Assembly: GCA_001600875.1 (NCBI GenBank)
Contig: BCLD01000014.1
Coordinates: 62,001-126,000 of the forward strand
DNA length: 64,000 nt
Reading direction: 5' to 3'
Source: Solicoccozyma terricola
Lineage: Eukaryota > Basidiomycota > Tremellomycetes > Filobasidiales > Piskurozymaceae
The notes under the pieces are model-generated. The model worked only from the letters and a program-made list of their open reading frames with translations. It had not been told where the DNA came from and ran no database searches. How positions within the stretch are numbered: position 1 is the first letter of the stretch; each line of letters starts with the position of its first letter. Positions 1 to 64,000 of the stretch are shown here, piece after piece. Position numbers and translations under genes: made by a program.

Positions 1-1537
1 CTTCGTTCTTTGAAACGATTATGGAGAAAAGACGATACAGATGATGAAAGGACGGTTGCTCGTTGTTTTGCGAAAACGGGGTTAGCAAGGGAGTTGATTG
101 CGTTACTTGGGGAGTGTGCCGAGAGAGGTGAAAGTGGGAGGAAGTTGGCGTTGGCAGCAGGTGTGTGGGGGTGGGGTGGGAAGGGGTGGGAAGAGGTGGT
201 ACATCATCATCCCGCGAGGCTGATTAATTACCTACCCTCCACCATATCTCTCAATTCCAACAGCGGATCTCCTCGCTGCTCTTACATGGCCAATAGACGT
301 CTCTGCTGAACTTAAAGAATTAGAAGATGAACCGGAAGTCGTTACGGATTATGCGAGTTTGTTGAAAAGTCAAGTCGAGTACAAAGTGAGTTGGCGGGGT
401 GGGGTAGATGAGGAGGTTCTGCGGTCGGCGGTCGGCGGTCGGCGGCCTGCAACTGATATCCACCAACGGACGACAGGCTATGATCCTTCGTTCTTCAGAT
501 ACAATTCGTTGTCTGATGGTACTCATGATCCCAAGTCTTGCGAAACAAAATCGGTGAGCGAGAAACCAAATTCCCCTTCACGACCCCCCCCCCCCCACCT
601 TCCCTACAGCTTACCGTTCATCAAACACACAGCAACCGAACCGACAAAGACCGACGAATCGTCTCACTAATCCTTCATCTAATCCGTAACCTTCTCTCAA
701 TCCGTGACCCACCATCAACCCTATCCTCAACTTCCTCCGGTCTCGAATTATCACGTCTACAATCAGAATTAATCAATCAATTAGAAATCAATGGGTTTTT
801 AACCCTATTATTGACACTCGGTGGGATGGCAGGGAAAAGTGAATGGAATCATGTTAATGTGTTGGTTTTGGATATAATGTGGTCGATGTATAAAGGAGTA
901 AGAGCGAGTGATTTGATAAAGGATCAAGCAAAGGTGGGTGGGGGTGGGGTGGGGTGGGGAAGGTTCGAAGTCACTCTTCCAGGTTCAGATCAACTGTTCC
1001 ACGTCTCTCCCTCGCATCACGCTGACTACCGGCCGTGGGGATGTACAGGCACCAATCGAAAACCTAACCAAGCTGTTACAAGAAGAAGATCAATACCGTA
1101 GATCAAATCAACGGAATGGTAATAGTCGACATTCGAGATTCGGGACGACAATTTCAATTCAATCTGTGAGTTGGGAAGTGAGTTAAGCCGCATACCACGT
1201 CCACTGACACATCGACGCGAACCCACGCCCCAGGGTGGAGCGAAATACGTTCTACATAAACAAAAAGCCATCTCAGCATCAGCCGCTTCAATCCTAGATG
1301 GAAATAAACGACAACGTGCTACGAACATAAAACGACAAGATGACGGTTTCATGGCAGCTGCTAGTGATTTGAGTGTCGAGGCGTTGGAGATATTGCAAGC
1401 GTTTGCGGTGAAATTCATCGATTCGTGCTTCAATGGTGAGCCCATTTTCGGGACGAAGTGCTCGACGCTCCAGCGCTCAGCGCTCCTAGATAGTAAGAGT
1501 TGACAATGCCGCCCCCCCCCCCCCCCCCCCCCCCCCG

Positions 1538-1593
<56 letters not shown>

Positions 1594-4487
1594 TAGCCTT
1601 CTTCGAGTCCATCCTCAAGGACATTAGAATGAGTCGGAGTAAAATCCGAGAAACGGACAACCTTCGAACTCTTTACCTCACACGCTTCTTCGTCGAGTAT
1701 TTCCTACTCCTCCGGACAAAGGTCATAGCCATCGCAGACAGCGAAAAGGCAGCACGAGAGGCTCGTCGAGTAGCAAAAGGGAAACAACGAGAGATGGATC
1801 CCTTCGCGATCCTGCTTGATCCCCAAACTGAAGGACCCAACGACGTGACTACCGAGGTCATTGGTCAGCCTGTAGACGAAGTGGAGACGTATCCGTTCGG
1901 CCTCATCGGTGTGATGGCTCAAGAGGATACAATTCGATGGATGCAGAGAAGGTTGACGACGTCGATAGATGGCAAGGTGAGATATGGACGGACGGTAAGG
2001 TGATGGCAGGTCCAGCTTCTGACGTTTCAAAAATCCGCCCTTCAGATCGCTTGGGTCGAGCTGCAAGCATGTATGAGTAGCATAGCACATCTGGTGAGTT
2101 TGAAAGCCGAACAGGCTGAACCCCCCCCCCCCCCCCCCCCCCACCCCTCTTCCCCTCCCCCCCCCCCCCCCCCCCCCCCCCCCCATGGCGCTAACCCACC
2201 CCGGCGTTCAGTTGTCACTCACCGAAAGCATGGCGAGCGATAGCGACGACGATATCAAGGAAGCAGCTGCAGTAGTCAAGGACAAGGTGTTCTACGACGC
2301 TACAACGCTGGAATCCGCCGTGACCATCCTCAAACAATGCCACGACCGTCCTGTGGCGTGAGTTTGTTGATGGAATGGGCCGAGTCTCGTTCCGCAGACC
2401 AGGTGCTGAAAATGGGGTTTCTCTACAGCTGCCAGGAGATCGTCATCGACTTTGCCTTTGTCCTCTTACGTACGCTAGAGAAGTACAGTCAAAGTCAGGA
2501 ATACATCCACGTCCGGAAGAAGAAGAATAGGCGCAGACAGAAGCGTGAGTGGGTCAGTCGTCTGTCGAGCGCGGGATGCTCATCCTACGGCTCATCTCTA
2601 TCAGACGCAATGACCGATGCAGAACAGGCAGAGTTTGACGAAGAGGAAGCGGCGCTGGAAGATTCGATGCCCTCGTATCAAGAGCACCGGAGAACGTTCA
2701 GGCAGTTTGAGGAGGTGGGTGTGCCGATAATCTAGTTTATCACGGCGGCGGTGACCGACTTCCGCCCCTCTCCACATCAGAAATACATAAACGAGGAAGT
2801 CGCTAAAGTATTGGTCGTACACGCGGACCACTACAAGGACTTTGCAGACGCTGATCATCTGAAGAGACTGGTCGGACTCATGCACCGGATCGGAGTGAAG
2901 AGGCAGGCTGAGGGCGTGTTTTTCAAGGTTAGTTATGGTCGCTCGTTACAAGCTGGCTGCATATAATAACAGAACTTTCACTGCCAGGTATCTATACTCC
3001 GCATCTTCAAGCGCCTGCTCGATGATAAGACATCGATTTCCAAACTCCCCGGCAGCAAAGACCTCCTCGCTTTCATCAACTACATCCTCCGCAAATTCTT
3101 CAAGGCGGCGAAGGCCAAGCCAATGCTGTTCGTCGAAGTGTTCTTCCCGCTAACAAAATCAGTGTGGAAGGAGCACTCGACTTATCAGTCGGACGAAGAT
3201 AGCGCGTTGGAGGATGATCTGGCGCGGATCAGAGCCAACAGGGTCAGCCTCTACCATGTCGAATGCTCTGACACTCTGACTAACTTGCCGTCACTTCCAG
3301 ACAAAAATTCCCGCCGAACTCGAGTTCAAACCGGATCGCAAGCTGTCCTGGAGCGAGCAGATGGGAGTCGCCGTACGGTGTCTGTTGGACGAAGGGAAAA
3401 TGAATTTGATAACCTGGTTGCTGGAGGTGCGTTGTATCGGACGTATCCCGGTGCTCAATGTCTGACAGTGCGTTACAGATCATCGCGCTCGTCGCCGCCA
3501 GTCGACAGGAGATTATACTCCATACAGACGGTGAACCTCGAATCTACGACCCAGATTTGGATGACGAGAGGCCTCCTACGGGACCTTCAGTTGAAGCCAA
3601 GGAGAAGATTGAGGATCATGGTGAGCTGCAAGGCCGGAATCCTCCAGGACTACAGCCCTGACTCTGCGTGCTTTCCAGCCATCGACTTTGACAGCGACGA
3701 CCGCGCTCATGCTGCTACATACGACCCTCACTTCCGGTTGATGCTCAAGCTCGTGAGCTTTGACAGCAAGGACTCGGAGGTGGTGGATGTGCCCGAGGAT
3801 GTCAACGCACCGCTCCTAGCGTGGCACGTCCCACGTGGTGTCCTGCCTGACTCTCTCGAGGCATCTACCCGAGTCATCGAGCAGTTCCTGCGGGATCCTT
3901 TCGACCTGGATGGCGAGAATGCTCAAGACATGCTGCGTAAAAAGCGAAAGCAGGCGAGCCGACGTCGACGCTCTCCAGACCTGGACGAAGACGGTGCGAT
4001 TGTACGACGGCAACCCAAGCAGACCGAGGTGCAGCATTTCAAGAGCGCCGCATTCATCGAAGATTCTGATGATGACGAAGAGGCAGACCGGATTTTCTTT
4101 GCTCGAGAGGCGCAGAAACGTGAGGCAAATCGATACGCTATCGGGATGGCTAGCATGAATCCACACGGCAAGAAAAAGAGCAAGAAGGGCCCGGAGCCTG
4201 TGTTTACTCAGGAGCTCGCGTTGTCCATGCAGAACGATACTCCGGATGACTCGGACGGAGAAATCACAATGGGTCGCACGCCATCACCAAGCCAACCGAA
4301 TAGCACGACCGAAGGAACGCCCGCCCCCAGCCGGAAACCTCGAAAGCGTCAACGAAGAGCGGACCCTGACTCGGATGCCGAGAGCAGCGATGCCGAGGTG
4401 ATACAACCGGATGCCCCTGATCAGTCCACCGCACGGACACGCAAACGTCGTGTATACGGATCTCAAACCGACGCTGAGAGCGAGTAG
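1..4487 (+). CDS. TOF1: Replication fork protection protein Tof1/Timeless (5' partial)
   Basis: Timeless-family protein that, with its Csm3 partner, stabilises paused replication forks and mediates checkpoint signalling in the nucleus. Sixteen exons join in phase: 1-160, 264-385, 477-553, 633-933, 1049-1165, 1234-1435, 1597-1976, 2046-2093, 2212-2357, 2429-2544, 2605-2714, 2781-2927, 2988-3242, 3301-3426, 3479-3620, 3679-4487, giving 1085 residues in the window. The N-terminal TIMELESS domain is recognisable by LTWPIDVSAEL in exon 2, TDKDRRIVSLILHLIRNLL in exon 4 and RHSRFGTT in exon 5. A second conserved block around FAFVLLRTLEKYS lies in exon 10. The C-terminus is acidic and basic low-complexity sequence, as in other Tof1 proteins. 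The start codon lies upstream of the window. Two introns (1436-1596, 2094-2211) carry very long poly-C runs. Identity is firm; exon edges come from phase and homology. Confidence 0.93.
1512..1593 (+). repeat. Poly-C tract in TOF1 intron 6
   Basis: A run of 25 C, one G and then 56 C ends three bases before the AG acceptor used at 1596. It replaces the usual mixed polypyrimidine tract. The exact length may be uncertain because homopolymers are hard to sequence. Confidence 0.9.
2121..2184 (+). repeat. Poly-C tract in TOF1 intron 8
   Basis: Two C runs of about 22 and 28 bases, separated by a short CT-rich stretch, lie upstream of the 3' splice site at 2211. The run is C on the transcribed-sense strand, like the other tracts in this window. 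Confidence 0.88.
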
Positions 4488-5546
4488 GGTACATCACTGT
4501 GTTCGGCAAGATTGAGTTTTGCAGTACTTGGAAGACCCGTTGTATACCTTGACACACTGTAACGTTTGTTGCTCAGCCTCCTATAATATTTGCTATAGGT
4601 ATCTGTCTGCCACACCGCTCTGCCCCCGGAGGATTGCATATCGCACTGACGGGCTGACCTCGGTTCGGGCTGACAAGAATATCTGTACCAGGAGGCTTAC
4701 CGCGGTGATCTGAAAGACCGTTGGCTCATGCCGTCAGCTTGACAGATGCGGCACGGACCGGCGGAGGGCAGCCCATACTAGGCATTGGGAATCAACACAA
4801 CTGTTGTGAGAGGTGCGGTCCAGCCATTTCCGGTGCCAAACAATTGCGACCATTGCCACCATTGCAGTGGGAATGGTGGCGGGTTATGGATGTAGATCGT
4901 CTCGGTGTTTATGTACCGTCCTACGGATATTCAGCGACCGATAACCTGGTGTGCGATCGATGGCGACCCTATCATACACCGACATCCCTACCAGACAGGA
5001 AATTATGTTGAGATCCAAAAGACACGACGTCGATCAAGTCCCATGTCGCGTGACAAACGACCCTTCCAGCTCCAAACACCGGTCGCAACAGCTGCAGATC
5101 ATTGATGCTTGTTCTGCTCCTCCGAGAGCTTGAGGACGCCGAGGAACAGACGTCGGCTGCTGCCATTTGGGTCCCTTCCCATTCAGTAGATCGTGTCGCA
5201 TGAATGGCTGGCTGGCAATCCCCACCCGGGTCCCAGTGAAAACAGTGAAACCAGCCATTCTGGTATGCGTGACATGCGTTGTCTCAGTCGGATCTTATTC
5301 AGTTGGGGAGCTGACTTTGGTGACGGTCAATTGACAGATCTGGTGGAAGCCTCGGGGTGATTGAAAGGTCAGACCGACATCGATTTGGTTCCAGCGAGCC
5401 CTGCTAGGACCGGTCAGGAACCAGCCATCCTGCTATCGGTGATGTCCAATCACTACGCAAGCGGGTGAACATTTTTTTTTTTCATTTTGGGGTAATGACC
5501 ATTGGCCGCGGGTACCTATATACTTATATAGACTGTCCGATAGGAG
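4488..5546. other. Intergenic region with TATA-like element
   Basis: About 1.06 kb between the TOF1 stop and the next transcript. No conserved coding signal was seen in any frame. A TATA-rich stretch at about 5513-5533 lies close upstream of the first ATG of the following gene and probably positions its transcription start. Confidence 0.55.
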
Positions 5547-5573
5547 ATGTGTGCCGAGACTTACTACTCATAA
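5547..5573 (+). promoter_or_regulatory. Short upstream ORF in the leader of the next gene
   Basis: This ATG is the first after the TATA-like stretch and opens an eight-codon frame ending in TAA, followed by the probable main start at 5777. Such leaders can lower or condition translation. Its use is inferred; no transcript data are available. Confidence 0.35.
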
Positions 5574-5776
5574 CACAACGATCTTGTCGTTTGAACGAAA
5601 CATTCATCCAGTTTCGCCACAACGCGACCCCACCCCAACGTTGAACGTCACCTACCCTCACATTCCCCTTGCGCTGGTCGCATTTTCTCCTTTTCACACC
5701 ATCTTGAACACCTCGTACTCCCCCCTCTCCGTCTACTCCGACGACTCACCCGCCTTTCCCCACCACCTCTCCGACG

Positions 5777-8341
5777 ATGAGCAATTCAAAGTTCGCTCGG
5801 AATCCGAATACGAAACGGCCCTCGAACCGACCTACTGGGAGACTATGTGGGGGCAATGGCCGGCCAGCCTCCAACACAAGGACACACAGGGTCGTGGGAA
5901 CAGTCGAGGATGGGTTTCCCCGTACCATCCACGGTCTGGCTCTGTGGTTTCCATCTCCTCCACTGGCAGTAACGAGAACCGTAGGAGGGGTCTCTCCGGC
6001 CTACCACCACGCGAACCACGTCGGCAGACGGGGCAGCGATACAAGCTTGCTCGCTTTCGCCCTCACAAAGGGCCGCGTGTCAAGTCTCGGATCGTCTCGT
6101 TCCAGAATGCACCGAGCTTCACAGGAGAGTTATCGACGAACGAGTACCATGTCGTATCAGAGTGCTCGCAGTGCCATCAGCAACAATTCATCCGTCTACA
6201 CCGACCCGGAAGAAGCAGCCAACGTCCAGAGGTTCCGTGGACTCGACCAGCTCGCCCGACGCTTTTCTGACGTTGTGTGCATCGATGAAGTGGGGTCGAG
6301 TTCATCCGAGGAGGAGATAAAGTGGTCTCCTGCTCAGGAACGTGACAGCGTCTGGTCTCCCGACACATCCTCCTCTGACAGCGAAGACGAAGACGAAGAC
6401 GAAGTGCATTCGCCACCATCCCTTCCCACCCCGAACATCCGCCCGATCTCTCCGGGTGTGTTCTCAAACTTCCCACTCCCTACCACCGCCACCCAATCCA
6501 CTGGTTTGGAGACACCTGCCTCATCCGTCGACTTTCCTCAACGGGCTCTCAACTTCCGCTCCGATCGACTGCTCACAACCCCGGATCCATCAATCCAGCC
6601 CCAAGCGTTTGTTAGGCGAATGCAGGCGCCATCCTACCTCCGCCAAACCACCGTGGCGGGGCCTTCCGCCAACGTACTGGAACGACCTCGACCGATGTTC
6701 AGACGATCAGTGTCGTCGCCCCTGTTCTCGGCGCACTCGTTCGCAAACTTTAGGAGAGGGGATAGGCCGAATACGGGCAGACGTTTGAAAGCGAGGTCTC
6801 CAACTACGCTTTCGCCTGAGGTGGTGATGGAGAGACCAACCGAAGTACCCGAGCCGATACCAAACCAAGTCCGCAAGCAGTCTCTCGCTGTCGCCGTCAA
6901 CGACTTTGGCTTTTTGGCATCTCAGATTACGGTCGAGGATGATCCACCCAAGGAGAATCCCCGGTCTCGACCAATCTCACTGCCTCTTCCAATCTTCAAC
7001 GCTCAGATCCATCTCATGCCATCGGTCATCACCACGCATACTCCCCGTTTCAACCCCATGGATGCCTTTTTGGGCAAGGATAGCCCGACGCCGCTAGCGG
7101 GCAGACCCCATCACCTGCAAGGCAACAGCTTTTTCCCTCCTGTCTCGCCTGTAAGTCTCATCTCCAGTCACAGTGGAGGTAGCACTTCTCCTCGGTCGAC
7201 TGTCAGTAGCACGAGGGGCACAGATTTGCCATACGCAGCATCAGCTCGATCGGTAGCTCTGAAAACGTTGGTGGCGGCAGTGGCACCCAAGGCCCCTGTG
7301 AACGGTCTCGCCATCGCCAATGCGCCTGCTCTGGAACGACTCGAGGGATTCAGCGACCGAATGACGAACCCTCCTCGACTGGTCCGCCAGTCTACAGAAC
7401 TCGTTCCCTTCAAGATCGCTCGTAAGGCTGTTCCAATCTCCCGTCCCGAGTCTCTGTTCGAGTCTTCTGTGCTCTTGTATCCGCCTCAACAGGATCATCG
7501 TCAGCAGTCGCGAGAGCTTCGCCTCAACAGCGAGCAAGGGAATCCTCCCATCGATGAGTCGACGGCATACGAGCATCGGCAAGATCGAGGTCACGGTCAG
7601 CGCAAATGTCGACGATGCGAGGAAAAGCGACGAATACGAGCTGAACAGGAGTCTGCCGCCATGAGCCAGATGAGACGAGCCCGACACCGCTCGGAAGGAC
7701 TTCCTTTCGCTCGGTCAAATTCCACGGACCGATACCCCTCCGAGTCTTTTCCTAGTCGTCATCATAACCGGGTGGTGTCATATGACCAAGCACCCGCGGC
7801 TGCGATAATGAGTCCGCCTTCCTGTCTATCGTCACCCGAGGTCGTTACAGCCTCACTACGCCCGACGCTAAGCAAGAAGATCTCGTTCATCTCAGATCCT
7901 GCCTTGGTGTCGTCCTCGCGAGCTTGTTGGGAAAGCATTCCTGCTGGTCCCGGTGCTGTTCATCCGGATACTCTTCGAGCGCAGTCAGCAGCGCCGACCC
8001 CTCAACGCCCTCAACGTCCAGGACTGTTAAAGAGCTTCTCTTCTCTCTCCGCTCGATCGGATTCGACGGTGCGCATGAAGTCTCCCAAGTCGTCAAAGCG
8101 GGACACTGGCGCTGCGGAACGATCCTTGCCTTCCGTGCTTTTTGGAACTACGTGGATGTCGCAGAATTTCAGACCATCACGACCGCCGACACCACCACCA
8201 CCCATGACCGCGGACTCGAGTGGGAGCGACCACACCTTGGTTGAGATTCCTCAACAATACAGAGATTCGACGGGCAAGCGACGCATGTTCGCGAAGCCGA
8301 TGCCTTACCGGCGGCAGGAGGTTCGGGAAATGATAGTGTGA
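5777..8341 (+). CDS. Large disordered Ser/Pro/Arg-rich protein, function unknown
   Basis: One uninterrupted 854-residue frame. I do not recognise a family. The protein is rich in Ser, Pro and Arg, with an acidic patch near residue 205 (SEDEDEDE), a short basic Cys-containing patch (RRCEEKRR) near residue 620 and a proline run near the C-terminus. It is probably largely unstructured and phosphorylated; there is no signal peptide or membrane segment. The start at 5777 is the first ATG after the short upstream frame, but the first 80 residues look less protein-like than the rest. The overlapping frame at about 5700-6050 is also open and Ser-rich, so an unrecognised upstream intron or a different first exon is possible. 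The lack of introns is unusual for this window. Confidence 0.65.
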   Translation: MSNSKFARNPNTKRPSNRPTGRLCGGNGRPASNTRTHRVVGTVEDGFPRTIHGLALWFPSPPLAVTRTVGGVSPAYHHANHVGRRGSDTSLLAFALTKGRVSSLGSSRSRMHRASQESYRRTSTMSYQSARSAISNNSSVYTDPEEAANVQRFRGLDQLARRFSDVVCIDEVGSSSSEEEIKWSPAQERDSVWSPDTSSSDSEDEDEDEVHSPPSLPTPNIRPISPGVFSNFPLPTTATQSTGLETPASSVDFPQRALNFRSDRLLTTPDPSIQPQAFVRRMQAPSYLRQTTVAGPSANVLERPRPMFRRSVSSPLFSAHSFANFRRGDRPNTGRRLKARSPTTLSPEVVMERPTEVPEPIPNQVRKQSLAVAVNDFGFLASQITVEDDPPKENPRSRPISLPLPIFNAQIHLMPSVITTHTPRFNPMDAFLGKDSPTPLAGRPHHLQGNSFFPPVSPVSLISSHSGGSTSPRSTVSSTRGTDLPYAASARSVALKTLVAAVAPKAPVNGLAIANAPALERLEGFSDRMTNPPRLVRQSTELVPFKIARKAVPISRPESLFESSVLLYPPQQDHRQQSRELRLNSEQGNPPIDESTAYEHRQDRGHGQRKCRRCEEKRRIRAEQESAAMSQMRRARHRSEGLPFARSNSTDRYPSESFPSRHHNRVVSYDQAPAAAIMSPPSCLSSPEVVTASLRPTLSKKISFISDPALVSSSRACWESIPAGPGAVHPDTLRAQSAAPTPQRPQRPGLLKSFSSLSARSDSTVRMKSPKSSKRDTGAAERSLPSVLFGTTWMSQNFRPSRPPTPPPPMTADSSGSDHTLVEIPQQYRDSTGKRRMFAKPMPYRRQEVREMIV

Positions 8342-8676
8342 TACGTGGAGCAGGATTGCACCGAGACAACGGGCTGGACAGAGAACGGTGTCTGTGTTGT
8401 AATGTCGTAGGATATGTGTCTATACCCATTTAAGTCCCTGGGAGCAAAAATATTCGCCACCGGCCGAAGTGTACCGGCAGCCTCGACCCGCACTATAAGC
8501 GATCTCTCGAGGTTGTTGACAAAGTTGTCATAGGCGGTCGGCCTTCAATGAATTTCCAGCGCACGAGTGTGAGCGGCTGACCCACCATCTGCTCACAGTA
8601 GTATATAGAGCCGAGCGATGTCAGTTTGTGTGTTTGTTAACCGGGTCTTGTAAATTAATTCGAATACGCTGCAAAC
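8342..8676. other. Intergenic region, promoter of the MFS transporter
   Basis: 335 bp between two genes on the same strand. A TATATA-like motif occurs near 8601-8606, about 70 bp before the downstream ATG. Nothing else was recognised. Confidence 0.4.
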
Positions 8677-10708
8677 ATGTCAAGTCCTTCAAACCCTGCA
8701 TCGACTTCCAACGCTCCTTCACAGTCATCGCTCGCCACCCTTGTACAACCGTCGGAACCTCCAGATAAACCACATTCCGGCGCAGCCGCCCAGGACGAGG
8801 AGGAGGCGAACCACCTAGTCATGGAAACACCTTCGTCGCGACGCAAACGATCTGCCTCCCTATCGAGCCAAATACAGAAGAACAAGGATCAAACGTCGCG
8901 GGAGGAATTCGACGTCAACTCGTTGCCAACAGACATAGCACCAGTCGACTTTCCGGAACCTCTGCGTCAACTAGACGATCATCATGCATTCGAAGAGCTT
9001 GCCAGACATCTCAGTGTGGATCCACCACCAGACGGAGGGCTGGAAGCTTGGCTCGTCATTGCCGGAGCCTGGCTGGTCTTGTTCGTCGAGTTCGGCATGT
9101 GTGAGTGGCGGTAGACCGAGCGACAGCATTTTGATTTTTTGCTGATACCCTTTCGTGCGCGCTCCTTGCAGTGACCTCTTTCGGACAGTTTCAGAGCTAC
9201 TACGAGAAGAACCAGCTAGCTAGTTACTCCAAGTCCAGCATCTCTTGGATCGGCTCGATCTCCACCTTTCTCACATTCTTTTTGTCGCTGTTTGCTGGAC
9301 GTACATTCGATATGCATGGCGCTAGGTGGTTGATCATTGGAGGCACGACGATTGCAGTCGGGTCGTTGTTTGCATTGGCTTGTGAGTGGGATGGCGAGCA
9401 GTGGATAGCTTGCTCATAACTGACATGGTTCATCGCATTACAGTCTGCTACGAATTCTACCAATTCCTACTCGCGCATGCCCTGTTCGGTGCCGCTGGAG
9501 CTGCTCTATACAGCCCGTGCACTGCAGTTGTCGCTCACTGGTTCCAAAAGCGAAGATCCACTGCCATCGGCATAATTCTCTGTGGTTCTGGACTGGGTAA
9601 GTTTGTCGTCCGTTAGATGTTTCCGTGGACTAGCACTGACATGTCAAACCACACATCAGGCGGCGTCATTTTCCCAATCGTATTGAATCGATTGTTTGTC
9701 CAAATCGGTTTCCGCAACACCGTCTTGGTGACTGCAGGCATGTCAGCGGTTCTATTCTTCCCAGCCTGGTTCACCATCAAGGCGAGATTGCCACCGAAGA
9801 GAGCAACGCCGTGGAGTCACGCATGGTTGCCGTGGAAGGAAGCCAGGTATACGGTGTTCGTGTTGGGTGTCGCGATGATTTGGTTCAACTACTTTACGCC
9901 TTTGTGAGTTGGGTTTGCTGAAGGCCAGTTCAACATGTTCGGGAATACTGACCGCCAACCCCGCAGCTTCTTCGCCAACGACTTTTCACTCGCGCAAGGG
10001 TTGACACCTGAGCTTGCAGACTACTCTGTGGCAGTGAGTGTTCTCCGTGGCATTCAATGCCAATCCTCTTACTGACGACATGTACCGCGCTGTTTCAGAT
10101 CCTCAACGTCGGTTCCTTTTTCGGTCGAGCCCTCTCCGGACCCTTTGCTGAACTTTTCGGAGCGATCGAAGTGTTCGTCGCCTCGGGCATCCTCTCAGGG
10201 ATCGTCATGCTGGCTTTGTGGTCGTCAACGAGCGTTGGTGTCGTGGGAACCATTTTTGGGTTGTTCTTGTATGGACTATTCTCAGGTGAGTGTTGGGTGG
10301 CGATTTTCAATGTTATTGATGCAGCGGCTCACCCCATGATTCTCCCTCCCCCCCCCAGGCGCTATCATCGCACTCATCGCTGCATGCTGTGCTCAGCTCA
10401 GTCCCGTCAAAGAATTCGGTCTCCGCCTCGGGATGTTGTGGTCAGTTGCCAGTTTACCCCTCCTCGCCGGCCCCCAAATCTCCGGCGCCATTATCGCTCA
10501 CTCGCCTAGCAAGGGATACATGGCCATGTCACTATTTGTCGGTTTCAGTCTTATCGTTGGGTCGTGCATGTCCTTCGCGCCTATGTTTTACCACCGAGGG
10601 ATGGAGAGGTTGAGGCATGGGAAGGGGCTTCCCGAGGTGTTGGCTCCGGCAAATGAGGAGGCAGGGGTTGGTGGGCAGGAGAAGGCGCCGGTGACGTCGA
10701 GGGTGTAG
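8677..10708 (+). CDS. MFS monocarboxylate-type transporter
   Basis: Seven exons (8677-9100, 9172-9381, 9444-9596, 9660-9903, 9967-10033, 10099-10285, 10359-10708) encode 544 residues. A hydrophilic N-terminus of about 110 residues precedes PDGGLEAWLVIAGAW, the start of helix 1 and the signature of the fungal monocarboxylate porter family (MCH-like, TC 2.A.1.13). Later segments show the usual pattern of twelve helices: GRTFDMHGARWLI after helix 2, HALFGAAGAALYSP, then GSFFGRALSGPFAELFG in the second half. It should sit in the plasma or an internal membrane and move a small organic acid or related solute. The substrate cannot be told from sequence. All introns are short and in phase. The last one has a C-rich acceptor (C7-AG). 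Confidence 0.9.
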
Positions 10709-10856
10709 AGGCGGGAGGCGGCGCGGCGTGACGAACGACGAACAGTTTATAATTTACACCGATAGATGAGGCAAAGGGCACGATTCATCACGACAACACC
10801 TTAGACAAAACATTACTGTATCTATAACCTTATGGACCTGCATTTACATTGAATGT

Positions 10857-11049
10857 ATTCTCAATTCCGTTGCTGCCACTTGTTCGTGGCGATGCAGGGA
10901 CAGTAATCATCGAGCAAGTTCTCTCAATTCCGTTGCGAGCCACTTATTCTGGCGGTGCAGGGACGGTAATCATCGAGCAAGTTCTCTCAATTCCATTACG
11001 GGCCACTTGTTCGTGGCGGTGCAAGGACGGTGATCATCGAGCAAGTTCA
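10857..11049. repeat. Tandem repeat, three 63-bp copies
   Basis: Three copies with a period of 63 bp begin at TCAATTCC positions 10861, 10924 and 10987. They differ at scattered positions and each ends near ATCATCGAGCAAG. They lie between the convergent 3' ends of the MFS transporter and RPL22. No protein or RNA role is apparent. Confidence 0.85.
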
Positions 11050-11217
11050 CGCGGTATGACATTGTCAACCCGCAAGCGGGCCAGTCCTCTCCAAGTATTA
11101 CAAAAAAAAGTCTATGCAAAAACCTAGATGAACCAGACCACATTGAAAACCCTCTCACAACGACATTCCCCAACCCTCGAGATTTTCAAAGTTCTCAAAA
11201 GATGTGGGAAACAACGT

Positions 11218-12398
11218 CTACTCCTCGTCGGCCTCCTCGTCCTGGTCGACCTTGAAGTACTTGAGGGAGTAAGTATCGTGGGAAGTAGCAACGACACGGA
11301 GGAAGTTCTATTATAGCGATCGCCGGAAGAACAGGGGGGGGAAAAAAAAAAGCGATAAAAGTTCAGTGAAATCGTTACACCCCCAACGTCCCGCCACGAT
11401 TCCTCACCTCAAGCTGGTTCTTCTTGAGGTACTTCTTGGTGAGGTACTTGAGGTATCGCTTGGAGAATGCGATCTGGGAAGTAAGAACGAGCTTGGCGCC
11501 TGGTAGGAGGAAAACGAAGAAAAGCGAGGATCCAGTGTTAGGATATATGGCTTCGGTGGCAAAGTCGGGTACGGCAAGAGTCACGTGACGATGTGGAACA
11601 CAGTGCAAAGCCCAGTTTGGCTGCTGTCGAGCGAGCTTTCATAGGCGGTGTTCGCGGTGCTAGAAAAGAGCAAATGAAAACTCGCTGTACTCGCAAGGAA
11701 CATATAGCTCGCTACGCTCACGAAGACCAATAATGCTCGCTACGCTCGCTGGAGGCAGTATGCCTCGCTAACGCTCGGAACGAGTAGTATTGCTCACTAC
11801 GTTCGCGAAAGACAATGGTCTTCGCTCCGCGAAGCAATGAATGCTCGCTTCGCTCGCGAAGATAGTAGTGCTCGCTGCGGTCGCAGGAACAATTCTCGCT
11901 TCGCTCGCCAAGAAACTAGTGCTCGCTGCGCTCGCGAAAGAATGCTCTCTACGCTCGCCGAAAATACGCTCGCTCGCTTCGCTCGCTCGCCTCGCCGCCA
12001 ACTCACCCTCCCTCTTCAACACAATGTTCTCCCCCAATTGCCCTGGCTTCCCATCAACCTTGATCCTATCATGCAAAAACTTCTCAAACCCAGTTGGGTC
12101 AAAGACGTTATCACCTGCTGGGACTCCAAAGTCAACGATGAACTTGTGTGCGGGCTTGCCGACGGTTTTGGTGGAAGTGACCTTAGGCTGTGGAGTGGGG
12201 TATTCCCAAGTACGAAAGTCATAGCGAGAACAAGCAGGCGTTTGAACAAGAGCATGGTGTAAACGACGAGTAAACGAGACGAATCAAAACGAAAAAAGCG
12301 TTGTAGGTGAAAAAGGAGAATGAGAATAGAACGATTAGCAAAACGAACTACACAATCAGCCTCTCGAGATCCTGTCTCCTCTCGCCATTACGCACCAT
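11218..12398 (-). CDS. RPL22: 60S ribosomal protein eL22
   Basis: Ribosomal protein of the large subunit, 121 residues. Exons on the minus strand: 12396-12398 (ATG only), 12007-12187, 11408-11499, 11218-11307. The conserved core is clear: [33 protein letters not shown] and [17 protein letters not shown], then [16 protein letters not shown] and an acidic tail. The separate ATG exon is inferred from a good donor directly after ATG, the same arrangement as in the neighbouring RPS17. Intron 2 (11500-12006, 507 bp) is about eight times the usual size and is packed with the CTTCGCGAGCG repeat. The gene diverges from RPS17 over a shared promoter. In Cryptococcus neoformans RPL22 is part of the mating-type locus, which fits the SXI genes 3 kb away. 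Confidence 0.93.
11676..11997 (-). repeat. Intronic CGCGAGCGAAGCGAG repeat array (RPL22 intron 2)
   Basis: About ten degenerate units spaced 30-45 bp. In the sense of the RPL22 transcript they read CTTCGCGAGCGAAGCGAGCA (exact at 11842-11861) followed by ATTCATT-like sequence. CTTCG and CGAAG within a unit can pair as a short hairpin. The same exact 20-mer is present in the GLTP intron at 26813-26832. Confidence 0.85.
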
Positions 12399-12790
12399 AT
12401 CTACAGGATGATATCTTTTATTTGATATCGGTCTGCAAAATGAAATGATGTATGAGGTTTGTAGAGAGGAGTTCCTTCGGAGCAGCCGGCAGAGGAGGAT
12501 TAAAGAGGGGGGGGGAACAAAGTTCCAAAGAATGGATTATTTCACGTGCACCCTCCCCCCCCCCATCGGACTGCCTGAATCATTAACGCCGATACATCCT
12601 CTAGGGCCCACAGGCGGGGGGGTGGGTCCCAACTTAAGCGCACACCCATCCTGCGCTTATCCCTCGTTCCACAACTAAGCGCATTCCATTCCCTCCCCCT
12701 CCGCTATACCCAACTCGCACAACTCCCATCCTCGCCTTACCCACCCCCCCCCGCTTCACAGTCCTCAACACAGCAAATAATTCATTCATC
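12399..12790. promoter_or_regulatory. Divergent RPL22/RPS17 promoter
   Basis: 392 bp separate the two start codons. AAGCGCA occurs at 12636-12642 and 12677-12683, and its complement TGCGCTT at 12652-12658. The same triple arrangement is found before RPS5, so it may be a shared ribosomal-protein gene control element. C and G runs flank it. Confidence 0.6.
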
Positions 12791-14168
12791 ATGGTGAGTT
12801 GGACGTAGTAGATCGAGGGGGTGGGAATGGGGTACATTCGATGCGATGCGATGCGATGCGATGCGACTTTCTAAGGATGGATGGATGGAATGCAACCAAT
12901 GGACGGGGATATCATACGATACGATCGACAGGGAATGGGAATAGGACAATCATAAGAACAAGTACTCGCAGTAAGGAAAAAGGACATCAGGGAAAGATAG
13001 GGTGGATGCGAGAACATCTGGCGCATACCGATGATTGTTGCGATAGTTGTGTTGGGTGTTCAATCAACAGCTCGGAAGTGGAAGAGCTTAGAGAAGGGGT
13101 ACGATGTGAACCGGACGTTCGGCAAGGACGAATAGAAACCGAACCTCAAAAACCTGAAGGAGACACCAACCTACCTCGCACATCGCCACGGTGGGAAACC
13201 AGGACATCCCATGAACGACACAACCACCCATCATCTGGAAAGTACCGTATACTCTCCAAATACGCGCCACGACAACAGATCAACAGCATTCCCCGTAACC
13301 CTCATCGCATCGCATCATCCTCCTACCCTCCCACCTCACATAACCTCAACTTGACCCTCCCCACTAACACTATCTCGCCGTTTTCTTTTACTCAGGGTCG
13401 AGTCCGCACAAAGACTGTCAAGAAGGCATCCCGAGTCCTCATCGAGAAATACTACCCTCGTCTCACCCTTGATTTCCAGTGAGTGTATCTCAATACCCCC
13501 CCTCTTCCCAAACCGATGCAGAAGAGCGGTAGCTGATTGTGGTTTTCGGGGGATTTTGTGAAATAGCACCAACAAGCGTCTCATCGATGAGGTCGCTATG
13601 GTTCCATCTAAGCGATTGAGGAACAAGATCTCTGGTTGTGAGTGTGGATAACAGCAATCTTTCATGATTGAAGATGATAGCTGATGGAATGAAATGTCTT
13701 CTTTCGAATCGAATTCCTTTCTCCCATCTCGTCATCGTCTCTCCCATCCACAAACCTCTTACTCGTCGCTTTCGCTCCCTCGTTGCGCCGCTAGTCACCA
13801 CCCATCTCATGAAGCGAATTCAAAAGGGACCAGTCCGTGGTATCTCCTTCCGTCTGCAAGAAGAGGAACGAGAGCGTAAGGATCAATACGTTCCAGACGT
13901 TTCCGCTTTGGACCAAGGAGAGACTCCATTGGATGTTGATGCCGAGACCAAGGTGGGTTGGAAAGAAAGAATTATCCCAATTGCGTTTTTTCTTAGAGAG
14001 ATGGAAGTATTGATCAATTGCGCTCGCGTTTTGTTATTTTTTTCCTACCAGGCCCTCCTCCGATCCCTCGGTATGGACTCTATCCCAGTCAACGTCGTCG
14101 CCATCACCGGTCCAGAGCCAATCACTCGTGGTCCAAGGCGACACGTTCCAGGAGCCGCCACCGCCTAA
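12791..14168 (+). CDS. RPS17: 40S ribosomal protein eS17
   Basis: Small-subunit ribosomal protein of 143 residues. Exons: 12791-12793 (ATG alone), 13396-13478, 13567-13637, 13795-13952, 14052-14168. The protein begins [14 protein letters not shown], continues with [14 protein letters not shown] and [20 protein letters not shown], matching eS17 throughout, and ends HVPGAATA. The first intron (12794-13395) is 602 bp, typical of intron placement at the start codon in basidiomycete ribosomal genes. It contains a short CGATG microsatellite, and I saw no convincing snoRNA boxes in it. Confidence 0.95.
12839..12866 (+). repeat. CGATG microsatellite in RPS17 intron 1
   Basis: Five to six perfect tandem copies of the pentamer CGATG lie 46 bp after the ATG exon. 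Confidence 0.9.
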
Positions 14169-15030
14169 ATACCTTTTAATCTTTCTTACCGCAACTCTCT
14201 CTGCTACTCTAGACATCACACAAAACGTTTTATGGGTGGATGGATGGGTGGAGAATGGGAAGGGGAAGGAGGATGTGAAGGATGGGGGTGGAGGGTGCTG
14301 TATTCGTCGCGTATTACATGGGTTTATGCGATGATAGCAGTGACGAATTGAATAGCCAGGCCAGAGTCAGTGTATTGCAGCGAGTCCCCAAGTGTCCAGT
14401 GTCCAGGCCCCAAGTAGTCGCCAACAATCAGCATATCTCAAAGACGCGTCAATAATATCTCGACCGTTGAAAGGTTGGAACAGCGGTGGCAAGAGTGGCG
14501 AACGATTAATCGCTCGTGGAGATGGCTTGGAATCATCGATTCAATGTGCCCGGCCAAACATCCCTCGCCCATCCAAGACATCCGACCGATCACTCACTCG
14601 TTACTAGATACATCTTCCACCGCTCCAGTCATCTCGACGATCAATTCGGGTCTCTTCTATCGGTGAACAATTTTAGATAGCATGCATTAAGGTAACGGAA
14701 ATACAAAGTGGTTGGTGTTACAAGTGGCCGACGAATATGGATGGCTAGAAGAGATATTATATGGTGAAACAGTTCGGGATGTCACGACGTTGACAGCGAA
14801 GGTTTGGGAACCCGCCGTCGATTGCCGTAGAGTTGGAAGTTGTATGGAGGATAGATCCATCGAGAGTTAGTCGACACTAGCTTGCACCTGATCGACGTGG
14901 ATGGATGGACTTGTCTCAGCCAGCCATCGAACAGCGTTTGCCTGATGGAAGCAACACAGATCCTATCAGCATCCACAACCCTAGCATTCGGGTACACTTC
15001 CTTCAACGACTCACCGAGCTTTGAAACAAC
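14169..15030. other. Intergenic region between RPS17 and SXI1
   Basis: 862 bp between convergent gene ends. No conserved coding frame, RNA gene or repeat was recognised. Confidence 0.5.
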
Positions 15031-16665
15031 TCATGCACCAATCGCTGGTCGATCATCCATCTTGGGGATCTTCGTTCGTGGAAATATCGATATGGCCGTG
15101 GGTGGTTGTTTACGCTTTGCCGATATGACTTCACCCGGCGATTGGGATTTGGTTTCTTGAGGTTCGTTGACGGTGTTCCACACCGCTTGAAGACCCATTG
15201 GACCGTCGAATTGCGGCCAATCCTGTTGATATTCTGAATCATCTCGTTCGTTGAACACAGAATCGATATGCGGAAGGGGGACTGCCGAAGCGAACGACCA
15301 TTGTGATACTGAAGGATGATACGTACCCAACTCATTCCCAAACACAAATGGCGATAGAAGTGGTCCAATCGCCGGATCAAGCCATTCGGGTTGAGGGTCA
15401 TGGGGTAACGACTCCATGGATGGTTGCGATGAGAGAGTGGGTTGGAGATGGTATGAAGCGATGGACGCTGAGGAATGGGATGTCGAGGAGTTGTTGGAGG
15501 AGCAGGATGAGGTGGAGATCGTTCGAGCGGCGGTGATGCGAGGTGGTGAGGAAGAGAGGGAGGACCCGGAGGAAGTTGAGAATGAAGGAGTACGGCTGGC
15601 CGGCAGCTGTTGATAAGAGAATGATCCTGGGTTTGCGTACGACGTTCGATCGTCACTCGTACTCGAAATCTGCTGGCTCGTCGTGCTCGCAGAAAACTCG
15701 CGATGGTCCTGATCGTGAGTGAGTTGGAACTGGGACATGTGCGATGGGAAGGAGGGTGCACGATGACTCCCGAGAGAAGGTCGGATCTTCTTCCCGACAG
15801 GCTTATGAGACGATGTTTGAGGGACCACCTCGCTCTTCGATATGATAGCGGGTGAAAGACGAGGTCGTTTTGTCGATGTTGGATTGAGTGGGTGTCCATC
15901 CTCGTCTACAGCCAATGGTCTGGCGATGATCTTCAAAATATCATACCGGCCATCAGCACTTCATCACGAACGACCCCACCACCGTGTACCCACCTTCTCA
16001 ACCCAATCTCCCACTTGCTTCTTCTCCGCTCTCTTCAACCACTTAATAATCCCCATAATCGCCTCCTTCAACGTCTCATCCTCCTCCGTCCCATTCCACA
16101 CCCTCCTCACACAATCTCCCATCGCTCGCTTATCTCCTCTGAAATGCTTTCGGAGAACTGATGTGTAATTTGAGCGTCGTCGGATATTGGTGAGTGCTTG
16201 TCGGAAAACTTCACTGGTGAAGGATCCGTCGCGGATGAAGGTGGGGAGGTCGGATGAGAGGGGGAAGGGGTCGTCGAGGTGTTCGAGGAACCATCGGCGG
16301 AAGGGGACCATGTCGGAGTCACCTTGCAGCATGTTACAGTTTGATTGCGATACTGGAACGTGGACGCCGATGGCATTGCCTTGAGCTGATTCGCCCCTCT
16401 CATTCATGGCTATCACCAAGTCGGTGTCCATCTTGGAGATGATACCGTCAAGTTCCGGTTCTAGCTCTTGCATGGCAATAGAATAAACTTTCACTAAGCC
16501 AAGTAAAGAGTTGATCCAGTCCCTAGTATCGGCCTTCAAATTGACTGATCCTGTTCCTTCAATGAACTCTTCAACTTCGTTCATTGCTACCTCAAGTTTT
16601 GCAGGATCATGGAGAGAATGGTGCACCGATCTTTCTAACTCTAATAAGCGAAGTAGTTCTGTCAT
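15031..16665 (-). CDS. SXI1: HD1-class homeodomain mating-type factor (SXI1-like)
   Basis: Two exons (15994-16665, 15031-15930) encode 523 residues. The gene is divergent from an HD2 gene across 191 bp, the hallmark of basidiomycete homeodomain mating-type loci. An HD1 protein from one mate pairs with HD2 from the other to start the sexual programme in the nucleus. The N-terminal 110 residues form the allele-specific dimerisation region. A TALE-type homeodomain follows at about residues 120-172: FRRWFLEHLDDPFP covers helix 1 and the three-residue loop insertion, and ALTNIRRRSNYT is helix 3. The usual Trp-Phe before xNxR is Ala157-Leu158 here, while Asn160 and Arg162 remain. The C-terminal half is Ser-rich and disordered, with basic patches (TKRPRLSP, GKKIRP) that could be nuclear localisation signals. 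Confidence 0.82.
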
Positions 16666-16856
16666 CTTGTGTTGAAGCTGTTGGTGGTGATGGATGAAAA
16701 AGCTGTCGATATACTAAATATATAGGAATATATATGTATATTGTTAGAACAATAAGATTCGTTGATGGCCAAAGCTCGAACCTCTCCTAATGAAGTTCTT
16801 AGTTCTTTGGAAACTGCGTCTTCAATACCCACCAACCTCACAATCGCATATACATC
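16666..16856. promoter_or_regulatory. Shared SXI1/SXI2 bidirectional promoter
   Basis: 191 bp separate the two start codons. An AT-rich TATATA stretch lies at about 16710-16745, nearer SXI1. Such compact head-to-head spacing is typical of HD1/HD2 pairs. Confidence 0.6.
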
Positions 16857-18528
16857 ATGGGTCAACATTTAAAAGATAATGAAGGTACTCTCCTTTTCGA
16901 ATCTGTCCAGAAAGAATGCGAGATATTGCTGGCGAAGGCGAATATTCAAGATGAACCTGGGACGAAGCTTCTCATCGATCCGAATATTCGCCCAGATCTA
17001 TCTGTCTCTGTATCGAAGTCATTTAGACAAAAGTTCTCAGGAGAAGGATACATTGCAGATCATCTCTCAATCTTACAGATGATGAATCTGCTGGTGGAAG
17101 TGGAAGAAGAGCTCAGCAGAGTCATCATGCAAGCCTTTTCATCCACGTTGGAAGACTTTCGATCAACTGAGTCCTATGGCGGGCTTTCTGACACCGAAGT
17201 ACAGCTGGCTATTGCCAAAGCATATACACTCTGCTACAGGGACGAGAGTGATAAAGTGATAGAATACGCCATTGCTGCTGCTAGGAAGCTCTCGACAAAC
17301 GAGTCCGCGGACGCGATTGTTCATGTGAGTGCAACCAAATCTTCGATCCATGCAGATTTCTCTGATCACCCTCTTACTCTCCAGGCCGGATACGAAGAAA
17401 CCCTCCAAGCCGCCTTCCGAGTCAATGAAAAACCCACCACGACCGAGAAAGAAGTCCTCGCTCGTCATCTAAAAGTTCCGCTGAAGAGGGTGAGTCGTCG
17501 TCGTCTCATATCGTGGATTCGCCGCGTCGGAGCTTTCGTGCCTTGCTCATTCTTGCTTTGGCTTCTGCTCGTACAGATCACGAACTGGGTAAGCTCATCA
17601 TCCATCTGAATAAGATGTCCCACCGACATCGTCGACCACCGCTCACTGACCATCTCCCCTCTCTCCCTCCCCCCAGTTCCAAAACCAACGTTCCCGCAAA
17701 ATCTCTCCCGGTCCCAAACGACTCGCCACCGCCACTCTCATCTGTCCGAATACCTCACTCCCACTGACCACCTCTCAAGTCCTCTCCGGCATCGCTCCCA
17801 CTTCCACCCCCACCACCACCATCACCACCACCACCAACAACCTCTCCACCACGAACAACCCCACCCCCCTGCACGAGGTCCGACCGGCGAACAATGAATC
17901 CCCTCACGCTGGTATGAAACGAGGTCCAAGCGTGGGTAAAGTAGAACAATCAAATGGATTAGGGTTAGGGTTCAATGACGCGTCACTGTCTCAGTCTCAC
18001 GGTGGGGTGTCGGGTGGCGAGAGGAGGGTGTTTAGGAACATGCCTAGGAAGAAGGGGTTGGGGGGTGGTGGTGGGGGTGGGGTACACGGAGAGGGGGGTT
18101 CAGGGGTTCAGGGGGTGGGAAGGGGTACAATAGCGGGTACTACGATGGAGCAACCTGGGAATCCACCGCGGTCACTCTTCCATCAATCACTCCCTCTCCC
18201 CCGCCAAAACCAATACCATTCTCCAACTCCGTCATTATCACGCTCTGTCTCTGATTCGTCAACTAATTCATCCATCTCTACAATTTCCACTTCACCTTCT
18301 CAATCCGTGGATTCATACTACCCCGTTGATAACCTGGGGGGTATATACGCATCGCCTTCTCACCTCGATACGATCGATCATCGGTTATTCAACTTCACCG
18401 TCCCACCACCTTCTTTCGACATCGGTCCTGGTCTTGAAAAATGGAATTCAGAAACGTACATCCAAGAATTATTGGAAAATTGTTTAAATACATCGATTCC
18501 TGGTGTTGATCAGGTGGAATTGGAACCT

Positions 18529-18559
<31 letters not shown>

Positions 18560-19185
18560 GTGGGAATTGGTGGGATGCTCCTTTGGTTGAAGGAGATGTT
18601 ATCATGCAGATGGATGAACTTCTTCGTGAACCAACGGAGGGTTCAGAGTCTGCTACGTCTGCTGAAGGTCAATCACCATCTCGTCAAGTCGATGTCGTCG
18701 CGGACCACGCAACGAAGAAAGACGATGTCTTTACTACTCTCACGACAGACATCGTTGACCCACATCGATCACATCTCGAGCTCGATACGACACTCAGCGA
18801 AGATTTCGATTTCTCTTGGTTATCATTTGATACACTCCTAGGCTCAAGTCCATCTGAACCCGGGACTAACGATGATTATCAGGACCTACGACAAGTCTCC
18901 GATTCTAATCCTTCTCAAAACATCATTTCTTCTACGCAATTATCGAATCAAGAAGTTGATATAACCAATCAAAGCTTCATTCAACAATGGTATCCTGATC
19001 TATTGATTTCATCACCAACACTAAACAACATCGAATCGACGTCTGACGTTCCGAATATCGATTATTCAATGATGGATGATTCGTGGAATGTATTACCGTT
19101 CGCTGGGAGTCCGGATTTCGATGTTATGGAATGGCATGTAATGGAGAAGGAGGGGTTGGGAGAGGGAGAAGGGTTGGGTGTATGA
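16857..19185 (+). CDS. SXI2: HD2-class homeodomain mating-type factor (SXI2-like)
   Basis: Four exons (16857-17324, 17385-17489, 17577-17588, 17677-19185) encode 697 residues. After a 155-residue N-terminal part that should contain the dimerisation region comes a canonical homeodomain at about residues 157-207: AGYEETLQAAFRVNEKPTTT, then RHLKVPLKRITNW and FQNQRSRK. The recognition helix keeps the WFxNxR consensus. Exon 3 is only 12 nt and codes for ITNW; its introns split the helix between Lys-Arg and Ile and between Trp48 and Phe49. The C-terminal 500 residues are low complexity (Thr, Ser, Gly and Asn runs, including a CGACGA repeat near 18530) and acidic towards the end, compatible with an activation domain. 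HD2 assignment rests on homeodomain type and orientation. Confidence 0.85.
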
Positions 19186-19587
19186 GGGTTACAGGTGGAT
19201 GGTGAGTTTGGAGTTGGGAGTTCGGTGGCGACACGGGTTGACGTGAACTGATCGTTCTCGTTCTTGCTATATGCAGCTTGTCACCTTTTCGAAGGACAAT
19301 TTTGTTAACGATATACGAACTCCTCATCTGAATTGTCTCCCCTTGCATATTTGTGTTTTTCTCTAGTAGTTGTATTTTAATCCGATAGACGTGGTTATCA
19401 TCATTCCCATCGATGGACACCTTCACTCACTGTGAACCGCGGTCCGGCTTTCGCCGAGGAAAAGTTGGAATGGAATGACGAACGGAACGAGTCAAGAGAG
19501 AAGTTCGCTGTCAAGTTCATCCCCTGAGATAAAGCCACCAACCACCTACAAAAACGAATAACTAAGCAACTCATCCCCCGTACCACC
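19186..19587. other. Intergenic region, LYS1 promoter
   Basis: 402 bp between SXI2 and LYS1 on the same strand. Nothing specific was recognised. Confidence 0.45.
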
Positions 19588-21306
<1,719 letters not shown>

Positions 21307-21787
21307 GTGTTAAGAGGAGAAGGAGAGAGGAGAGGAGGATGACGTTGGGAAACTAGACTATGCCACATGAGAATGAAACTAATTCTTGCCCAAATGACGA
21401 ATTCTGTTGAACGCGACTTGGGTGGGGGCGTTGTTCATCGGAATGGATTGGGGAATGAGGGAAATGTACATCAGTCAAGGACAGCATCGACATCATCGTA
21501 GGTAGTCAGAGCAGATATAGTGATATCCATACCCCAGTCACCTGCAATTACACCTCTTCCCAACGTCTCAATCGGATCGAATCCCCCATCGACACTCCTT
21601 TACATCTGTCCACTTTCGGGAAAAACACTTAGTCGAGACATTTGCAGACTCCGGGACAAAGGAACTCTTGGGTTTGAGCAGTTTGAACAGTTAGCATTTA
21701 GAACATACACCATTCTCTTCACTCTCATTGAAGACACGACCCATTGACGATACATATCACAAGGAAGTCATTGATAAGGATACAGGT
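21307..21787. other. Intergenic region, RAC1 promoter
   Basis: 481 bp between LYS1 and RAC1. No conserved frame or RNA gene was seen. Confidence 0.45.
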
Positions 21788-23359
21788 ATGGCGACCAAGT
21801 CGATCAAATGTAAGTATGGCAAGCTGGGTTCGAACGGGTTGATACGGAGAGTCAGGCGTGAAGAGGCGGAACGACATTGATGCTGTGCGGCGTGGGTGAT
21901 TAGGTGCGGGTATCACACACCTCGTCGCAGGTCTTCTTCTGAGAATGTATCTGGATTAGATGTCGTGTCAAGCTTAGCTCTGAGCATTCGGTGGGCTGGT
22001 TGGGAAAGCGCTCACCATGGTATTCCATCGGTTTTCATATTCTCAACGCTGATACCTCTCATTGTCGATTTCGAATTTCTTTTTCATATTCAAACAGGTG
22101 TGGTCGTGGGAGATGGTGCTGTAGGAAAGGTATGTCCTTAAATACCCAGGTCCCTCCTCACATTTCAACCAATTGCTAAATCCTATCTCATTATCTACCC
22201 TCCTATTCCAATATCCAACCTTTTTTCCTCCTATCGCCTCTTCTGTCTCCCTCCGGTCTCGATCACTCGTCGATTGATGAATAATCAGACATGTCTTCTC
22301 ATCTCATACACTACAAACGCATTTCCAGGAGAATACGTTCCAACAGTATTCGACAACTATTCGGCGCAGGTTCGTTGTTTTTCCCAACCATACCTACGTC
22401 ATGGGAAAGCATTGGGGTGTACAAGCTGATGTGTTAATCCTTCGATCCTCCGTTGTTGATTTGGGGTTTGAATAGGTCGTCGTTGATGGAATGACAGTTG
22501 CATTGGGATTATGGGATACAGCAGGTCAAGAAGATTACGAGCAAGTCCTTTCCCGTTCACCGTTTTATACCGTGACCTTGATATTCATGACCTTCTCTTT
22601 CTCCTTTCCTCTCCTTTCCTCTACGCATTACAGCCGCCTACGTCCACTATCGTACCCTCAAACAGACGTATTCCTCGTTTGTTTCTCAACAGTCAGTCCG
22701 GCTAGTTTCGAGAACGTAAGGACAAAGTGGCTTCCAGAGGTAAAAAATCATCCTCTCCCAACTCCATTACTCCACAAAACTCATACGACGTATCGCGTAC
22801 ACACGCAGATCCAACATCATTGTCCATCAACACCCAAGATATTGGTAGGTACTAAACTTGATCTTCGGAATGATGAAACGACGATTGCAAAGTTACGAGA
22901 GAGGAGACAGGAGCCTATTCAATATCAACAGGTGAGTGGTGATGATTTCTCCCCATTCGCTTATCCGTTGTTTCGGTTGGGAAAAAAAGAAAAAGGAAGA
23001 CTGATGGCGTTTGGGGTTTGCGATGGTTTGGGATAGGGTACTGCTATGGCCGCTGATATCAAAGCTGCAAAGGTGTGTTTTTCCTTCTCCCGCTCTGGGC
23101 AAGTCGGTTTTCCCGATGCTGACTTTGGAACGATACGTGTGTACGCGACAATAGTACGTCGAGTGCTCAGCGATGACTCAACAAGGTCTCAAGACCGTTT
23201 TCGACGAAGCTATTCGGGTTGTTCGTGAGTATGAATAGGGGAATTGCGGCCTCTCGCATCAACGATTGACAATTGGCGGTTGGCGGTTGGATCCACTCAG
23301 TCAATCCGAATCGACGTGCTGGTAAAGCATCCAAGAAGAGCGGGTGTATGATGATGTGA
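21788..23359 (+). CDS. RAC1: Rho-family small GTPase Rac1
   Basis: Molecular switch acting at the plasma membrane in polarised growth and hyphal development. Nine exons (21788-21809, 22098-22129, 22289-22369, 22476-22540, 22634-22739, 22809-22931, 23037-23072, 23155-23224, 23301-23359) encode 197 residues. Visible elements: the P-loop GDGAVGKTC, switch [12 protein letters not shown], switch [16 protein letters not shown], the base-recognition loop GTKLDLR, ECSA, and the C-terminal CAAX box CMMM for prenylation. Rac rather than Cdc42 is favoured by the overall sequence, though the families are close. Intron 4 begins with GC instead of GT (22541), which is needed to give the invariant Asp of EDYDR. 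Intron 1 (288 bp) is longer than usual. Confidence 0.93.
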
Positions 23360-23872
23360 GAGGTGAAATATCAGCAAACCATCAAGGCATAACCCCACCG
23401 CGAAACCGATCAATATTTCAGTCCCGGCCGAGTTTTCAATACCGCTGGTAACACCTCATAGATAACAGGTGGTGACTACGGACCCGGCTGACTCGGTTGG
23501 ACATTCAACCCCCACTTTCTCCCTCCACTTCCTTTCTTCACCCGCATCCGAACCGAACATTGTACGATTAAGTCCAAACTCCCAGTCGCATCAACTTCTT
23601 CCCCCAATCTTACACTTTTTAACGACCTCTACGAGTCTTGTCATTTATAATTGCGGTATGCTTATGCCATCGACGTTTTTTGCTCGACTGTTTCAATGTG
23701 GGGTGGTCTTCCTCGATGATGAAAGAAGGAAAGAGCTGATATTTGTTTACAAGCGTGTTCATGTTTACAACTTCATTTACAATATCTGATGTCTCTAATT
23801 CTGAGGACATCAGGTAGAGTCACCCGATCCGGCTCTGCCTTGTTTATGTTGTGGGGGAATCACGAATGAGCG
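23360..23872. other. Intergenic region downstream of RAC1
   Basis: 513 bp between the ends of RAC1 and the degraded gag-like gene. Apart from AT-rich stretches nothing was recognised. Confidence 0.45.
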
Positions 23873-24806
23873 TCAGATTGAATCATATATACTAAGGGCG
23901 GCGAAACCATCGGAGTTGGAGTTAGAATGCAATCGCTCTTGTCGATTGAAACACTCGTCAGTCGAGTGACCATATTGGTGGTGAACTTCACAGTATTCAT
24001 TCGCTTTAGCGCCCAGTAACCGGTTACCATCCCTTCCCAACCTCGGACGCTGGTTTGACGCAGCTTGATTCCTAAGTGACTTTTCCATACGAGCATGCTC
24101 CTCGGCGATTCGTTGACGGTCCCTCTCCTGGATCACTGCTCGACGGACGTCACGACGTGAGATTGTTTCTGAGAGATAAAACCGAGAAAACGACCTGTCC
24201 ATATTCAGAAGGAAGAGCAGCAAGCATTGCAAATGGCTTGTACTCCTCGAGAAATTCCTTGGCGGTAGTTCCTTCCTTGATTGATGCTTTCAGCTCCTCA
24301 ATAGCTTTCTGGATATTCGCAAGATCCTCAGTAGGATCCTGGCCTTCTGCAGTCCGCGTGTTGTTCGCGATGTCGAAGAGCTGAGCCCGACGGTACGTCG
24401 ATGGTGTACTATACGCATCCTTGAGCCAGTCATATAACGCCTTCGGATTCGCACGACCGCTGTCATCGACCCACTCCCCGCCCTTCTTTCGTAGTAAATC
24501 CACCTGAACTTCAATGGAGAGCGAATCCAAGATGAGTTTCCGTGTATAGTAACCCCTGCCTCCACATCTTTCGATGGTACGCTCAGCTTGACGTCTTTGC
24601 CGCGGCGTCGAATCTTTATTGAGTATAACTAATCCACCTCGCTTCCTGAGGATATCCACAGGTTCCTTGAGAATATTTTCGCGTAGACCATTCGCAAAAA
24701 GAGCGGAAACCAGAGACGTATTCCAAGCGAAAAAGTTCTCCATACCCTCCAACTTCACCTCGATTTTGACCTGGGTCGAATGGGATGAATCCGATGAGTA
24801 TGACAT
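23873..24806 (-). pseudogene. Retrotransposon gag-like gene, frameshifted (copy A)
   Basis: A capsid-type gag domain related to LTR retrotransposons: FFAWNTSLVSALFANG, LILDSLS, LYDWLKDAYSTPSTYRRAQLF, FLEEYKPFAMLAALPSEY. After AALPSEYGQVV an extra T in a TTTT run shifts the frame relative to copy B. The downstream part continues in the next frame with RDRQRIAEEHARMEKSL and a zinc-knuckle-like C-x2-H-x4-H-x4-C (CEVHHQYGHSTDEC), then stops at 23873. No protease, reverse transcriptase or LTR is visible around it, so this is either a remnant of an element or a former host gene. It is a diverged tandem duplicate of the gene at 25304-26068. A spliced or recoded product is not excluded. Confidence 0.72.
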
Positions 24807-24879
24807 GATTTCGACGTGCGGTGTGCGAATTATGTGTTCGTATGTTTCCAAGTGCACCGTGCAGCTTGAAAATATGTGT

Positions 24880-25100
24880 GTGGAACGAGCTGTGGATTAA
24901 CGCACATTCAGCTCAGTGTAGTGAAGTCTAGAACAGGCATGGCAAGTCGATGAGCGGCAGAACAAGGTATTATTCTTGTTCACCTCGAACAAGGTTCAAC
25001 GGTTCTTTCGGCGCCGAGCTGATGACGAATGATGACGTAATTTCCCTTTTTTTGCGTGGATTATCAATTATTTCACCGAGCCGGGTGGGGGGGGGGGGGG
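24880..25100 (-). repeat. Upstream flank shared by the two gag-like copies (copy A)
   Basis: Upstream of gag copy A this stretch matches 26180-26400 before copy B: CAGTGTAGTG, TCTAGAAC, an AAGGTATTATT block, GATGACGAATGATGACGTAA at 25021 and a CGTGGATTATC...TTTCACC...AGCCGG end, followed here by a run of about 16 G (25086-25101). The promoter was duplicated with the gene. Confidence 0.7.
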
Positions 25101-25303
25101 GAAGGAATGAGCATCGACTTGTTCCATACAGACTGAAGGCAAAATGGCAACCGGGTTTTGTTGCAAAAAAGGCAATTGATTTTCCTAATCAAATAAAAAT
25201 CCCCCGTCGCGTACCCGTGTCGATGGTGATCTTTAAAGTATTCCATTTTGCTTCAACGCCCAGTAATCGTTTGCTTTTCCCATTGGCACAGACCGCTTTT
25301 CGA

Positions 25304-26068
25304 CTAAGTCGAACGTTTAGCTTTCTTCCTGTTGGGGTTTTCCAATAGGGGCTTTTCTCTTTTCAGCGATTTGGCAATGTTCTTCTCCTCCTCGTGCAGT
25401 TTTGCAATGCCTTGACGGACGTGATAAATTCTTATTGTTTCGGAGCGATAACACTCAGAAACGACTTTCTCGTACTTGGGAGGAAGAGCAGCAAGCATTG
25501 CAAATGCTGTATACTCTTCAAGGAACTCTTCGAGGGTCAAGTCTTCATCCATTGATGCTTTCAGCTCGTTAATAGCATCCACAATCTTGGAAAGAGCTGG
25601 ATAAGGATCCTGGCCTGGTTCAACTCGTGTAGTGCCTGCAATGGCAAACAGCCGAGCCCGACGGGATGTTGATGGTTGACCATACTTGACTTTGAGCCAT
25701 TCATACAACTTCCTTGGGTTCGGACGACCCTCTTTGTCGATCCACTTTCTCTTCGGTAATTTGTCCCGAACACCACGGGAGAGCGAATCCAATATGACGG
25801 ACCGTGTAAAGTCGGCACCGCGTCTACATTCTGCAGCCCAATGTTCTCCCATATACCCGAGGACAACTTCATGATCCTCAATAATATGATCTTCGTGGCC
25901 GTTCGCCTCAAGTGCGTCTTTCAGGGATGCATTCCAATCGAACCAATTATTCATATCCTCCAACTTTGGGTCCACCTCAACTACCTGATAAGCAGGTGTT
26001 TCAGGTGTTTCCGATAAACCCTGATAAGGAGATGGAGATATTTCAGGTGTTCCCGACGACTCTGACAT
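25304..26068 (-). CDS. Retrotransposon gag-like protein (copy B), intact
   Basis: Single-exon frame of 254 residues from the ATG at 26068, which aligns with the start of copy A (shared EIMSxSS beginning). It keeps the gag capsid-type fold signature: NNWFDWNASLKDALEANG, VILDSLSRGVRDKL, LYEWLKVKYGQPSTSRRARLF, FLEEYTAFAMLAALPPKYEKVV. It ends in a very basic tail (NRKKAKRST) and lacks the zinc knuckle present in copy A. No pol gene or LTRs adjoin it. An intact gag frame standing alone, with its own duplicated promoter, could be a domesticated host gene, or simply a young solo fragment. The function is unknown. Confidence 0.7.
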   Translation of the reverse strand: MSESSGTPEISPSPYQGLSETPETPAYQVVEVDPKLEDMNNWFDWNASLKDALEANGHEDHIIEDHEVVLGYMGEHWAAECRRGADFTRSVILDSLSRGVRDKLPKRKWIDKEGRPNPRKLYEWLKVKYGQPSTSRRARLFAIAGTTRVEPGQDPYPALSKIVDAINELKASMDEDLTLEEFLEEYTAFAMLAALPPKYEKVVSECYRSETIRIYHVRQGIAKLHEEEKNIAKSLKREKPLLENPNRKKAKRST

Positions 26069-26179
26069 GATTTCGTCGTGCGGTTGTGTCAAGTAGGCTT
26101 TGTAGGTGTTCGTATATTCCGGGGTGCACCGCGTAGCTTGAAGATATCTATGAACGAGTTGTGGATTGGCGCGCAGAGC

Positions 26180-26400
26180 TATTCGTCTTCAGTTCAGTGT
26201 AGTGTGCAGTCTAGAACGCAGGCCTAGAACTCACCTGTCTCGTGATAGGCAAGTTGATGAACGGCGAAGACCAAGGTATTATTTTTGTTCAACTCGCGAG
26301 TGACAATAATATTTTCTGCGCCGATCTGATGACGAATGATGACGTAATTTTCTTTTTTCCCGTGGATTATCTATTATTTCACCAAGCCGGCGGGGGGTGG
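26180..26400 (-). repeat. Upstream flank shared by the two gag-like copies (copy B)
   Basis: Counterpart of 24880-25100, carrying the same ordered blocks with GATGACGAATGATGACGTAA at 26328. It ends in a G-rich stretch. The distance between the two copies is about 1.3 kb. Confidence 0.7.
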
Positions 26401-26646
26401 GACTGCGTAGATCGTACCACCTCATCCAGTCCATCGAGTCCACATCGATCAGCATCACACTGTCATCTGAACACACACAGCACAGCATCGAATTCCTCAC
26501 ACACAACCAGTCGCCGTTGCTATACACGGATTCTCAACTTAAAGGGACTGCGAAACCCAACCATTCGGACTTTCAATCTCCCAACACCTCGAACATACAC
26601 CTGGCACTGAAATCACATACTAAACCCACCTACCAACTTCACCATC
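26401..26646. other. Promoter region of the GLTP gene
   Basis: About 250 bp between the gag copy B flank and the GLTP start codon. It contains CACA-rich sequence and no recognised gene. Confidence 0.4.
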
Positions 26647-28023
26647 ATGACCACCGACAAGATCGATACGATGACTGGAGAACCTATTCCGTTCTATAAG
26701 ACGATCAAGATGGTGAGTGTGCACTGTGAGCGTAACGAGGACTGTGTCCGTTGAGCGGAGCGAAGAATGTCTCTTCTTGCGAGCGAAGCGAGGACTGCTG
26801 TCTTCTCTTCTTCTTCGCGAGCGAAGCGAGCACTCATTTTTCCCGAGCTTAGCGAAGACTACTTTCTCTGCGAGTGTAGCGAGCGATACCTTGTTCGCGA
26901 ACACAGTGAGCACTAGTCTCTGCATGCCCCACGAGCATTGCTCTCTTGGTGAACGTGGCCAGCACTGCTTCTTTTCGAGTGCAGTGAGCAATACTTCCTT
27001 TGTTGGTCTTCGTGAACCCAGCGAGCAGTACTGTATGGCGAGCGATATTCTTTGGCTGGGACGTATACCGAGCCATACTCTACATCTTCGAACCCCTACA
27101 AGACCTCCATGAACTGACGTATTCCAAACCCTTCTCCTTTCTTCTTGGCCATGTCCAACGTAGAACTGGAAAGATGTCCCGATAGAAGGAGGTATCCCAA
27201 CTGCTGAATTCTGTCTTGCAAGTGATGCTGTGGTTGATTTCTTTGGTGAGCGGGAGAAGCAACTCTTAAGACTACGTAAAACAAATCCCGACTAACTCGT
27301 GTTTTGGTTTCGATATCAGATCTATTCAGTAACCCTGCTTTCGCAGTGGTACAAAGCGATCTAAGTAGTAAATTGGCTGTTCGTACTCATACCCCTCTAC
27401 ACCTCTTAACAGGGACAGCAATACTAAACCCCTGACTTTTCCTCTCTCTCATTCCAATAGAAGATCCGAACTCGACTTGAACTTCATCCAGAGGAAGCAT
27501 CGACCATCGAGTCTATGCTAGCTCATGAGAAAAACGAGGAGCCAAAGCATGCTACTGGGAGTTTAACGTGGTTATGTCGGTGCGTTGTGGAATGCACCGA
27601 ATCCACAAAGTTCAAACTACTTGGCGCTGACGATTTGCATACGTCGGTAGAACATTGGATCTCATATTAATTGGATTACGTGAAAACCTTGCTAAACCAC
27701 AAGAGGAGATATCGACTTCCTTGACTCGTGCGTATGAGTTGACTTTAAAGCCATATCATCCCTATCTAGTCCGACCTGTGTTCTACGTGAGTTCTCCTCT
27801 CCTCACTTTTTCACAGACGAGCCTCTCAGGGAAAGCTGATCCGTGATCATTGCGGTGACAGCTCGCGATGAAAACTTGTCCATACCGTTCGAATTTTTAC
27901 CCTCGTTTGGGAACACCAACGGATGTCGTTCAAGCTGAATTGAAAGAATGGTTGGACGGACTAGATAGAGTGATAGTGAGGATGAAGGTCGTTTATGCGG
28001 AGGGAGGTTACGGGAAGATCTGA
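26647..28023 (+). CDS. Glycolipid transfer protein family member
   Basis: Cytosolic carrier that moves single glycolipids or related sphingolipids between membranes. Six exons (26647-26712, 27164-27245, 27320-27378, 27461-27579, 27651-27786, 27862-28023) encode 207 residues, the usual size for a one-domain GLTP. Family features: WKDVPIEGGIPTAEFCLAS, DLFSNPAFAVVQSDLSS with the lipid head-group Asp, the KHATGSLTWLCR block that carries the conserved Trp, and the LKPYHPYLVRPVF His-containing segment. Intron 1 (26713-27163, 451 bp) is filled with the CTTCGCGAGCGAAG repeat; the other introns are 75-85 bp. Confidence 0.88.
26745..27090 (+). repeat. Intronic CGCGAGCGAAGCGAG repeat array (GLTP intron 1)
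   Basis: About ten degenerate units in the transcript sense. The best, at 26813-26832, is CTTCGCGAGCGAAGCGAGCA, identical to the RPL22 unit, followed by CTCATTTTT. Later units decay (GCGAGTGTAGCGAGCG, GCGAACACAGTGAGCAC). Confidence 0.85.
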
Positions 28024-28899
28024 AAAGAAGCATCGGGGGGTAGTTTGTATCAACGTTTTTCTTTCTCTTTCTTTCTTTTAGATGGCTGGTAAAGCGTCGT
28101 CGTTGTGTTTCACCAATTCGCAAAGCATGTGTGTATGTACAATGCATGTTTGTATGTCGTCGCCGGCCCTCACCACCACCACCTCTGACCCTTCTTCGTC
28201 CTAACCACGCGTCGAGGACAGGCGGGGAATGCAACAACAGGGGAACAAGATCGGCAAGGTGAAGGTGGTGGATAGCCATCAAAGAGTGGTCAGACGAGGT
28301 CTGCGTGATAGCTAGGTGTCCATCCCTACCGTCCATCAACTCAAAATGCCCGCAGACCGCAACACTTCCGCCGCACCCTCGTTCCCGGGAACCACCACCC
28401 ATTCCACCTCGTCAAAACCAGCGTCCGATCGTGCTGCGGAGTCTTCACACCTCGACCTTTGATTCTGCTCATTGGTATTGCTATCAGGCAGTGAGTTGCT
28501 TTTGAATCTGGTCATAACCCTCGCTATAGCTAACTTTTTGTGTCTCCACGGCATCAGGTGAACATCCTAGCTGCTGTGCGTAGAGAACAAAAGAGATTAC
28601 CACCCTCCTCTTGCTGAATTTTTGCCCGTGTCCTCGACAGCTCTGTCCCCAGGAATCGCTACTAGACACAGAGACAAACTCAAGGTCTTCGCTGCTGTCA
28701 CGTACACTGCGGACGTCCTCAGAAAGACATCAATTTCTCAGCACAGCGCATCGAGTCACGTCGGAAAAAAGTTGCGCGACTTTGTGTATGGCTACGGAAA
28801 AGGTTCGCTCATCATGGAAGAGTGTCATGGCATATGTTATTTTTGGATATATGGGGTCCACTTTGCCTTCTCTACGTTATCATACACGCATGCAGTGCA
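28024..28899. other. Intergenic region with a possible small ORF
   Basis: 876 bp between convergent genes. An ATG at 28346 opens a 38-codon Ser/Thr-rich frame ending at 28462, with no recognisable homology; it may be chance. Nothing else was identified. Confidence 0.35.
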
Positions 28900-31522
28900 T
28901 CACATCCAGAGGGATTTAGCAAATTTGGGCAACTCCTGAGGTCCCGGAAAGTTGCTCTTGGGAGCCTCCTCGCAGAATGTCTCAAAATCCTTCGGCAGCT
29001 TGCCTTCGTTATAGTAGGCATGTGTGATCTTGGTCATGCAGTCACTGAAGGGGACGAGGTAGGAATGTCCTGTGAGGTTGAAGCTGCTTAGCAGATGGAT
29101 AGAATGCATGGACCCAAGCTCGCTCACCGGTGGCGTTCTGAATGACGTGCCTGCTTTGGCCTGGATATCGTTGAGCCATCTCACGGCCCGAAATGGCTGG
29201 GGTGATGGGGTCGTCTATTGCGAGAGGATTGAGTGCGGGGTCCTGCGGAATGATTTCTAAGATACTCACGACTATTGGATAACACGAGGATGGGGTTCGC
29301 CAAAGAGCTCTAAGAGGAGATGGTCGAATCAGCGGATATATGCAGATGCGGTTGGAGCCATGCTCACATTCCAAGGGCCCTGGATGGTCGTCGTACGCAA
29401 GATTGAGCATTTTAATATCGCTGTGGTCATGACGAGCAACTCACCTCAAACCTTTCGACGGGATCCTCGCTGCGAGGCCAGAATTGACATCCACCGTGCT
29501 GCTCCATGAGGTTGACGCTGTAGATGTATCGCTCTATAAGATGCGCCATCGGAACCCCCAACTCGCTCCACTCACGTAGCTCCGAACGTCGGGGAGACCT
29601 TTTGCACGACCTTGAGTAAATCATCTATCATTACCTCCGCTGTCGGGAATGGCTCTCCCTCCACATATGGAGGCATGTCGGCACATGACACCGCTAGACG
29701 GCCCAGGTCTGTCTGCCCGTTAAAAACGAATCCGTCCGGGTCTGCTTTGGGGTGATATGGAATGGGTCTGGCGGATCGAGAGACGAGAGCCGAGGCATTT
29801 CCTTGCATGGCATCGGCAAGCGTACGGGCGAATCGACCCCAACTTGAAGGGGATTGCATGACCTCGAATAGTTGGGCTGCACGTATTCGCATTGGGAGTA
29901 TCAGCCGTAGAGTGCGAATGGCATAAGTACCATCTCAGGGACTCACATCTCACCATTCCTGATTTCAATACGGCGTTTCTCCCCTTCGTCACGATGGGCT
30001 TTGGGTTGTCGTACAGATCCTTGATGAACGAGTTGATCCGGTTGCTAACGTCCTCCCCACTCTTGTCGCCCTTTTGAGTCAACGCACAGTCTTCAGGTCC
30101 AGCAACAAAGCACTCTTGAGCGAATCTGCGGTACGATTTCCTGATACGACGAATGGAGAAACATCAGGAGAATGATTCTGGACTTCCTTGGTTTCCCCCG
30201 TGGGCTTACTCTGCGTCGCCGAGAAGCATACCGAGTAGTTTATAGTTTTCATAATGCTCGCCCGTCCAGCTATATGGGGAAATGGCTTCAACATGATTTG
30301 GTTGTCTCGGCGTGTGCATGTACTCACTCGGGAGGACTTGCGACTCCGTGAGCGACAACTCGGCCAATCTTGTTTGGTAGCATGTTGATGAGATATTCGG
30401 CTAAACAGATCCATCACCCCGTCAACCTAACCCCCTCTCTTCAAACCGGTGCAAAACTTTCACTCACCAACAATCGTACCGTAGCTTCCCCCAATGAAAT
30501 TAATCGGCGCATCTTTTCCCTCGAGGGCTTCTGACAATCTTTCCATGTCCCTGATCAAGATCGTTGTTCCCATATACTTGAGAACGTCCGCGCCCAAATT
30601 TTCACCACAAATCTCAGCTTGACCCTGAATAAGTCCCAGAGCCTCCTTCTGCTGCTCTACCAGAGATCCAAGTGCCTCCTTTGTGAATGGGTCAGTAGGA
30701 ACCTCGAAAGTGCTCTCTAGAACAGTATTGGCCTTGTATACCGCCGCTTCAGCTGCTGAAGCGTGGCATTGCACGTTAGGTACCGTCCGACCTAGTCCTC
30801 GACCATCCCACGAGATAAGGTCGTAACGCCCTCCAATGGCATCAAACAGGTTCCTACCAAGACTGAACGATGCGCTGCGTCCTGGAACACCAGGTCCTCC
30901 GTAGTTTGCCATAACAGAGCCTAATCGGTGGCTCTTCGGAACCGTTGCAGGGATTTTGGAAACTGATAGCTTGGTGACTCCGACGGAAGGGTCGTTGTAG
31001 TCGGTTGGAACCCTGAGAAAGGGATAAATGCTGTCAGGATGGGGGAGCGTGGCTAATTCCAAGACCATTGTTCACCTACTCAAAGGTCCCACAGAACACA
31101 GTCTTGTCCTCCCAGCATGGTTGCCAATCAATGCCCTTGTGGTTCTTGCCATGCTAGAAGGGATGCGCGGTCTGTCAATTTTTATCATCGTAACCAGTTG
31201 ACGAACTAACATGGCGACCACAATGACCTGCCAGCTGGTGCGACAGCAATCCCAGGGCCGCTACACCTAACAGCGCTCTAAAAACCACCTTCTTCACCGG
31301 TATCGACTGAGTGGTCGCTTCCTCGACTTCATCTCCGTTTTGGCCGTTTTGGGAGTTGAAATCCGCGTGCTCCTGACTGAAGCCCAACTTCTCAGGATCT
31401 TGCATTGTAGGCTGTGTGTTATGCTGAGCGATCATACCGATGCTCAATCCATTTGTCTGTTGACCCTTACGCCGGATCTGAACCTTGGTCGGCATTCTCC
31501 GAAGGGTGACTGACCACCACAT
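28900..31522 (-). CDS. TAP-like alpha/beta hydrolase (peptidase S33 family), membrane anchored
   Basis: Twelve exons join in phase: 31211-31522, 31080-31153, 30468-31012, 30328-30400, 30210-30269, 29947-30140, 29576-29876, 29445-29517, 29368-29379, 29270-29309, 29128-29214, 28900-29069, for 646 residues. It resembles tripeptidyl aminopeptidases and other S33 hydrolases. The oxyanion motif is NYGGPGVPG, then ISWDGRGLG, the nucleophile elbow GGSYGT (Ser), Asp in SNSHDPITP and His in GHSYL, so the catalytic triad is complete. FVAGPEDCAL and GGCQFWP are typical of the C-terminal TAP-like domain. A basic N-terminus followed by FRALLGVAALGLLSH predicts a type II membrane anchor. Met at 31495 (MPTKVQIRR) is an alternative start. 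Exon 9 is only 12 nt. The substrate is unknown. Confidence 0.85.
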
Positions 31523-31617
31523 GGCACCAAATTAGGTCACGTGATCATGTTTAGATAGGCAATTTGGCGAAGTCAGGGTTATTATCATCTATAAGGACAA
31601 GGAGGGACATCTCCCAA

Positions 31618-33430
31618 TCAAGCAGCACAAGCATCAACCACCAACTTCTCCGCCTTCTCCCACTCTGGCAACAGTGCATCGTACACTCTCACCGCCTCTT
31701 CATTCGGCTTCACCATGAGTTTCAAACCTTGATCCTCAGCTGCTTCTCGCATCGTACCCTCTGCATCCTCGTGACTTCCAGTCTCTCGTCTCCAAGCTGT
31801 CATGCCTAGGATCGCACCACCGATACTGGCACCTGCCGTACTGGTGTAACAGTATACTTCGGCGTCCATCACATCCGCGAGAACCTGGAGGACGACGACA
31901 TTCCCACTCGTCCCACCTGTTGCAATGATTCGACGTGGTTTCCCACCTTGATGCGGGAGAAGAGCTACGGTTCGAGATCTCATGGAAAGGAATTGTCCTT
32001 CAACTACCGCTCGTACGTCGATTTTCCCATCCTTGAACGATTCGATACGATTCCATCCTCCATCTGAACCACGTTCGAACCTGAATGTACCCTCGACTCC
32101 ATCCGGTATAATCTCCTTCAAATCAAAGTAAAACCCAAGTTTCCCATCATTACCCGGTATCGTAGTTTGCAACGCTTCATTGAATGCATCCCAACTCTCT
32201 CCAACAGCTGTATCCCTGACGAGTTGTCGTGTCAATGAACCATTTTTGAAGCACAACATGCCCATGTACGAGCCTGGTGCAGTGGGATGAGCGAGGAGAT
32301 GTGAAGTCGTGGTTCGAAGTGGAGGTGGTGATGGCGGGAGGGTGATTAGTAGGGTTGTGGAAGTACCAAGGGAGACGAGAGCGTCAGATGGGTTGGTTAG
32401 AAGGATGATTGAAGCAGGGTTGTCGCCTGTGAATGGAGCGATCACGCATTCTGTGCCAGCCCCGGGGGGGGGGGGGATCACATATCAGCTTTCTCGTGAT
32501 GGATTATGCGGAAACGAACCCAACAACCACCACTCACCATCTGAAAACCCAAATCTATCCCTCCACCACTTCCCAATCCTTCCCACTGACTTCCCACCTT
32601 GCACCGGATCCGCTCCCAACTTCACCTTCAACTCGTCACCTCCACATTCCCTCACCAACTGAGCATCCCATTTCCGCGTATCGATATCCATGAGATTCAT
32701 ACCTGATGCGTCTGCTTGATCGGGTGGAGCGAGTGATTGAATGAGGAGAGTGGAGAGGAATGAGGAAATGAGAGTGATGTGAGCTGTACGTGAGTATGTT
32801 GATGGATCTTCTTTGTATAGCTGGTACGCCGCCTCAATAAATCGTTAACGTGCTAGTACGATGGAATATTCAGAAAATCAGCCAACTCACCTTCCGTATT
32901 TGAGTCCCTGTGAATCGTTCATATGCTCTACTTCCCGTTTTATCACTCAACGCCTGTGCGCCACCAACTGCTCTTTCCAATTCCCTGCACTCCTTGGTAG
33001 TCGACGAGTCCTGCCAGATTGGAGAATCCAATCGAGAATATACGACGGATGGGTCGAGTTGGGATGATAGTGTGGATGAGGAGGAGAGAGCGGAGAGTGT
33101 TGGGAGGAACTCGGATGTAAGGTAGACGGAACCATGTTGTTGAGCGGCACCACCAACACCTCTAATCCTTCCAACAACCTCCTTCCCCATCTTCTCACTC
33201 ATCCTCTCGAAACACAACTCGAGCGCCTCAACCCAACATGCCGTAGGACATACAGCTACACCACCTTTCCTGTGTATACTCCCATCCTTGGTCCCATATT
33301 GCGGGAGATCACGATCAAAGTGGACGGCAGCTTCGTATACGAGCTCGCGGGATGAATCGATGAGGGAGAGTTTGAGTTGTTGGGTGGATAGATCGAGGCC
33401 TAGGAAGAGGTGGGATGATTGTGTGGCCAT
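31618..33430 (-). CDS. XKS1: D-xylulose kinase
   Basis: FGGY-family sugar kinase that phosphorylates D-xylulose and feeds pentoses into the pentose phosphate pathway in the cytosol. Three exons (32891-33430, 32538-32820, 31618-32450) encode 551 residues. Visible features: FLGLDLSTQQLKLSLID (first phosphate-binding motif), GGAAQQHGSVY, SPIWQDSSTTKECRELE, RFTGTQIRK, the later VSLGTSTTLLI phosphate-2 motif and IIATGGTSGN adenosine motif. The start is placed at MATQSSHLFLG. An in-frame ATG 51 bp upstream exists but adds an unlike extension. Intron 2 contains a run of about 13 C upstream of its acceptor. Confidence 0.92.
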
Positions 33431-33801
33431 GTTGTGGATGATTTGTGGATGGTTTGTGGTTGAGAGGATGTCACTGTTCACCTTCTCGACACCAGACTCG
33501 ACTCTTTAAGTGGTTTGCGACGCGGTGTTGGTCTGTCTCCGAGTTATCGCCGGGTATACACCGAATAGTGGATGGAACGGACATCACGAGTGACGTCGAG
33601 CTGGATGGTGATGACGATGGGGAGATGGAGATGATAGCGATGGAGATGGCGGCGACGGCGACGGTGACGGTGACGGTGACTGAGAAGTAACAACCGATGG
33701 ACCCCAGACGCAGCAGCGATCATTGATCGGATAAAGCCCTATCCTACCGTCTCCCAATTATTACATGCAACCCATCTCTATCATCCCCTTTCCCTCCCTC
33801 T
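33431..33801. other. Intergenic region, XKS1 promoter and LAT1 3' end
   Basis: 371 bp with a GATGGC/GACGGTGACGGT-rich stretch at 33600-33690. No other element was recognised. Confidence 0.4.
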
Positions 33802-36800
33802 CTAAAGCATGAACGTCAATGGCTGCTCAAGGTACCCCTTGAATGCCTTCAACCACGTCGCACCAACAGCACCATCCACAGTCCTGTGATCACTGCTCAA
33901 CGTAGCCTTCATCACGCGTGCCACCTTGAATCCCTTCTCCTCCTCGGGAGCAGGCACGAGTCGGTCTTCAGTGGCGCCGATGGCGAGAATGCATGATTGA
34001 GGTGGGTTGATGATGGCGGTGAAATCGGAGATACCGAACATGCCGAGGTTGGAGATGGTGAATGTACCGCCCTGCAGTTTGCACGTAGCCCCGTCATAGT
34101 CAGTACACAGCTCTTCAACAACCCCCGGGACAAACGATCCCCACAACACCCACCTGGTACTCTTCCGGCTTCAATTTGCCATCCCTAGCCTTCGCAGCAA
34201 GCGCCTTGGTCTCAGCAGAGATCGATCCCAGACCTTTGGAACCAGCGTCTTTGATGATAGGAGTGATGAGACCGTTGGGGGTGGCAACAGCGACGCAAAT
34301 ATCCGCTTTCTTGTATCTGATGGTGGGGAGGGGGGGGGGGGGAAGGTTCATGTCAATAAATGCAAAGGCGCCGGCGCCAGAACACCACTCACTGCCTGAT
34401 GGTCTCGCCGAGCCATGCGGAATTTGCCTGGGGGACATCAGCAAGTGCCAATGCAGTGGCCTTGACGACTGTAGAAGTGCAGGCGAGAATTAGTAAACGT
34501 ATTCCGAGCTGTTGCCCGTTGACACCCACTAAAGTCGTTGACCGAAAGCTTGTTCTTGCCATCACCAGCCTTGTTGAACATTTCTCGAAGTTTCATCACT
34601 CGGTCTACACAGGAATCCCCCCGCCATCAGGTAAAGATCAGCTCTCGCAATCCACTACCGAAAACCCCGTCGTCATCCACATACCCATGTTAATCTCCAC
34701 AGTCAAGTAGTAATGCGGCAACTGCTGCTTGCTCTCCGTCAACCTCTTGCCGATCGTCCTCCTCATGCTCGAGACGGGGATGTCCTCGTACTCGGCAGCG
34801 GCGACAGGTGCGGCTTGGCCAGGGAGGGTGGACTTGCCGGCTGTTGGCTTGGCGGCGGTGGCGGAGGAGGCCTTGTAGCCTTCGATGTCGGCCTGAAGGG
34901 GGTGAGGATTGTCAAATTGTCAGTATGACGTCGAATAAGATGCCGAATTGATATGAGCCACATTCGGGGTATCATTCGTCTGATTGCGAAAGTCGAACGC
35001 TACTCATCTCGCACAATCGGCCGGGCCTCCCGAACTAGGGCCCTTAACTGCAGAACGCCGACTGTGCTTCGAGATGCACGTCGGACCAACGAAGATGCCA
35101 GTTTCGGCACAGTCTCCATGTCTCTTTTGATATGCTGACCGATCCTATGATATCTCGTCTGTTTCTCACTCCGTTCTCCCTCTTCCCTCTCCCTTCCGGA
35201 TGCGTCATCTCGTAATGGTCTTTCTCGCTCTGTCGTTATCACCCTCCCTCTCCTCTTCGCACTGGGGGATGAGGTAGGGGAGACTTTGGACTTGCCCGAC
35301 TTGCCCGAATCCCATTTCGAGCAAGAACTCGCTCTTTAAATGGGACCGTTCTGGACGGGTAGTCCCACTTGCCGCAACCTGACTGCTCACGATCTACTAC
35401 TCGCTCATATCCTCTCCTCTCCCCTCTCAAAACCCAACCCTCGTCACTCACCTTGACAATCCTACCCTCTGGCCCAGTCCCCTTCACATCCTTCAACGGC
35501 ACACCCCTCTCCAATGCCAACTTCCTCGCAAGCGGACTGGCAAAGAACGTCGGCCTGTCCTCGCCGTGCTCCTTGATCGGCGACTTCATCTCCTCTGTCC
35601 CACCACCCGCTCCGTACTTGGTCTGATCAGCAGGAGTCGCCAACGATGGGGTGACACCGGATGACTTTGAGTCAGAGGTGTCTTTTGGCTTTTCTTCGGA
35701 TTTGGGGGCGGCGGCGGCGGCGGCGGCGGCGTCACCTTCAGCGGCGAGTGCCTCGGCGCCTGACAGGTCATCTCCTTCTTCAGCGGTGATGGCGATGGTG
35801 GTACCGACTGGGACAGCCTTGGACCCGTCTTGGACCTGGACGGGTTGACGGAGATCAGCAAGATCCTGATCGGGGGTGACACCATCGCACTTACGAGGAT
35901 TTTAGCCATGACACCGTCTTCCTGAGCTTCGACATCCATGGTGGCCTTGTCGGTTTCCTGAATGGGAAGGGGAGGGAGGAGGTGGGTCAGCTTGAGAATC
36001 GTGACACATCATGTCCTCTCGCAACCACGACACCACCATTCGTTCACGGTTTCGGACAAAAAAGTCCACGTCTGAAACCACAACCAACAGAAGTCGACGG
36101 TGGTGCACCGGAGACTTTCTTTGATCGTGAATTCGGACATTAAAGATGCTGTTCGCAACGAACAGACGGGTGAACGCCATATCGCCCCAAACATCGAACT
36201 CAGGTCGCGCTCGTTGAGCTTGATGAAGGGTTTTTGCTTCCAATGATAGCCAAAAGCGAACCCTCCATACAATCGTAGAGTATTGCTCTCTGTTCTCGTT
36301 GAAGTGCAACTTTCTGCTCTAGCTGAAGGAAAGCACTCTACGCTCGTCGAAATGCATTTGGTGCTCGCTAGGGTCGCAAGAACGAAAGACATTCTCTGCG
36401 CGCGCAAGGCAATATTGCTCGCTCTGCTCGCGAAGAGCAGAAATGATTGCCCACTACGTTCGCGGAAGAAAGCTCCCTAAACTGGAGTTTGTCTTCGCTC
36501 CGGCGAAGAAATGGGGGTGCTCGCTTGGATCGCGAAGACATGCTCGCACGCAAACACGCTTCGCCTCGCACTTACAATTTCCAACAACACATCCCCGGCC
36601 TCAAAGGTCTCCCCTTCCTTCTTCTTCCAACTTGCAATCCCACCCTCCGTCATAGTGGGGCTCATCGCCGGCATTGAGAATTTAGTAAGAGCATGAGCTG
36701 GAGCGGAAGTTCGAAGAGCTGTTGGAGGTAACACCGATGCGAAACAGAATCAGCGCGAGTTTGGAACACGATGCAAATACCACTACCACCTACACCGTGC

Positions 36801-36860
36801 AGCGACGACGATTGCACCCCGCCTTGCGACGACAGACCTGGCCGCGTGGACAGCGTACAT
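33802..36860 (-). CDS. LAT1: Pyruvate dehydrogenase E2, dihydrolipoamide acetyltransferase
   Basis: Core enzyme of the mitochondrial pyruvate dehydrogenase complex; it transfers acetyl from lipoyl-lysine to CoA. Nine exons (36794-36860, 36576-36718, 35895-35957, 35452-35835, 34685-34892, 34530-34604, 34393-34468, 34154-34316, 33802-34071) give 482 residues. Exon 1 encodes an Arg/Ala-rich presequence ([15 protein letters not shown]). The lipoyl domain follows ([28 protein letters not shown] with the lipoylated Lys), an Ala-rich hinge, the E1/E3-binding domain ([23 protein letters not shown]) and the catalytic domain ending with [13 protein letters not shown], which holds the active-site His and Asp. 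Intron 2 (618 bp) contains the intronic repeat array. Intron 4 (559 bp) is also long but lacks it. A C-rich run precedes the acceptor at 34317. Confidence 0.95.
36270..36575 (-). repeat. Intronic CGCGAGCGAAGCGAG repeat array (LAT1 intron 2)
   Basis: Degenerate units in the sense of LAT1. The best reads CTTCGCGAGCAGAGCGAGCA (36416-36435), 18 of 20 identical to the exact unit in RPL22 and GLTP. Neighbouring units are more decayed. Confidence 0.8.
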
Positions 36861-36969
36861 GATTCGATGAGGGATGGTTGAGAGGTTGAGGGATGATACG
36901 ATGTTCACGAGCGAGCGACTGTTGGACCAAGTCCATCTCCCCAAAAGTAGGAGCACGGAGCGGGAGGGA

Positions 36970-37056
36970 TGGGAGCGGACATCGGGGAGGGCGGACATGG
37001 GGCATGTAGCGGACATCGGGGAATAGCGGACATCAGTCACCGGTAATGTCCGCCCG
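36970..37056 (-). promoter_or_regulatory. Clustered GCGGACATCGGGG motifs upstream of LAT1
   Basis: Four direct copies of (A/G)GCGGACAT, most followed by CGGGG or GGGG, at about 36974, 36990, 37008 and 37025, plus one inverted copy at 37046. They lie 110-190 bp before the LAT1 start codon and read CCGATGTCCGC in gene sense. They could be a transcription-factor site array; no known factor is assigned. Confidence 0.5.
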
Positions 37057-37666
37057 TCCCTCCACCGGCGACTAACCTTTTGAAATGTTGCTAGTTCGAC
37101 CTCGTGTTGTTGTAGATCGATATTGAATATGAATGTACAGGCTTGAATCTTATACGAGCGGACAATACTATATCTGATGCTATACCACTGAGATGATACT
37201 CAGGTAAAACCTCAGATGATATACGTGACGACAAGTCTCATTTTAAAAGCACGCCCTTTAATCCCTACCCATACAGCCCATTAACCCTCAACCCTCTTCT
37301 CACATACCCTTCGTTCCCATCCTCCCAACATTTGCGCTAATAACCTGACGTGGGTCGTATAGGGATATCATCAATCACACCTCATAATCACGATGGTTGT
37401 GATGATCGACGGTAACTCGGACGCCTTGTGTATCGCCTTCGGACGGCGAGAGGGTCTACGGGTGGTCCAAGTCAGCTTTTGGTGCGATGGTAGATGGAAA
37501 CGCAGGGAGAGGAGACTTACATTTGTGGAGAGGTTCTGGACGCGGTGAGATAAGTGGGGAGCGAAGCGGAAGTCAATGAGAGGCTTTACTTCAAACCTCG
37601 TGGGAATCTGCGACGTACATCCATAACAAGGAAATCGCCGCCACCCTCGAGATCTTTATTCCCTTG
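37057..37666. other. Intergenic region
   Basis: About 610 bp between the LAT1 upstream motifs and the 3' end of the DUF6534-like gene. No gene or RNA was recognised. Confidence 0.45.
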
Positions 37667-39352
37667 CTATTGAACAGATGATCCACGATGTATCAGCCAC
37701 TGCCCATCCCCATCTCCTCCACTTCTCCCACTTACACTACCACGAATCTTGGACATGATACGACCCCCTTTATCCAACTGAAACCGAGGGCTCTTCGGAC
37801 TCCCAGGGTCGCGAACACTGCCGCTGAACGATGAAATCTTCGTTGTCGCCGGATCAGACTGCATGGCACGCGTGACAGATGCTCGGGAGGATAATACAAA
37901 CGCCACGGCCCAGAGATATAAGGGAGCTTCGATCATGAGCAGGGCTTTGAGAACCCCACCGAGTCCTAGGAAGAAAGAGGAAGGCGGGATTTAGCCTGTG
38001 AATACGGGTGGCCGGGAGGGGTTTGTACTTACCACCGTTTGCACATATGACGCCGGTGATAGCGATGTGGCACAATACTGGAGGTAACTATTTGACGAGG
38101 ACCACCCACTCAATTGACTGGTCGAACATCGACATCGAGGTGTTTCACTTACCATGCTTTCGGTGATCATGACTATGAGCCTTGCAATAAGGGAATTGGT
38201 GTTACTCCAGCCTGGTAGGTGGAATTCTGGATCGTTAGTCGACTTCGAACGACCATAAATCTGAGTACCTCCGTCACATTTCACCCACCGGTCTTGCTGG
38301 ATAACAAAGCACAGATAATCAACGACGTGATGTATAAATCCGTTACCAGGGTGGTAACAGCCAGAATCCTGGTGATGCTTTGCATGGTTCTGCCGCTTGA
38401 GAAAGTCGCCTCGAAGAGAACTGGGATGTCGAGGGAGGAGCGAGGAAAGCGAAGACCATGTTGCACGACACTGTCGACAGAGTGCTCAGAGTATATCAAG
38501 GTGGACATAGAGGAGACAGAACCAACGCAATAGTGCCCCCAAACCCAGCAACCACGACGAGACCAACAGAAGCTCCTACCCAGAGTTTCTTGCCGTTCAA
38601 CTGGACAAGGCGAGGAAGGGTCAGATGGCATGACCTCGATGGCGAACCGGAGAGCGCGAGCTCACCATATACGCTCGGTAGCCGAAGAAACCCTGAGAGC
38701 AGATTATGAGCACCAAGGTTAAAGTGAACCTGAATGGATAACAGGCAGACTCTTGATTGGTGAGCTAGCGCAGATTAGCAGGAAGAGGTCGGCACTACCC
38801 ACAACAGGTTCACAGAAATGAGATCTTGATTATAGAGCGTCTCGTAGTAGTTTCGGTGGTCTGTTTGAGCATAAAGCTCCCACATCAGGCCAAAACGAGG
38901 CAAGGTCATCCTCCTCGACTCACGGATTAACGCTGCCCACTCCACATTCGCCACCGTCATCTGCGCGACTACGACCATTGACATGAAGGCTATCAACAGC
39001 TTGAGATACCAAGGATCTCCCTTGCATCGGAGGCAGTAGCTGAGGACTACCATTCCGGCAGCAGTAGCGACGATAGCCTGGAGGACGATCTGGGGGAAGA
39101 TCCACCCAGAGGTCGGCGTGAGTAGTGTAGTCTGCGTAGCCTCAAGGCACACAGCGGCAAAAAAAAGACTCACGCCGACACGCATGACGTCTAAGATAGT
39201 TTCGAAGGAGGCCTGGTACGCATAGATTCAGCGATAAGAACCTAAGGTGATGTAAGACTAGGAAATGCTCCGTGACTCACTCCTTGAATTGTGAGAAGTA
39301 ACGCTGTGAGAGCATCGTCGTTGGTTGTATTGTACTGCGTCACGAAAGACAT
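37667..39352 (-). CDS. DUF6534-like multi-pass membrane protein
   Basis: Ten exons (39281-39352, 39174-39212, 38924-39131, 38803-38860, 38666-38729, 38527-38600, 38289-38470, 38153-38226, 38033-38087, 37667-37965) encode 374 residues with about seven hydrophobic segments. The arrangement resembles the basidiomycete DUF6534 family of integral membrane proteins: YCLRCKGDPWYLKLLIAFMS after helix 2, SSGRTMQSITRILAVTTLVTDL, and the conserved TNSLIARLIVMITESM, equivalent to the family TDSLINRLI motif. The C-terminal cytosolic tail is Ser/Gly-rich. The function is unknown. A tandem, decayed copy lies upstream at 39977-41354. The donor of exon 6 (GTTGGT) is the weakest boundary. Confidence 0.75.
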
Positions 39353-39976
39353 TATGAAACACCGGCCTCCTGTAGATGAATAATCGGCATAAGAATGCAG
39401 ACGGGGGGAAGGGGTGATCGCCAGCTCTCTAATATATACTACCAACTGGTCCTGAAAACTCTCCTCGACATGGGGGTGCGATCACAAGCGGTCCTATCCG
39501 ATGTCAGCGATCAGCGACGGTCCGATCGATATTCCGCAGCAACTGCAGCCAAAAAGCCACGATGTGATGGTTATCAGCCATGGAATGGCTTTTCGACACC
39601 TTTCCACTGGTTTTGGCAATGAAGCGAGTAAAGGGGATCGTGAGGTTTCGGAACGCACATACCCCCAGGGCATCCGGTTCGCACACGGACTCCGGATGGA
39701 CCATTTGCTCTCACACGTCGATCCGATCACCCATGCGGAGTCTCATATAGGTCTACACCTATGACCTGCGCAGCGAACGCGGGATCGCCCGATTGTGAAC
39801 CAACTCCGCCATGTCTCACGGCATCCCATCGTAGGTAAAGTCAGCCATCAGAGGGGGCGGACATTCATCAGAAGATAGCCGACCACCCCCTCCTGATCCT
39901 CGCTATCCTGCCGACAGGATCCGATGGCTGATCAGCTAGCCACCCCTGTCTCGCGATCAAACAAACCTGACTCACG
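39353..39976. other. Intergenic region between tandem DUF6534-like copies
   Basis: 624 bp. It holds the promoter of the intact copy; no further gene was recognised. Confidence 0.4.
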
Positions 39977-41354
39977 TTACCCATAATCTTCACATGATTC
40001 CTCTGATACCTTCCCTCCCTTTGACGGCACACCTTGGCGACCGCCACTCTGAGACACCGTTGCCATCGCTTTTCTGATGGATTCACGGGAAGTGAGGGAG
40101 AAGGCGACATCCGAAAGGTAGAGAGGAGCTTGGATCATATGAATCGCCTTGAGAAACCCGCCAATTCCTGATGAGAGCTTGGGTTAGGATGATGCGCAAA
40201 GCAGAGCTGGCTGTCGTAACAACTCACCGGCACCCGCACCATGCAGTGATCGTAAGCACCACCTGGCAGAGTACGTACAGGAGATAACTGCGTATGAGAG
40301 ACATTGATCAAAGGCATTAAGAGAGACCCCCTTAGAATACACCTGCCCATAGCCCAGTCATCGCACCCCTCCCTTTTGCTCGAAACGAGGGAATAGTTGA
40401 TGAGCGATGTGATGCACAAGTTCATAGGTGGCTTTCATTCTCACCCCGTTATGAAATGTGGCAATGCCAAGCGTAGGGATGTCCGGGAAGATCGTATTGG
40501 CCGCCGCTGTAAGAATTTAAACGGGTGTCAGTGGGAACATGATGCGAATAGTAAGGTGGCTGCTCACACTATGATAACCGAAACAAATAGAGAGAGCTGC
40601 CCATAATTTCTTTCCGGTGAGCTGGAATATCGTTAGGTCAGATGGCGTCAATGCCGATGGGAAAAGTCAAGGGGACTCACTGTGTAGGCGGCTCGGTAGC
40701 CAACGGTAGCCAAAGTAGGCTTGAGAGCAAACAGTGACCGTGAACGTGAAGACGAAACTAGACAGCAGCAGATGAAGGGGTGATTAGTTCGAGGATCAAG
40801 GTTCGGTAGAGCTCGCTACACTCACAGCATATTAGTAGGGATGAGATCCGAGTTTTAGAATGTCTCGTAGAAATTTCGCATATCTTCAATGAACAGCGAT
40901 TAACCTCGACTCTACCCGGAGGTCAATGAGTATTCTGACATCCACTCACGGATGAGTGCCGCCGATTCGGCGTTTACCATCGACATCTGCGCAACAACGA
41001 CAGCGGACATGAAAGTTATCAATAACTTCAAGTACCACGGGTCGCTTCGACATCGGAGACAGTAGTTGAGGACCATCATCGCTGCAATGGAAGGTATGCC
41101 GGCTTGAAGAACAATATGTAAACGTGAAGGGTTAGGCGATTGGAGGAAGGGAATCGGAAAAGAATTCTATGCCAACGCGCATGACGTTCAATGGGGTCTC
41201 GAAGCTAACCTGTATGATGTTTGAGGATAGAGCACACGATGTCAGGATGGGGTTCATGTCGTCTTAGGTGCCGCCGCTTAACCCTTGAGACTTGAGGGGC
41301 AATGTTCGTCAGTGCATCCTCATTTGTGGTGTTTATCTGGGTAACAAACGACAT
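39977..41354 (-). pseudogene. Decayed tandem copy of the DUF6534-like gene
   Basis: Every region of the neighbouring gene has a counterpart in order: the MSFVTQINTTNEDAL start at 41354, FETPLNVMRVG, YCLRCRSDPWYLKLLITFMS, NFYETF, VCSQAYFGY, LTGKKLW and GGFLKAIHMIQAPLYL near the end. Two clear lesions are seen. The donor after MRVG, GTGAGT in the intact copy, reads ATAGAA here. In the exon after ALIR the codon aligned to Tyr of LYNQDLIS is TAA. The segment aligned to the TNSLIARLI exon is also scrambled. Splicing around the stop is not excluded but the combination argues for a pseudogene. Confidence 0.7.
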
Positions 41355-41564
41355 GACGGATTACCGAATCAGACCTGAAGATTGACAAACACTTCGAAGG
41401 GTGCTGGTGGAGGTTGCTTAAGTGGATGGGTTCGGAGTCGAGGGACATCACAGTTCCAGGTTTACGTGATTCGTCATCGCCGACGCCCACCCACGCGAGC
41501 GAAGATCGATCGAGCAGGTCCTCGTCGCCGATGCCTACGGCAAACTTCAGTCATCAATTCGCCT

Positions 41565-42446
41565 ATGTTCAGACGTGTTGCAATGGCATCACTGCCTCGC
41601 AAGGTCACATCATACCCAGCTTCTTCTTTTCCGACATCGTTCCCATATACACACGACCAATTACAACCATACGATCCATCTTCTGACGTTGATTTCTATT
41701 CACAACCTCGATTCGTGAATCACATTGATGATCATGCGATCGAGGCATTGTCAGTGTATTACGAGCAGAACCTACCTCGACATTCAGGGGACATCGGACC
41801 CCGGATTCTCGACCTGTGTAGTAGTTGGGTATCTCATATACCGCCTCAAATCGATGGAGGTATCGTACAGGTGACTGGAATCGGGATGAACGAGGATGAA
41901 CTTCGAGAGAATCCGATATTGGAACGATGGCTCGTACATGATCTTAATGCGAATCCACAATTTCAACGTAATCTCACCTCCGCACAACCTGGTAAAGCAA
42001 GTTCACCTTTCGCCCAATCGAAACCATCGGATCGATTCGACGCCGTGATCTGTAACGTGTCGATCGATTATTTGACAAGGCCGTTGGAAGTATTGGAAGA
42101 AGTGGCAGGTGTGATGATACCTGGATCATTTGCACATATGGCGATTTCCAATCGATGTTTCCCAACAAAGGTGAGCGGGAGGGGGACAAGACGAAATAAG
42201 ATGTTCAAGAGCTGTATTAATGATATGCAAAACAAATTCCAGGTCGTAGGACCTTGGCTGGATCTATCCACCACTGACCGGCTCCATCTCGTCGCCTCAT
42301 ATTTCCACTTTGCGGGTTCTACAGCTGAGGGGGGACGAACGAGGTCGCCTGGACAGCTCTACGATAGCATAGAGTCCATCGAGTTGGTAGCAGAGTCTTC
42401 ACGGTATGACCCACTGTGGGTAGTGAGAGCTCCGCGAGTCGATTGA
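41565..42446 (+). CDS. SAM-dependent methyltransferase-like protein
   Basis: Two exons (41565-42170, 42243-42446) give 269 residues. The intron is 72 bp, a multiple of three without a stop, so the unspliced frame is also open; removing it restores SNRCFPTK-VVGPWL, as in homologues. Features of a class I methyltransferase relative found in plants and fungi: ILDLCSSWVSHIPPQ at motif I, GIGMNEDELRENPILERW, DLNANPQF, then DRFDAVICNVSIDYLTRPLEVLEE and PGSFAHMAISNRCFP. The Gly-rich loop of motif I is replaced by DLCSSW, normal for this subfamily. The start at MFRRVAMASL is chosen because the longer in-frame N-terminus looks unlike protein. The substrate is unknown. Confidence 0.78.
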   Translation: MFRRVAMASLPRKVTSYPASSFPTSFPYTHDQLQPYDPSSDVDFYSQPRFVNHIDDHAIEALSVYYEQNLPRHSGDIGPRILDLCSSWVSHIPPQIDGGIVQVTGIGMNEDELRENPILERWLVHDLNANPQFQRNLTSAQPGKASSPFAQSKPSDRFDAVICNVSIDYLTRPLEVLEEVAGVMIPGSFAHMAISNRCFPTKVSGRGTRRNKMFKSCINDMQNKFQVVGPWLDLSTTDRLHLVASYFHFAGSTAEGGRTRSPGQLYDSIESIELVAESSRYDPLWVVRAPRVD

Positions 42447-42842
42447 AGGGGATGGGGGTTCGGGTGATAGAGATTATGAAGACTTGTATGAACTCGACGA
42501 TTACAAAATGATTTGACTTGTGATAAGAGATCTGCCGAGGCGGGGATGACCGGGGGGGAGGACCGGATGACGTGGCGTCAGCGGCCATGCACCGCGGAAT
42601 GCTGCCACATCATCATCTTTCTAATCGCCGACAGATCCGATCAGGCATCCCCCCAAGCGCATCCCCCACATGCGCTTCCCCGCGACACCACCCGCCTCGC
42701 CCGTCCCACTGCGCTTAGCTCGCTTCTCCGCCCAGCGCCCGCGACCATCACCTCTACGACCAGCAGCGAGACCAGCCTCCTATTCCCATCCAAAACCTCC
42801 ATCAAGCAACCTCCAACCCCCTTCTTCAACCAAAAACTCAAC
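42447..42842 (+). promoter_or_regulatory. RPS5 promoter with AAGCGCA/TGCGCTT sites
   Basis: 396 bp upstream of RPS5. AAGCGCA lies at 42655-42661 and TGCGCTT at 42671-42677 and 42710-42716, the same motif set as in the RPL22/RPS17 promoter, followed by a pyrimidine-rich leader. Confidence 0.6.
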
Positions 42843-44095
42843 ATGGCTGCTCTTCCCGCCGACGTCAACAAGGTCGCAAACGAGGGTGTCGTCAAGTTGT
42901 TCGGCAAGTGGCCGGCCAACGAGTGAGTAGAGAGACGAAAGCTGGGGATATGGCTTTGATTCGTATGTGAGGCTGATAATAGGTTTCGCGGGGTTGTGAT
43001 AGGATCGAGGTCAAGGACATCTCTCTCGTCGACTACATCAACGTTCAGCATGCTGTCTACATTCGTACGTTGGAAAGGATATGGAAGAGTCTGGATGGGG
43101 CAGACCGGTTGACCATGTTCTGCTACTTTCACAGCCCACACCGCTGGCCGATACGCCAAGAAGCAGTTCGCCAAGGGAAGGATGCCAATTGTTGAGCGAC
43201 TGGTCAACAGGTGGGTGGTGTGAGAAGGATGTCAGAGGACTGGGAATTGGGAGTGGTCATTGGTGGTCATGGAAATTCAAAACATCAAGGTCGACGGGGA
43301 CAGCGCCGGTTGGAATGGGACACCAGCGAGGTCTTTCCATTTTGACGATCAAGCACTTCGACTACGGCGACATCACCTAGAACACAACTCGATTCGATTG
43401 CAAGTCTTACTGGACAAGCCGAGTACACTTCTCCATCGACCCGCCGTCTCTTCGACCACCATGACCACATTGACTACCCTAACCTACTCCTCGACCATCG
43501 ATTTGCCGTAACGAGCTGATCACTGAACAACCTCTCCTCTCTTTTCACAGCTTGATGATGAACGGACGAAACTCCGGAAAGAAGCTCATGGCTGTCCGAA
43601 TCGTCGCACACGCTTTCGAGATTGTTCACCTCTTGACCGACCAGAACCCAATCCAGGTGTGTGACGCATACTATCGACCGATATAGAGATGATGGCTAAC
43701 CGTTGATCCAAAATGACTTGCGACCTACAGGTTCTCGTTGACGCCATCGTCAACACCGGTCCACGAGAGGACTCCACCCGTATCGGTTCCCAGGGTACCG
43801 TCAGGCGTCAAGCCGTCGACGTTTCCCCTCTCCGAAGGGTCAACCAGGCGATCACCTTGATCACCATCGGTGTACGTACTCATCTTGGGAAAGGCTGTCT
43901 GATTATTCTGCTTGGATCCTGACTAATTTTCCTTTTTGTTAATCTTTACAGACCCGTGAATCCGCCTTCCACAACGTCAAGTCCATCTCCGAGTGTCTCG
44001 CCGACGAGCTCGTCAACGCTGCCAAGGGTTCAAGCAACTCTTACGCCATCAAGAAGAAGGATGAGCTCGAGCGTGTCGCAAAGTCCAACCGATAA
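42843..44095 (+). CDS. RPS5: 40S ribosomal protein uS7
   Basis: Small-subunit head protein of 202 residues. Exons: 42843-42922, 43003-43064, 43135-43210, 43551-43656, 43731-43871, 43952-44095. Conserved segments: [84 protein letters not shown] and the C-terminal [17 protein letters not shown]. Intron 3 (340 bp) is longer than the rest and has no repeat array. Confidence 0.96.
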
Positions 44096-45035
44096 TCGCA
44101 AACTATTGCAACAAACATGGCATCGCTTTCGCTCGCCTCTTTCCTTTGGCACCAGATACAATTCCTACACGATTTCTCTGTTTTTCTTTCTCTTTCTTCT
44201 CTTTCAGCTCTTCTCTAATGGGGGCAACTATTCGTGGATTGTGGATGGGAACGAGGGTTGGGTGTGGATGTGCGGTGACATGAATGATGTGTAGAGCGCG
44301 GTTCTTTGGAAGGCAACCTTAGGGGACGGGTTCGGATGTAGTCGTAGACCGAAGAATGGGTTTCGATTCATCTGATTCGTCTTGTCATTATTTGTGTCAC
44401 TGTCCACCGAAGCGAACAATATCGTTTAACAGCATACAGGAAAAAAAAGAGAAGAATCACAAATAAAAAGGAAAGGGGTTCAAAGGTAGACACCCCATTA
44501 ACACCCATACAGCTATGCTGACTGACTACTAGCCGACCACTTCTCGTGATTTGACCATGCCATTTTCTCTACGATCGTAAGAGGCGTGTGCGCAGCCTCA
44601 CCTCGTGCTGTCCGTGGATTGCTTATGCGAGAGGTTCTATGGTTGCGGTATGGGATGGGAGCCTGGCGGACTATAGGTGGCGCATCGGTAAGAAATTAGC
44701 ACTGCTTCCTCTTGCTCCATCGATTCGGACCCACTCACCTTGACGCCAGCTGATAGATCGCTGTCCTTGTGTTGACTACTATCCCATACACGTATTAAGG
44801 AAGGAATAGGGTGAAGGAGGATCGAGATACCCCAAAACAGACTGCTTGGCAGCCTCCCAAAAACGTCGCGGAGTCCCGGGAAAAATGGTTGGAATTGCTA
44901 TCGACGAGAGATAAGTTAGTAAAGGAAAAAGAGTGTTCCCACACCACACACCTATCACTCACTGCGTGTGCGATGTTACCGATGCAAGTTTATCGACGGA
45001 TGGGTTCAAAGATTGGTGATGGACAATTCCCCGGA
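44096..45035. other. Intergenic region
   Basis: 940 bp between convergent gene ends. No conserved frame was seen. Confidence 0.45.
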
Positions 45036-45494
45036 TCAACGCCTAGGATCGTCTCCAGGTCTTACCCTCGGCGGTAAGAACACTGTGACACCGTCATCTC
45101 CAGTCCACCTGACATACCCAGTCTCGGACTCGTATCTGGTCTTGAATTGAGGAGTACGGGAGGAGGAGGTGGAACTCGAGTCGGTGGACACGACTGATGC
45201 GGTGTCCGAGTGCCGTCGATTCAGGAGAGGCGATGGGAATGAGTGGCCAAGGAAAGGGACAAATGCGAACTCGGCAGGACCGATTTGTACACGACGCTCG
45301 ACAGGAGGGTCGTATGAAAGCTGGGATACGCTGGGACCAGGAGGCCACTGGGTCCGTTGGCGAGGTGGTTCAGTTGGCGAGGTTGGCTCCTTGGTCGACA
45401 TATTTGTTGCACGGAAGAACGACGCAAAGCTACCTCGGAAACGCGAGCGGGTCGAGGTGGCTGATTGGAGGGATGGGGTGGTGGTTGAGCTCAT
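45036..45494 (-). CDS. Small Ser/Thr-rich protein, function unknown
   Basis: Single frame of 152 residues starting MSSTTTPSLQ at 45494. A longer in-frame start at 45641 is possible. The first two thirds are Ser/Thr/Pro-rich; the C-terminus has a more ordered-looking segment (RYESETGYVRWTGDDGVTVF). I do not recognise a family, and further exons cannot be excluded. Confidence 0.45.
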   Translation of the reverse strand: MSSTTTPSLQSATSTRSRFRGSFASFFRATNMSTKEPTSPTEPPRQRTQWPPGPSVSQLSYDPPVERRVQIGPAEFAFVPFLGHSFPSPLLNRRHSDTASVVSTDSSSTSSSRTPQFKTRYESETGYVRWTGDDGVTVFLPPRVRPGDDPRR

Positions 45495-46672
45495 GATGAT
45501 GCTGTTGGCAGCGGGTGGCGGATGGATGAGAGTGTAGGTAACGGCAGTTGGACGTGGAAGGGGAATATCGGATGTCTCTATATACATATGCGTTGGCTGA
45601 CCAAGGAGGAACCAAAAAGGTGGTTCAACTGATCGTCCCAAAGGTTGTATGTCCAGTCATTTTCTTTGGTGGCTTGGGACGGCGCAGCGTCTTGACTCAA
45701 ACCAATATCTCGGCAACTCGGATGGTTCGACAGCCACACTCCAGACAACTGCCAAGTCTAGTCATTCAACCAGTGTCAGACGGTCCCGAGAACGTGACTC
45801 GTGACTGGGTGGTAGTTGACAGTGGCCGTGAAACGCCCACAGGACCATGGATTCGCCACCCGTGTTTCCCATCCGCCCCCGTCCCCCGTCCCGCGACCCC
45901 CGAACCCCCAACAGTTCTGGACCCACCACCTCGGATGCGGGTGAGATGACATGTGTCCACGGTGGAAGGTCTGCAGTGGTCTCAAGGGCTGATGGAACGT
46001 GTCTGATGTAGCCCTTATCCATTAAATATTTGTATGAAAAAAGTCTGGAAGAGTCTAACTATTAAGCTGTACCAGATGGGCATCTTCACCTGGCACACAA
46101 TGATCGGCATGTCCATGTGACTGTGAGGGCTGTTTTGCGATATATCCCCGTTATCCTGTTTTCCCCGGGCATCCGCAGCCACAATTCACAGCCACAGCAA
46201 GGCAGTACACCATCATCTGGAGTGGGTGTGTGAAGTGCATCAGCGGTCAAACATCACCGAGGTGTGGGCTCTCAAAGCGCCCGAGCTCACCTTCTAGCAT
46301 CCGCGTAGTGCGCATCCTATGCGATCTTCTTCGCTCTTTGCATCCCATGGAAAAGGATCAAAGGCAAGAGGGGAAGAAGGTACGTGTCAAAACAAGAGGA
46401 AGGGACAAGGAACAAGGGTATGAGGGGGAGGAAAAACAATGAAGTTCGAGAGCCGCGGGGGGGGGGGGGGGGGAAGGGGGAGTTGGCCGAACTGTTCAGT
46501 GGAACCACAAGAAATGGACGCTAGAACAGAAGGCGCCCCTTGGAAAGTGTTGTAATGATTCTACACCGGGATAGTCATCGTCAGTGCCTGTACCGATGTC
46601 TTGGAATTCCCGTGGGAGTGGGAGCGAACTCCTACTCACAAGCCATTTGAAATAAAAATTTCGATTCGTCGA
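45495..46672. other. Intergenic region with a poly-G tract
   Basis: About 1.18 kb without a recognised gene. A G run of about 18 lies near 46457-46474. Confidence 0.4.
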
Positions 46673-47189
46673 TCACCTTGCGCCATCTTTCGCACCAGTT
46701 TCACCTGGAGCTTTAGATTCTGGTGACTTGGACTTGCACTTGGACGAGAAGACCGATGCGAAGAAGCCTTTGGTCGAGGACAGAGATGAGGATGAAGACG
46801 AGGACGCCGAGGCGTTCCGGCTGAAATCAGGGACAACTGGAGCACCAGACACTGCGAACAGAAGGACAAACGAGTGAATCAGCAAAAAGAGTACTACGAC
46901 CGAGGTGATTCTTCTCGGCCATGAGAGTGAAAAAACACTCACTGCCCATCGAACCCTGCATCATCGCAAGAGCGTTCGCGTAGTCCTTCTTGATATAGGC
47001 AGGAGGTGGCGACACTTCTTCCTGCTTGGTCTCAGAGGTTGCTTCTTGGTGCTTGGACATCTTGGATGGAGATGTGGATGGAGTGGTTTTGGGTGTGGTG
47101 GCCTCTTCATATGAGGTAAGAGGGGCTGAAACGGTGCGATCCACGTTGGATTGGGGTTGAGACGAGTTGGAAACGGTGTCGACGATCAT
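46673..47189 (-). CDS. Small low-complexity protein, function unknown
   Basis: Two exons (46943-47189, 46673-46851) encode 141 residues. The N-terminal half is Ser/Thr/Pro-rich and ends YIKKDYANALAMMQGSMG; the second exon begins MSGAPVVPDFSRNAS, then a Ser run and a basic tail. There is no signal peptide or membrane segment and no family was recognised. The intron is 91 bp with good splice signals. Confidence 0.5.
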
Positions 47190-47777
47190 TGTGTTGAAGT
47201 TGAAAAGTGGGGGATTTGGGTGGTAGTGGACGATGTTGTTGTGTGGGTTAGCAAGGCTGGCAATGATAGAGCTGGATAGAGCGGGAATGTGTTTGATATG
47301 ATCAGGAAGGATGAGGGCGACGTGGAAGTTACATCTTATATAGGACGAGGATGATGAGGAATTGCCCCATGGGACACCTCCAGCTGACTCGACCTTCGCT
47401 TCCGAATGACCAATCCTCGCAGTTGCGCAGCCCTCCTCATTCCCACCCTAATGACTGGACCTGCCTGGAATGGCTGATGCGACGAGGGATGTGGATACAT
47501 ACGACTGACCGAGTGGACCATATCCTGCTGGACTTGCGCGCGTCCGGATCCGAGGAATTCAGATTTCGGCGTTGACCTAAAATGGAACCATCGCAACCCT
47601 CTTTTTGGGGGTTTCGTTAGTTTTTCGTTTTGCAGCGCAGTCCGCAGTTCACAGTCAAGAATGTCCTTCGGTCCCGACGTTTTGTCATGTACAGTAATAC
47701 AGTCACCTCAACTCATCCACACGATCGGCGGCTCCGACCAGGCAAAGTCCGAAAACGCCTTGGCATTCATTTGACCT
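47190..47777. other. Intergenic region
   Basis: 588 bp holding the promoter of the small protein gene and the 3' end of the tetraspan gene. Nothing specific was seen. Confidence 0.4.
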
Positions 47778-49369
47778 CTACCCACGATACCCCATGCCTG
47801 CTCCCGCTCTCCTTGATCCTCCACCTCCTCCACCTCCTCCACCTCCTCCTCCTCCTCCATATGCTTGTGCGTCAGTGTACCCGGCCGTCGTTGGAGTCGC
47901 CTCCGACTCCGTACCTCGCGCCAAGTGCTCCTGGTAGTCCATATGATCCCCGCCAGGTGCGTTAGCGTATCTAGGATCTTCGATGTACTCTTGTCCGTAT
48001 TGCGGACTGTACTCTTGAGCGTCATGCCGAACCGCACCCCTTTCTAATATAGAAGTCGTGCTCGTTTCTCGTTGATGTGAATATGGCGACGGGGCAATAT
48101 GTTCTTCGTCGCCGTAATATTGATTACCAGGTGCGGCATCATGTAACGAGTCCATGGATGGTCGGTGATCCCAATCGGGGTTGTATCTAATAGAGCGATC
48201 ATTTTTTTCCCCAAGAGGTGCCGCAAGTCAGTGATCGACGAACGCGCGGAGCAAACCGTGCAATGACACTCACCGGCTCGCTCGATCCGCCATCATATAC
48301 TCGTCAATATTCGTCGAATAGATCGATCTATATTTCTTATGGTCCTCTGCTTGTTCCGTAGAGTATACTCTCGTGATACTGAACCGCCATATCAGATAGG
48401 TTCCTCAGTGCCCAGTGTGCGGAAGAACCCGCGCCACCACCCTCCAATCACTTACAAGATCAAATAAATCTGAAAGATCGCCAGCGTCACCCATAGACCC
48501 GACATGATCCCAACGTCAGCCCATGCGAACGCTTCACATAACGCGGACCCTTCACCGGACGTCGCGGTAGGCGTGCTGGTGGTGTTCAGGCCGGTAAAGT
48601 AGGAGTTCTGCAAGGTCATGTTCCGTGTCATCATCAGCTTCAGGTCGGTTTTTTTCGTCAAATCGAAAGCAAGAAATTATGAAAAAACACACCTCGCACG
48701 TCTTTACGGCATTCTTGTGATTCAAAGCTGATACGATGATCAATGCTGCAGAAAGAGCGAACACTGCTGCGAATGCAATAGCGTTCATTAAAGAGTATGC
48801 TCTAAATAATCGAGTCTTCTCCTATCGTTCGGAAATCAACACATTGGGAAATCAGTAAGATTATTCGTGGGGAAAAGGGGGGATTGCGTGGAAAGGGCCA
48901 AAAAGAAAAACACACCTTGAAGATGCCGAAGAAACCAATGATTTGTAAAGCGGCGACAAGGAAACATAATGCTGAGAAGATGTATGGCAAGAATGTCGGT
49001 ACATAGCCTCCTACGACTGATTGAAGAGGAGAAAAGACACAATCAGCGATTGCGAATGAATTGCAACAGAGCCGGGAATAGCGAAAACAACTTACTTGTT
49101 GGAGTGGCTATCCCGAGAACGCCTGCTAAAAGGCCCACAACCTGAAAGTATGAAAGAGCGAGGTCAACGAGTATCCCGGTCGTGTTCATCAACAAATATG
49201 AAGTTCCCTACCAGCTGCTCGGTCAACAATGTGTAAATACCAGCATTTACAAGCGGTATAGCTGTTCCAAAACGAACCCAAACCAAACCCCTCGTCAGTA
49301 GCTGAAAGTCCACCCAAGATCAAGTCATTCCCACAACGCACCACAACAACAGTACTCTGGGGTATACAT
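47778..49369 (-). CDS. Four-helix fungal membrane protein with CCC N-terminus
   Basis: Eight exons (49342-49369, 49212-49261, 49096-49141, 48916-49016, 48693-48821, 48456-48607, 48274-48378, 47778-48186) encode 339 residues. It begins MYTPEYCCCAIPLVNAGIY, a start shared by a fungal family of small four-helix membrane proteins of unknown function. Later helices include FSALCFLVAALQIIGFFGIF, a segment around AFAAVFALSAALIIVSAL, and the last around SGLWVTLAIFQIYLIL; the loop before the last helix holds a Cys. The cytosolic tail is long, Tyr-rich and ends in a run of 14 Gly followed by SRRAG. The CCC motif may be palmitoylated. Confidence 0.75.
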
Positions 49370-49871
49370 TCTAGCCTACGGTGTCTTCTGCCCAATCCAG
49401 CAACACTTGAAATGGTTCGTTCCGTGTGTGGGGGAAAGGCGGTGCGAGTCTAATAACGTCCAGAGGTAGGCGGTGGTCTGGGAAACGTATTTTTTGAAAC
49501 GTGAAATATCAATCGTCTGGAGAGTACGTAGTAGGCGGATTGGGTTTTGCGGAATGGATATCTGCGTGAGTACTGACGGGGTAGTGAGATGAAAGGAAGT
49601 GGAGTAGAGATATGACTGTTTGATGTTTCTTTCCAAACGCGCAGTTGAACGCGGTGCAACAACATCCCCTGTTCCGCGGTGTGGATTACGTAAAAATCGG
49701 GTGGCGGTAGAAGTAAATATCACATGACAACGGCAGGAATACATGGTACAACCAACGAAAGAAGCTTCCTACAAGCTAGTCGTGTCTGCGCAGTTCCGCC
49801 TCGGAACCATCCTCTTCTTCCTGATACCCCGGTGATCCTGTCGTTACTGTTTGACATGGGGATATTTCTTG
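49370..49871. other. Intergenic region, tetraspan gene promoter
   Basis: 502 bp between two genes on the minus strand. No feature was recognised. Confidence 0.4.
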
Positions 49872-50901
49872 TCAGGATCCACATATTGAAGCAGGCCCTG
49901 TCATCGTCGGGCGAAAATTGACCCGAAAACGCACCTCAAAAGTCCCTCTTACGAGCTTCATTGTATCCTGTGCTATCTGCAAAGCATCTTTCATCGTTGT
50001 GCTATCCTTCCGTTGTTCATCCTGATCTCCCATCTCGTCGTCCGATTTCTTCGCGACGTCTTTTCCCCTAACAATAAACCCCCCTTGACAAGCTTGATTT
50101 CTCACATTGATCAACTCAGCGAGTTGTGATCCTTTCTTTTTGATTTCTCTTCTCAGAGCGAATTCAGCTATTTCGCATTCATAATCTGGATCGAAAATTG
50201 GATTGTTGGAGTGACCTCCATGTAACGGAAGGTCGTATTTCGAAGCGAGGTCTGGAGATGGGGGGGGGGGGGGAGAGAGGCAACACGCAACGGTACGATG
50301 GTACGACGGACATTAGCACCGCGTTAAGTCGCGTCCTCTCGGACAATGCTGGAGTTTCCAACCCCTCACCCGTAGCAAGTTTCAACAACCTGTCAAGTTC
50401 CAACTTCTTTTTATTTCTACTTCCAATATGATTGACCGCATCCGTATATGAGTTCCATAATTGATTCACATCGATCTCGCAAGAGGTATTAGGACAATCG
50501 AAATTCTGTCCCCATGATTCGATCAGGGTCGATATGTCCACACTGGGGGGGGGGGGGGGGGGGTATGTATCTGCGTCTGATTTGGCGTTGTAGACTGAAG
50601 AGATGGGGGGGGGGGGGGGGGGGAGGAGGAGGAGGCGAGAGGCAGTGGNNNNNNNNNNNNNNNNNNNNNNNNNNNNNNNNNNNNNNNNNNNNNNNNNNNN
50701 NNNNNNNNNNNNNNNNNNNNNNNNNNNNNNNNNNNNNNNNNNNNNNNNGGGGGGAGGAGGAGGAGGCGAGAGGCAGTGGTAGGAAGAGATGAGTACGTAG
50801 GAAGTACGAAGAGATTGAGAAGAGAGTCTTTTACCAGGGGAGCCTCTGCTCGATGCACACATGGCAAAGCACAGTCCAACAAGAAAAGTAGTAGTTTTCA
50901 T
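49872..50901 (-). CDS. Small secreted protein with polyproline tract, function unknown
   Basis: Three exons (50835-50901, 50370-50594, 49872-50251) give 223 residues. MKTTTFLVGLCFAMCASSRG is a signal peptide. The mature part has VYNAKSDADTY, a Pro6 run coded by a C19 tract, then ESWGQNFDCPNTSCEIDVNQLW with paired Cys, an Asn/Lys-rich segment, HGGHSNNP and two more Cys. The tail is charged. I do not recognise a family. Intron 1 (50595-50834) contains another C19 run and the 100-N assembly gap, so its true size is unknown. Reading through the coding C19 is required because it contains no donor site; its length decides the frame. Confidence 0.6.
50649..50748. other. Assembly gap of 100 N
   Basis: Exactly 100 N, the usual placeholder for a gap of unknown size. 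The bases on both sides are the same: a G run, GAGGAGGAGGAGG and CGAGAGGCAGTGG. The gap therefore lies inside a tandem repeat or a duplicated contig end. Confidence 0.97.
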
Positions 50902-52058
50902 CCTGTCAATACGAAGAAATGGATGATTATGTTGTGGATTGATACATTACACCAAAGGGGGCTGGGCGGGGATTGGGGTTATAAGGAATGCCAGTTGTTA
51001 TTCCTCTGTGATGTTTTTCCTGCACGAAAGGCGTCGCGGATGGACACCTACCCGCGCTTCCCATATGTAACCAACACACCTTAGTACTCATCTCTTTGAA
51101 TCAGCAAACGGGTCGTCCGTCGTCGTCTCGCGGTGTGGTGTCTCGGAAGTAGCGATCTCCCCGACCCTTTTACCTTTACATTTCAGGGCAAATACGTGGC
51201 GGCCTGCCGTGGGGGGTGGGGGCGGCGGAACGGAGGGGACGCCACACCAAAACGCGAGGAACTTTGCCTATTGTCTCCCCCTCGGCGGCTTTGAAGCAGG
51301 GATTGGGGTACATCCCAGCACCGCGGATCAGAGTGACATCCCGCGCGTTTAGGTGGCAACGTATTGGGCCGGTGTCGTGTTATGATTAGTAGTGTCGTCC
51401 CCGCTGACAGGCGAGAGGGGAACTTTTTGTCTCTATGTGATATACTTCTTTGGTAGCTGGTAGGCATGCTCTAGTCGTAAAAATATAATCTGTTACAGAT
51501 ACCAATCTGATGGAATGATAACATCCGGATGGGAATGGGGTAGACAGTCATGGTAGGGACAACTTGGATAGATTGTGTTCGAGAAGAGCGATCTGTTCAA
51601 CAGTTATCCGAGCAACAAGGATTCGGGCGAGTCAGGCCATGTCTTGCCTCGACAAAATTGTCTCATAATGGAGAACCGGTCGAGTCGACATGCTGACGTA
51701 ATTTGAAGTCAACCACGTGGTCCGTACAAATCCCGCGACGATGACGTCTAGTTGGGCACATCAATACCGGTAACGGTATCTTGCCAAGGAAAAAATATAC
51801 AAGACCCGTTCAACCATGTCGGAGAACTGCTCATATCCTCAACTTCACCACTGACGGACTTCATTTGGACCATCATTGAGGTTGTAGGGGACTTGCTGGA
51901 CAAGACTCGATATAAACAACGTATTCAGCATCGATCGCGGGATTATTTGCCGTGAGACGACCGGTTTTGCAGACAAGGTATGAAGACGAGAGTGGCCGTT
52001 TACTCTACCGATGTCGTTGCTTACGATGTTTCACTATCTCCGAACAGGTCTTCCCACA
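50902..52058. other. Intergenic region between divergent secreted-protein and SPO14 genes
   Basis: 1157 bp holding both promoters. No coding exon with homology was recognised. Confidence 0.45.
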
Positions 52059-55000
52059 ATGGCACGTTCATTGTCTTTATCTCATGGACCAGCAAATGGT
52101 ATTACTACTCAACCGAATGGTGATGCCAAGTCGGAGGATATGACGGATCGGAAGACGAATTCTGGGTTCTCAGCTCTTGCTCAACGAGCAATAGGAAGCG
52201 AACACGTCAATGGTCATGATCTTCATAAACTCTCATCACGTCATTCTACGTCTAGTACTTCTGGTTCCGATACCGATACCGACGCCCACTCGCACGGCGA
52301 TAACGATCGACCGAAATTCGAAAGAGCGGCGGAAAGTCAACATATTTCCAAGCATATGCCAGATAGTGGGTTATCAAGATCTAAGCGAGAAAAAATTGAA
52401 AGAATTCGGAAGGATAGTGAGGATGGGGTGGTGATTTCGGGTTATGAGCCCGGGATGGATGATGCAAGACGAAGAGATATTGAAAAGGCAGGTGCAAAGT
52501 TAAGGAATGCGTTTGGTATTCAAGATGGTGATGCACGAGAAAAACATGAACGAGCGAAGAAGAGACAAGAGGAAGATGAGGAGAAAAGACAGGTTGAAAT
52601 GAAAAAGGCGGAGAGGGTACCACAATCACTCGTTGAGCAAAAAAATCAAGAGGAAAGAGGAAAAGGGAAAGATGATCATCCCCAGACTACCGCTGAGAAG
52701 GGACAATCAAACTATTTGGAACCTAATGGGAACATACAACGTCAACCTACAGAATTACCATCATATGAAACGGATCCACCAGACGATGTGGAGCAAATCA
52801 GTGACAGACGGAAAACGAAGAATGAAGTAGGCGATTCGCCAGGACCATTAGCGCCGACAAAGGACATGGCGAAACCGGGACCGAGGAATGTGATCAACCT
52901 CAAGCCGAGATTACCATTCCTGCATGTGAGTCTTCGGTCTTCGGCATAGGGAATGTGGTGTCAGCGATAGTAATCTGACGAAAACACCACCACCACCTTT
53001 ACGCGCCAGTTCCACAATGCCGCTGACAGTGAGATCACTACACGAGCAGACAAAGTACCCATCGACGTCTCAGCGGATGGCGAGAGGGAAGTCCTGGCGA
53101 ATGGCAACACCTTCCGAATGTCCAATGATCCAGAGGACAAACTCACCAACACACGGGAACAGGAGGCGGATCGTATCCTGGATGGCGATTACACGCAGGA
53201 ACCTCTGCATGACTCCGATGCCGACCTAGCGCATAAGGAGGGTAATGATAGTCTTGGAGAGCTCAGTCGACGCGATGATAGTGCATCAAGCAACATCGGT
53301 GTTACTGGAAAACGTGGTGAACGGATACCGAAAGCGGAGGGTTCACCATTGCACCCGCATCCACACCCTCAACCCGAGGAAGAGGAAGACAGACTAGAGT
53401 CTGCTAATTCAAGTCCCATCGCATCACGACCTAAAGGTAGGCGGATGTTCTCTTCATTTAGAAATGAAGACGGCTCGATGCCATCCCCAGCAACTGGTAG
53501 GCCATCTGGGCTTCGGAAAGAAACTCGATTCCCCAGTGAATCGTCAGCATCTGCAACGATGCAAGCGGCAATGGATCACGAGAAGCAAACTCCAGTTCAC
53601 GAGCAATCAGCAGCGCAGAGGAGGTGGTCTGTCCTTCGTCACAAAATGTTAAGACATCCAACTGCTGGAATAAATCAGCATTCAACACCGGCACAGATCC
53701 CAATAACTACCGAGCTGTTGGCTGGTCAACTTCCCGTCATGATGTTGAAGACCTGGTTGGATCGAGATGAGAAAGGCAATCGCGCGGTACCAATCTTACT
53801 TGGTAATCTTCGCTTTAGGGTTGGCGACTCGGCGGGACTGGGCAAGGATAGAGAACATCAAACTGGACGTGAGGTCTTCCGGATTGAATGCCAGTATGGA
53901 GACGGAGTCGTCAAATGGGTGAGACTCTTGATCTTTTTTTTTTTTTACCCAGAGGCGGCGCACGCTGACCGCCAACCCCTTCTAGGTCATCTATCGAGAG
54001 ATCCGTGACTTTATCTCCCTGCATACCCACTACAAAACGGATAACCTGGAATCCCGAGTCACTCATCTTCGGGGTGGACGACGTGTCGACATCCCCGAAT
54101 TCCCTCGTACTCGTAAGTGACGAATGAAACTAGTCTCCGATGAGCTACTAATCTGACCCTTCCGTAATCAGTCGTACCTTACCTCAACAAACTCCGACGC
54201 AGCGATGCCAAGCTTCTTGAAAATGAGACTGAGGATGAACAACACCACTCATCATCAGATGTAGAACGGCCAAAGAGCAAGCAGGACAGATCAAGACAAG
54301 CGCGACTGGCCTTGCAGTTGTACCTCGTTGACTTGATAAGAGCGGTTGTGAGTGCCTCGAGGATACGATCCTGAATTCTCCCTTGCCGACGCCACTCTCC
54401 TTCCTAGATGTTCCGTCCCGAGTCTGCACGTCTCTGCCGTTTCCTGGAGCTTTCGTCCCTGACATTGACGTTGGCCCCACGCGGCGGCTTTCAAAGCAAA
54501 GCCGGCTACCTGAAGATCATCGGTGCGAATGCCAGCAAGCGCGCGAATCAGCCGGGTATGACGCCGACATCATGGATGCAAAGCCGGAAGCCAAAGTGGT
54601 GGATTGTCAGGGAGAGCTACTTCGTCTGTGCCAACGGACCGGAAACTGTGAGTTATTGCACGTATGTGACTTTGCTCAGTCGGCATTGAGAATACCCCCC
54701 ACAACTCTCCCAGGACGAAGTTTACGAAGTCTTTCTTATCGATGAAGCCTTCACAATCGAGCGGCCCAAACGAGCCCTCCGACTTGGATTGAACAAGGTC
54801 ACAGGCAAAGGAAGCGTGAAAGCGCTGACCCACATAAGCGAAGGCAATCAGGAAGGAGGGTCTGCCACTGCTCAGAGGGATCATCAAGCTGCCATCGCTG
54901 CTGAGGCTGGATCCGGTCACCCACTGGCGGGCAAGCGGTCCGACTCAAAGCATCAACCAGCGGTTGCCGAGGGCGATGGCAGAGACGCTTCCCAACATAC

Positions 55001-58000
55001 CTTCTACATCCAAAACACACAACAGAGACTGAAACTGGTGGCCAAAAACGTGCGTGTCATGCAGCAATTCATCATTGCCATGGAGCATGTGGCGAGCCGG
55101 TCCATCTGGTCCGGTCCCAACAGGTTCGCCTCTTTTGCGCCAATCCGAGTGAATGTTGCCGCCCAGTGGCTCGTCGATGGCCGTGACTACTTCTGGAATC
55201 TCAGTCGAGCTCTCAACATGGCAAAGAGTTGTGTGTACATTCACGACTGGTGGATCTCCCCCGAGCTATATCTTCGTCGACCCGGCAATGAGCGCTACAG
55301 GTTGGATAACTTGTTGAAGCGGAAGGCTGAGGAAGGAGTCAAGATTTACATCATCATCTACAACGAGGTATCAGACAAGACCACGCCAGTGGATAGCATC
55401 TACACAAAGAAGAGGCTCACTGGCCTGCACCCGAATATAATGGTGCAGCGATCGCCATCACATCTGCAGACGGGGACCTTTTTCTGGTCCCATCACGAAA
55501 AGATGTGCGTGATCGATGAGACGATCGCCTTCATGGGTGGTTTAGATCTCTGCTACGGCCGCTGGGATACCTCTCAACACATTTTGGTTGACGATGATTT
55601 TGAGTCTGGAGCCACAGGAGGAGACGGTCCTATTTGGGCGGGCAAGGACATGGCTAATGAGCGGGTCGTCGAGTTCAACACACTCAACAAGCCGTTCGAA
55701 GACATGTTCGACCGCACAAAAATACCTCGTATGCCCTGGCATGACGTAGGCTTGCAGATCGTGGGGCAACCGGCCAGAGATCTTTGCCGTCACTTCGTAC
55801 AACGATGGAACTTTTTGATGCGCACGAAGAATCACAAACGTGTCATGCCTCTCCTCCTGCCTCCAGCCGATTACACCGAATTCGAGCTACAGAAACTCGG
55901 TATTCAGGGGACATGTGAGGTCCAGATTTGCCGGTCGTGTGGCCCCTGGTCGATGGGCACCGAGAAGAAAATCGAACATTCAATTCAGCACGCTTATCTG
56001 AAAGGTACGCACCCGTCGAAACGCTGTTTACTTCTCATCTTCCGACGCCTGATGCTGTCTTTCACAATCCAGCCATTCAACTGTCTGAACATTTTGTCTA
56101 CATTGAGAACCAATTCTTCATCACGTCAACCGTTGTCGATAACGTTGAGATCGAGAATCGTATCGGTGATGCTATAGTAGATCGCATCATTCGTGCGCAC
56201 CAATCGAAAACGCCATGGAGGGCGTGTATCGTGATTCCATTACTGCCCGGGTACACCTTTCCAATTGACACAGCCGCTGCTAGCTCGGTGCGTCAATGTG
56301 GAGTTGTGCTTTCAAGCTTTCTGCTAATACCCGATTCGATTGGAACAGGTCCGTTTGATCCTTGAATGCCAGAATCGGACTATTTCTAGGGGCACACATT
56401 CGATCTTTTCTCGTCTTCGAGAAAAAGACATTGACGTGAGTGGATTGAGACCTGATTCTGCCTGATTATCCTGACGAAACTTTGAGGAGTAGCCCAACAA
56501 ATACATCACATTCTTCTCATTACGAGGGTGGGGCAAATTCAAGACTGGTGCGCTGTGTACTGAACAAGTTTACATTCACGGCAAGGTGAGCTGGATGCGT
56601 CTGTTATGCACGTCTGTACATGCTGAAGTATGGCAACTGTCCACAGACGATGGTTGTAGACGATCGTGAGCATTCCACTGATCACCCAGCACCACCGGAG
56701 CTGATCGCACCTTCTGACACAGGTCTGGTTATCTGCGGATCTGCAAACATCAACGAGCGGTCTCAACGAGGCGACAGGGACTCTGAGTTGGTTGCTGTTA
56801 TCAGGGATACAGATATGATTGACAGGTTGGTTTCAATCGTATTATGTCAATATCTCCTTCAATAAACTGACCGCCTTTCCGCTTCAGTACCATGGCAGGC
56901 AAGCCCTTCAAAGTTGGGCGCTTCGCACACACTCTTCGGATGCGCTTGATGCGTGAACACGCTGGAGTCGACGTTGATGCGATCGAGGAAGACCAGCTTA
57001 TGGATCGGCAACCCCTCGCGCCGCAAGACGAGATTCAGAAGTGGGACCCTGACCATGAGCAGGCAGAGGAAGACCATCCTACTGGAGTCACAAAGATCAA
57101 GCGTAGAAATGCAAGAGACAGAATGATGGTCACAGCGCAGAGTGCAATTTCGAGTGGTGAGTTCGCAAACAGGGCACTTTTCCCCCCAGCCGCGATTATC
57201 TGATTGCAGCTTTGTGAATCAGTCACCAAGGGTTTGAGTGAGAATGCAATTTCCAATGTCAAGAAGGGTGCCAATGTAATCATCAAGCCCTTGAGCCTTC
57301 TCAAGGAGCAGAAGAGCACCGCTCTCAACTCTGTGCGCAAGAAGCAGGGGGACGATCCTGAACGTCAAGACTTTGACAGGGACGGTGAGGTCACCGCTGG
57401 GTTTGCAAGCTCTATCATTCCGACGCTGGAGGAGCAAACCATCTTTGAACGACGACCATCACAGAAGCACGTGAATGGTAAACCACTCTTCGATGCAATC
57501 GACGAGGGCGAAGCAGACCAGCCCGACGGACAAGCTGTAGAGGAGGCAACCGTACCAAACGATGTCAAGCCGAAGAGCAAACCCAAACCAGTGGATGCAG
57601 ACCACGACAAGGGGGGCACATCATCAGCCGCCAAGATCTATCCTGACAATGGGGAAACGGAGCTTTATGGTGCGCCCGCAAACGCGACGGACGAAGATGA
57701 TGACCTACCGAACCAGGACACAGCGCGAGAGGATGATCAAGCGACTGAAGCGGAACAGAAAGCTGTCAAGGCAAGGCAAACCCTGCGAAAGCACCTGGCT
57801 GCGAACGTTGGAGTGTCACCGGTATGTTTTATTCCTAACTGATTTCCGTCTGAGATGGTTGAGGCTGACATTGCGCCGGTTTCTACAGTGGACGATGCCA
57901 ACCCCGACGCCCAAGATCGACCCCGACGCGTTCGTGGACCCTCTTTCTGAGGACTTTTGGAACAACATGTGGGTTGCTACGGCTGTGCACAACGTGAGTG

Positions 58001-58790
58001 AACCATGTCCTATCTGTGACGACCATTCGACTGACCAGTATGCTTTTCCGACAGACTGAGATCTTCAGGAAGGTTTTCCGATGCATTGTGAGATTCCATC
58101 TTCCCGACGCCTTGTGGTAGCTTGATTGCTCACTCTTACTCTCTCTTTATTCCTTAGCCCGATGACCTCGTCACCACCTGGGCAAGTTACAAGGCTTTTG
58201 CCAACCATACTGAGAAGTTCAACATGGTACCTCGAGACGTCGCCCCTGCCGGCCACGACGAGCCTATCAAAGTTGTCCACGGTGGTCCCGGAACCCACGG
58301 CGCCGGAGGTGGAGGTAGTGGAGGCGGTATCGTTGGTCAAGAAGGCGGTTCTCCTGATGAAGTTCGCCATAGCGAGAGTGAAATTTTCAATGGGCATCCG
58401 ACCACGGGATCGCAGAGGCACAGCGCTGAGGGGGAACAAGCGAGTGGTGGTGATAAGCATAGGAAACCGAGTGCTGCGGATGAGGCTTGGCATGATTGGG
58501 AGAAAGCGGAGATGGAGGTGTTGTTGCATGAAGTGAGGGGTCATCTAGGTGAGTCAAAACGGTGATGGGTGAGAGGGGTGAAATTGGCAGCTAAAGCGAT
58601 GTGCTGGGGTTGTCGACGTGATAGTGTTGTATCCTAATAGATTTCTGGAGACCGAGGATGAGGGTGAGTTTGAAACCATATGGAGACAACCTGGGCTCGG
58701 AAACTGATTTGCCGTGGATCATTCATTACGCCAGCTGATAATTTCTTGTTCAACGGCGACAAGATTCTACCACTGCCTATCTACGATTGA
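52059..58790 (+). CDS. SPO14: Phospholipase D1 (Spo14)
   Basis: Hydrolyses phosphatidylcholine to phosphatidic acid and choline; in yeast it is needed for prospore membrane formation in meiosis. Eighteen exons join in phase to 1872 residues: 52059-52925, 53010-53918, 53986-54112, 54172-54347, 54408-54647, 54714-56004, 56073-56287, 56349-56435, 56493-56585, 56647-56665, 56723-56825, 56888-57156, 57223-57821, 57889-57993, 58055-58087, 58158-58548, 58625-58663, 58735-58790. A long disordered N-terminus precedes a PX domain (FRIECQYGDGVVKWVIYRE), a PH domain (GYLKII, KWWIVRESYFVC) and the catalytic halves: first HKD motif HHEKMCVIDE, second YIHGKTMVVDD, with GSANINERS after it. HLVLYPNRFLETED and the C-terminal PIYD match the family. 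In Cryptococcus SPO14 lies in the mating-type locus. Confidence 0.95.
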
Positions 58791-59112
58791 TGAATTATCT
58801 TCTTTCTGCTTTTCTGCTATCGTAGTCTCATGTCACGACAGGCATCATTCACGTAGACGGGACGCATGTATGAGTAGGATCCCGCAAGGCATGTTTCTAT
58901 GTTTCTTGTTATCCATAGATTTGGATGCCGTCCACTTTTACCTGGTGCTGGGGTTGTTGACACCACGTGCCTGAATCCGGGGAATGCCAAGCATCGCTAG
59001 ATAGCATCCTCCGCCGCCATCCAGTGATATCTTCCCATCCTATCTCATTCATCAGCTGCTGTCGACCATGCTCACAGCCTATTCCACAGCTTGATCGAAT
59101 ACCATACTCGCC
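58791..59112. other. Intergenic region, LtrA-like gene promoter
   Basis: 322 bp between two genes on the same strand; nothing specific was recognised. Confidence 0.4.
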
Positions 59113-61873
59113 ATGCCAGAGGAAAAAGCAACTCAGTTCGGTCCGACATCTCATTTGGTCTACCACCAGGACTCGATTATAGATGAAACTCCGCCTCGAG
59201 GATGGAGATTGTTGGTGAGGAAGCCGATTGTTCGTCAGGTAAGTTGTAACGTCTGAAAATGAGCTGAATCACGGGGAGGTTATACGGTGCTTATCATTGC
59301 GCTTGTCTTTTCTACCGCCATTCAGTGGACGTATAGGGTACGCTGTTTCCTCGAAGATATCGTCGCGAATTCGCAAGCTGATAACATGTCCTGCGCACAT
59401 GATACGTGTAGGGAAAGCTGTAGGTTTCACAGCACAACTTCCTCGTCAGGATGATAATTGATCTCAATGAATACATCTAGTTATCGAGAAGCCGAAGAAC
59501 GAGTGCCTTCGCGTGTATGTCACCTCGTACTGGTCGGCAGAGCGCGGAAACTAACTGCAAGAGCCTACATATTCAGTTTGAATTATTCCTCGACCTTATC
59601 TACGTCTCGATCAGTGAGTGCCTGGTTGTAGGGAATGTGATGTGTATGTACACTTGGGCGTACTCATCGCTCTCGTCATACAGTCCATCAGCTTGGTAGG
59701 TCGTTTCCTGGCGCCTTGCAGCAAGTTTGACCGATAATCTCACCATCCATCCTTCGGCTCTGCCTCACAGCCGATACAGCGTCAGGTAAGTCCAGTCCCA
59801 TATATCCCACTGCGCCCCCCATCTGATAATTGTTTCTTCCCACAGAGACACCTACCGGAGCCTCGGTAGCTCGATTCGTACTCACGTTTTTCCCTTCCTG
59901 GTCGATCTGGTTGGATGCTAGGAATTTCTTCAATGTCTCCGGACAAGACGATGTTTTGTAAGTTCTTCATCAATTTGAGTGACTATCGAGTGCTGACACT
60001 TGCCGATAATGTTGGTTCAAAACAATTGTCACAGCCAGCGACTATGGATGCTAGTCTGCATCCTCTGTCTCGCGGGTTACTCCGTGAACGCATCAGCGAT
60101 TGGAACGAGCACAACAGAAGCAGCGAACGTAAGCGCTGCATTCGTTCAACGTGCTACAGATCCCGTTGAGGGTGCTACGACAGAGCAATCGGTGAATTTT
60201 GTTAGGGCGGCTGTGGCCTTCTTCTTGGTTTCGAAAGCGACGAGAAGTGAATACGGTCTATGACTAGATACATCCTGAATGACTGAAGCTGAAAATGTGT
60301 GATTACACTCAGTCGGTGGGCTATTGGCTTATGCATACTCGCTTCCCAAGTTCCGAAAGGCCCATTTGTCTATGGCGGCTCAGACGTTCGTCTGCACCGT
60401 GATCTATCTGGTGAGTTTAGTTCTTGGCATTTTAGCCACGCTGCTGACAGGGTTTGAAATCCCTCAGCCTCTTATCTGGGTAACATCGACTACAGCTCGC
60501 ATTGTCCTCGCGACCCTTGGAATCTTTCTCGATTACCTGACCAAGTATGCTATCGGTCTCGTTATCTTTCATGCGAGGAGACAGCTGCGGAAGGAGTCGA
60601 TGCGTTCTGATACGATTGATACGGAGACGGGTCGAGCAAAGGGCTTGAAGGGAGTAAATATCTCTGTTCATATACCTGGTGCGTATGCGACTGGTGGTTC
60701 TTTCCGCTTCAATATAGTTATCTATCAGTGCTAAACCTTTTCCCTGGTGATAGCAATCAATATCGAGCACAATGTGGAGCGTACATCTGCTTTCGTTATC
60801 ATAACTGTCAGTCTGGACGCTGTTCCTGACATGTTCATCATCTCATTTAACCTCCCCTTTACCATGGCAGTTTGGAGAAATGCTCGTCGGCGCCCTATAC
60901 AAATCGACAGCAACGGACATTGGGTTGCATCAAAAGTTCGGACGGATGGCTCTCATCCTCATGGTGGCTTTCTCGTTGAATTGGCTGTGAGTGGGCGTCC
61001 GAGTGGTGTTCGGGTTTTGCGATGACCGTGACAACTGGGCGGATAGCTGATCGGTATGTACCCTTCATGTGAATAGATATTTTGCTCCAACCGATGCTGT
61101 CAATAGGTAGGCATAGCCACTGGTGGGGCTTGGTGTTATTATTGGCCCGCTGACACTACGCACGCCCACTCGTTTGACAGCTACGAACACGCTCTTCGTC
61201 GGAATTGGTTTACCGCTTCTACATTCACTGCGTACGGTTGCGTCCACTTCAAGCGACGTAGCAGCACTCGCTAACAGCCCTACCCCGTCCTTCAGCCTTC
61301 ACTGGCCACTTTGCGCCTCCATCATCCTAGCCTCTTCTGCTGCCTCTCGGATGGTCAACAACGATACAGTTGTCGATGGATTGATGTGGTATTGGGGGGC
61401 AGGGATCGGAATGACGTTGGTTTGTGTGGTGGGATTGGACCTTTGCCATCGGAATATGGAGAAGGGTAATACGACAAAATTACCTAGGGTAAGTTTGGGA
61501 TTCGGAGCCTCACTTTAAGGGACGGAGACTAATGACCAATTGTCACCCCCAGCCAATTCGAATGACCTCTACCCTCGTCTGTGCCCTTATCTTCATCCTC
61601 CTCCCTCTTGCTTCTTCCCACCTCAATACCCTAGACATACTCTCCATCTCGGCTGGCATCCTAGCGTTCGCCGTATCATTTGATTTTTACGCGAGGACGT
61701 TTACAATCTCCACGCGCAAGGCGATGATGGTTGCTGAGTGTGAGATGAGGAGGAAGAGGGTGAGGGAGGAGGGTGTGGGTGTTGTTGAAAGGGAGGAAGA
61801 GGAGGGGTGGGGAAATAGAAGACAGACGGAGGGAAATGAGGACATGCATGGCGCAGATTTGGATCGGATTTAA
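59113..61873 (+). CDS. Low-temperature requirement A (LtrA) family membrane protein
   Basis: Multi-pass membrane protein of 570 residues. Sixteen exons: 59113-59238, 59326-59337, 59412-59419, 59481-59514, 59562-59613, 59684-59695, 59771-59785, 59846-59957, 60035-60246, 60313-60678, 60754-60806, 60871-60986, 61077-61106, 61181-61231, 61296-61488, 61553-61873. Joined, the beginning reads WTYR-GKLYREAEERVPSR-SLHIQFELFLDLIYVSI, the family signature, then IHQLADTAS, FPSWSIWLDARNFFN, a second half with IEHNVERTSAFVIITFGEML and a final block LHWPLCASIILASSAASRMV. The C-terminal tail is charged and cytosolic. LtrA proteins are of unknown biochemical function. Four of the first seven exons are 8-15 nt. 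The exon model is supported by homology and phase at each joint. Confidence 0.8.
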
Positions 61874-62433
61874 GGGCATTGAAGGGAGACGTGGGACAAC
61901 GACACGCAATCGTTCAGTCGTCGAGGACAGTTGGATTATAATGGCTGAAAGAGCAGAGGTTGAAATTTAGACAGCGTTGTAGAGCAAGCGCAATATGCGC
62001 AATATGCGCAAGGTGAAAATCTATAAAGAAATCAACGACAAGGAATCGATCGAAGATTGTAGCTGGTGTCCTGGAGGTGTACAGGAAGACAAAAGTGCAT
62101 TCGGAGTTATCGAGCCCGTAAATGACACGTTTGCCACTGACACATTGACACTTAGATTGTTTCGACGACTTATCGCAGTATCGCAGAAAAAGAAAAAAAA
62201 GAGTATTATTGAGTTATTATTTGATTAAGCTTTCGATTATAAGATGGAGAGAGAAACAAAAGAAAACAAAGAGTGCGAATGGCGAATGGATTGCAGAGAG
62301 ACTTTCGGGTTCTTGTGCATTTGTTTCTGTGTCAAAATCCATCTCCCTTCCGTGAATAGGATCCGCACCTTCTTCCCTTGCCATGCATGCGCCGGGGTCA
62401 GAGGGATAGAGACGCCCCAGTTCATTCGTGCAC
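61874..62433. other. Intergenic region between convergent genes
   Basis: 560 bp. A short AATATGCGC tandem repeat occurs near 61990-62010 and an A-rich stretch near 62190; no gene was recognised. Confidence 0.4.
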
Positions 62434-63583
62434 TCAAGCAGAAAGAGGACCAGACATCTTGTCTCCATTTCTAATCGATCGAGTACCGAGTAAAATGACG
62501 ATGAAGAAAGTGACAGTGAGGAGAATCCTGCGCCATCCAACCGGGACAAAGAAACAACGTGAGCGGTTCCATCCGGAATGCACGGAAGTAGATCGACTAA
62601 GAAACCCACCACTCGATCCAAGCGAAAGCCAACGCTGCCATGTTCTGATTACAGTATGTCAAAACTGTAGTACCACAGTTGACACCACCGTCGAGCATAT
62701 GAGTGATAGAACCGGCTAATGCTGTCCAAAAGACCCAACTGTGATAGTAGGATGCAACCCAGTATATGATTAAGTGATTTTTGGCTATTGAAGAGAGGGA
62801 AAGTGGGGACTTACGTGATGAACAACCAAACCGCATGTGCAGCGATGGAAGAGATTATTCCACCGGAGCCCATAAGGAAAATGATGATGAACATGGCGGA
62901 GAAGACTACGGTCCACCACGAAACGAAGCTGTATGAGACAAAGGGAGAAAGTCAAGACAAAGGGAGAAAGAGGGTCAGCAAATTGTCCATATCAAAACGT
63001 CAAACAGCGTAGAACTGGTATTGCACGCTCTCCCTCGCATAGCGCAGCATGACACTTCCTCTCCGTCAGAGAGAGTGCATGACTGGACAACTCGATTTGG
63101 CTCGTGGAAGACAGACGGCAATCCTCGGTATGCTCGACGAGAGAAAATCTCGCTTTCGCATGTGTTCGCCGCGGAAAGGCAATGGTCTGCTCCGCAACGA
63201 AATGAGTGCTCGCTGCGCTTGCAGAAAGATATATCCTTCGCTCCGCTCAGGGAGGAGGAAATGAGTGCTGGCTGAGCTCGCACGAAGAGGCATTCCTCAC
63301 TCGGCTCAGGTAAGAACTGCTGGGTCCGCTCGCGACACTCACACTCCAAACCTCAGAGTATGCTTGAAAGTGCTATTCGGATACGAATTATGTTCATTGT
63401 ACTTGCCCACAAGGAACGAGGTAATGCATCCCTGGATGATCGCGAACAAGCATAGGAGACCGAAGACGACTGTTTTGGAGGGTGGTAGAGATCGGACGGA
63501 TGAGCATCGTACGACTGTGAGACAGGAAGTAGCGATGACCTACTCGGATGACCTCGACGGACGTGGGTGTCGATATCAGGCAT
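62434..63583 (-). CDS. MARVEL-like four-helix membrane protein
   Basis: Five exons (63553-63583, 63343-63514, 62815-62928, 62610-62738, 62434-62527) encode 179 residues with four hydrophobic segments: VVFGLLCLFAIIQGCITSFL, WWTVVFSAMFIIIFLMGS, a segment around WVFWTALAGSITHML, and AFAWIEWILLTVTFFIVILL. The pattern, with Cys-containing loop (NCGTTVLTYCNQ) before helix 4, matches fungal MARVEL-domain proteins that sit in membrane microdomains. Intron 2 (62929-63342, 414 bp) contains the intronic repeat array; the other introns are 38-76 or 82 bp. Confidence 0.75.
63010..63342 (-). repeat. Intronic CGCGAGCGAAGCGAG repeat array (MARVEL gene intron 2)
   Basis: Degenerate units in the sense of the MARVEL gene, for example GCAAGCGCAGCGAGCACTCA near 63205-63225 and GCGAGCTCAGCCAGCACTCA near 63258-63280. 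They are more diverged from the exact 20-mer than those in RPL22 or GLTP but keep the AGCACTCATTTC extension. Confidence 0.75.
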
Positions 63584-63897
63584 GGTGGGATTAGTGTGGG
63601 GTGGTCGTGGAGACGGGTGTTGATGGTTGCAAAGGGAAGATAGTAGCTGGGATTGTACGTTGCTGCTACTGTCGATGATGATGTTGCTCCTTTCTACCTC
63701 GAGCTTGAAAGGTGACGATGTCCTTTTTCTTGAAAACTCAGTCCCGCTCGTCCCTAATTCCGGCGCGGGACCAAATTCGTGCTGACGTCATGGATTTGGG
63801 AATTTCCCGGATTCGGCTCCGGGTGGCGCGGATGGTTCCGTCCGTCGCACAGTCCTCGTCGCATTCCACGGTGTACTCGATATCATGGAATGATATT
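63584..63897. other. Intergenic region, MARVEL gene promoter
   Basis: 314 bp upstream of the MARVEL gene; no specific element was recognised. Confidence 0.4.
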
Positions 63898-64000
63898 TCA
63901 AGCCAACAACGCATGGGAAACTCTCTCTACCGCCTCCATCAACTCCCTCTCCTCATCGCTGTATATCTCAGCATCCATCTTACTCTTCCCAGGGAATATA
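63898..64000 (-). CDS. 3' end of an unknown gene (partial)
   Basis: An open frame enters from the right edge and ends at the TGA at 63898-63900. It codes for about 33 residues including KMDAEIYSDEERELMEAVER, charged and probably helical. It looks like the last exon of a gene starting outside the window; the family cannot be told. Confidence 0.45.
   Translation of the reverse strand, partial: IFPGKSKMDAEIYSDEERELMEAVERVSHALLA

Follow-up and report, generated by a model that had tools for sequence, protein, structure and literature searches.

Sense-oriented tandem hairpin arrays beside 5' splice sites in introns of the basidiomycete yeast Solicoccozyma terricola

Several known classes of repeated or structured sequence resemble in part the intron arrays described here. 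Bacterial REP/BIME elements and the end hairpins of IS200/IS605 elements resemble the arrays in that small imperfect hairpins are dispersed in groups and can be read on one strand; they are extragenic and are moved by Y1 transposases. The PATCs of C. elegans are likewise a sequence feature found throughout the genome in the introns of expressed genes, and consist of A/T-phased DNA that is neither hairpin-forming nor strand-bound. Intron-mediated enhancement shares with the arrays a promoter-proximal position and dependence on orientation, and its known signals are either short words scattered in the sequence or splicing as such, not a covarying tandem hairpin. Among DNA structures, d(cGNNAg) tetraloops form a stable loop class, and d(GCGNAGC)-type mini-hairpins are familiar from chemistry and aptamers; we know of no genomic intron arrays of them. 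In the part of the literature drawn on here, d(GNA) triloops favour a C-G closing pair (PMC5815330) and introns near the promoter stimulate transcription in yeast (PMC8287100). Introners and introner-like elements, like the arrays, are found many times over in the transcript sense within introns of genes that are not related. A survey found introners in 175 genomes, and the portion cited here names Pezizomycotina as the only fungal group (PMC9860276); the introner-like elements of Dothideomycetes are described in the cited section as near-identical whole introns (PMC4457414).

The window analysed is a stretch of 64,000 nucleotides from Solicoccozyma terricola (contig BCLD01000014.1), for which a sequence-only reading had reported a repeat filling one oversized intron in each of four genes. 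All four arrays were found, in introns with GT..AG ends whose measured lengths (Table 1) agree with the 414–618 nt reported, and the exact 20-mer said to join the first two arrays lies as claimed at 11842–11861 (minus) and 26813–26832 (plus). Three of the host proteins have Pfam matches, namely to Ribosomal_L22e (RPL22e; 3.9e-42), GLTP (2.7e-38) and MARVEL (6.2e-09); LAT1 was identified from homologous proteins, which also put the source among the Tremellomycetes, and its intron lies directly after ...VLLEI. The ends of two introns were placed by eye and their GT..AG termini confirmed: in LAT1 the gene finder picked a different acceptor, and the MARVEL intron is absent from its models. The array starts close to the 5' splice site, with 16 nt before the first 23-nt unit in RPL22 and about 9 nt before the first hairpin in the MARVEL gene.

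Table 1. Positions in the window of the arrays, their host introns and two individual hairpins
Feature	Position	Strand	Description
RPL22 (eL22) intron 2, host of array 1	11500..12006	minus	507 nt, GTGAGT...CAG
Array 1	11680..11986	minus	10 scored hairpin units, including 11843-11857 and 11921-11935
GLTP intron 1, host of array 2	26713..27163	plus	451 nt, GTGAGT...TAG
Array 2 (GLTP)	26726..27026	plus	9 scored hairpin units
Type copy of the consensus A-type hairpin	26817..26831	plus	GCGAGCGAAGCGAGC, in array 2
LAT1 (pyruvate dehydrogenase E2) intron, host of array 3	35958..36575	minus	618 nt, GTAAGT...CAG
Array 3 (LAT1)	36333..36533	minus	5 scored units, more degenerate
MARVEL-domain gene intron 2, host of array 4	62929..63342	minus	414 nt, GTGAGT...CAG
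Array 4 (MARVEL)	63123..63333	minus	6 scored units
Lone unit-like match outside the four introns	40811..40825 (match at 40807)	minus	GTGAGTGTAGCGAGC; 19.6 bits, E 6e-4

Allowing up to three mismatches, the 20-mer has 7 matches in the window compared with 0.01 expected, all of them within three of the four introns and none in the MARVEL intron. A covariance model of the unit gave 18 window matches at E < 0.001. Seventeen fall in the four host introns, every one on the transcribed strand as the sequence-only reading had held; the remaining one is the lone match at 40807 outside these introns, which starts with GTGAGT and may mark where a short intron of its own begins. Not all long introns carry arrays: the four hosts are oversized, but only 3 of the 8 predicted window introns of at least 300 nt have one, a count in which the MARVEL intron does not figure. 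A scan of the window with Rfam 15 gave no match to known structured RNA families at the gathering score.

The repeat is present in the four genes but not restricted to them; they represent a small part of a family that occurs across the genome and occupies at least 187 loci, many known from a single exact match, in a source genome of 23.9 Mb. Most of the loci examined were selected through an exact 19-mer. The sample not selected for arrays comprises the window (itself chosen by the finding) and three arbitrary 9-kb stretches, in which no arrays were found. Intron positions come from a self-trained gene finder run without RNA-seq, which fused some genes. Among the 39 clusters that it placed in introns on the readable sample, 37 are in sense orientation and two (L025 and L046) in antisense; confinement to introns and transcript sense thus hold on this sample, apart from these exceptions in orientation. 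Eight further clusters placed by eye are all in sense; because the strand of the array itself was used to read them, they are no independent test of orientation. One more cluster (L044) has no assigned place and may be intergenic. Neighbouring arrays on opposite strands and at most 3 kb apart are divergent in 12 cases and convergent in one among the loci listed, a count independent of gene models, and arrays often flank a divergent promoter on both sides. Local copying across such promoters was considered and rejected: in six divergent pairs the partners resemble each other no more than random arrays do (similarity percentiles 94, 65, 43, 39, 36 and 4). Because the partners are not unusually alike, they may occur together because they share a promoter and not because one was copied locally from the other. 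The host proteins belong to unrelated families, and 20 of them tested had no common pathway. Searches of viral contigs with one 27-base pattern and of phages with the RPL22 intron gave no match.

The conserved fold is a 15-nt stem-loop, G-C-[GA]-R-C-(GNA)-G-Y-[GA]-G-C, with two opposed G·A pairs set between two outer and two inner pairs, and a GNA triloop at the tip; units are separated by a pyrimidine-rich linker and repeat head to tail, mostly with a period of 27–28 bp. In the type copy the pairs are G-C, C-G, opposed G·A and A·G, G-C and C-G, around the triloop GAA. Covariation was measured in 375 copies picked by their unpaired letters only, all of which were used. Pairs 5-19, 6-18 and 9-15 are formed in 86.9, 92.0 and 94.1% of the copies compared with 73.6, 85.9 and 77.1% after shuffling, and shifted positions have no comparable excess. 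In an alignment of 66 units, hand-trimmed by removing 10 of 76 sampled units (6 near-duplicates of kept rows and 4 poor hairpin fits), 94.3% of cells are paired compared with 85.0% when shuffled and 7–42% when slid; this alignment has no excess of pairs altered on both sides (3 versus 2.0 shuffled) or of pair types (6 versus 5.1). Pair 9-15, counted genome-wide in copies exact elsewhere, is G-C in 532, A-T in 234, G·T in 19 and A·C in 22, that is 766 paired versus 41 wobble or broken copies. Within GARC..GYGA the triloop is GNA in 290 of 331 cases, and loops of 2, 4 and 5 nt occur 5, 7 and 2 times. In 30 copies from 19 arrays T-A/C-G takes the place of the G·A pairs. Position 12 varies freely between nearly fixed neighbours, and does so too if only one half of the unit serves to anchor the copies. 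A second hairpin, GCTCCC(GNNA)GGGAGC, occurs 76 times in the genome and is confined to arrays within the DNA read; the third base of its tetraloop is a pyrimidine in 71 of the 76, unlike RNA GNRA.

The fold proposed by the sequence-only reading, CTTCG-CGAG-CGAAG, did not hold up as the conserved structure. Its pair 3-12 is formed in 43.5% of the 375 copies (36.3% shuffled, z 4.0; z 2.3 among 314 distinct copies), compared with 87–94% for the 15-nt stem-loop. The excess at its pairs is present but weak, with z 3.0 at 4-11 and 2.7 at 5-10 and none at 1-14 and 2-13. Folding predictions speak against the structural reading. For the full 20-nt A-type unit RNAfold favours a 2-6/14-18 hairpin at -5.3 kcal/mol over the 15-mer fold at -2.1, and DNA folding parameters do not give the proposed fold for the A and B 15-mers. 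Whole arrays fold only slightly below shuffled energies (mean z -0.62 for the sense and 0.05 for the antisense strand). The unit has 375 matches in sense, 45 in antisense and 154 in reversed sequence; the reversed-sequence control is unsuitable because the unit is nearly mirror-symmetric. A coding origin was also rejected: the variability of positions 9, 12 and 15 resembles that of third codon positions, yet the spacings do not keep to a multiple of three (the remainder is 0, 1 or 2 in 118, 91 and 56 of 265).

Arrays have a characteristic place in their introns. Measured from the 5' splice site, the first unit lies at a median of 15 nt; the last is a median of 170 nt away from the intron's 3' end, and scored units become sparser toward the 3' side. 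Array introns are 203–887 nt long, and 28 of 35 have a predicted rank of 1 or 2, some higher ranks being the product of merged gene models. The donor GTGAGT is used by 28 of the 35 compared with 240 of 689 introns (p = 2e-7) and with 20 of 66 non-array introns of at least 200 nt; GTnnGT is found in all 35, compared with 479 of the 689. The intron tails show no similarity, with no cross-hits among 30 at E 0.01, and whole-intron mobility was rejected on this evidence.

We tentatively favour, with a probability of about 45%, an element selected for its structure and working on the sense strand, most likely in the nascent pre-mRNA near the U1 site. A role at the RNA level, already proposed in the sequence-only reading, is favoured because the arrays are on the sense strand and adjoin the 5' splice site; against it, single changes to G·U and to A·C at the best covarying pair are equally rare across the genome. 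As a discriminator between RNA and DNA these two mismatches lean in opposite directions, with G·U and A·C at 64 and 39 when four pairs are summed in degenerate copies and the reverse order genome-wide at pair 9-15. The hairpins would form in the nascent pre-mRNA adjacent to the U1 site of long promoter-proximal introns, and the array would act as a multi-copy platform for a putative factor that might help in recognising the 5' splice sites of long introns, or else in elongation near the promoter or in expression, much as an expression-enhancing first intron would. Copy number would shift via local tandem duplication, while selection would hold the units foldable and in one orientation.

Exact units common to many loci would also be expected of a mobile element resident in introns, with the hairpins as recognition structures, that spreads via single-stranded DNA or RNA and survives mainly where it is intronic and in sense. 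Its routes could be the displaced non-template strand, as in REP/IS200-like systems, or reverse splicing or lariat reverse transcription. The loops match d(cGNAg) and d(cGNNAg), two stable classes of DNA loop, and the units have the C-G closing pair preferred by d(GNA) triloops. The A-type core GCGAAGC is the classic ultra-stable DNA mini-hairpin, and the unit agrees with this class in its loop, its closing pair and its opposed G·A pairs in a Py-GA-Pu context; G·U at pair 9-15 is no commoner than A·C. We nevertheless regard this origin as rather unlikely. The genome has no match to the Y1 transposase family PF01797 (controls positive in 5 of 14), the A and B folds are not obtained with standard DNA parameters, 30 intron tails reveal no common flanks, and a DNA element offers no evident cause for the start at the 5' splice site and the free 3' part. 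A search for Helitron Rep/helicase gave no matches in the genome and none in the controls.

More doubtful still is a neutral intronic minisatellite, an old repeat carried between introns by ectopic recombination and expanded by slippage; selection against the cryptic splice sites of the opposite orientation would account indirectly for its orientation and position. Head-to-tail copies, local higher-order duplication (clear at L016, L017 and L035) and a unit density that falls toward the 3' side agree with it, as does the splice-like word GTGAGC in B-type units, which a stem could mask; the compensatory changes may moreover be a few ancestral events common to subfamilies. Neutral decay should however be uniform, yet position 12 is free beside nearly fixed neighbours, changes at positions 5, 6, 9, 15, 18 and 19 preserve pairing, unpaired states at 9-15 are rare, and the strand and structure preference, foreign to plain minisatellites, is present here. 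Introner-like gain of whole introns as copies that bring along both array and 5' splice site, the mechanism raised by the sequence-only reading, appears very improbable. The arrays are multi-copy, intronic, in sense and bordered at the 5' edge by a strong GTGAGT, but introner copies are similar from end to end, whereas only the tandem array past the 5' splice site is common here, in any copy number and length, and the 3' halves are unrelated in introns of very different lengths; the fungal group named in the cited portion of the survey is also a different one.

The arrays have the imperfect, structure-conserved hairpin of REP/IS200-type elements, in fungal introns and with no match to their transposase in the genome, and the promoter-proximal sense position of enhancing introns, from which they differ as covarying tandem hairpins. 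None of the three classes of introners, REP repeats and plain minisatellites accounts well for them, and the near-unidirectional arrays suggest that the nascent transcript or the displaced DNA strand carries a signal not recognised so far. At somewhat less than even odds, they form an undescribed class of intron element, structure-conserved sense tandem GNA-loop hairpins at 5' splice sites that act co-transcriptionally in splicing, elongation or R-loop control. The class would span perhaps several hundred or more genes of this basidiomycete yeast, in promoter-proximal introns, and may spread through the same single-stranded state.

The rules that set which introns influence expression, or which long introns are well spliced, consist mostly of short degenerate words, whereas one foldable module is apparently employed here in a great many introns of a single genome. 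The module can be counted and reversed, and would give a handle on why first introns matter and why their signals are one-directional. If the arrays are instead a selfish repeat, it would be one that colonises introns in a single orientation without creating whole introns.

In the window, seven matches with at most three mismatches were found for the 20-mer CTTCGCGAGCGAAGCGAGCA, compared with 0.01 expected. The sequence-only reading had a repeat filling four oversized introns; such matches lie in three of them, whereas the fourth has none at this threshold. All four introns (414–618 nt) have GT..AG ends; the acceptor of LAT1 and the intron of MARVEL were taken by eye because the gene finder was wrong at both. 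L22e, GLTP and MARVEL were identified by Pfam and LAT1 by homologues, whose first-listed named relatives (Naganishia, Kwoniella, Papiliotrema, Cryptococcus and other Tremellomycetes) show 62–71% identity, and metagenome proteins without an organism name up to 75–76%. On this basis the organism is regarded as a Tremellomycete.

Array introns, strand exceptions and other repeats (positions within the window unless a locus, L, or contig, C, is named)
Feature	Position	Strand	Length	Remark
RPL22 intron	11500-12006	minus	507 nt	GT..AG
GLTP intron	26713-27163	plus	451 nt	GT..AG
LAT1 intron	35958-36575	minus	618 nt	GT..AG; acceptor by eye
MARVEL intron	62929-63342	minus	414 nt	GT..AG; by eye
Antisense array	L025:4720-4937			in predicted intron
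Antisense array	L046:1396-1476			in predicted intron
Mixed-strand cluster	C6:1125251-1125546	mixed		exception
Tandem repeat, 63 bp x3	10859-11048			directly downstream of RPL22; by eye unlike hairpin arrays
Tandem repeat, 18 bp	36974-37034	minus		ATGTCCGCT...; upstream of LAT1
Poly-C tract	1512-1593		82 bp	
Poly-C tract	2121-2184		64 bp	

C-runs were also seen before a start codon (L011), at an intron end (L022) and inside L025, and a ATGTCCGCTCC motif downstream of the L044 array resembles the 18-bp repeat upstream of LAT1.

The genome (23.9 Mb, 33 contigs), in which the window occupies C14:62001-126000, contains 103 exact copies of the 19-mer CTTCGCGAGCGAAGCGAGC and 132 and 101 copies of two variants, while the mirror controls of the three yielded 0, 1 and 0. 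Seven exact searches pooled gave at least 521 places, a count that includes overlapping matches to one copy, in at least 187 loci (96 plus and 91 minus among the matches listed), and 105 of 106 clusters with two or more places, again among the matches listed, are single-stranded. Four arrays in the 64-kb window and none in three arbitrary 9-kb stretches lead to a rough guess of between several hundred and about 1,000 arrays.

The repeat had also been described as confined to introns and always in transcript sense. We inspected 52 clusters in three batches (33, 13 and 6), using a self-trained gene finder and reading doubtful loci by eye. The description holds for 37 of the 39 clusters that the finder placed in introns (34, two in L045 and one in L047) but fails for two antisense arrays (L025 and L046), and the L044 cluster may be intergenic. 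Antisense transcripts are possible at the antisense and mixed-strand exceptions. Eight further sense introns were called by eye (L011:3536, L016, L017:4734, L020, L037, L038:282, MARVEL and L048), mainly from a donor right before the array or a preceding coding exon; the reading followed the strand of the array itself, and these eight give no independent evidence on orientation. Three clusters adjoin N runs and are followed by an exon in sense, predicted by the finder in L035 and L036 and seen by eye in L030, near which the finder has a plus gene; the N runs are perhaps repeat-caused assembly gaps or masked stretches. L017:7604 is a lone weak unit inside a predicted exon. The minus-strand array of L038, in a ubiquitin-conjugating-enzyme gene, and that of L048 are very long and degenerate (~1.3 and ~0.8 kb by eye), each within a single intron.

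Position was measured in 35 array introns with at least two units, most of them from regions selected for having arrays. A median of 15 nt (range 3–150) separates the 5' splice site from the first unit, the last unit ends a median of 170 nt before the intron 3' end, and 28 of the 35 are predicted to be the first or second intron of their gene. In the same mostly array-selected regions, two or more sense units occur in 0 of 624 introns below 200 nt, 3 of 48 at 200–300 nt, 7 of 26 at 300–450 nt and 25 of 31 at 450 nt or more. The GTGAGT donor is found in 28 of 35 array introns compared with 240 of 689 others (p = 2e-7); among non-array introns of at least 200 nt it is found in 20 of 66.

Counted without gene models, opposite-strand neighbour arrays are divergent rather than convergent by 10:1 within 1.5 kb, 12:1 within 3 kb (p = 0.003), 13:2 within 5 kb and 17:6 within 10 kb, as expected of 5'-proximal sense introns flanking promoters. 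Arrays often occur in both genes of a divergent pair (L010, L011, L013, L023, L027, L038 and eight further places), and a rough reckoning suggests that this exceeds what a low per-gene rate would predict. In six divergent partner pairs compared, similarity was no higher than between random arrays. The hosts look like mixed housekeeping genes. A Pfam family was matched by 18 of 20 host proteins or fragments: eL22, GLTP, 2-hydroxyacid dehydrogenase, SEP/UBX, guanylate kinase, AhpC-type peroxiredoxin, ICln-like Voldacs, TruB, S12/S23, MARVEL, ubiquitin-conjugating enzyme, NUBPL-type P-loop NTPase, exportin, radical SAM (below cut-off), Arf, RNase PH, C2H2 zinc finger and LSM14. One of the two without a Pfam match hosts the L025 antisense array and by eye appears RecA-like.

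The units, spaced mostly 27–28 bp and also 22–23 or 33–34 bp apart, vary as a stem-loop. The strongest dependence, 0.64 bits, is between positions 9 and 15, where G accompanies C and A accompanies T; adjacent linker positions come next. Copies selected solely by G7 A8, A13 and G16 A17 number 375 sense and 45 antisense; among the 375, pairing at 5-19, 6-18 and 9-15 is kept in 86.9, 92.0 and 94.1% (z 10 to 16 above shuffles) and at 10-14 in 94.4%, where variation is too low for testing. In a count of 66 copies, 94.3% of cells are paired compared with 7–42% when slid, and both sides changed in 29 cells compared with 7.9 in shuffles, while two of five measures were no higher than shuffles. Genome-wide exact copies carry G-C at 9-15 in 532 cases, A-T in 234, G·T in 19 and A·C in 22. 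The triloop inside GARC...GYGA is G-any-A in 290 of 331, other loop lengths being rare. Of 352 copies that keep the four pairs and have a GNA-type loop, 263 carry GA/GA as the opposed letters and 30, from 19 arrays, carry Watson-Crick TC/GA.

RNAfold gives ((..((...))..)) for the 15-mers of unit types A, B and D; for the full 20-nt A unit a different hairpin scores lower, and the A-unit reverse complement gave no fold. With DNA parameters the proposed fold was not obtained for A and B; the folding programs may be without terms for GNA loops. A second hairpin, GCTCCC-loop-GGGAGC, was read at 21 sites, all beside arrays and in array sense, with a GNNA loop in 20; this GNNA form has 76 copies genome-wide, and the second hairpin follows the Watson-Crick unit variant 15 times compared with 2.5 expected.

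No Rfam family matched in the window, no Y1 transposase matched in the genome, and viral and phage searches with the sequences tried gave no match. Comparison of 30 intron tails gave 0 cross-hits; the tails have no common sequence, so the array introns are not a single intron copied many times. In the portion available of an introner survey, Pezizomycotina is the sole fungal group named (PMC9860276); excerpts of other accounts describe fungal introner-like elements as hundreds of near-identical copies (PMC4457414) and Cryptococcus intron gain via repeat expansion as duplicated introns within one gene (PMC2395259). We found no paper describing such arrays in the open-access literature.

The structure, strand and place of the arrays are conserved, and we infer that folding of the sense strand is important. 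At the best pair, 9-15, G·T is as rare as A·C, folding energies of the arrays are only modest (z = -0.62), and the two loops fit the c(GNA)g and c(GNNA)g classes of DNA loop; these points speak against a site in RNA, so folding on the displaced non-template DNA strand is a possible alternative. The d(GCGAAGC) mini-hairpin, the Py-GA-Pu rule on the context for sheared G·A pairs and the c(GNNA)g loop class form the DNA background to this alternative. A related sequence is reported, in the part of the source available, with extraordinarily stable hairpins (PMC10527192), and, in an excerpt of another, d(GNA) triloops and RNA GNRA loops have a common C-G closing preference (PMC5815330). The nascent transcript is the likelier site because the arrays adjoin the 5' splice site, an RNA signal. 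Perhaps the folded arrays in nascent RNA bind a factor that would aid U1 or elongation near promoters.
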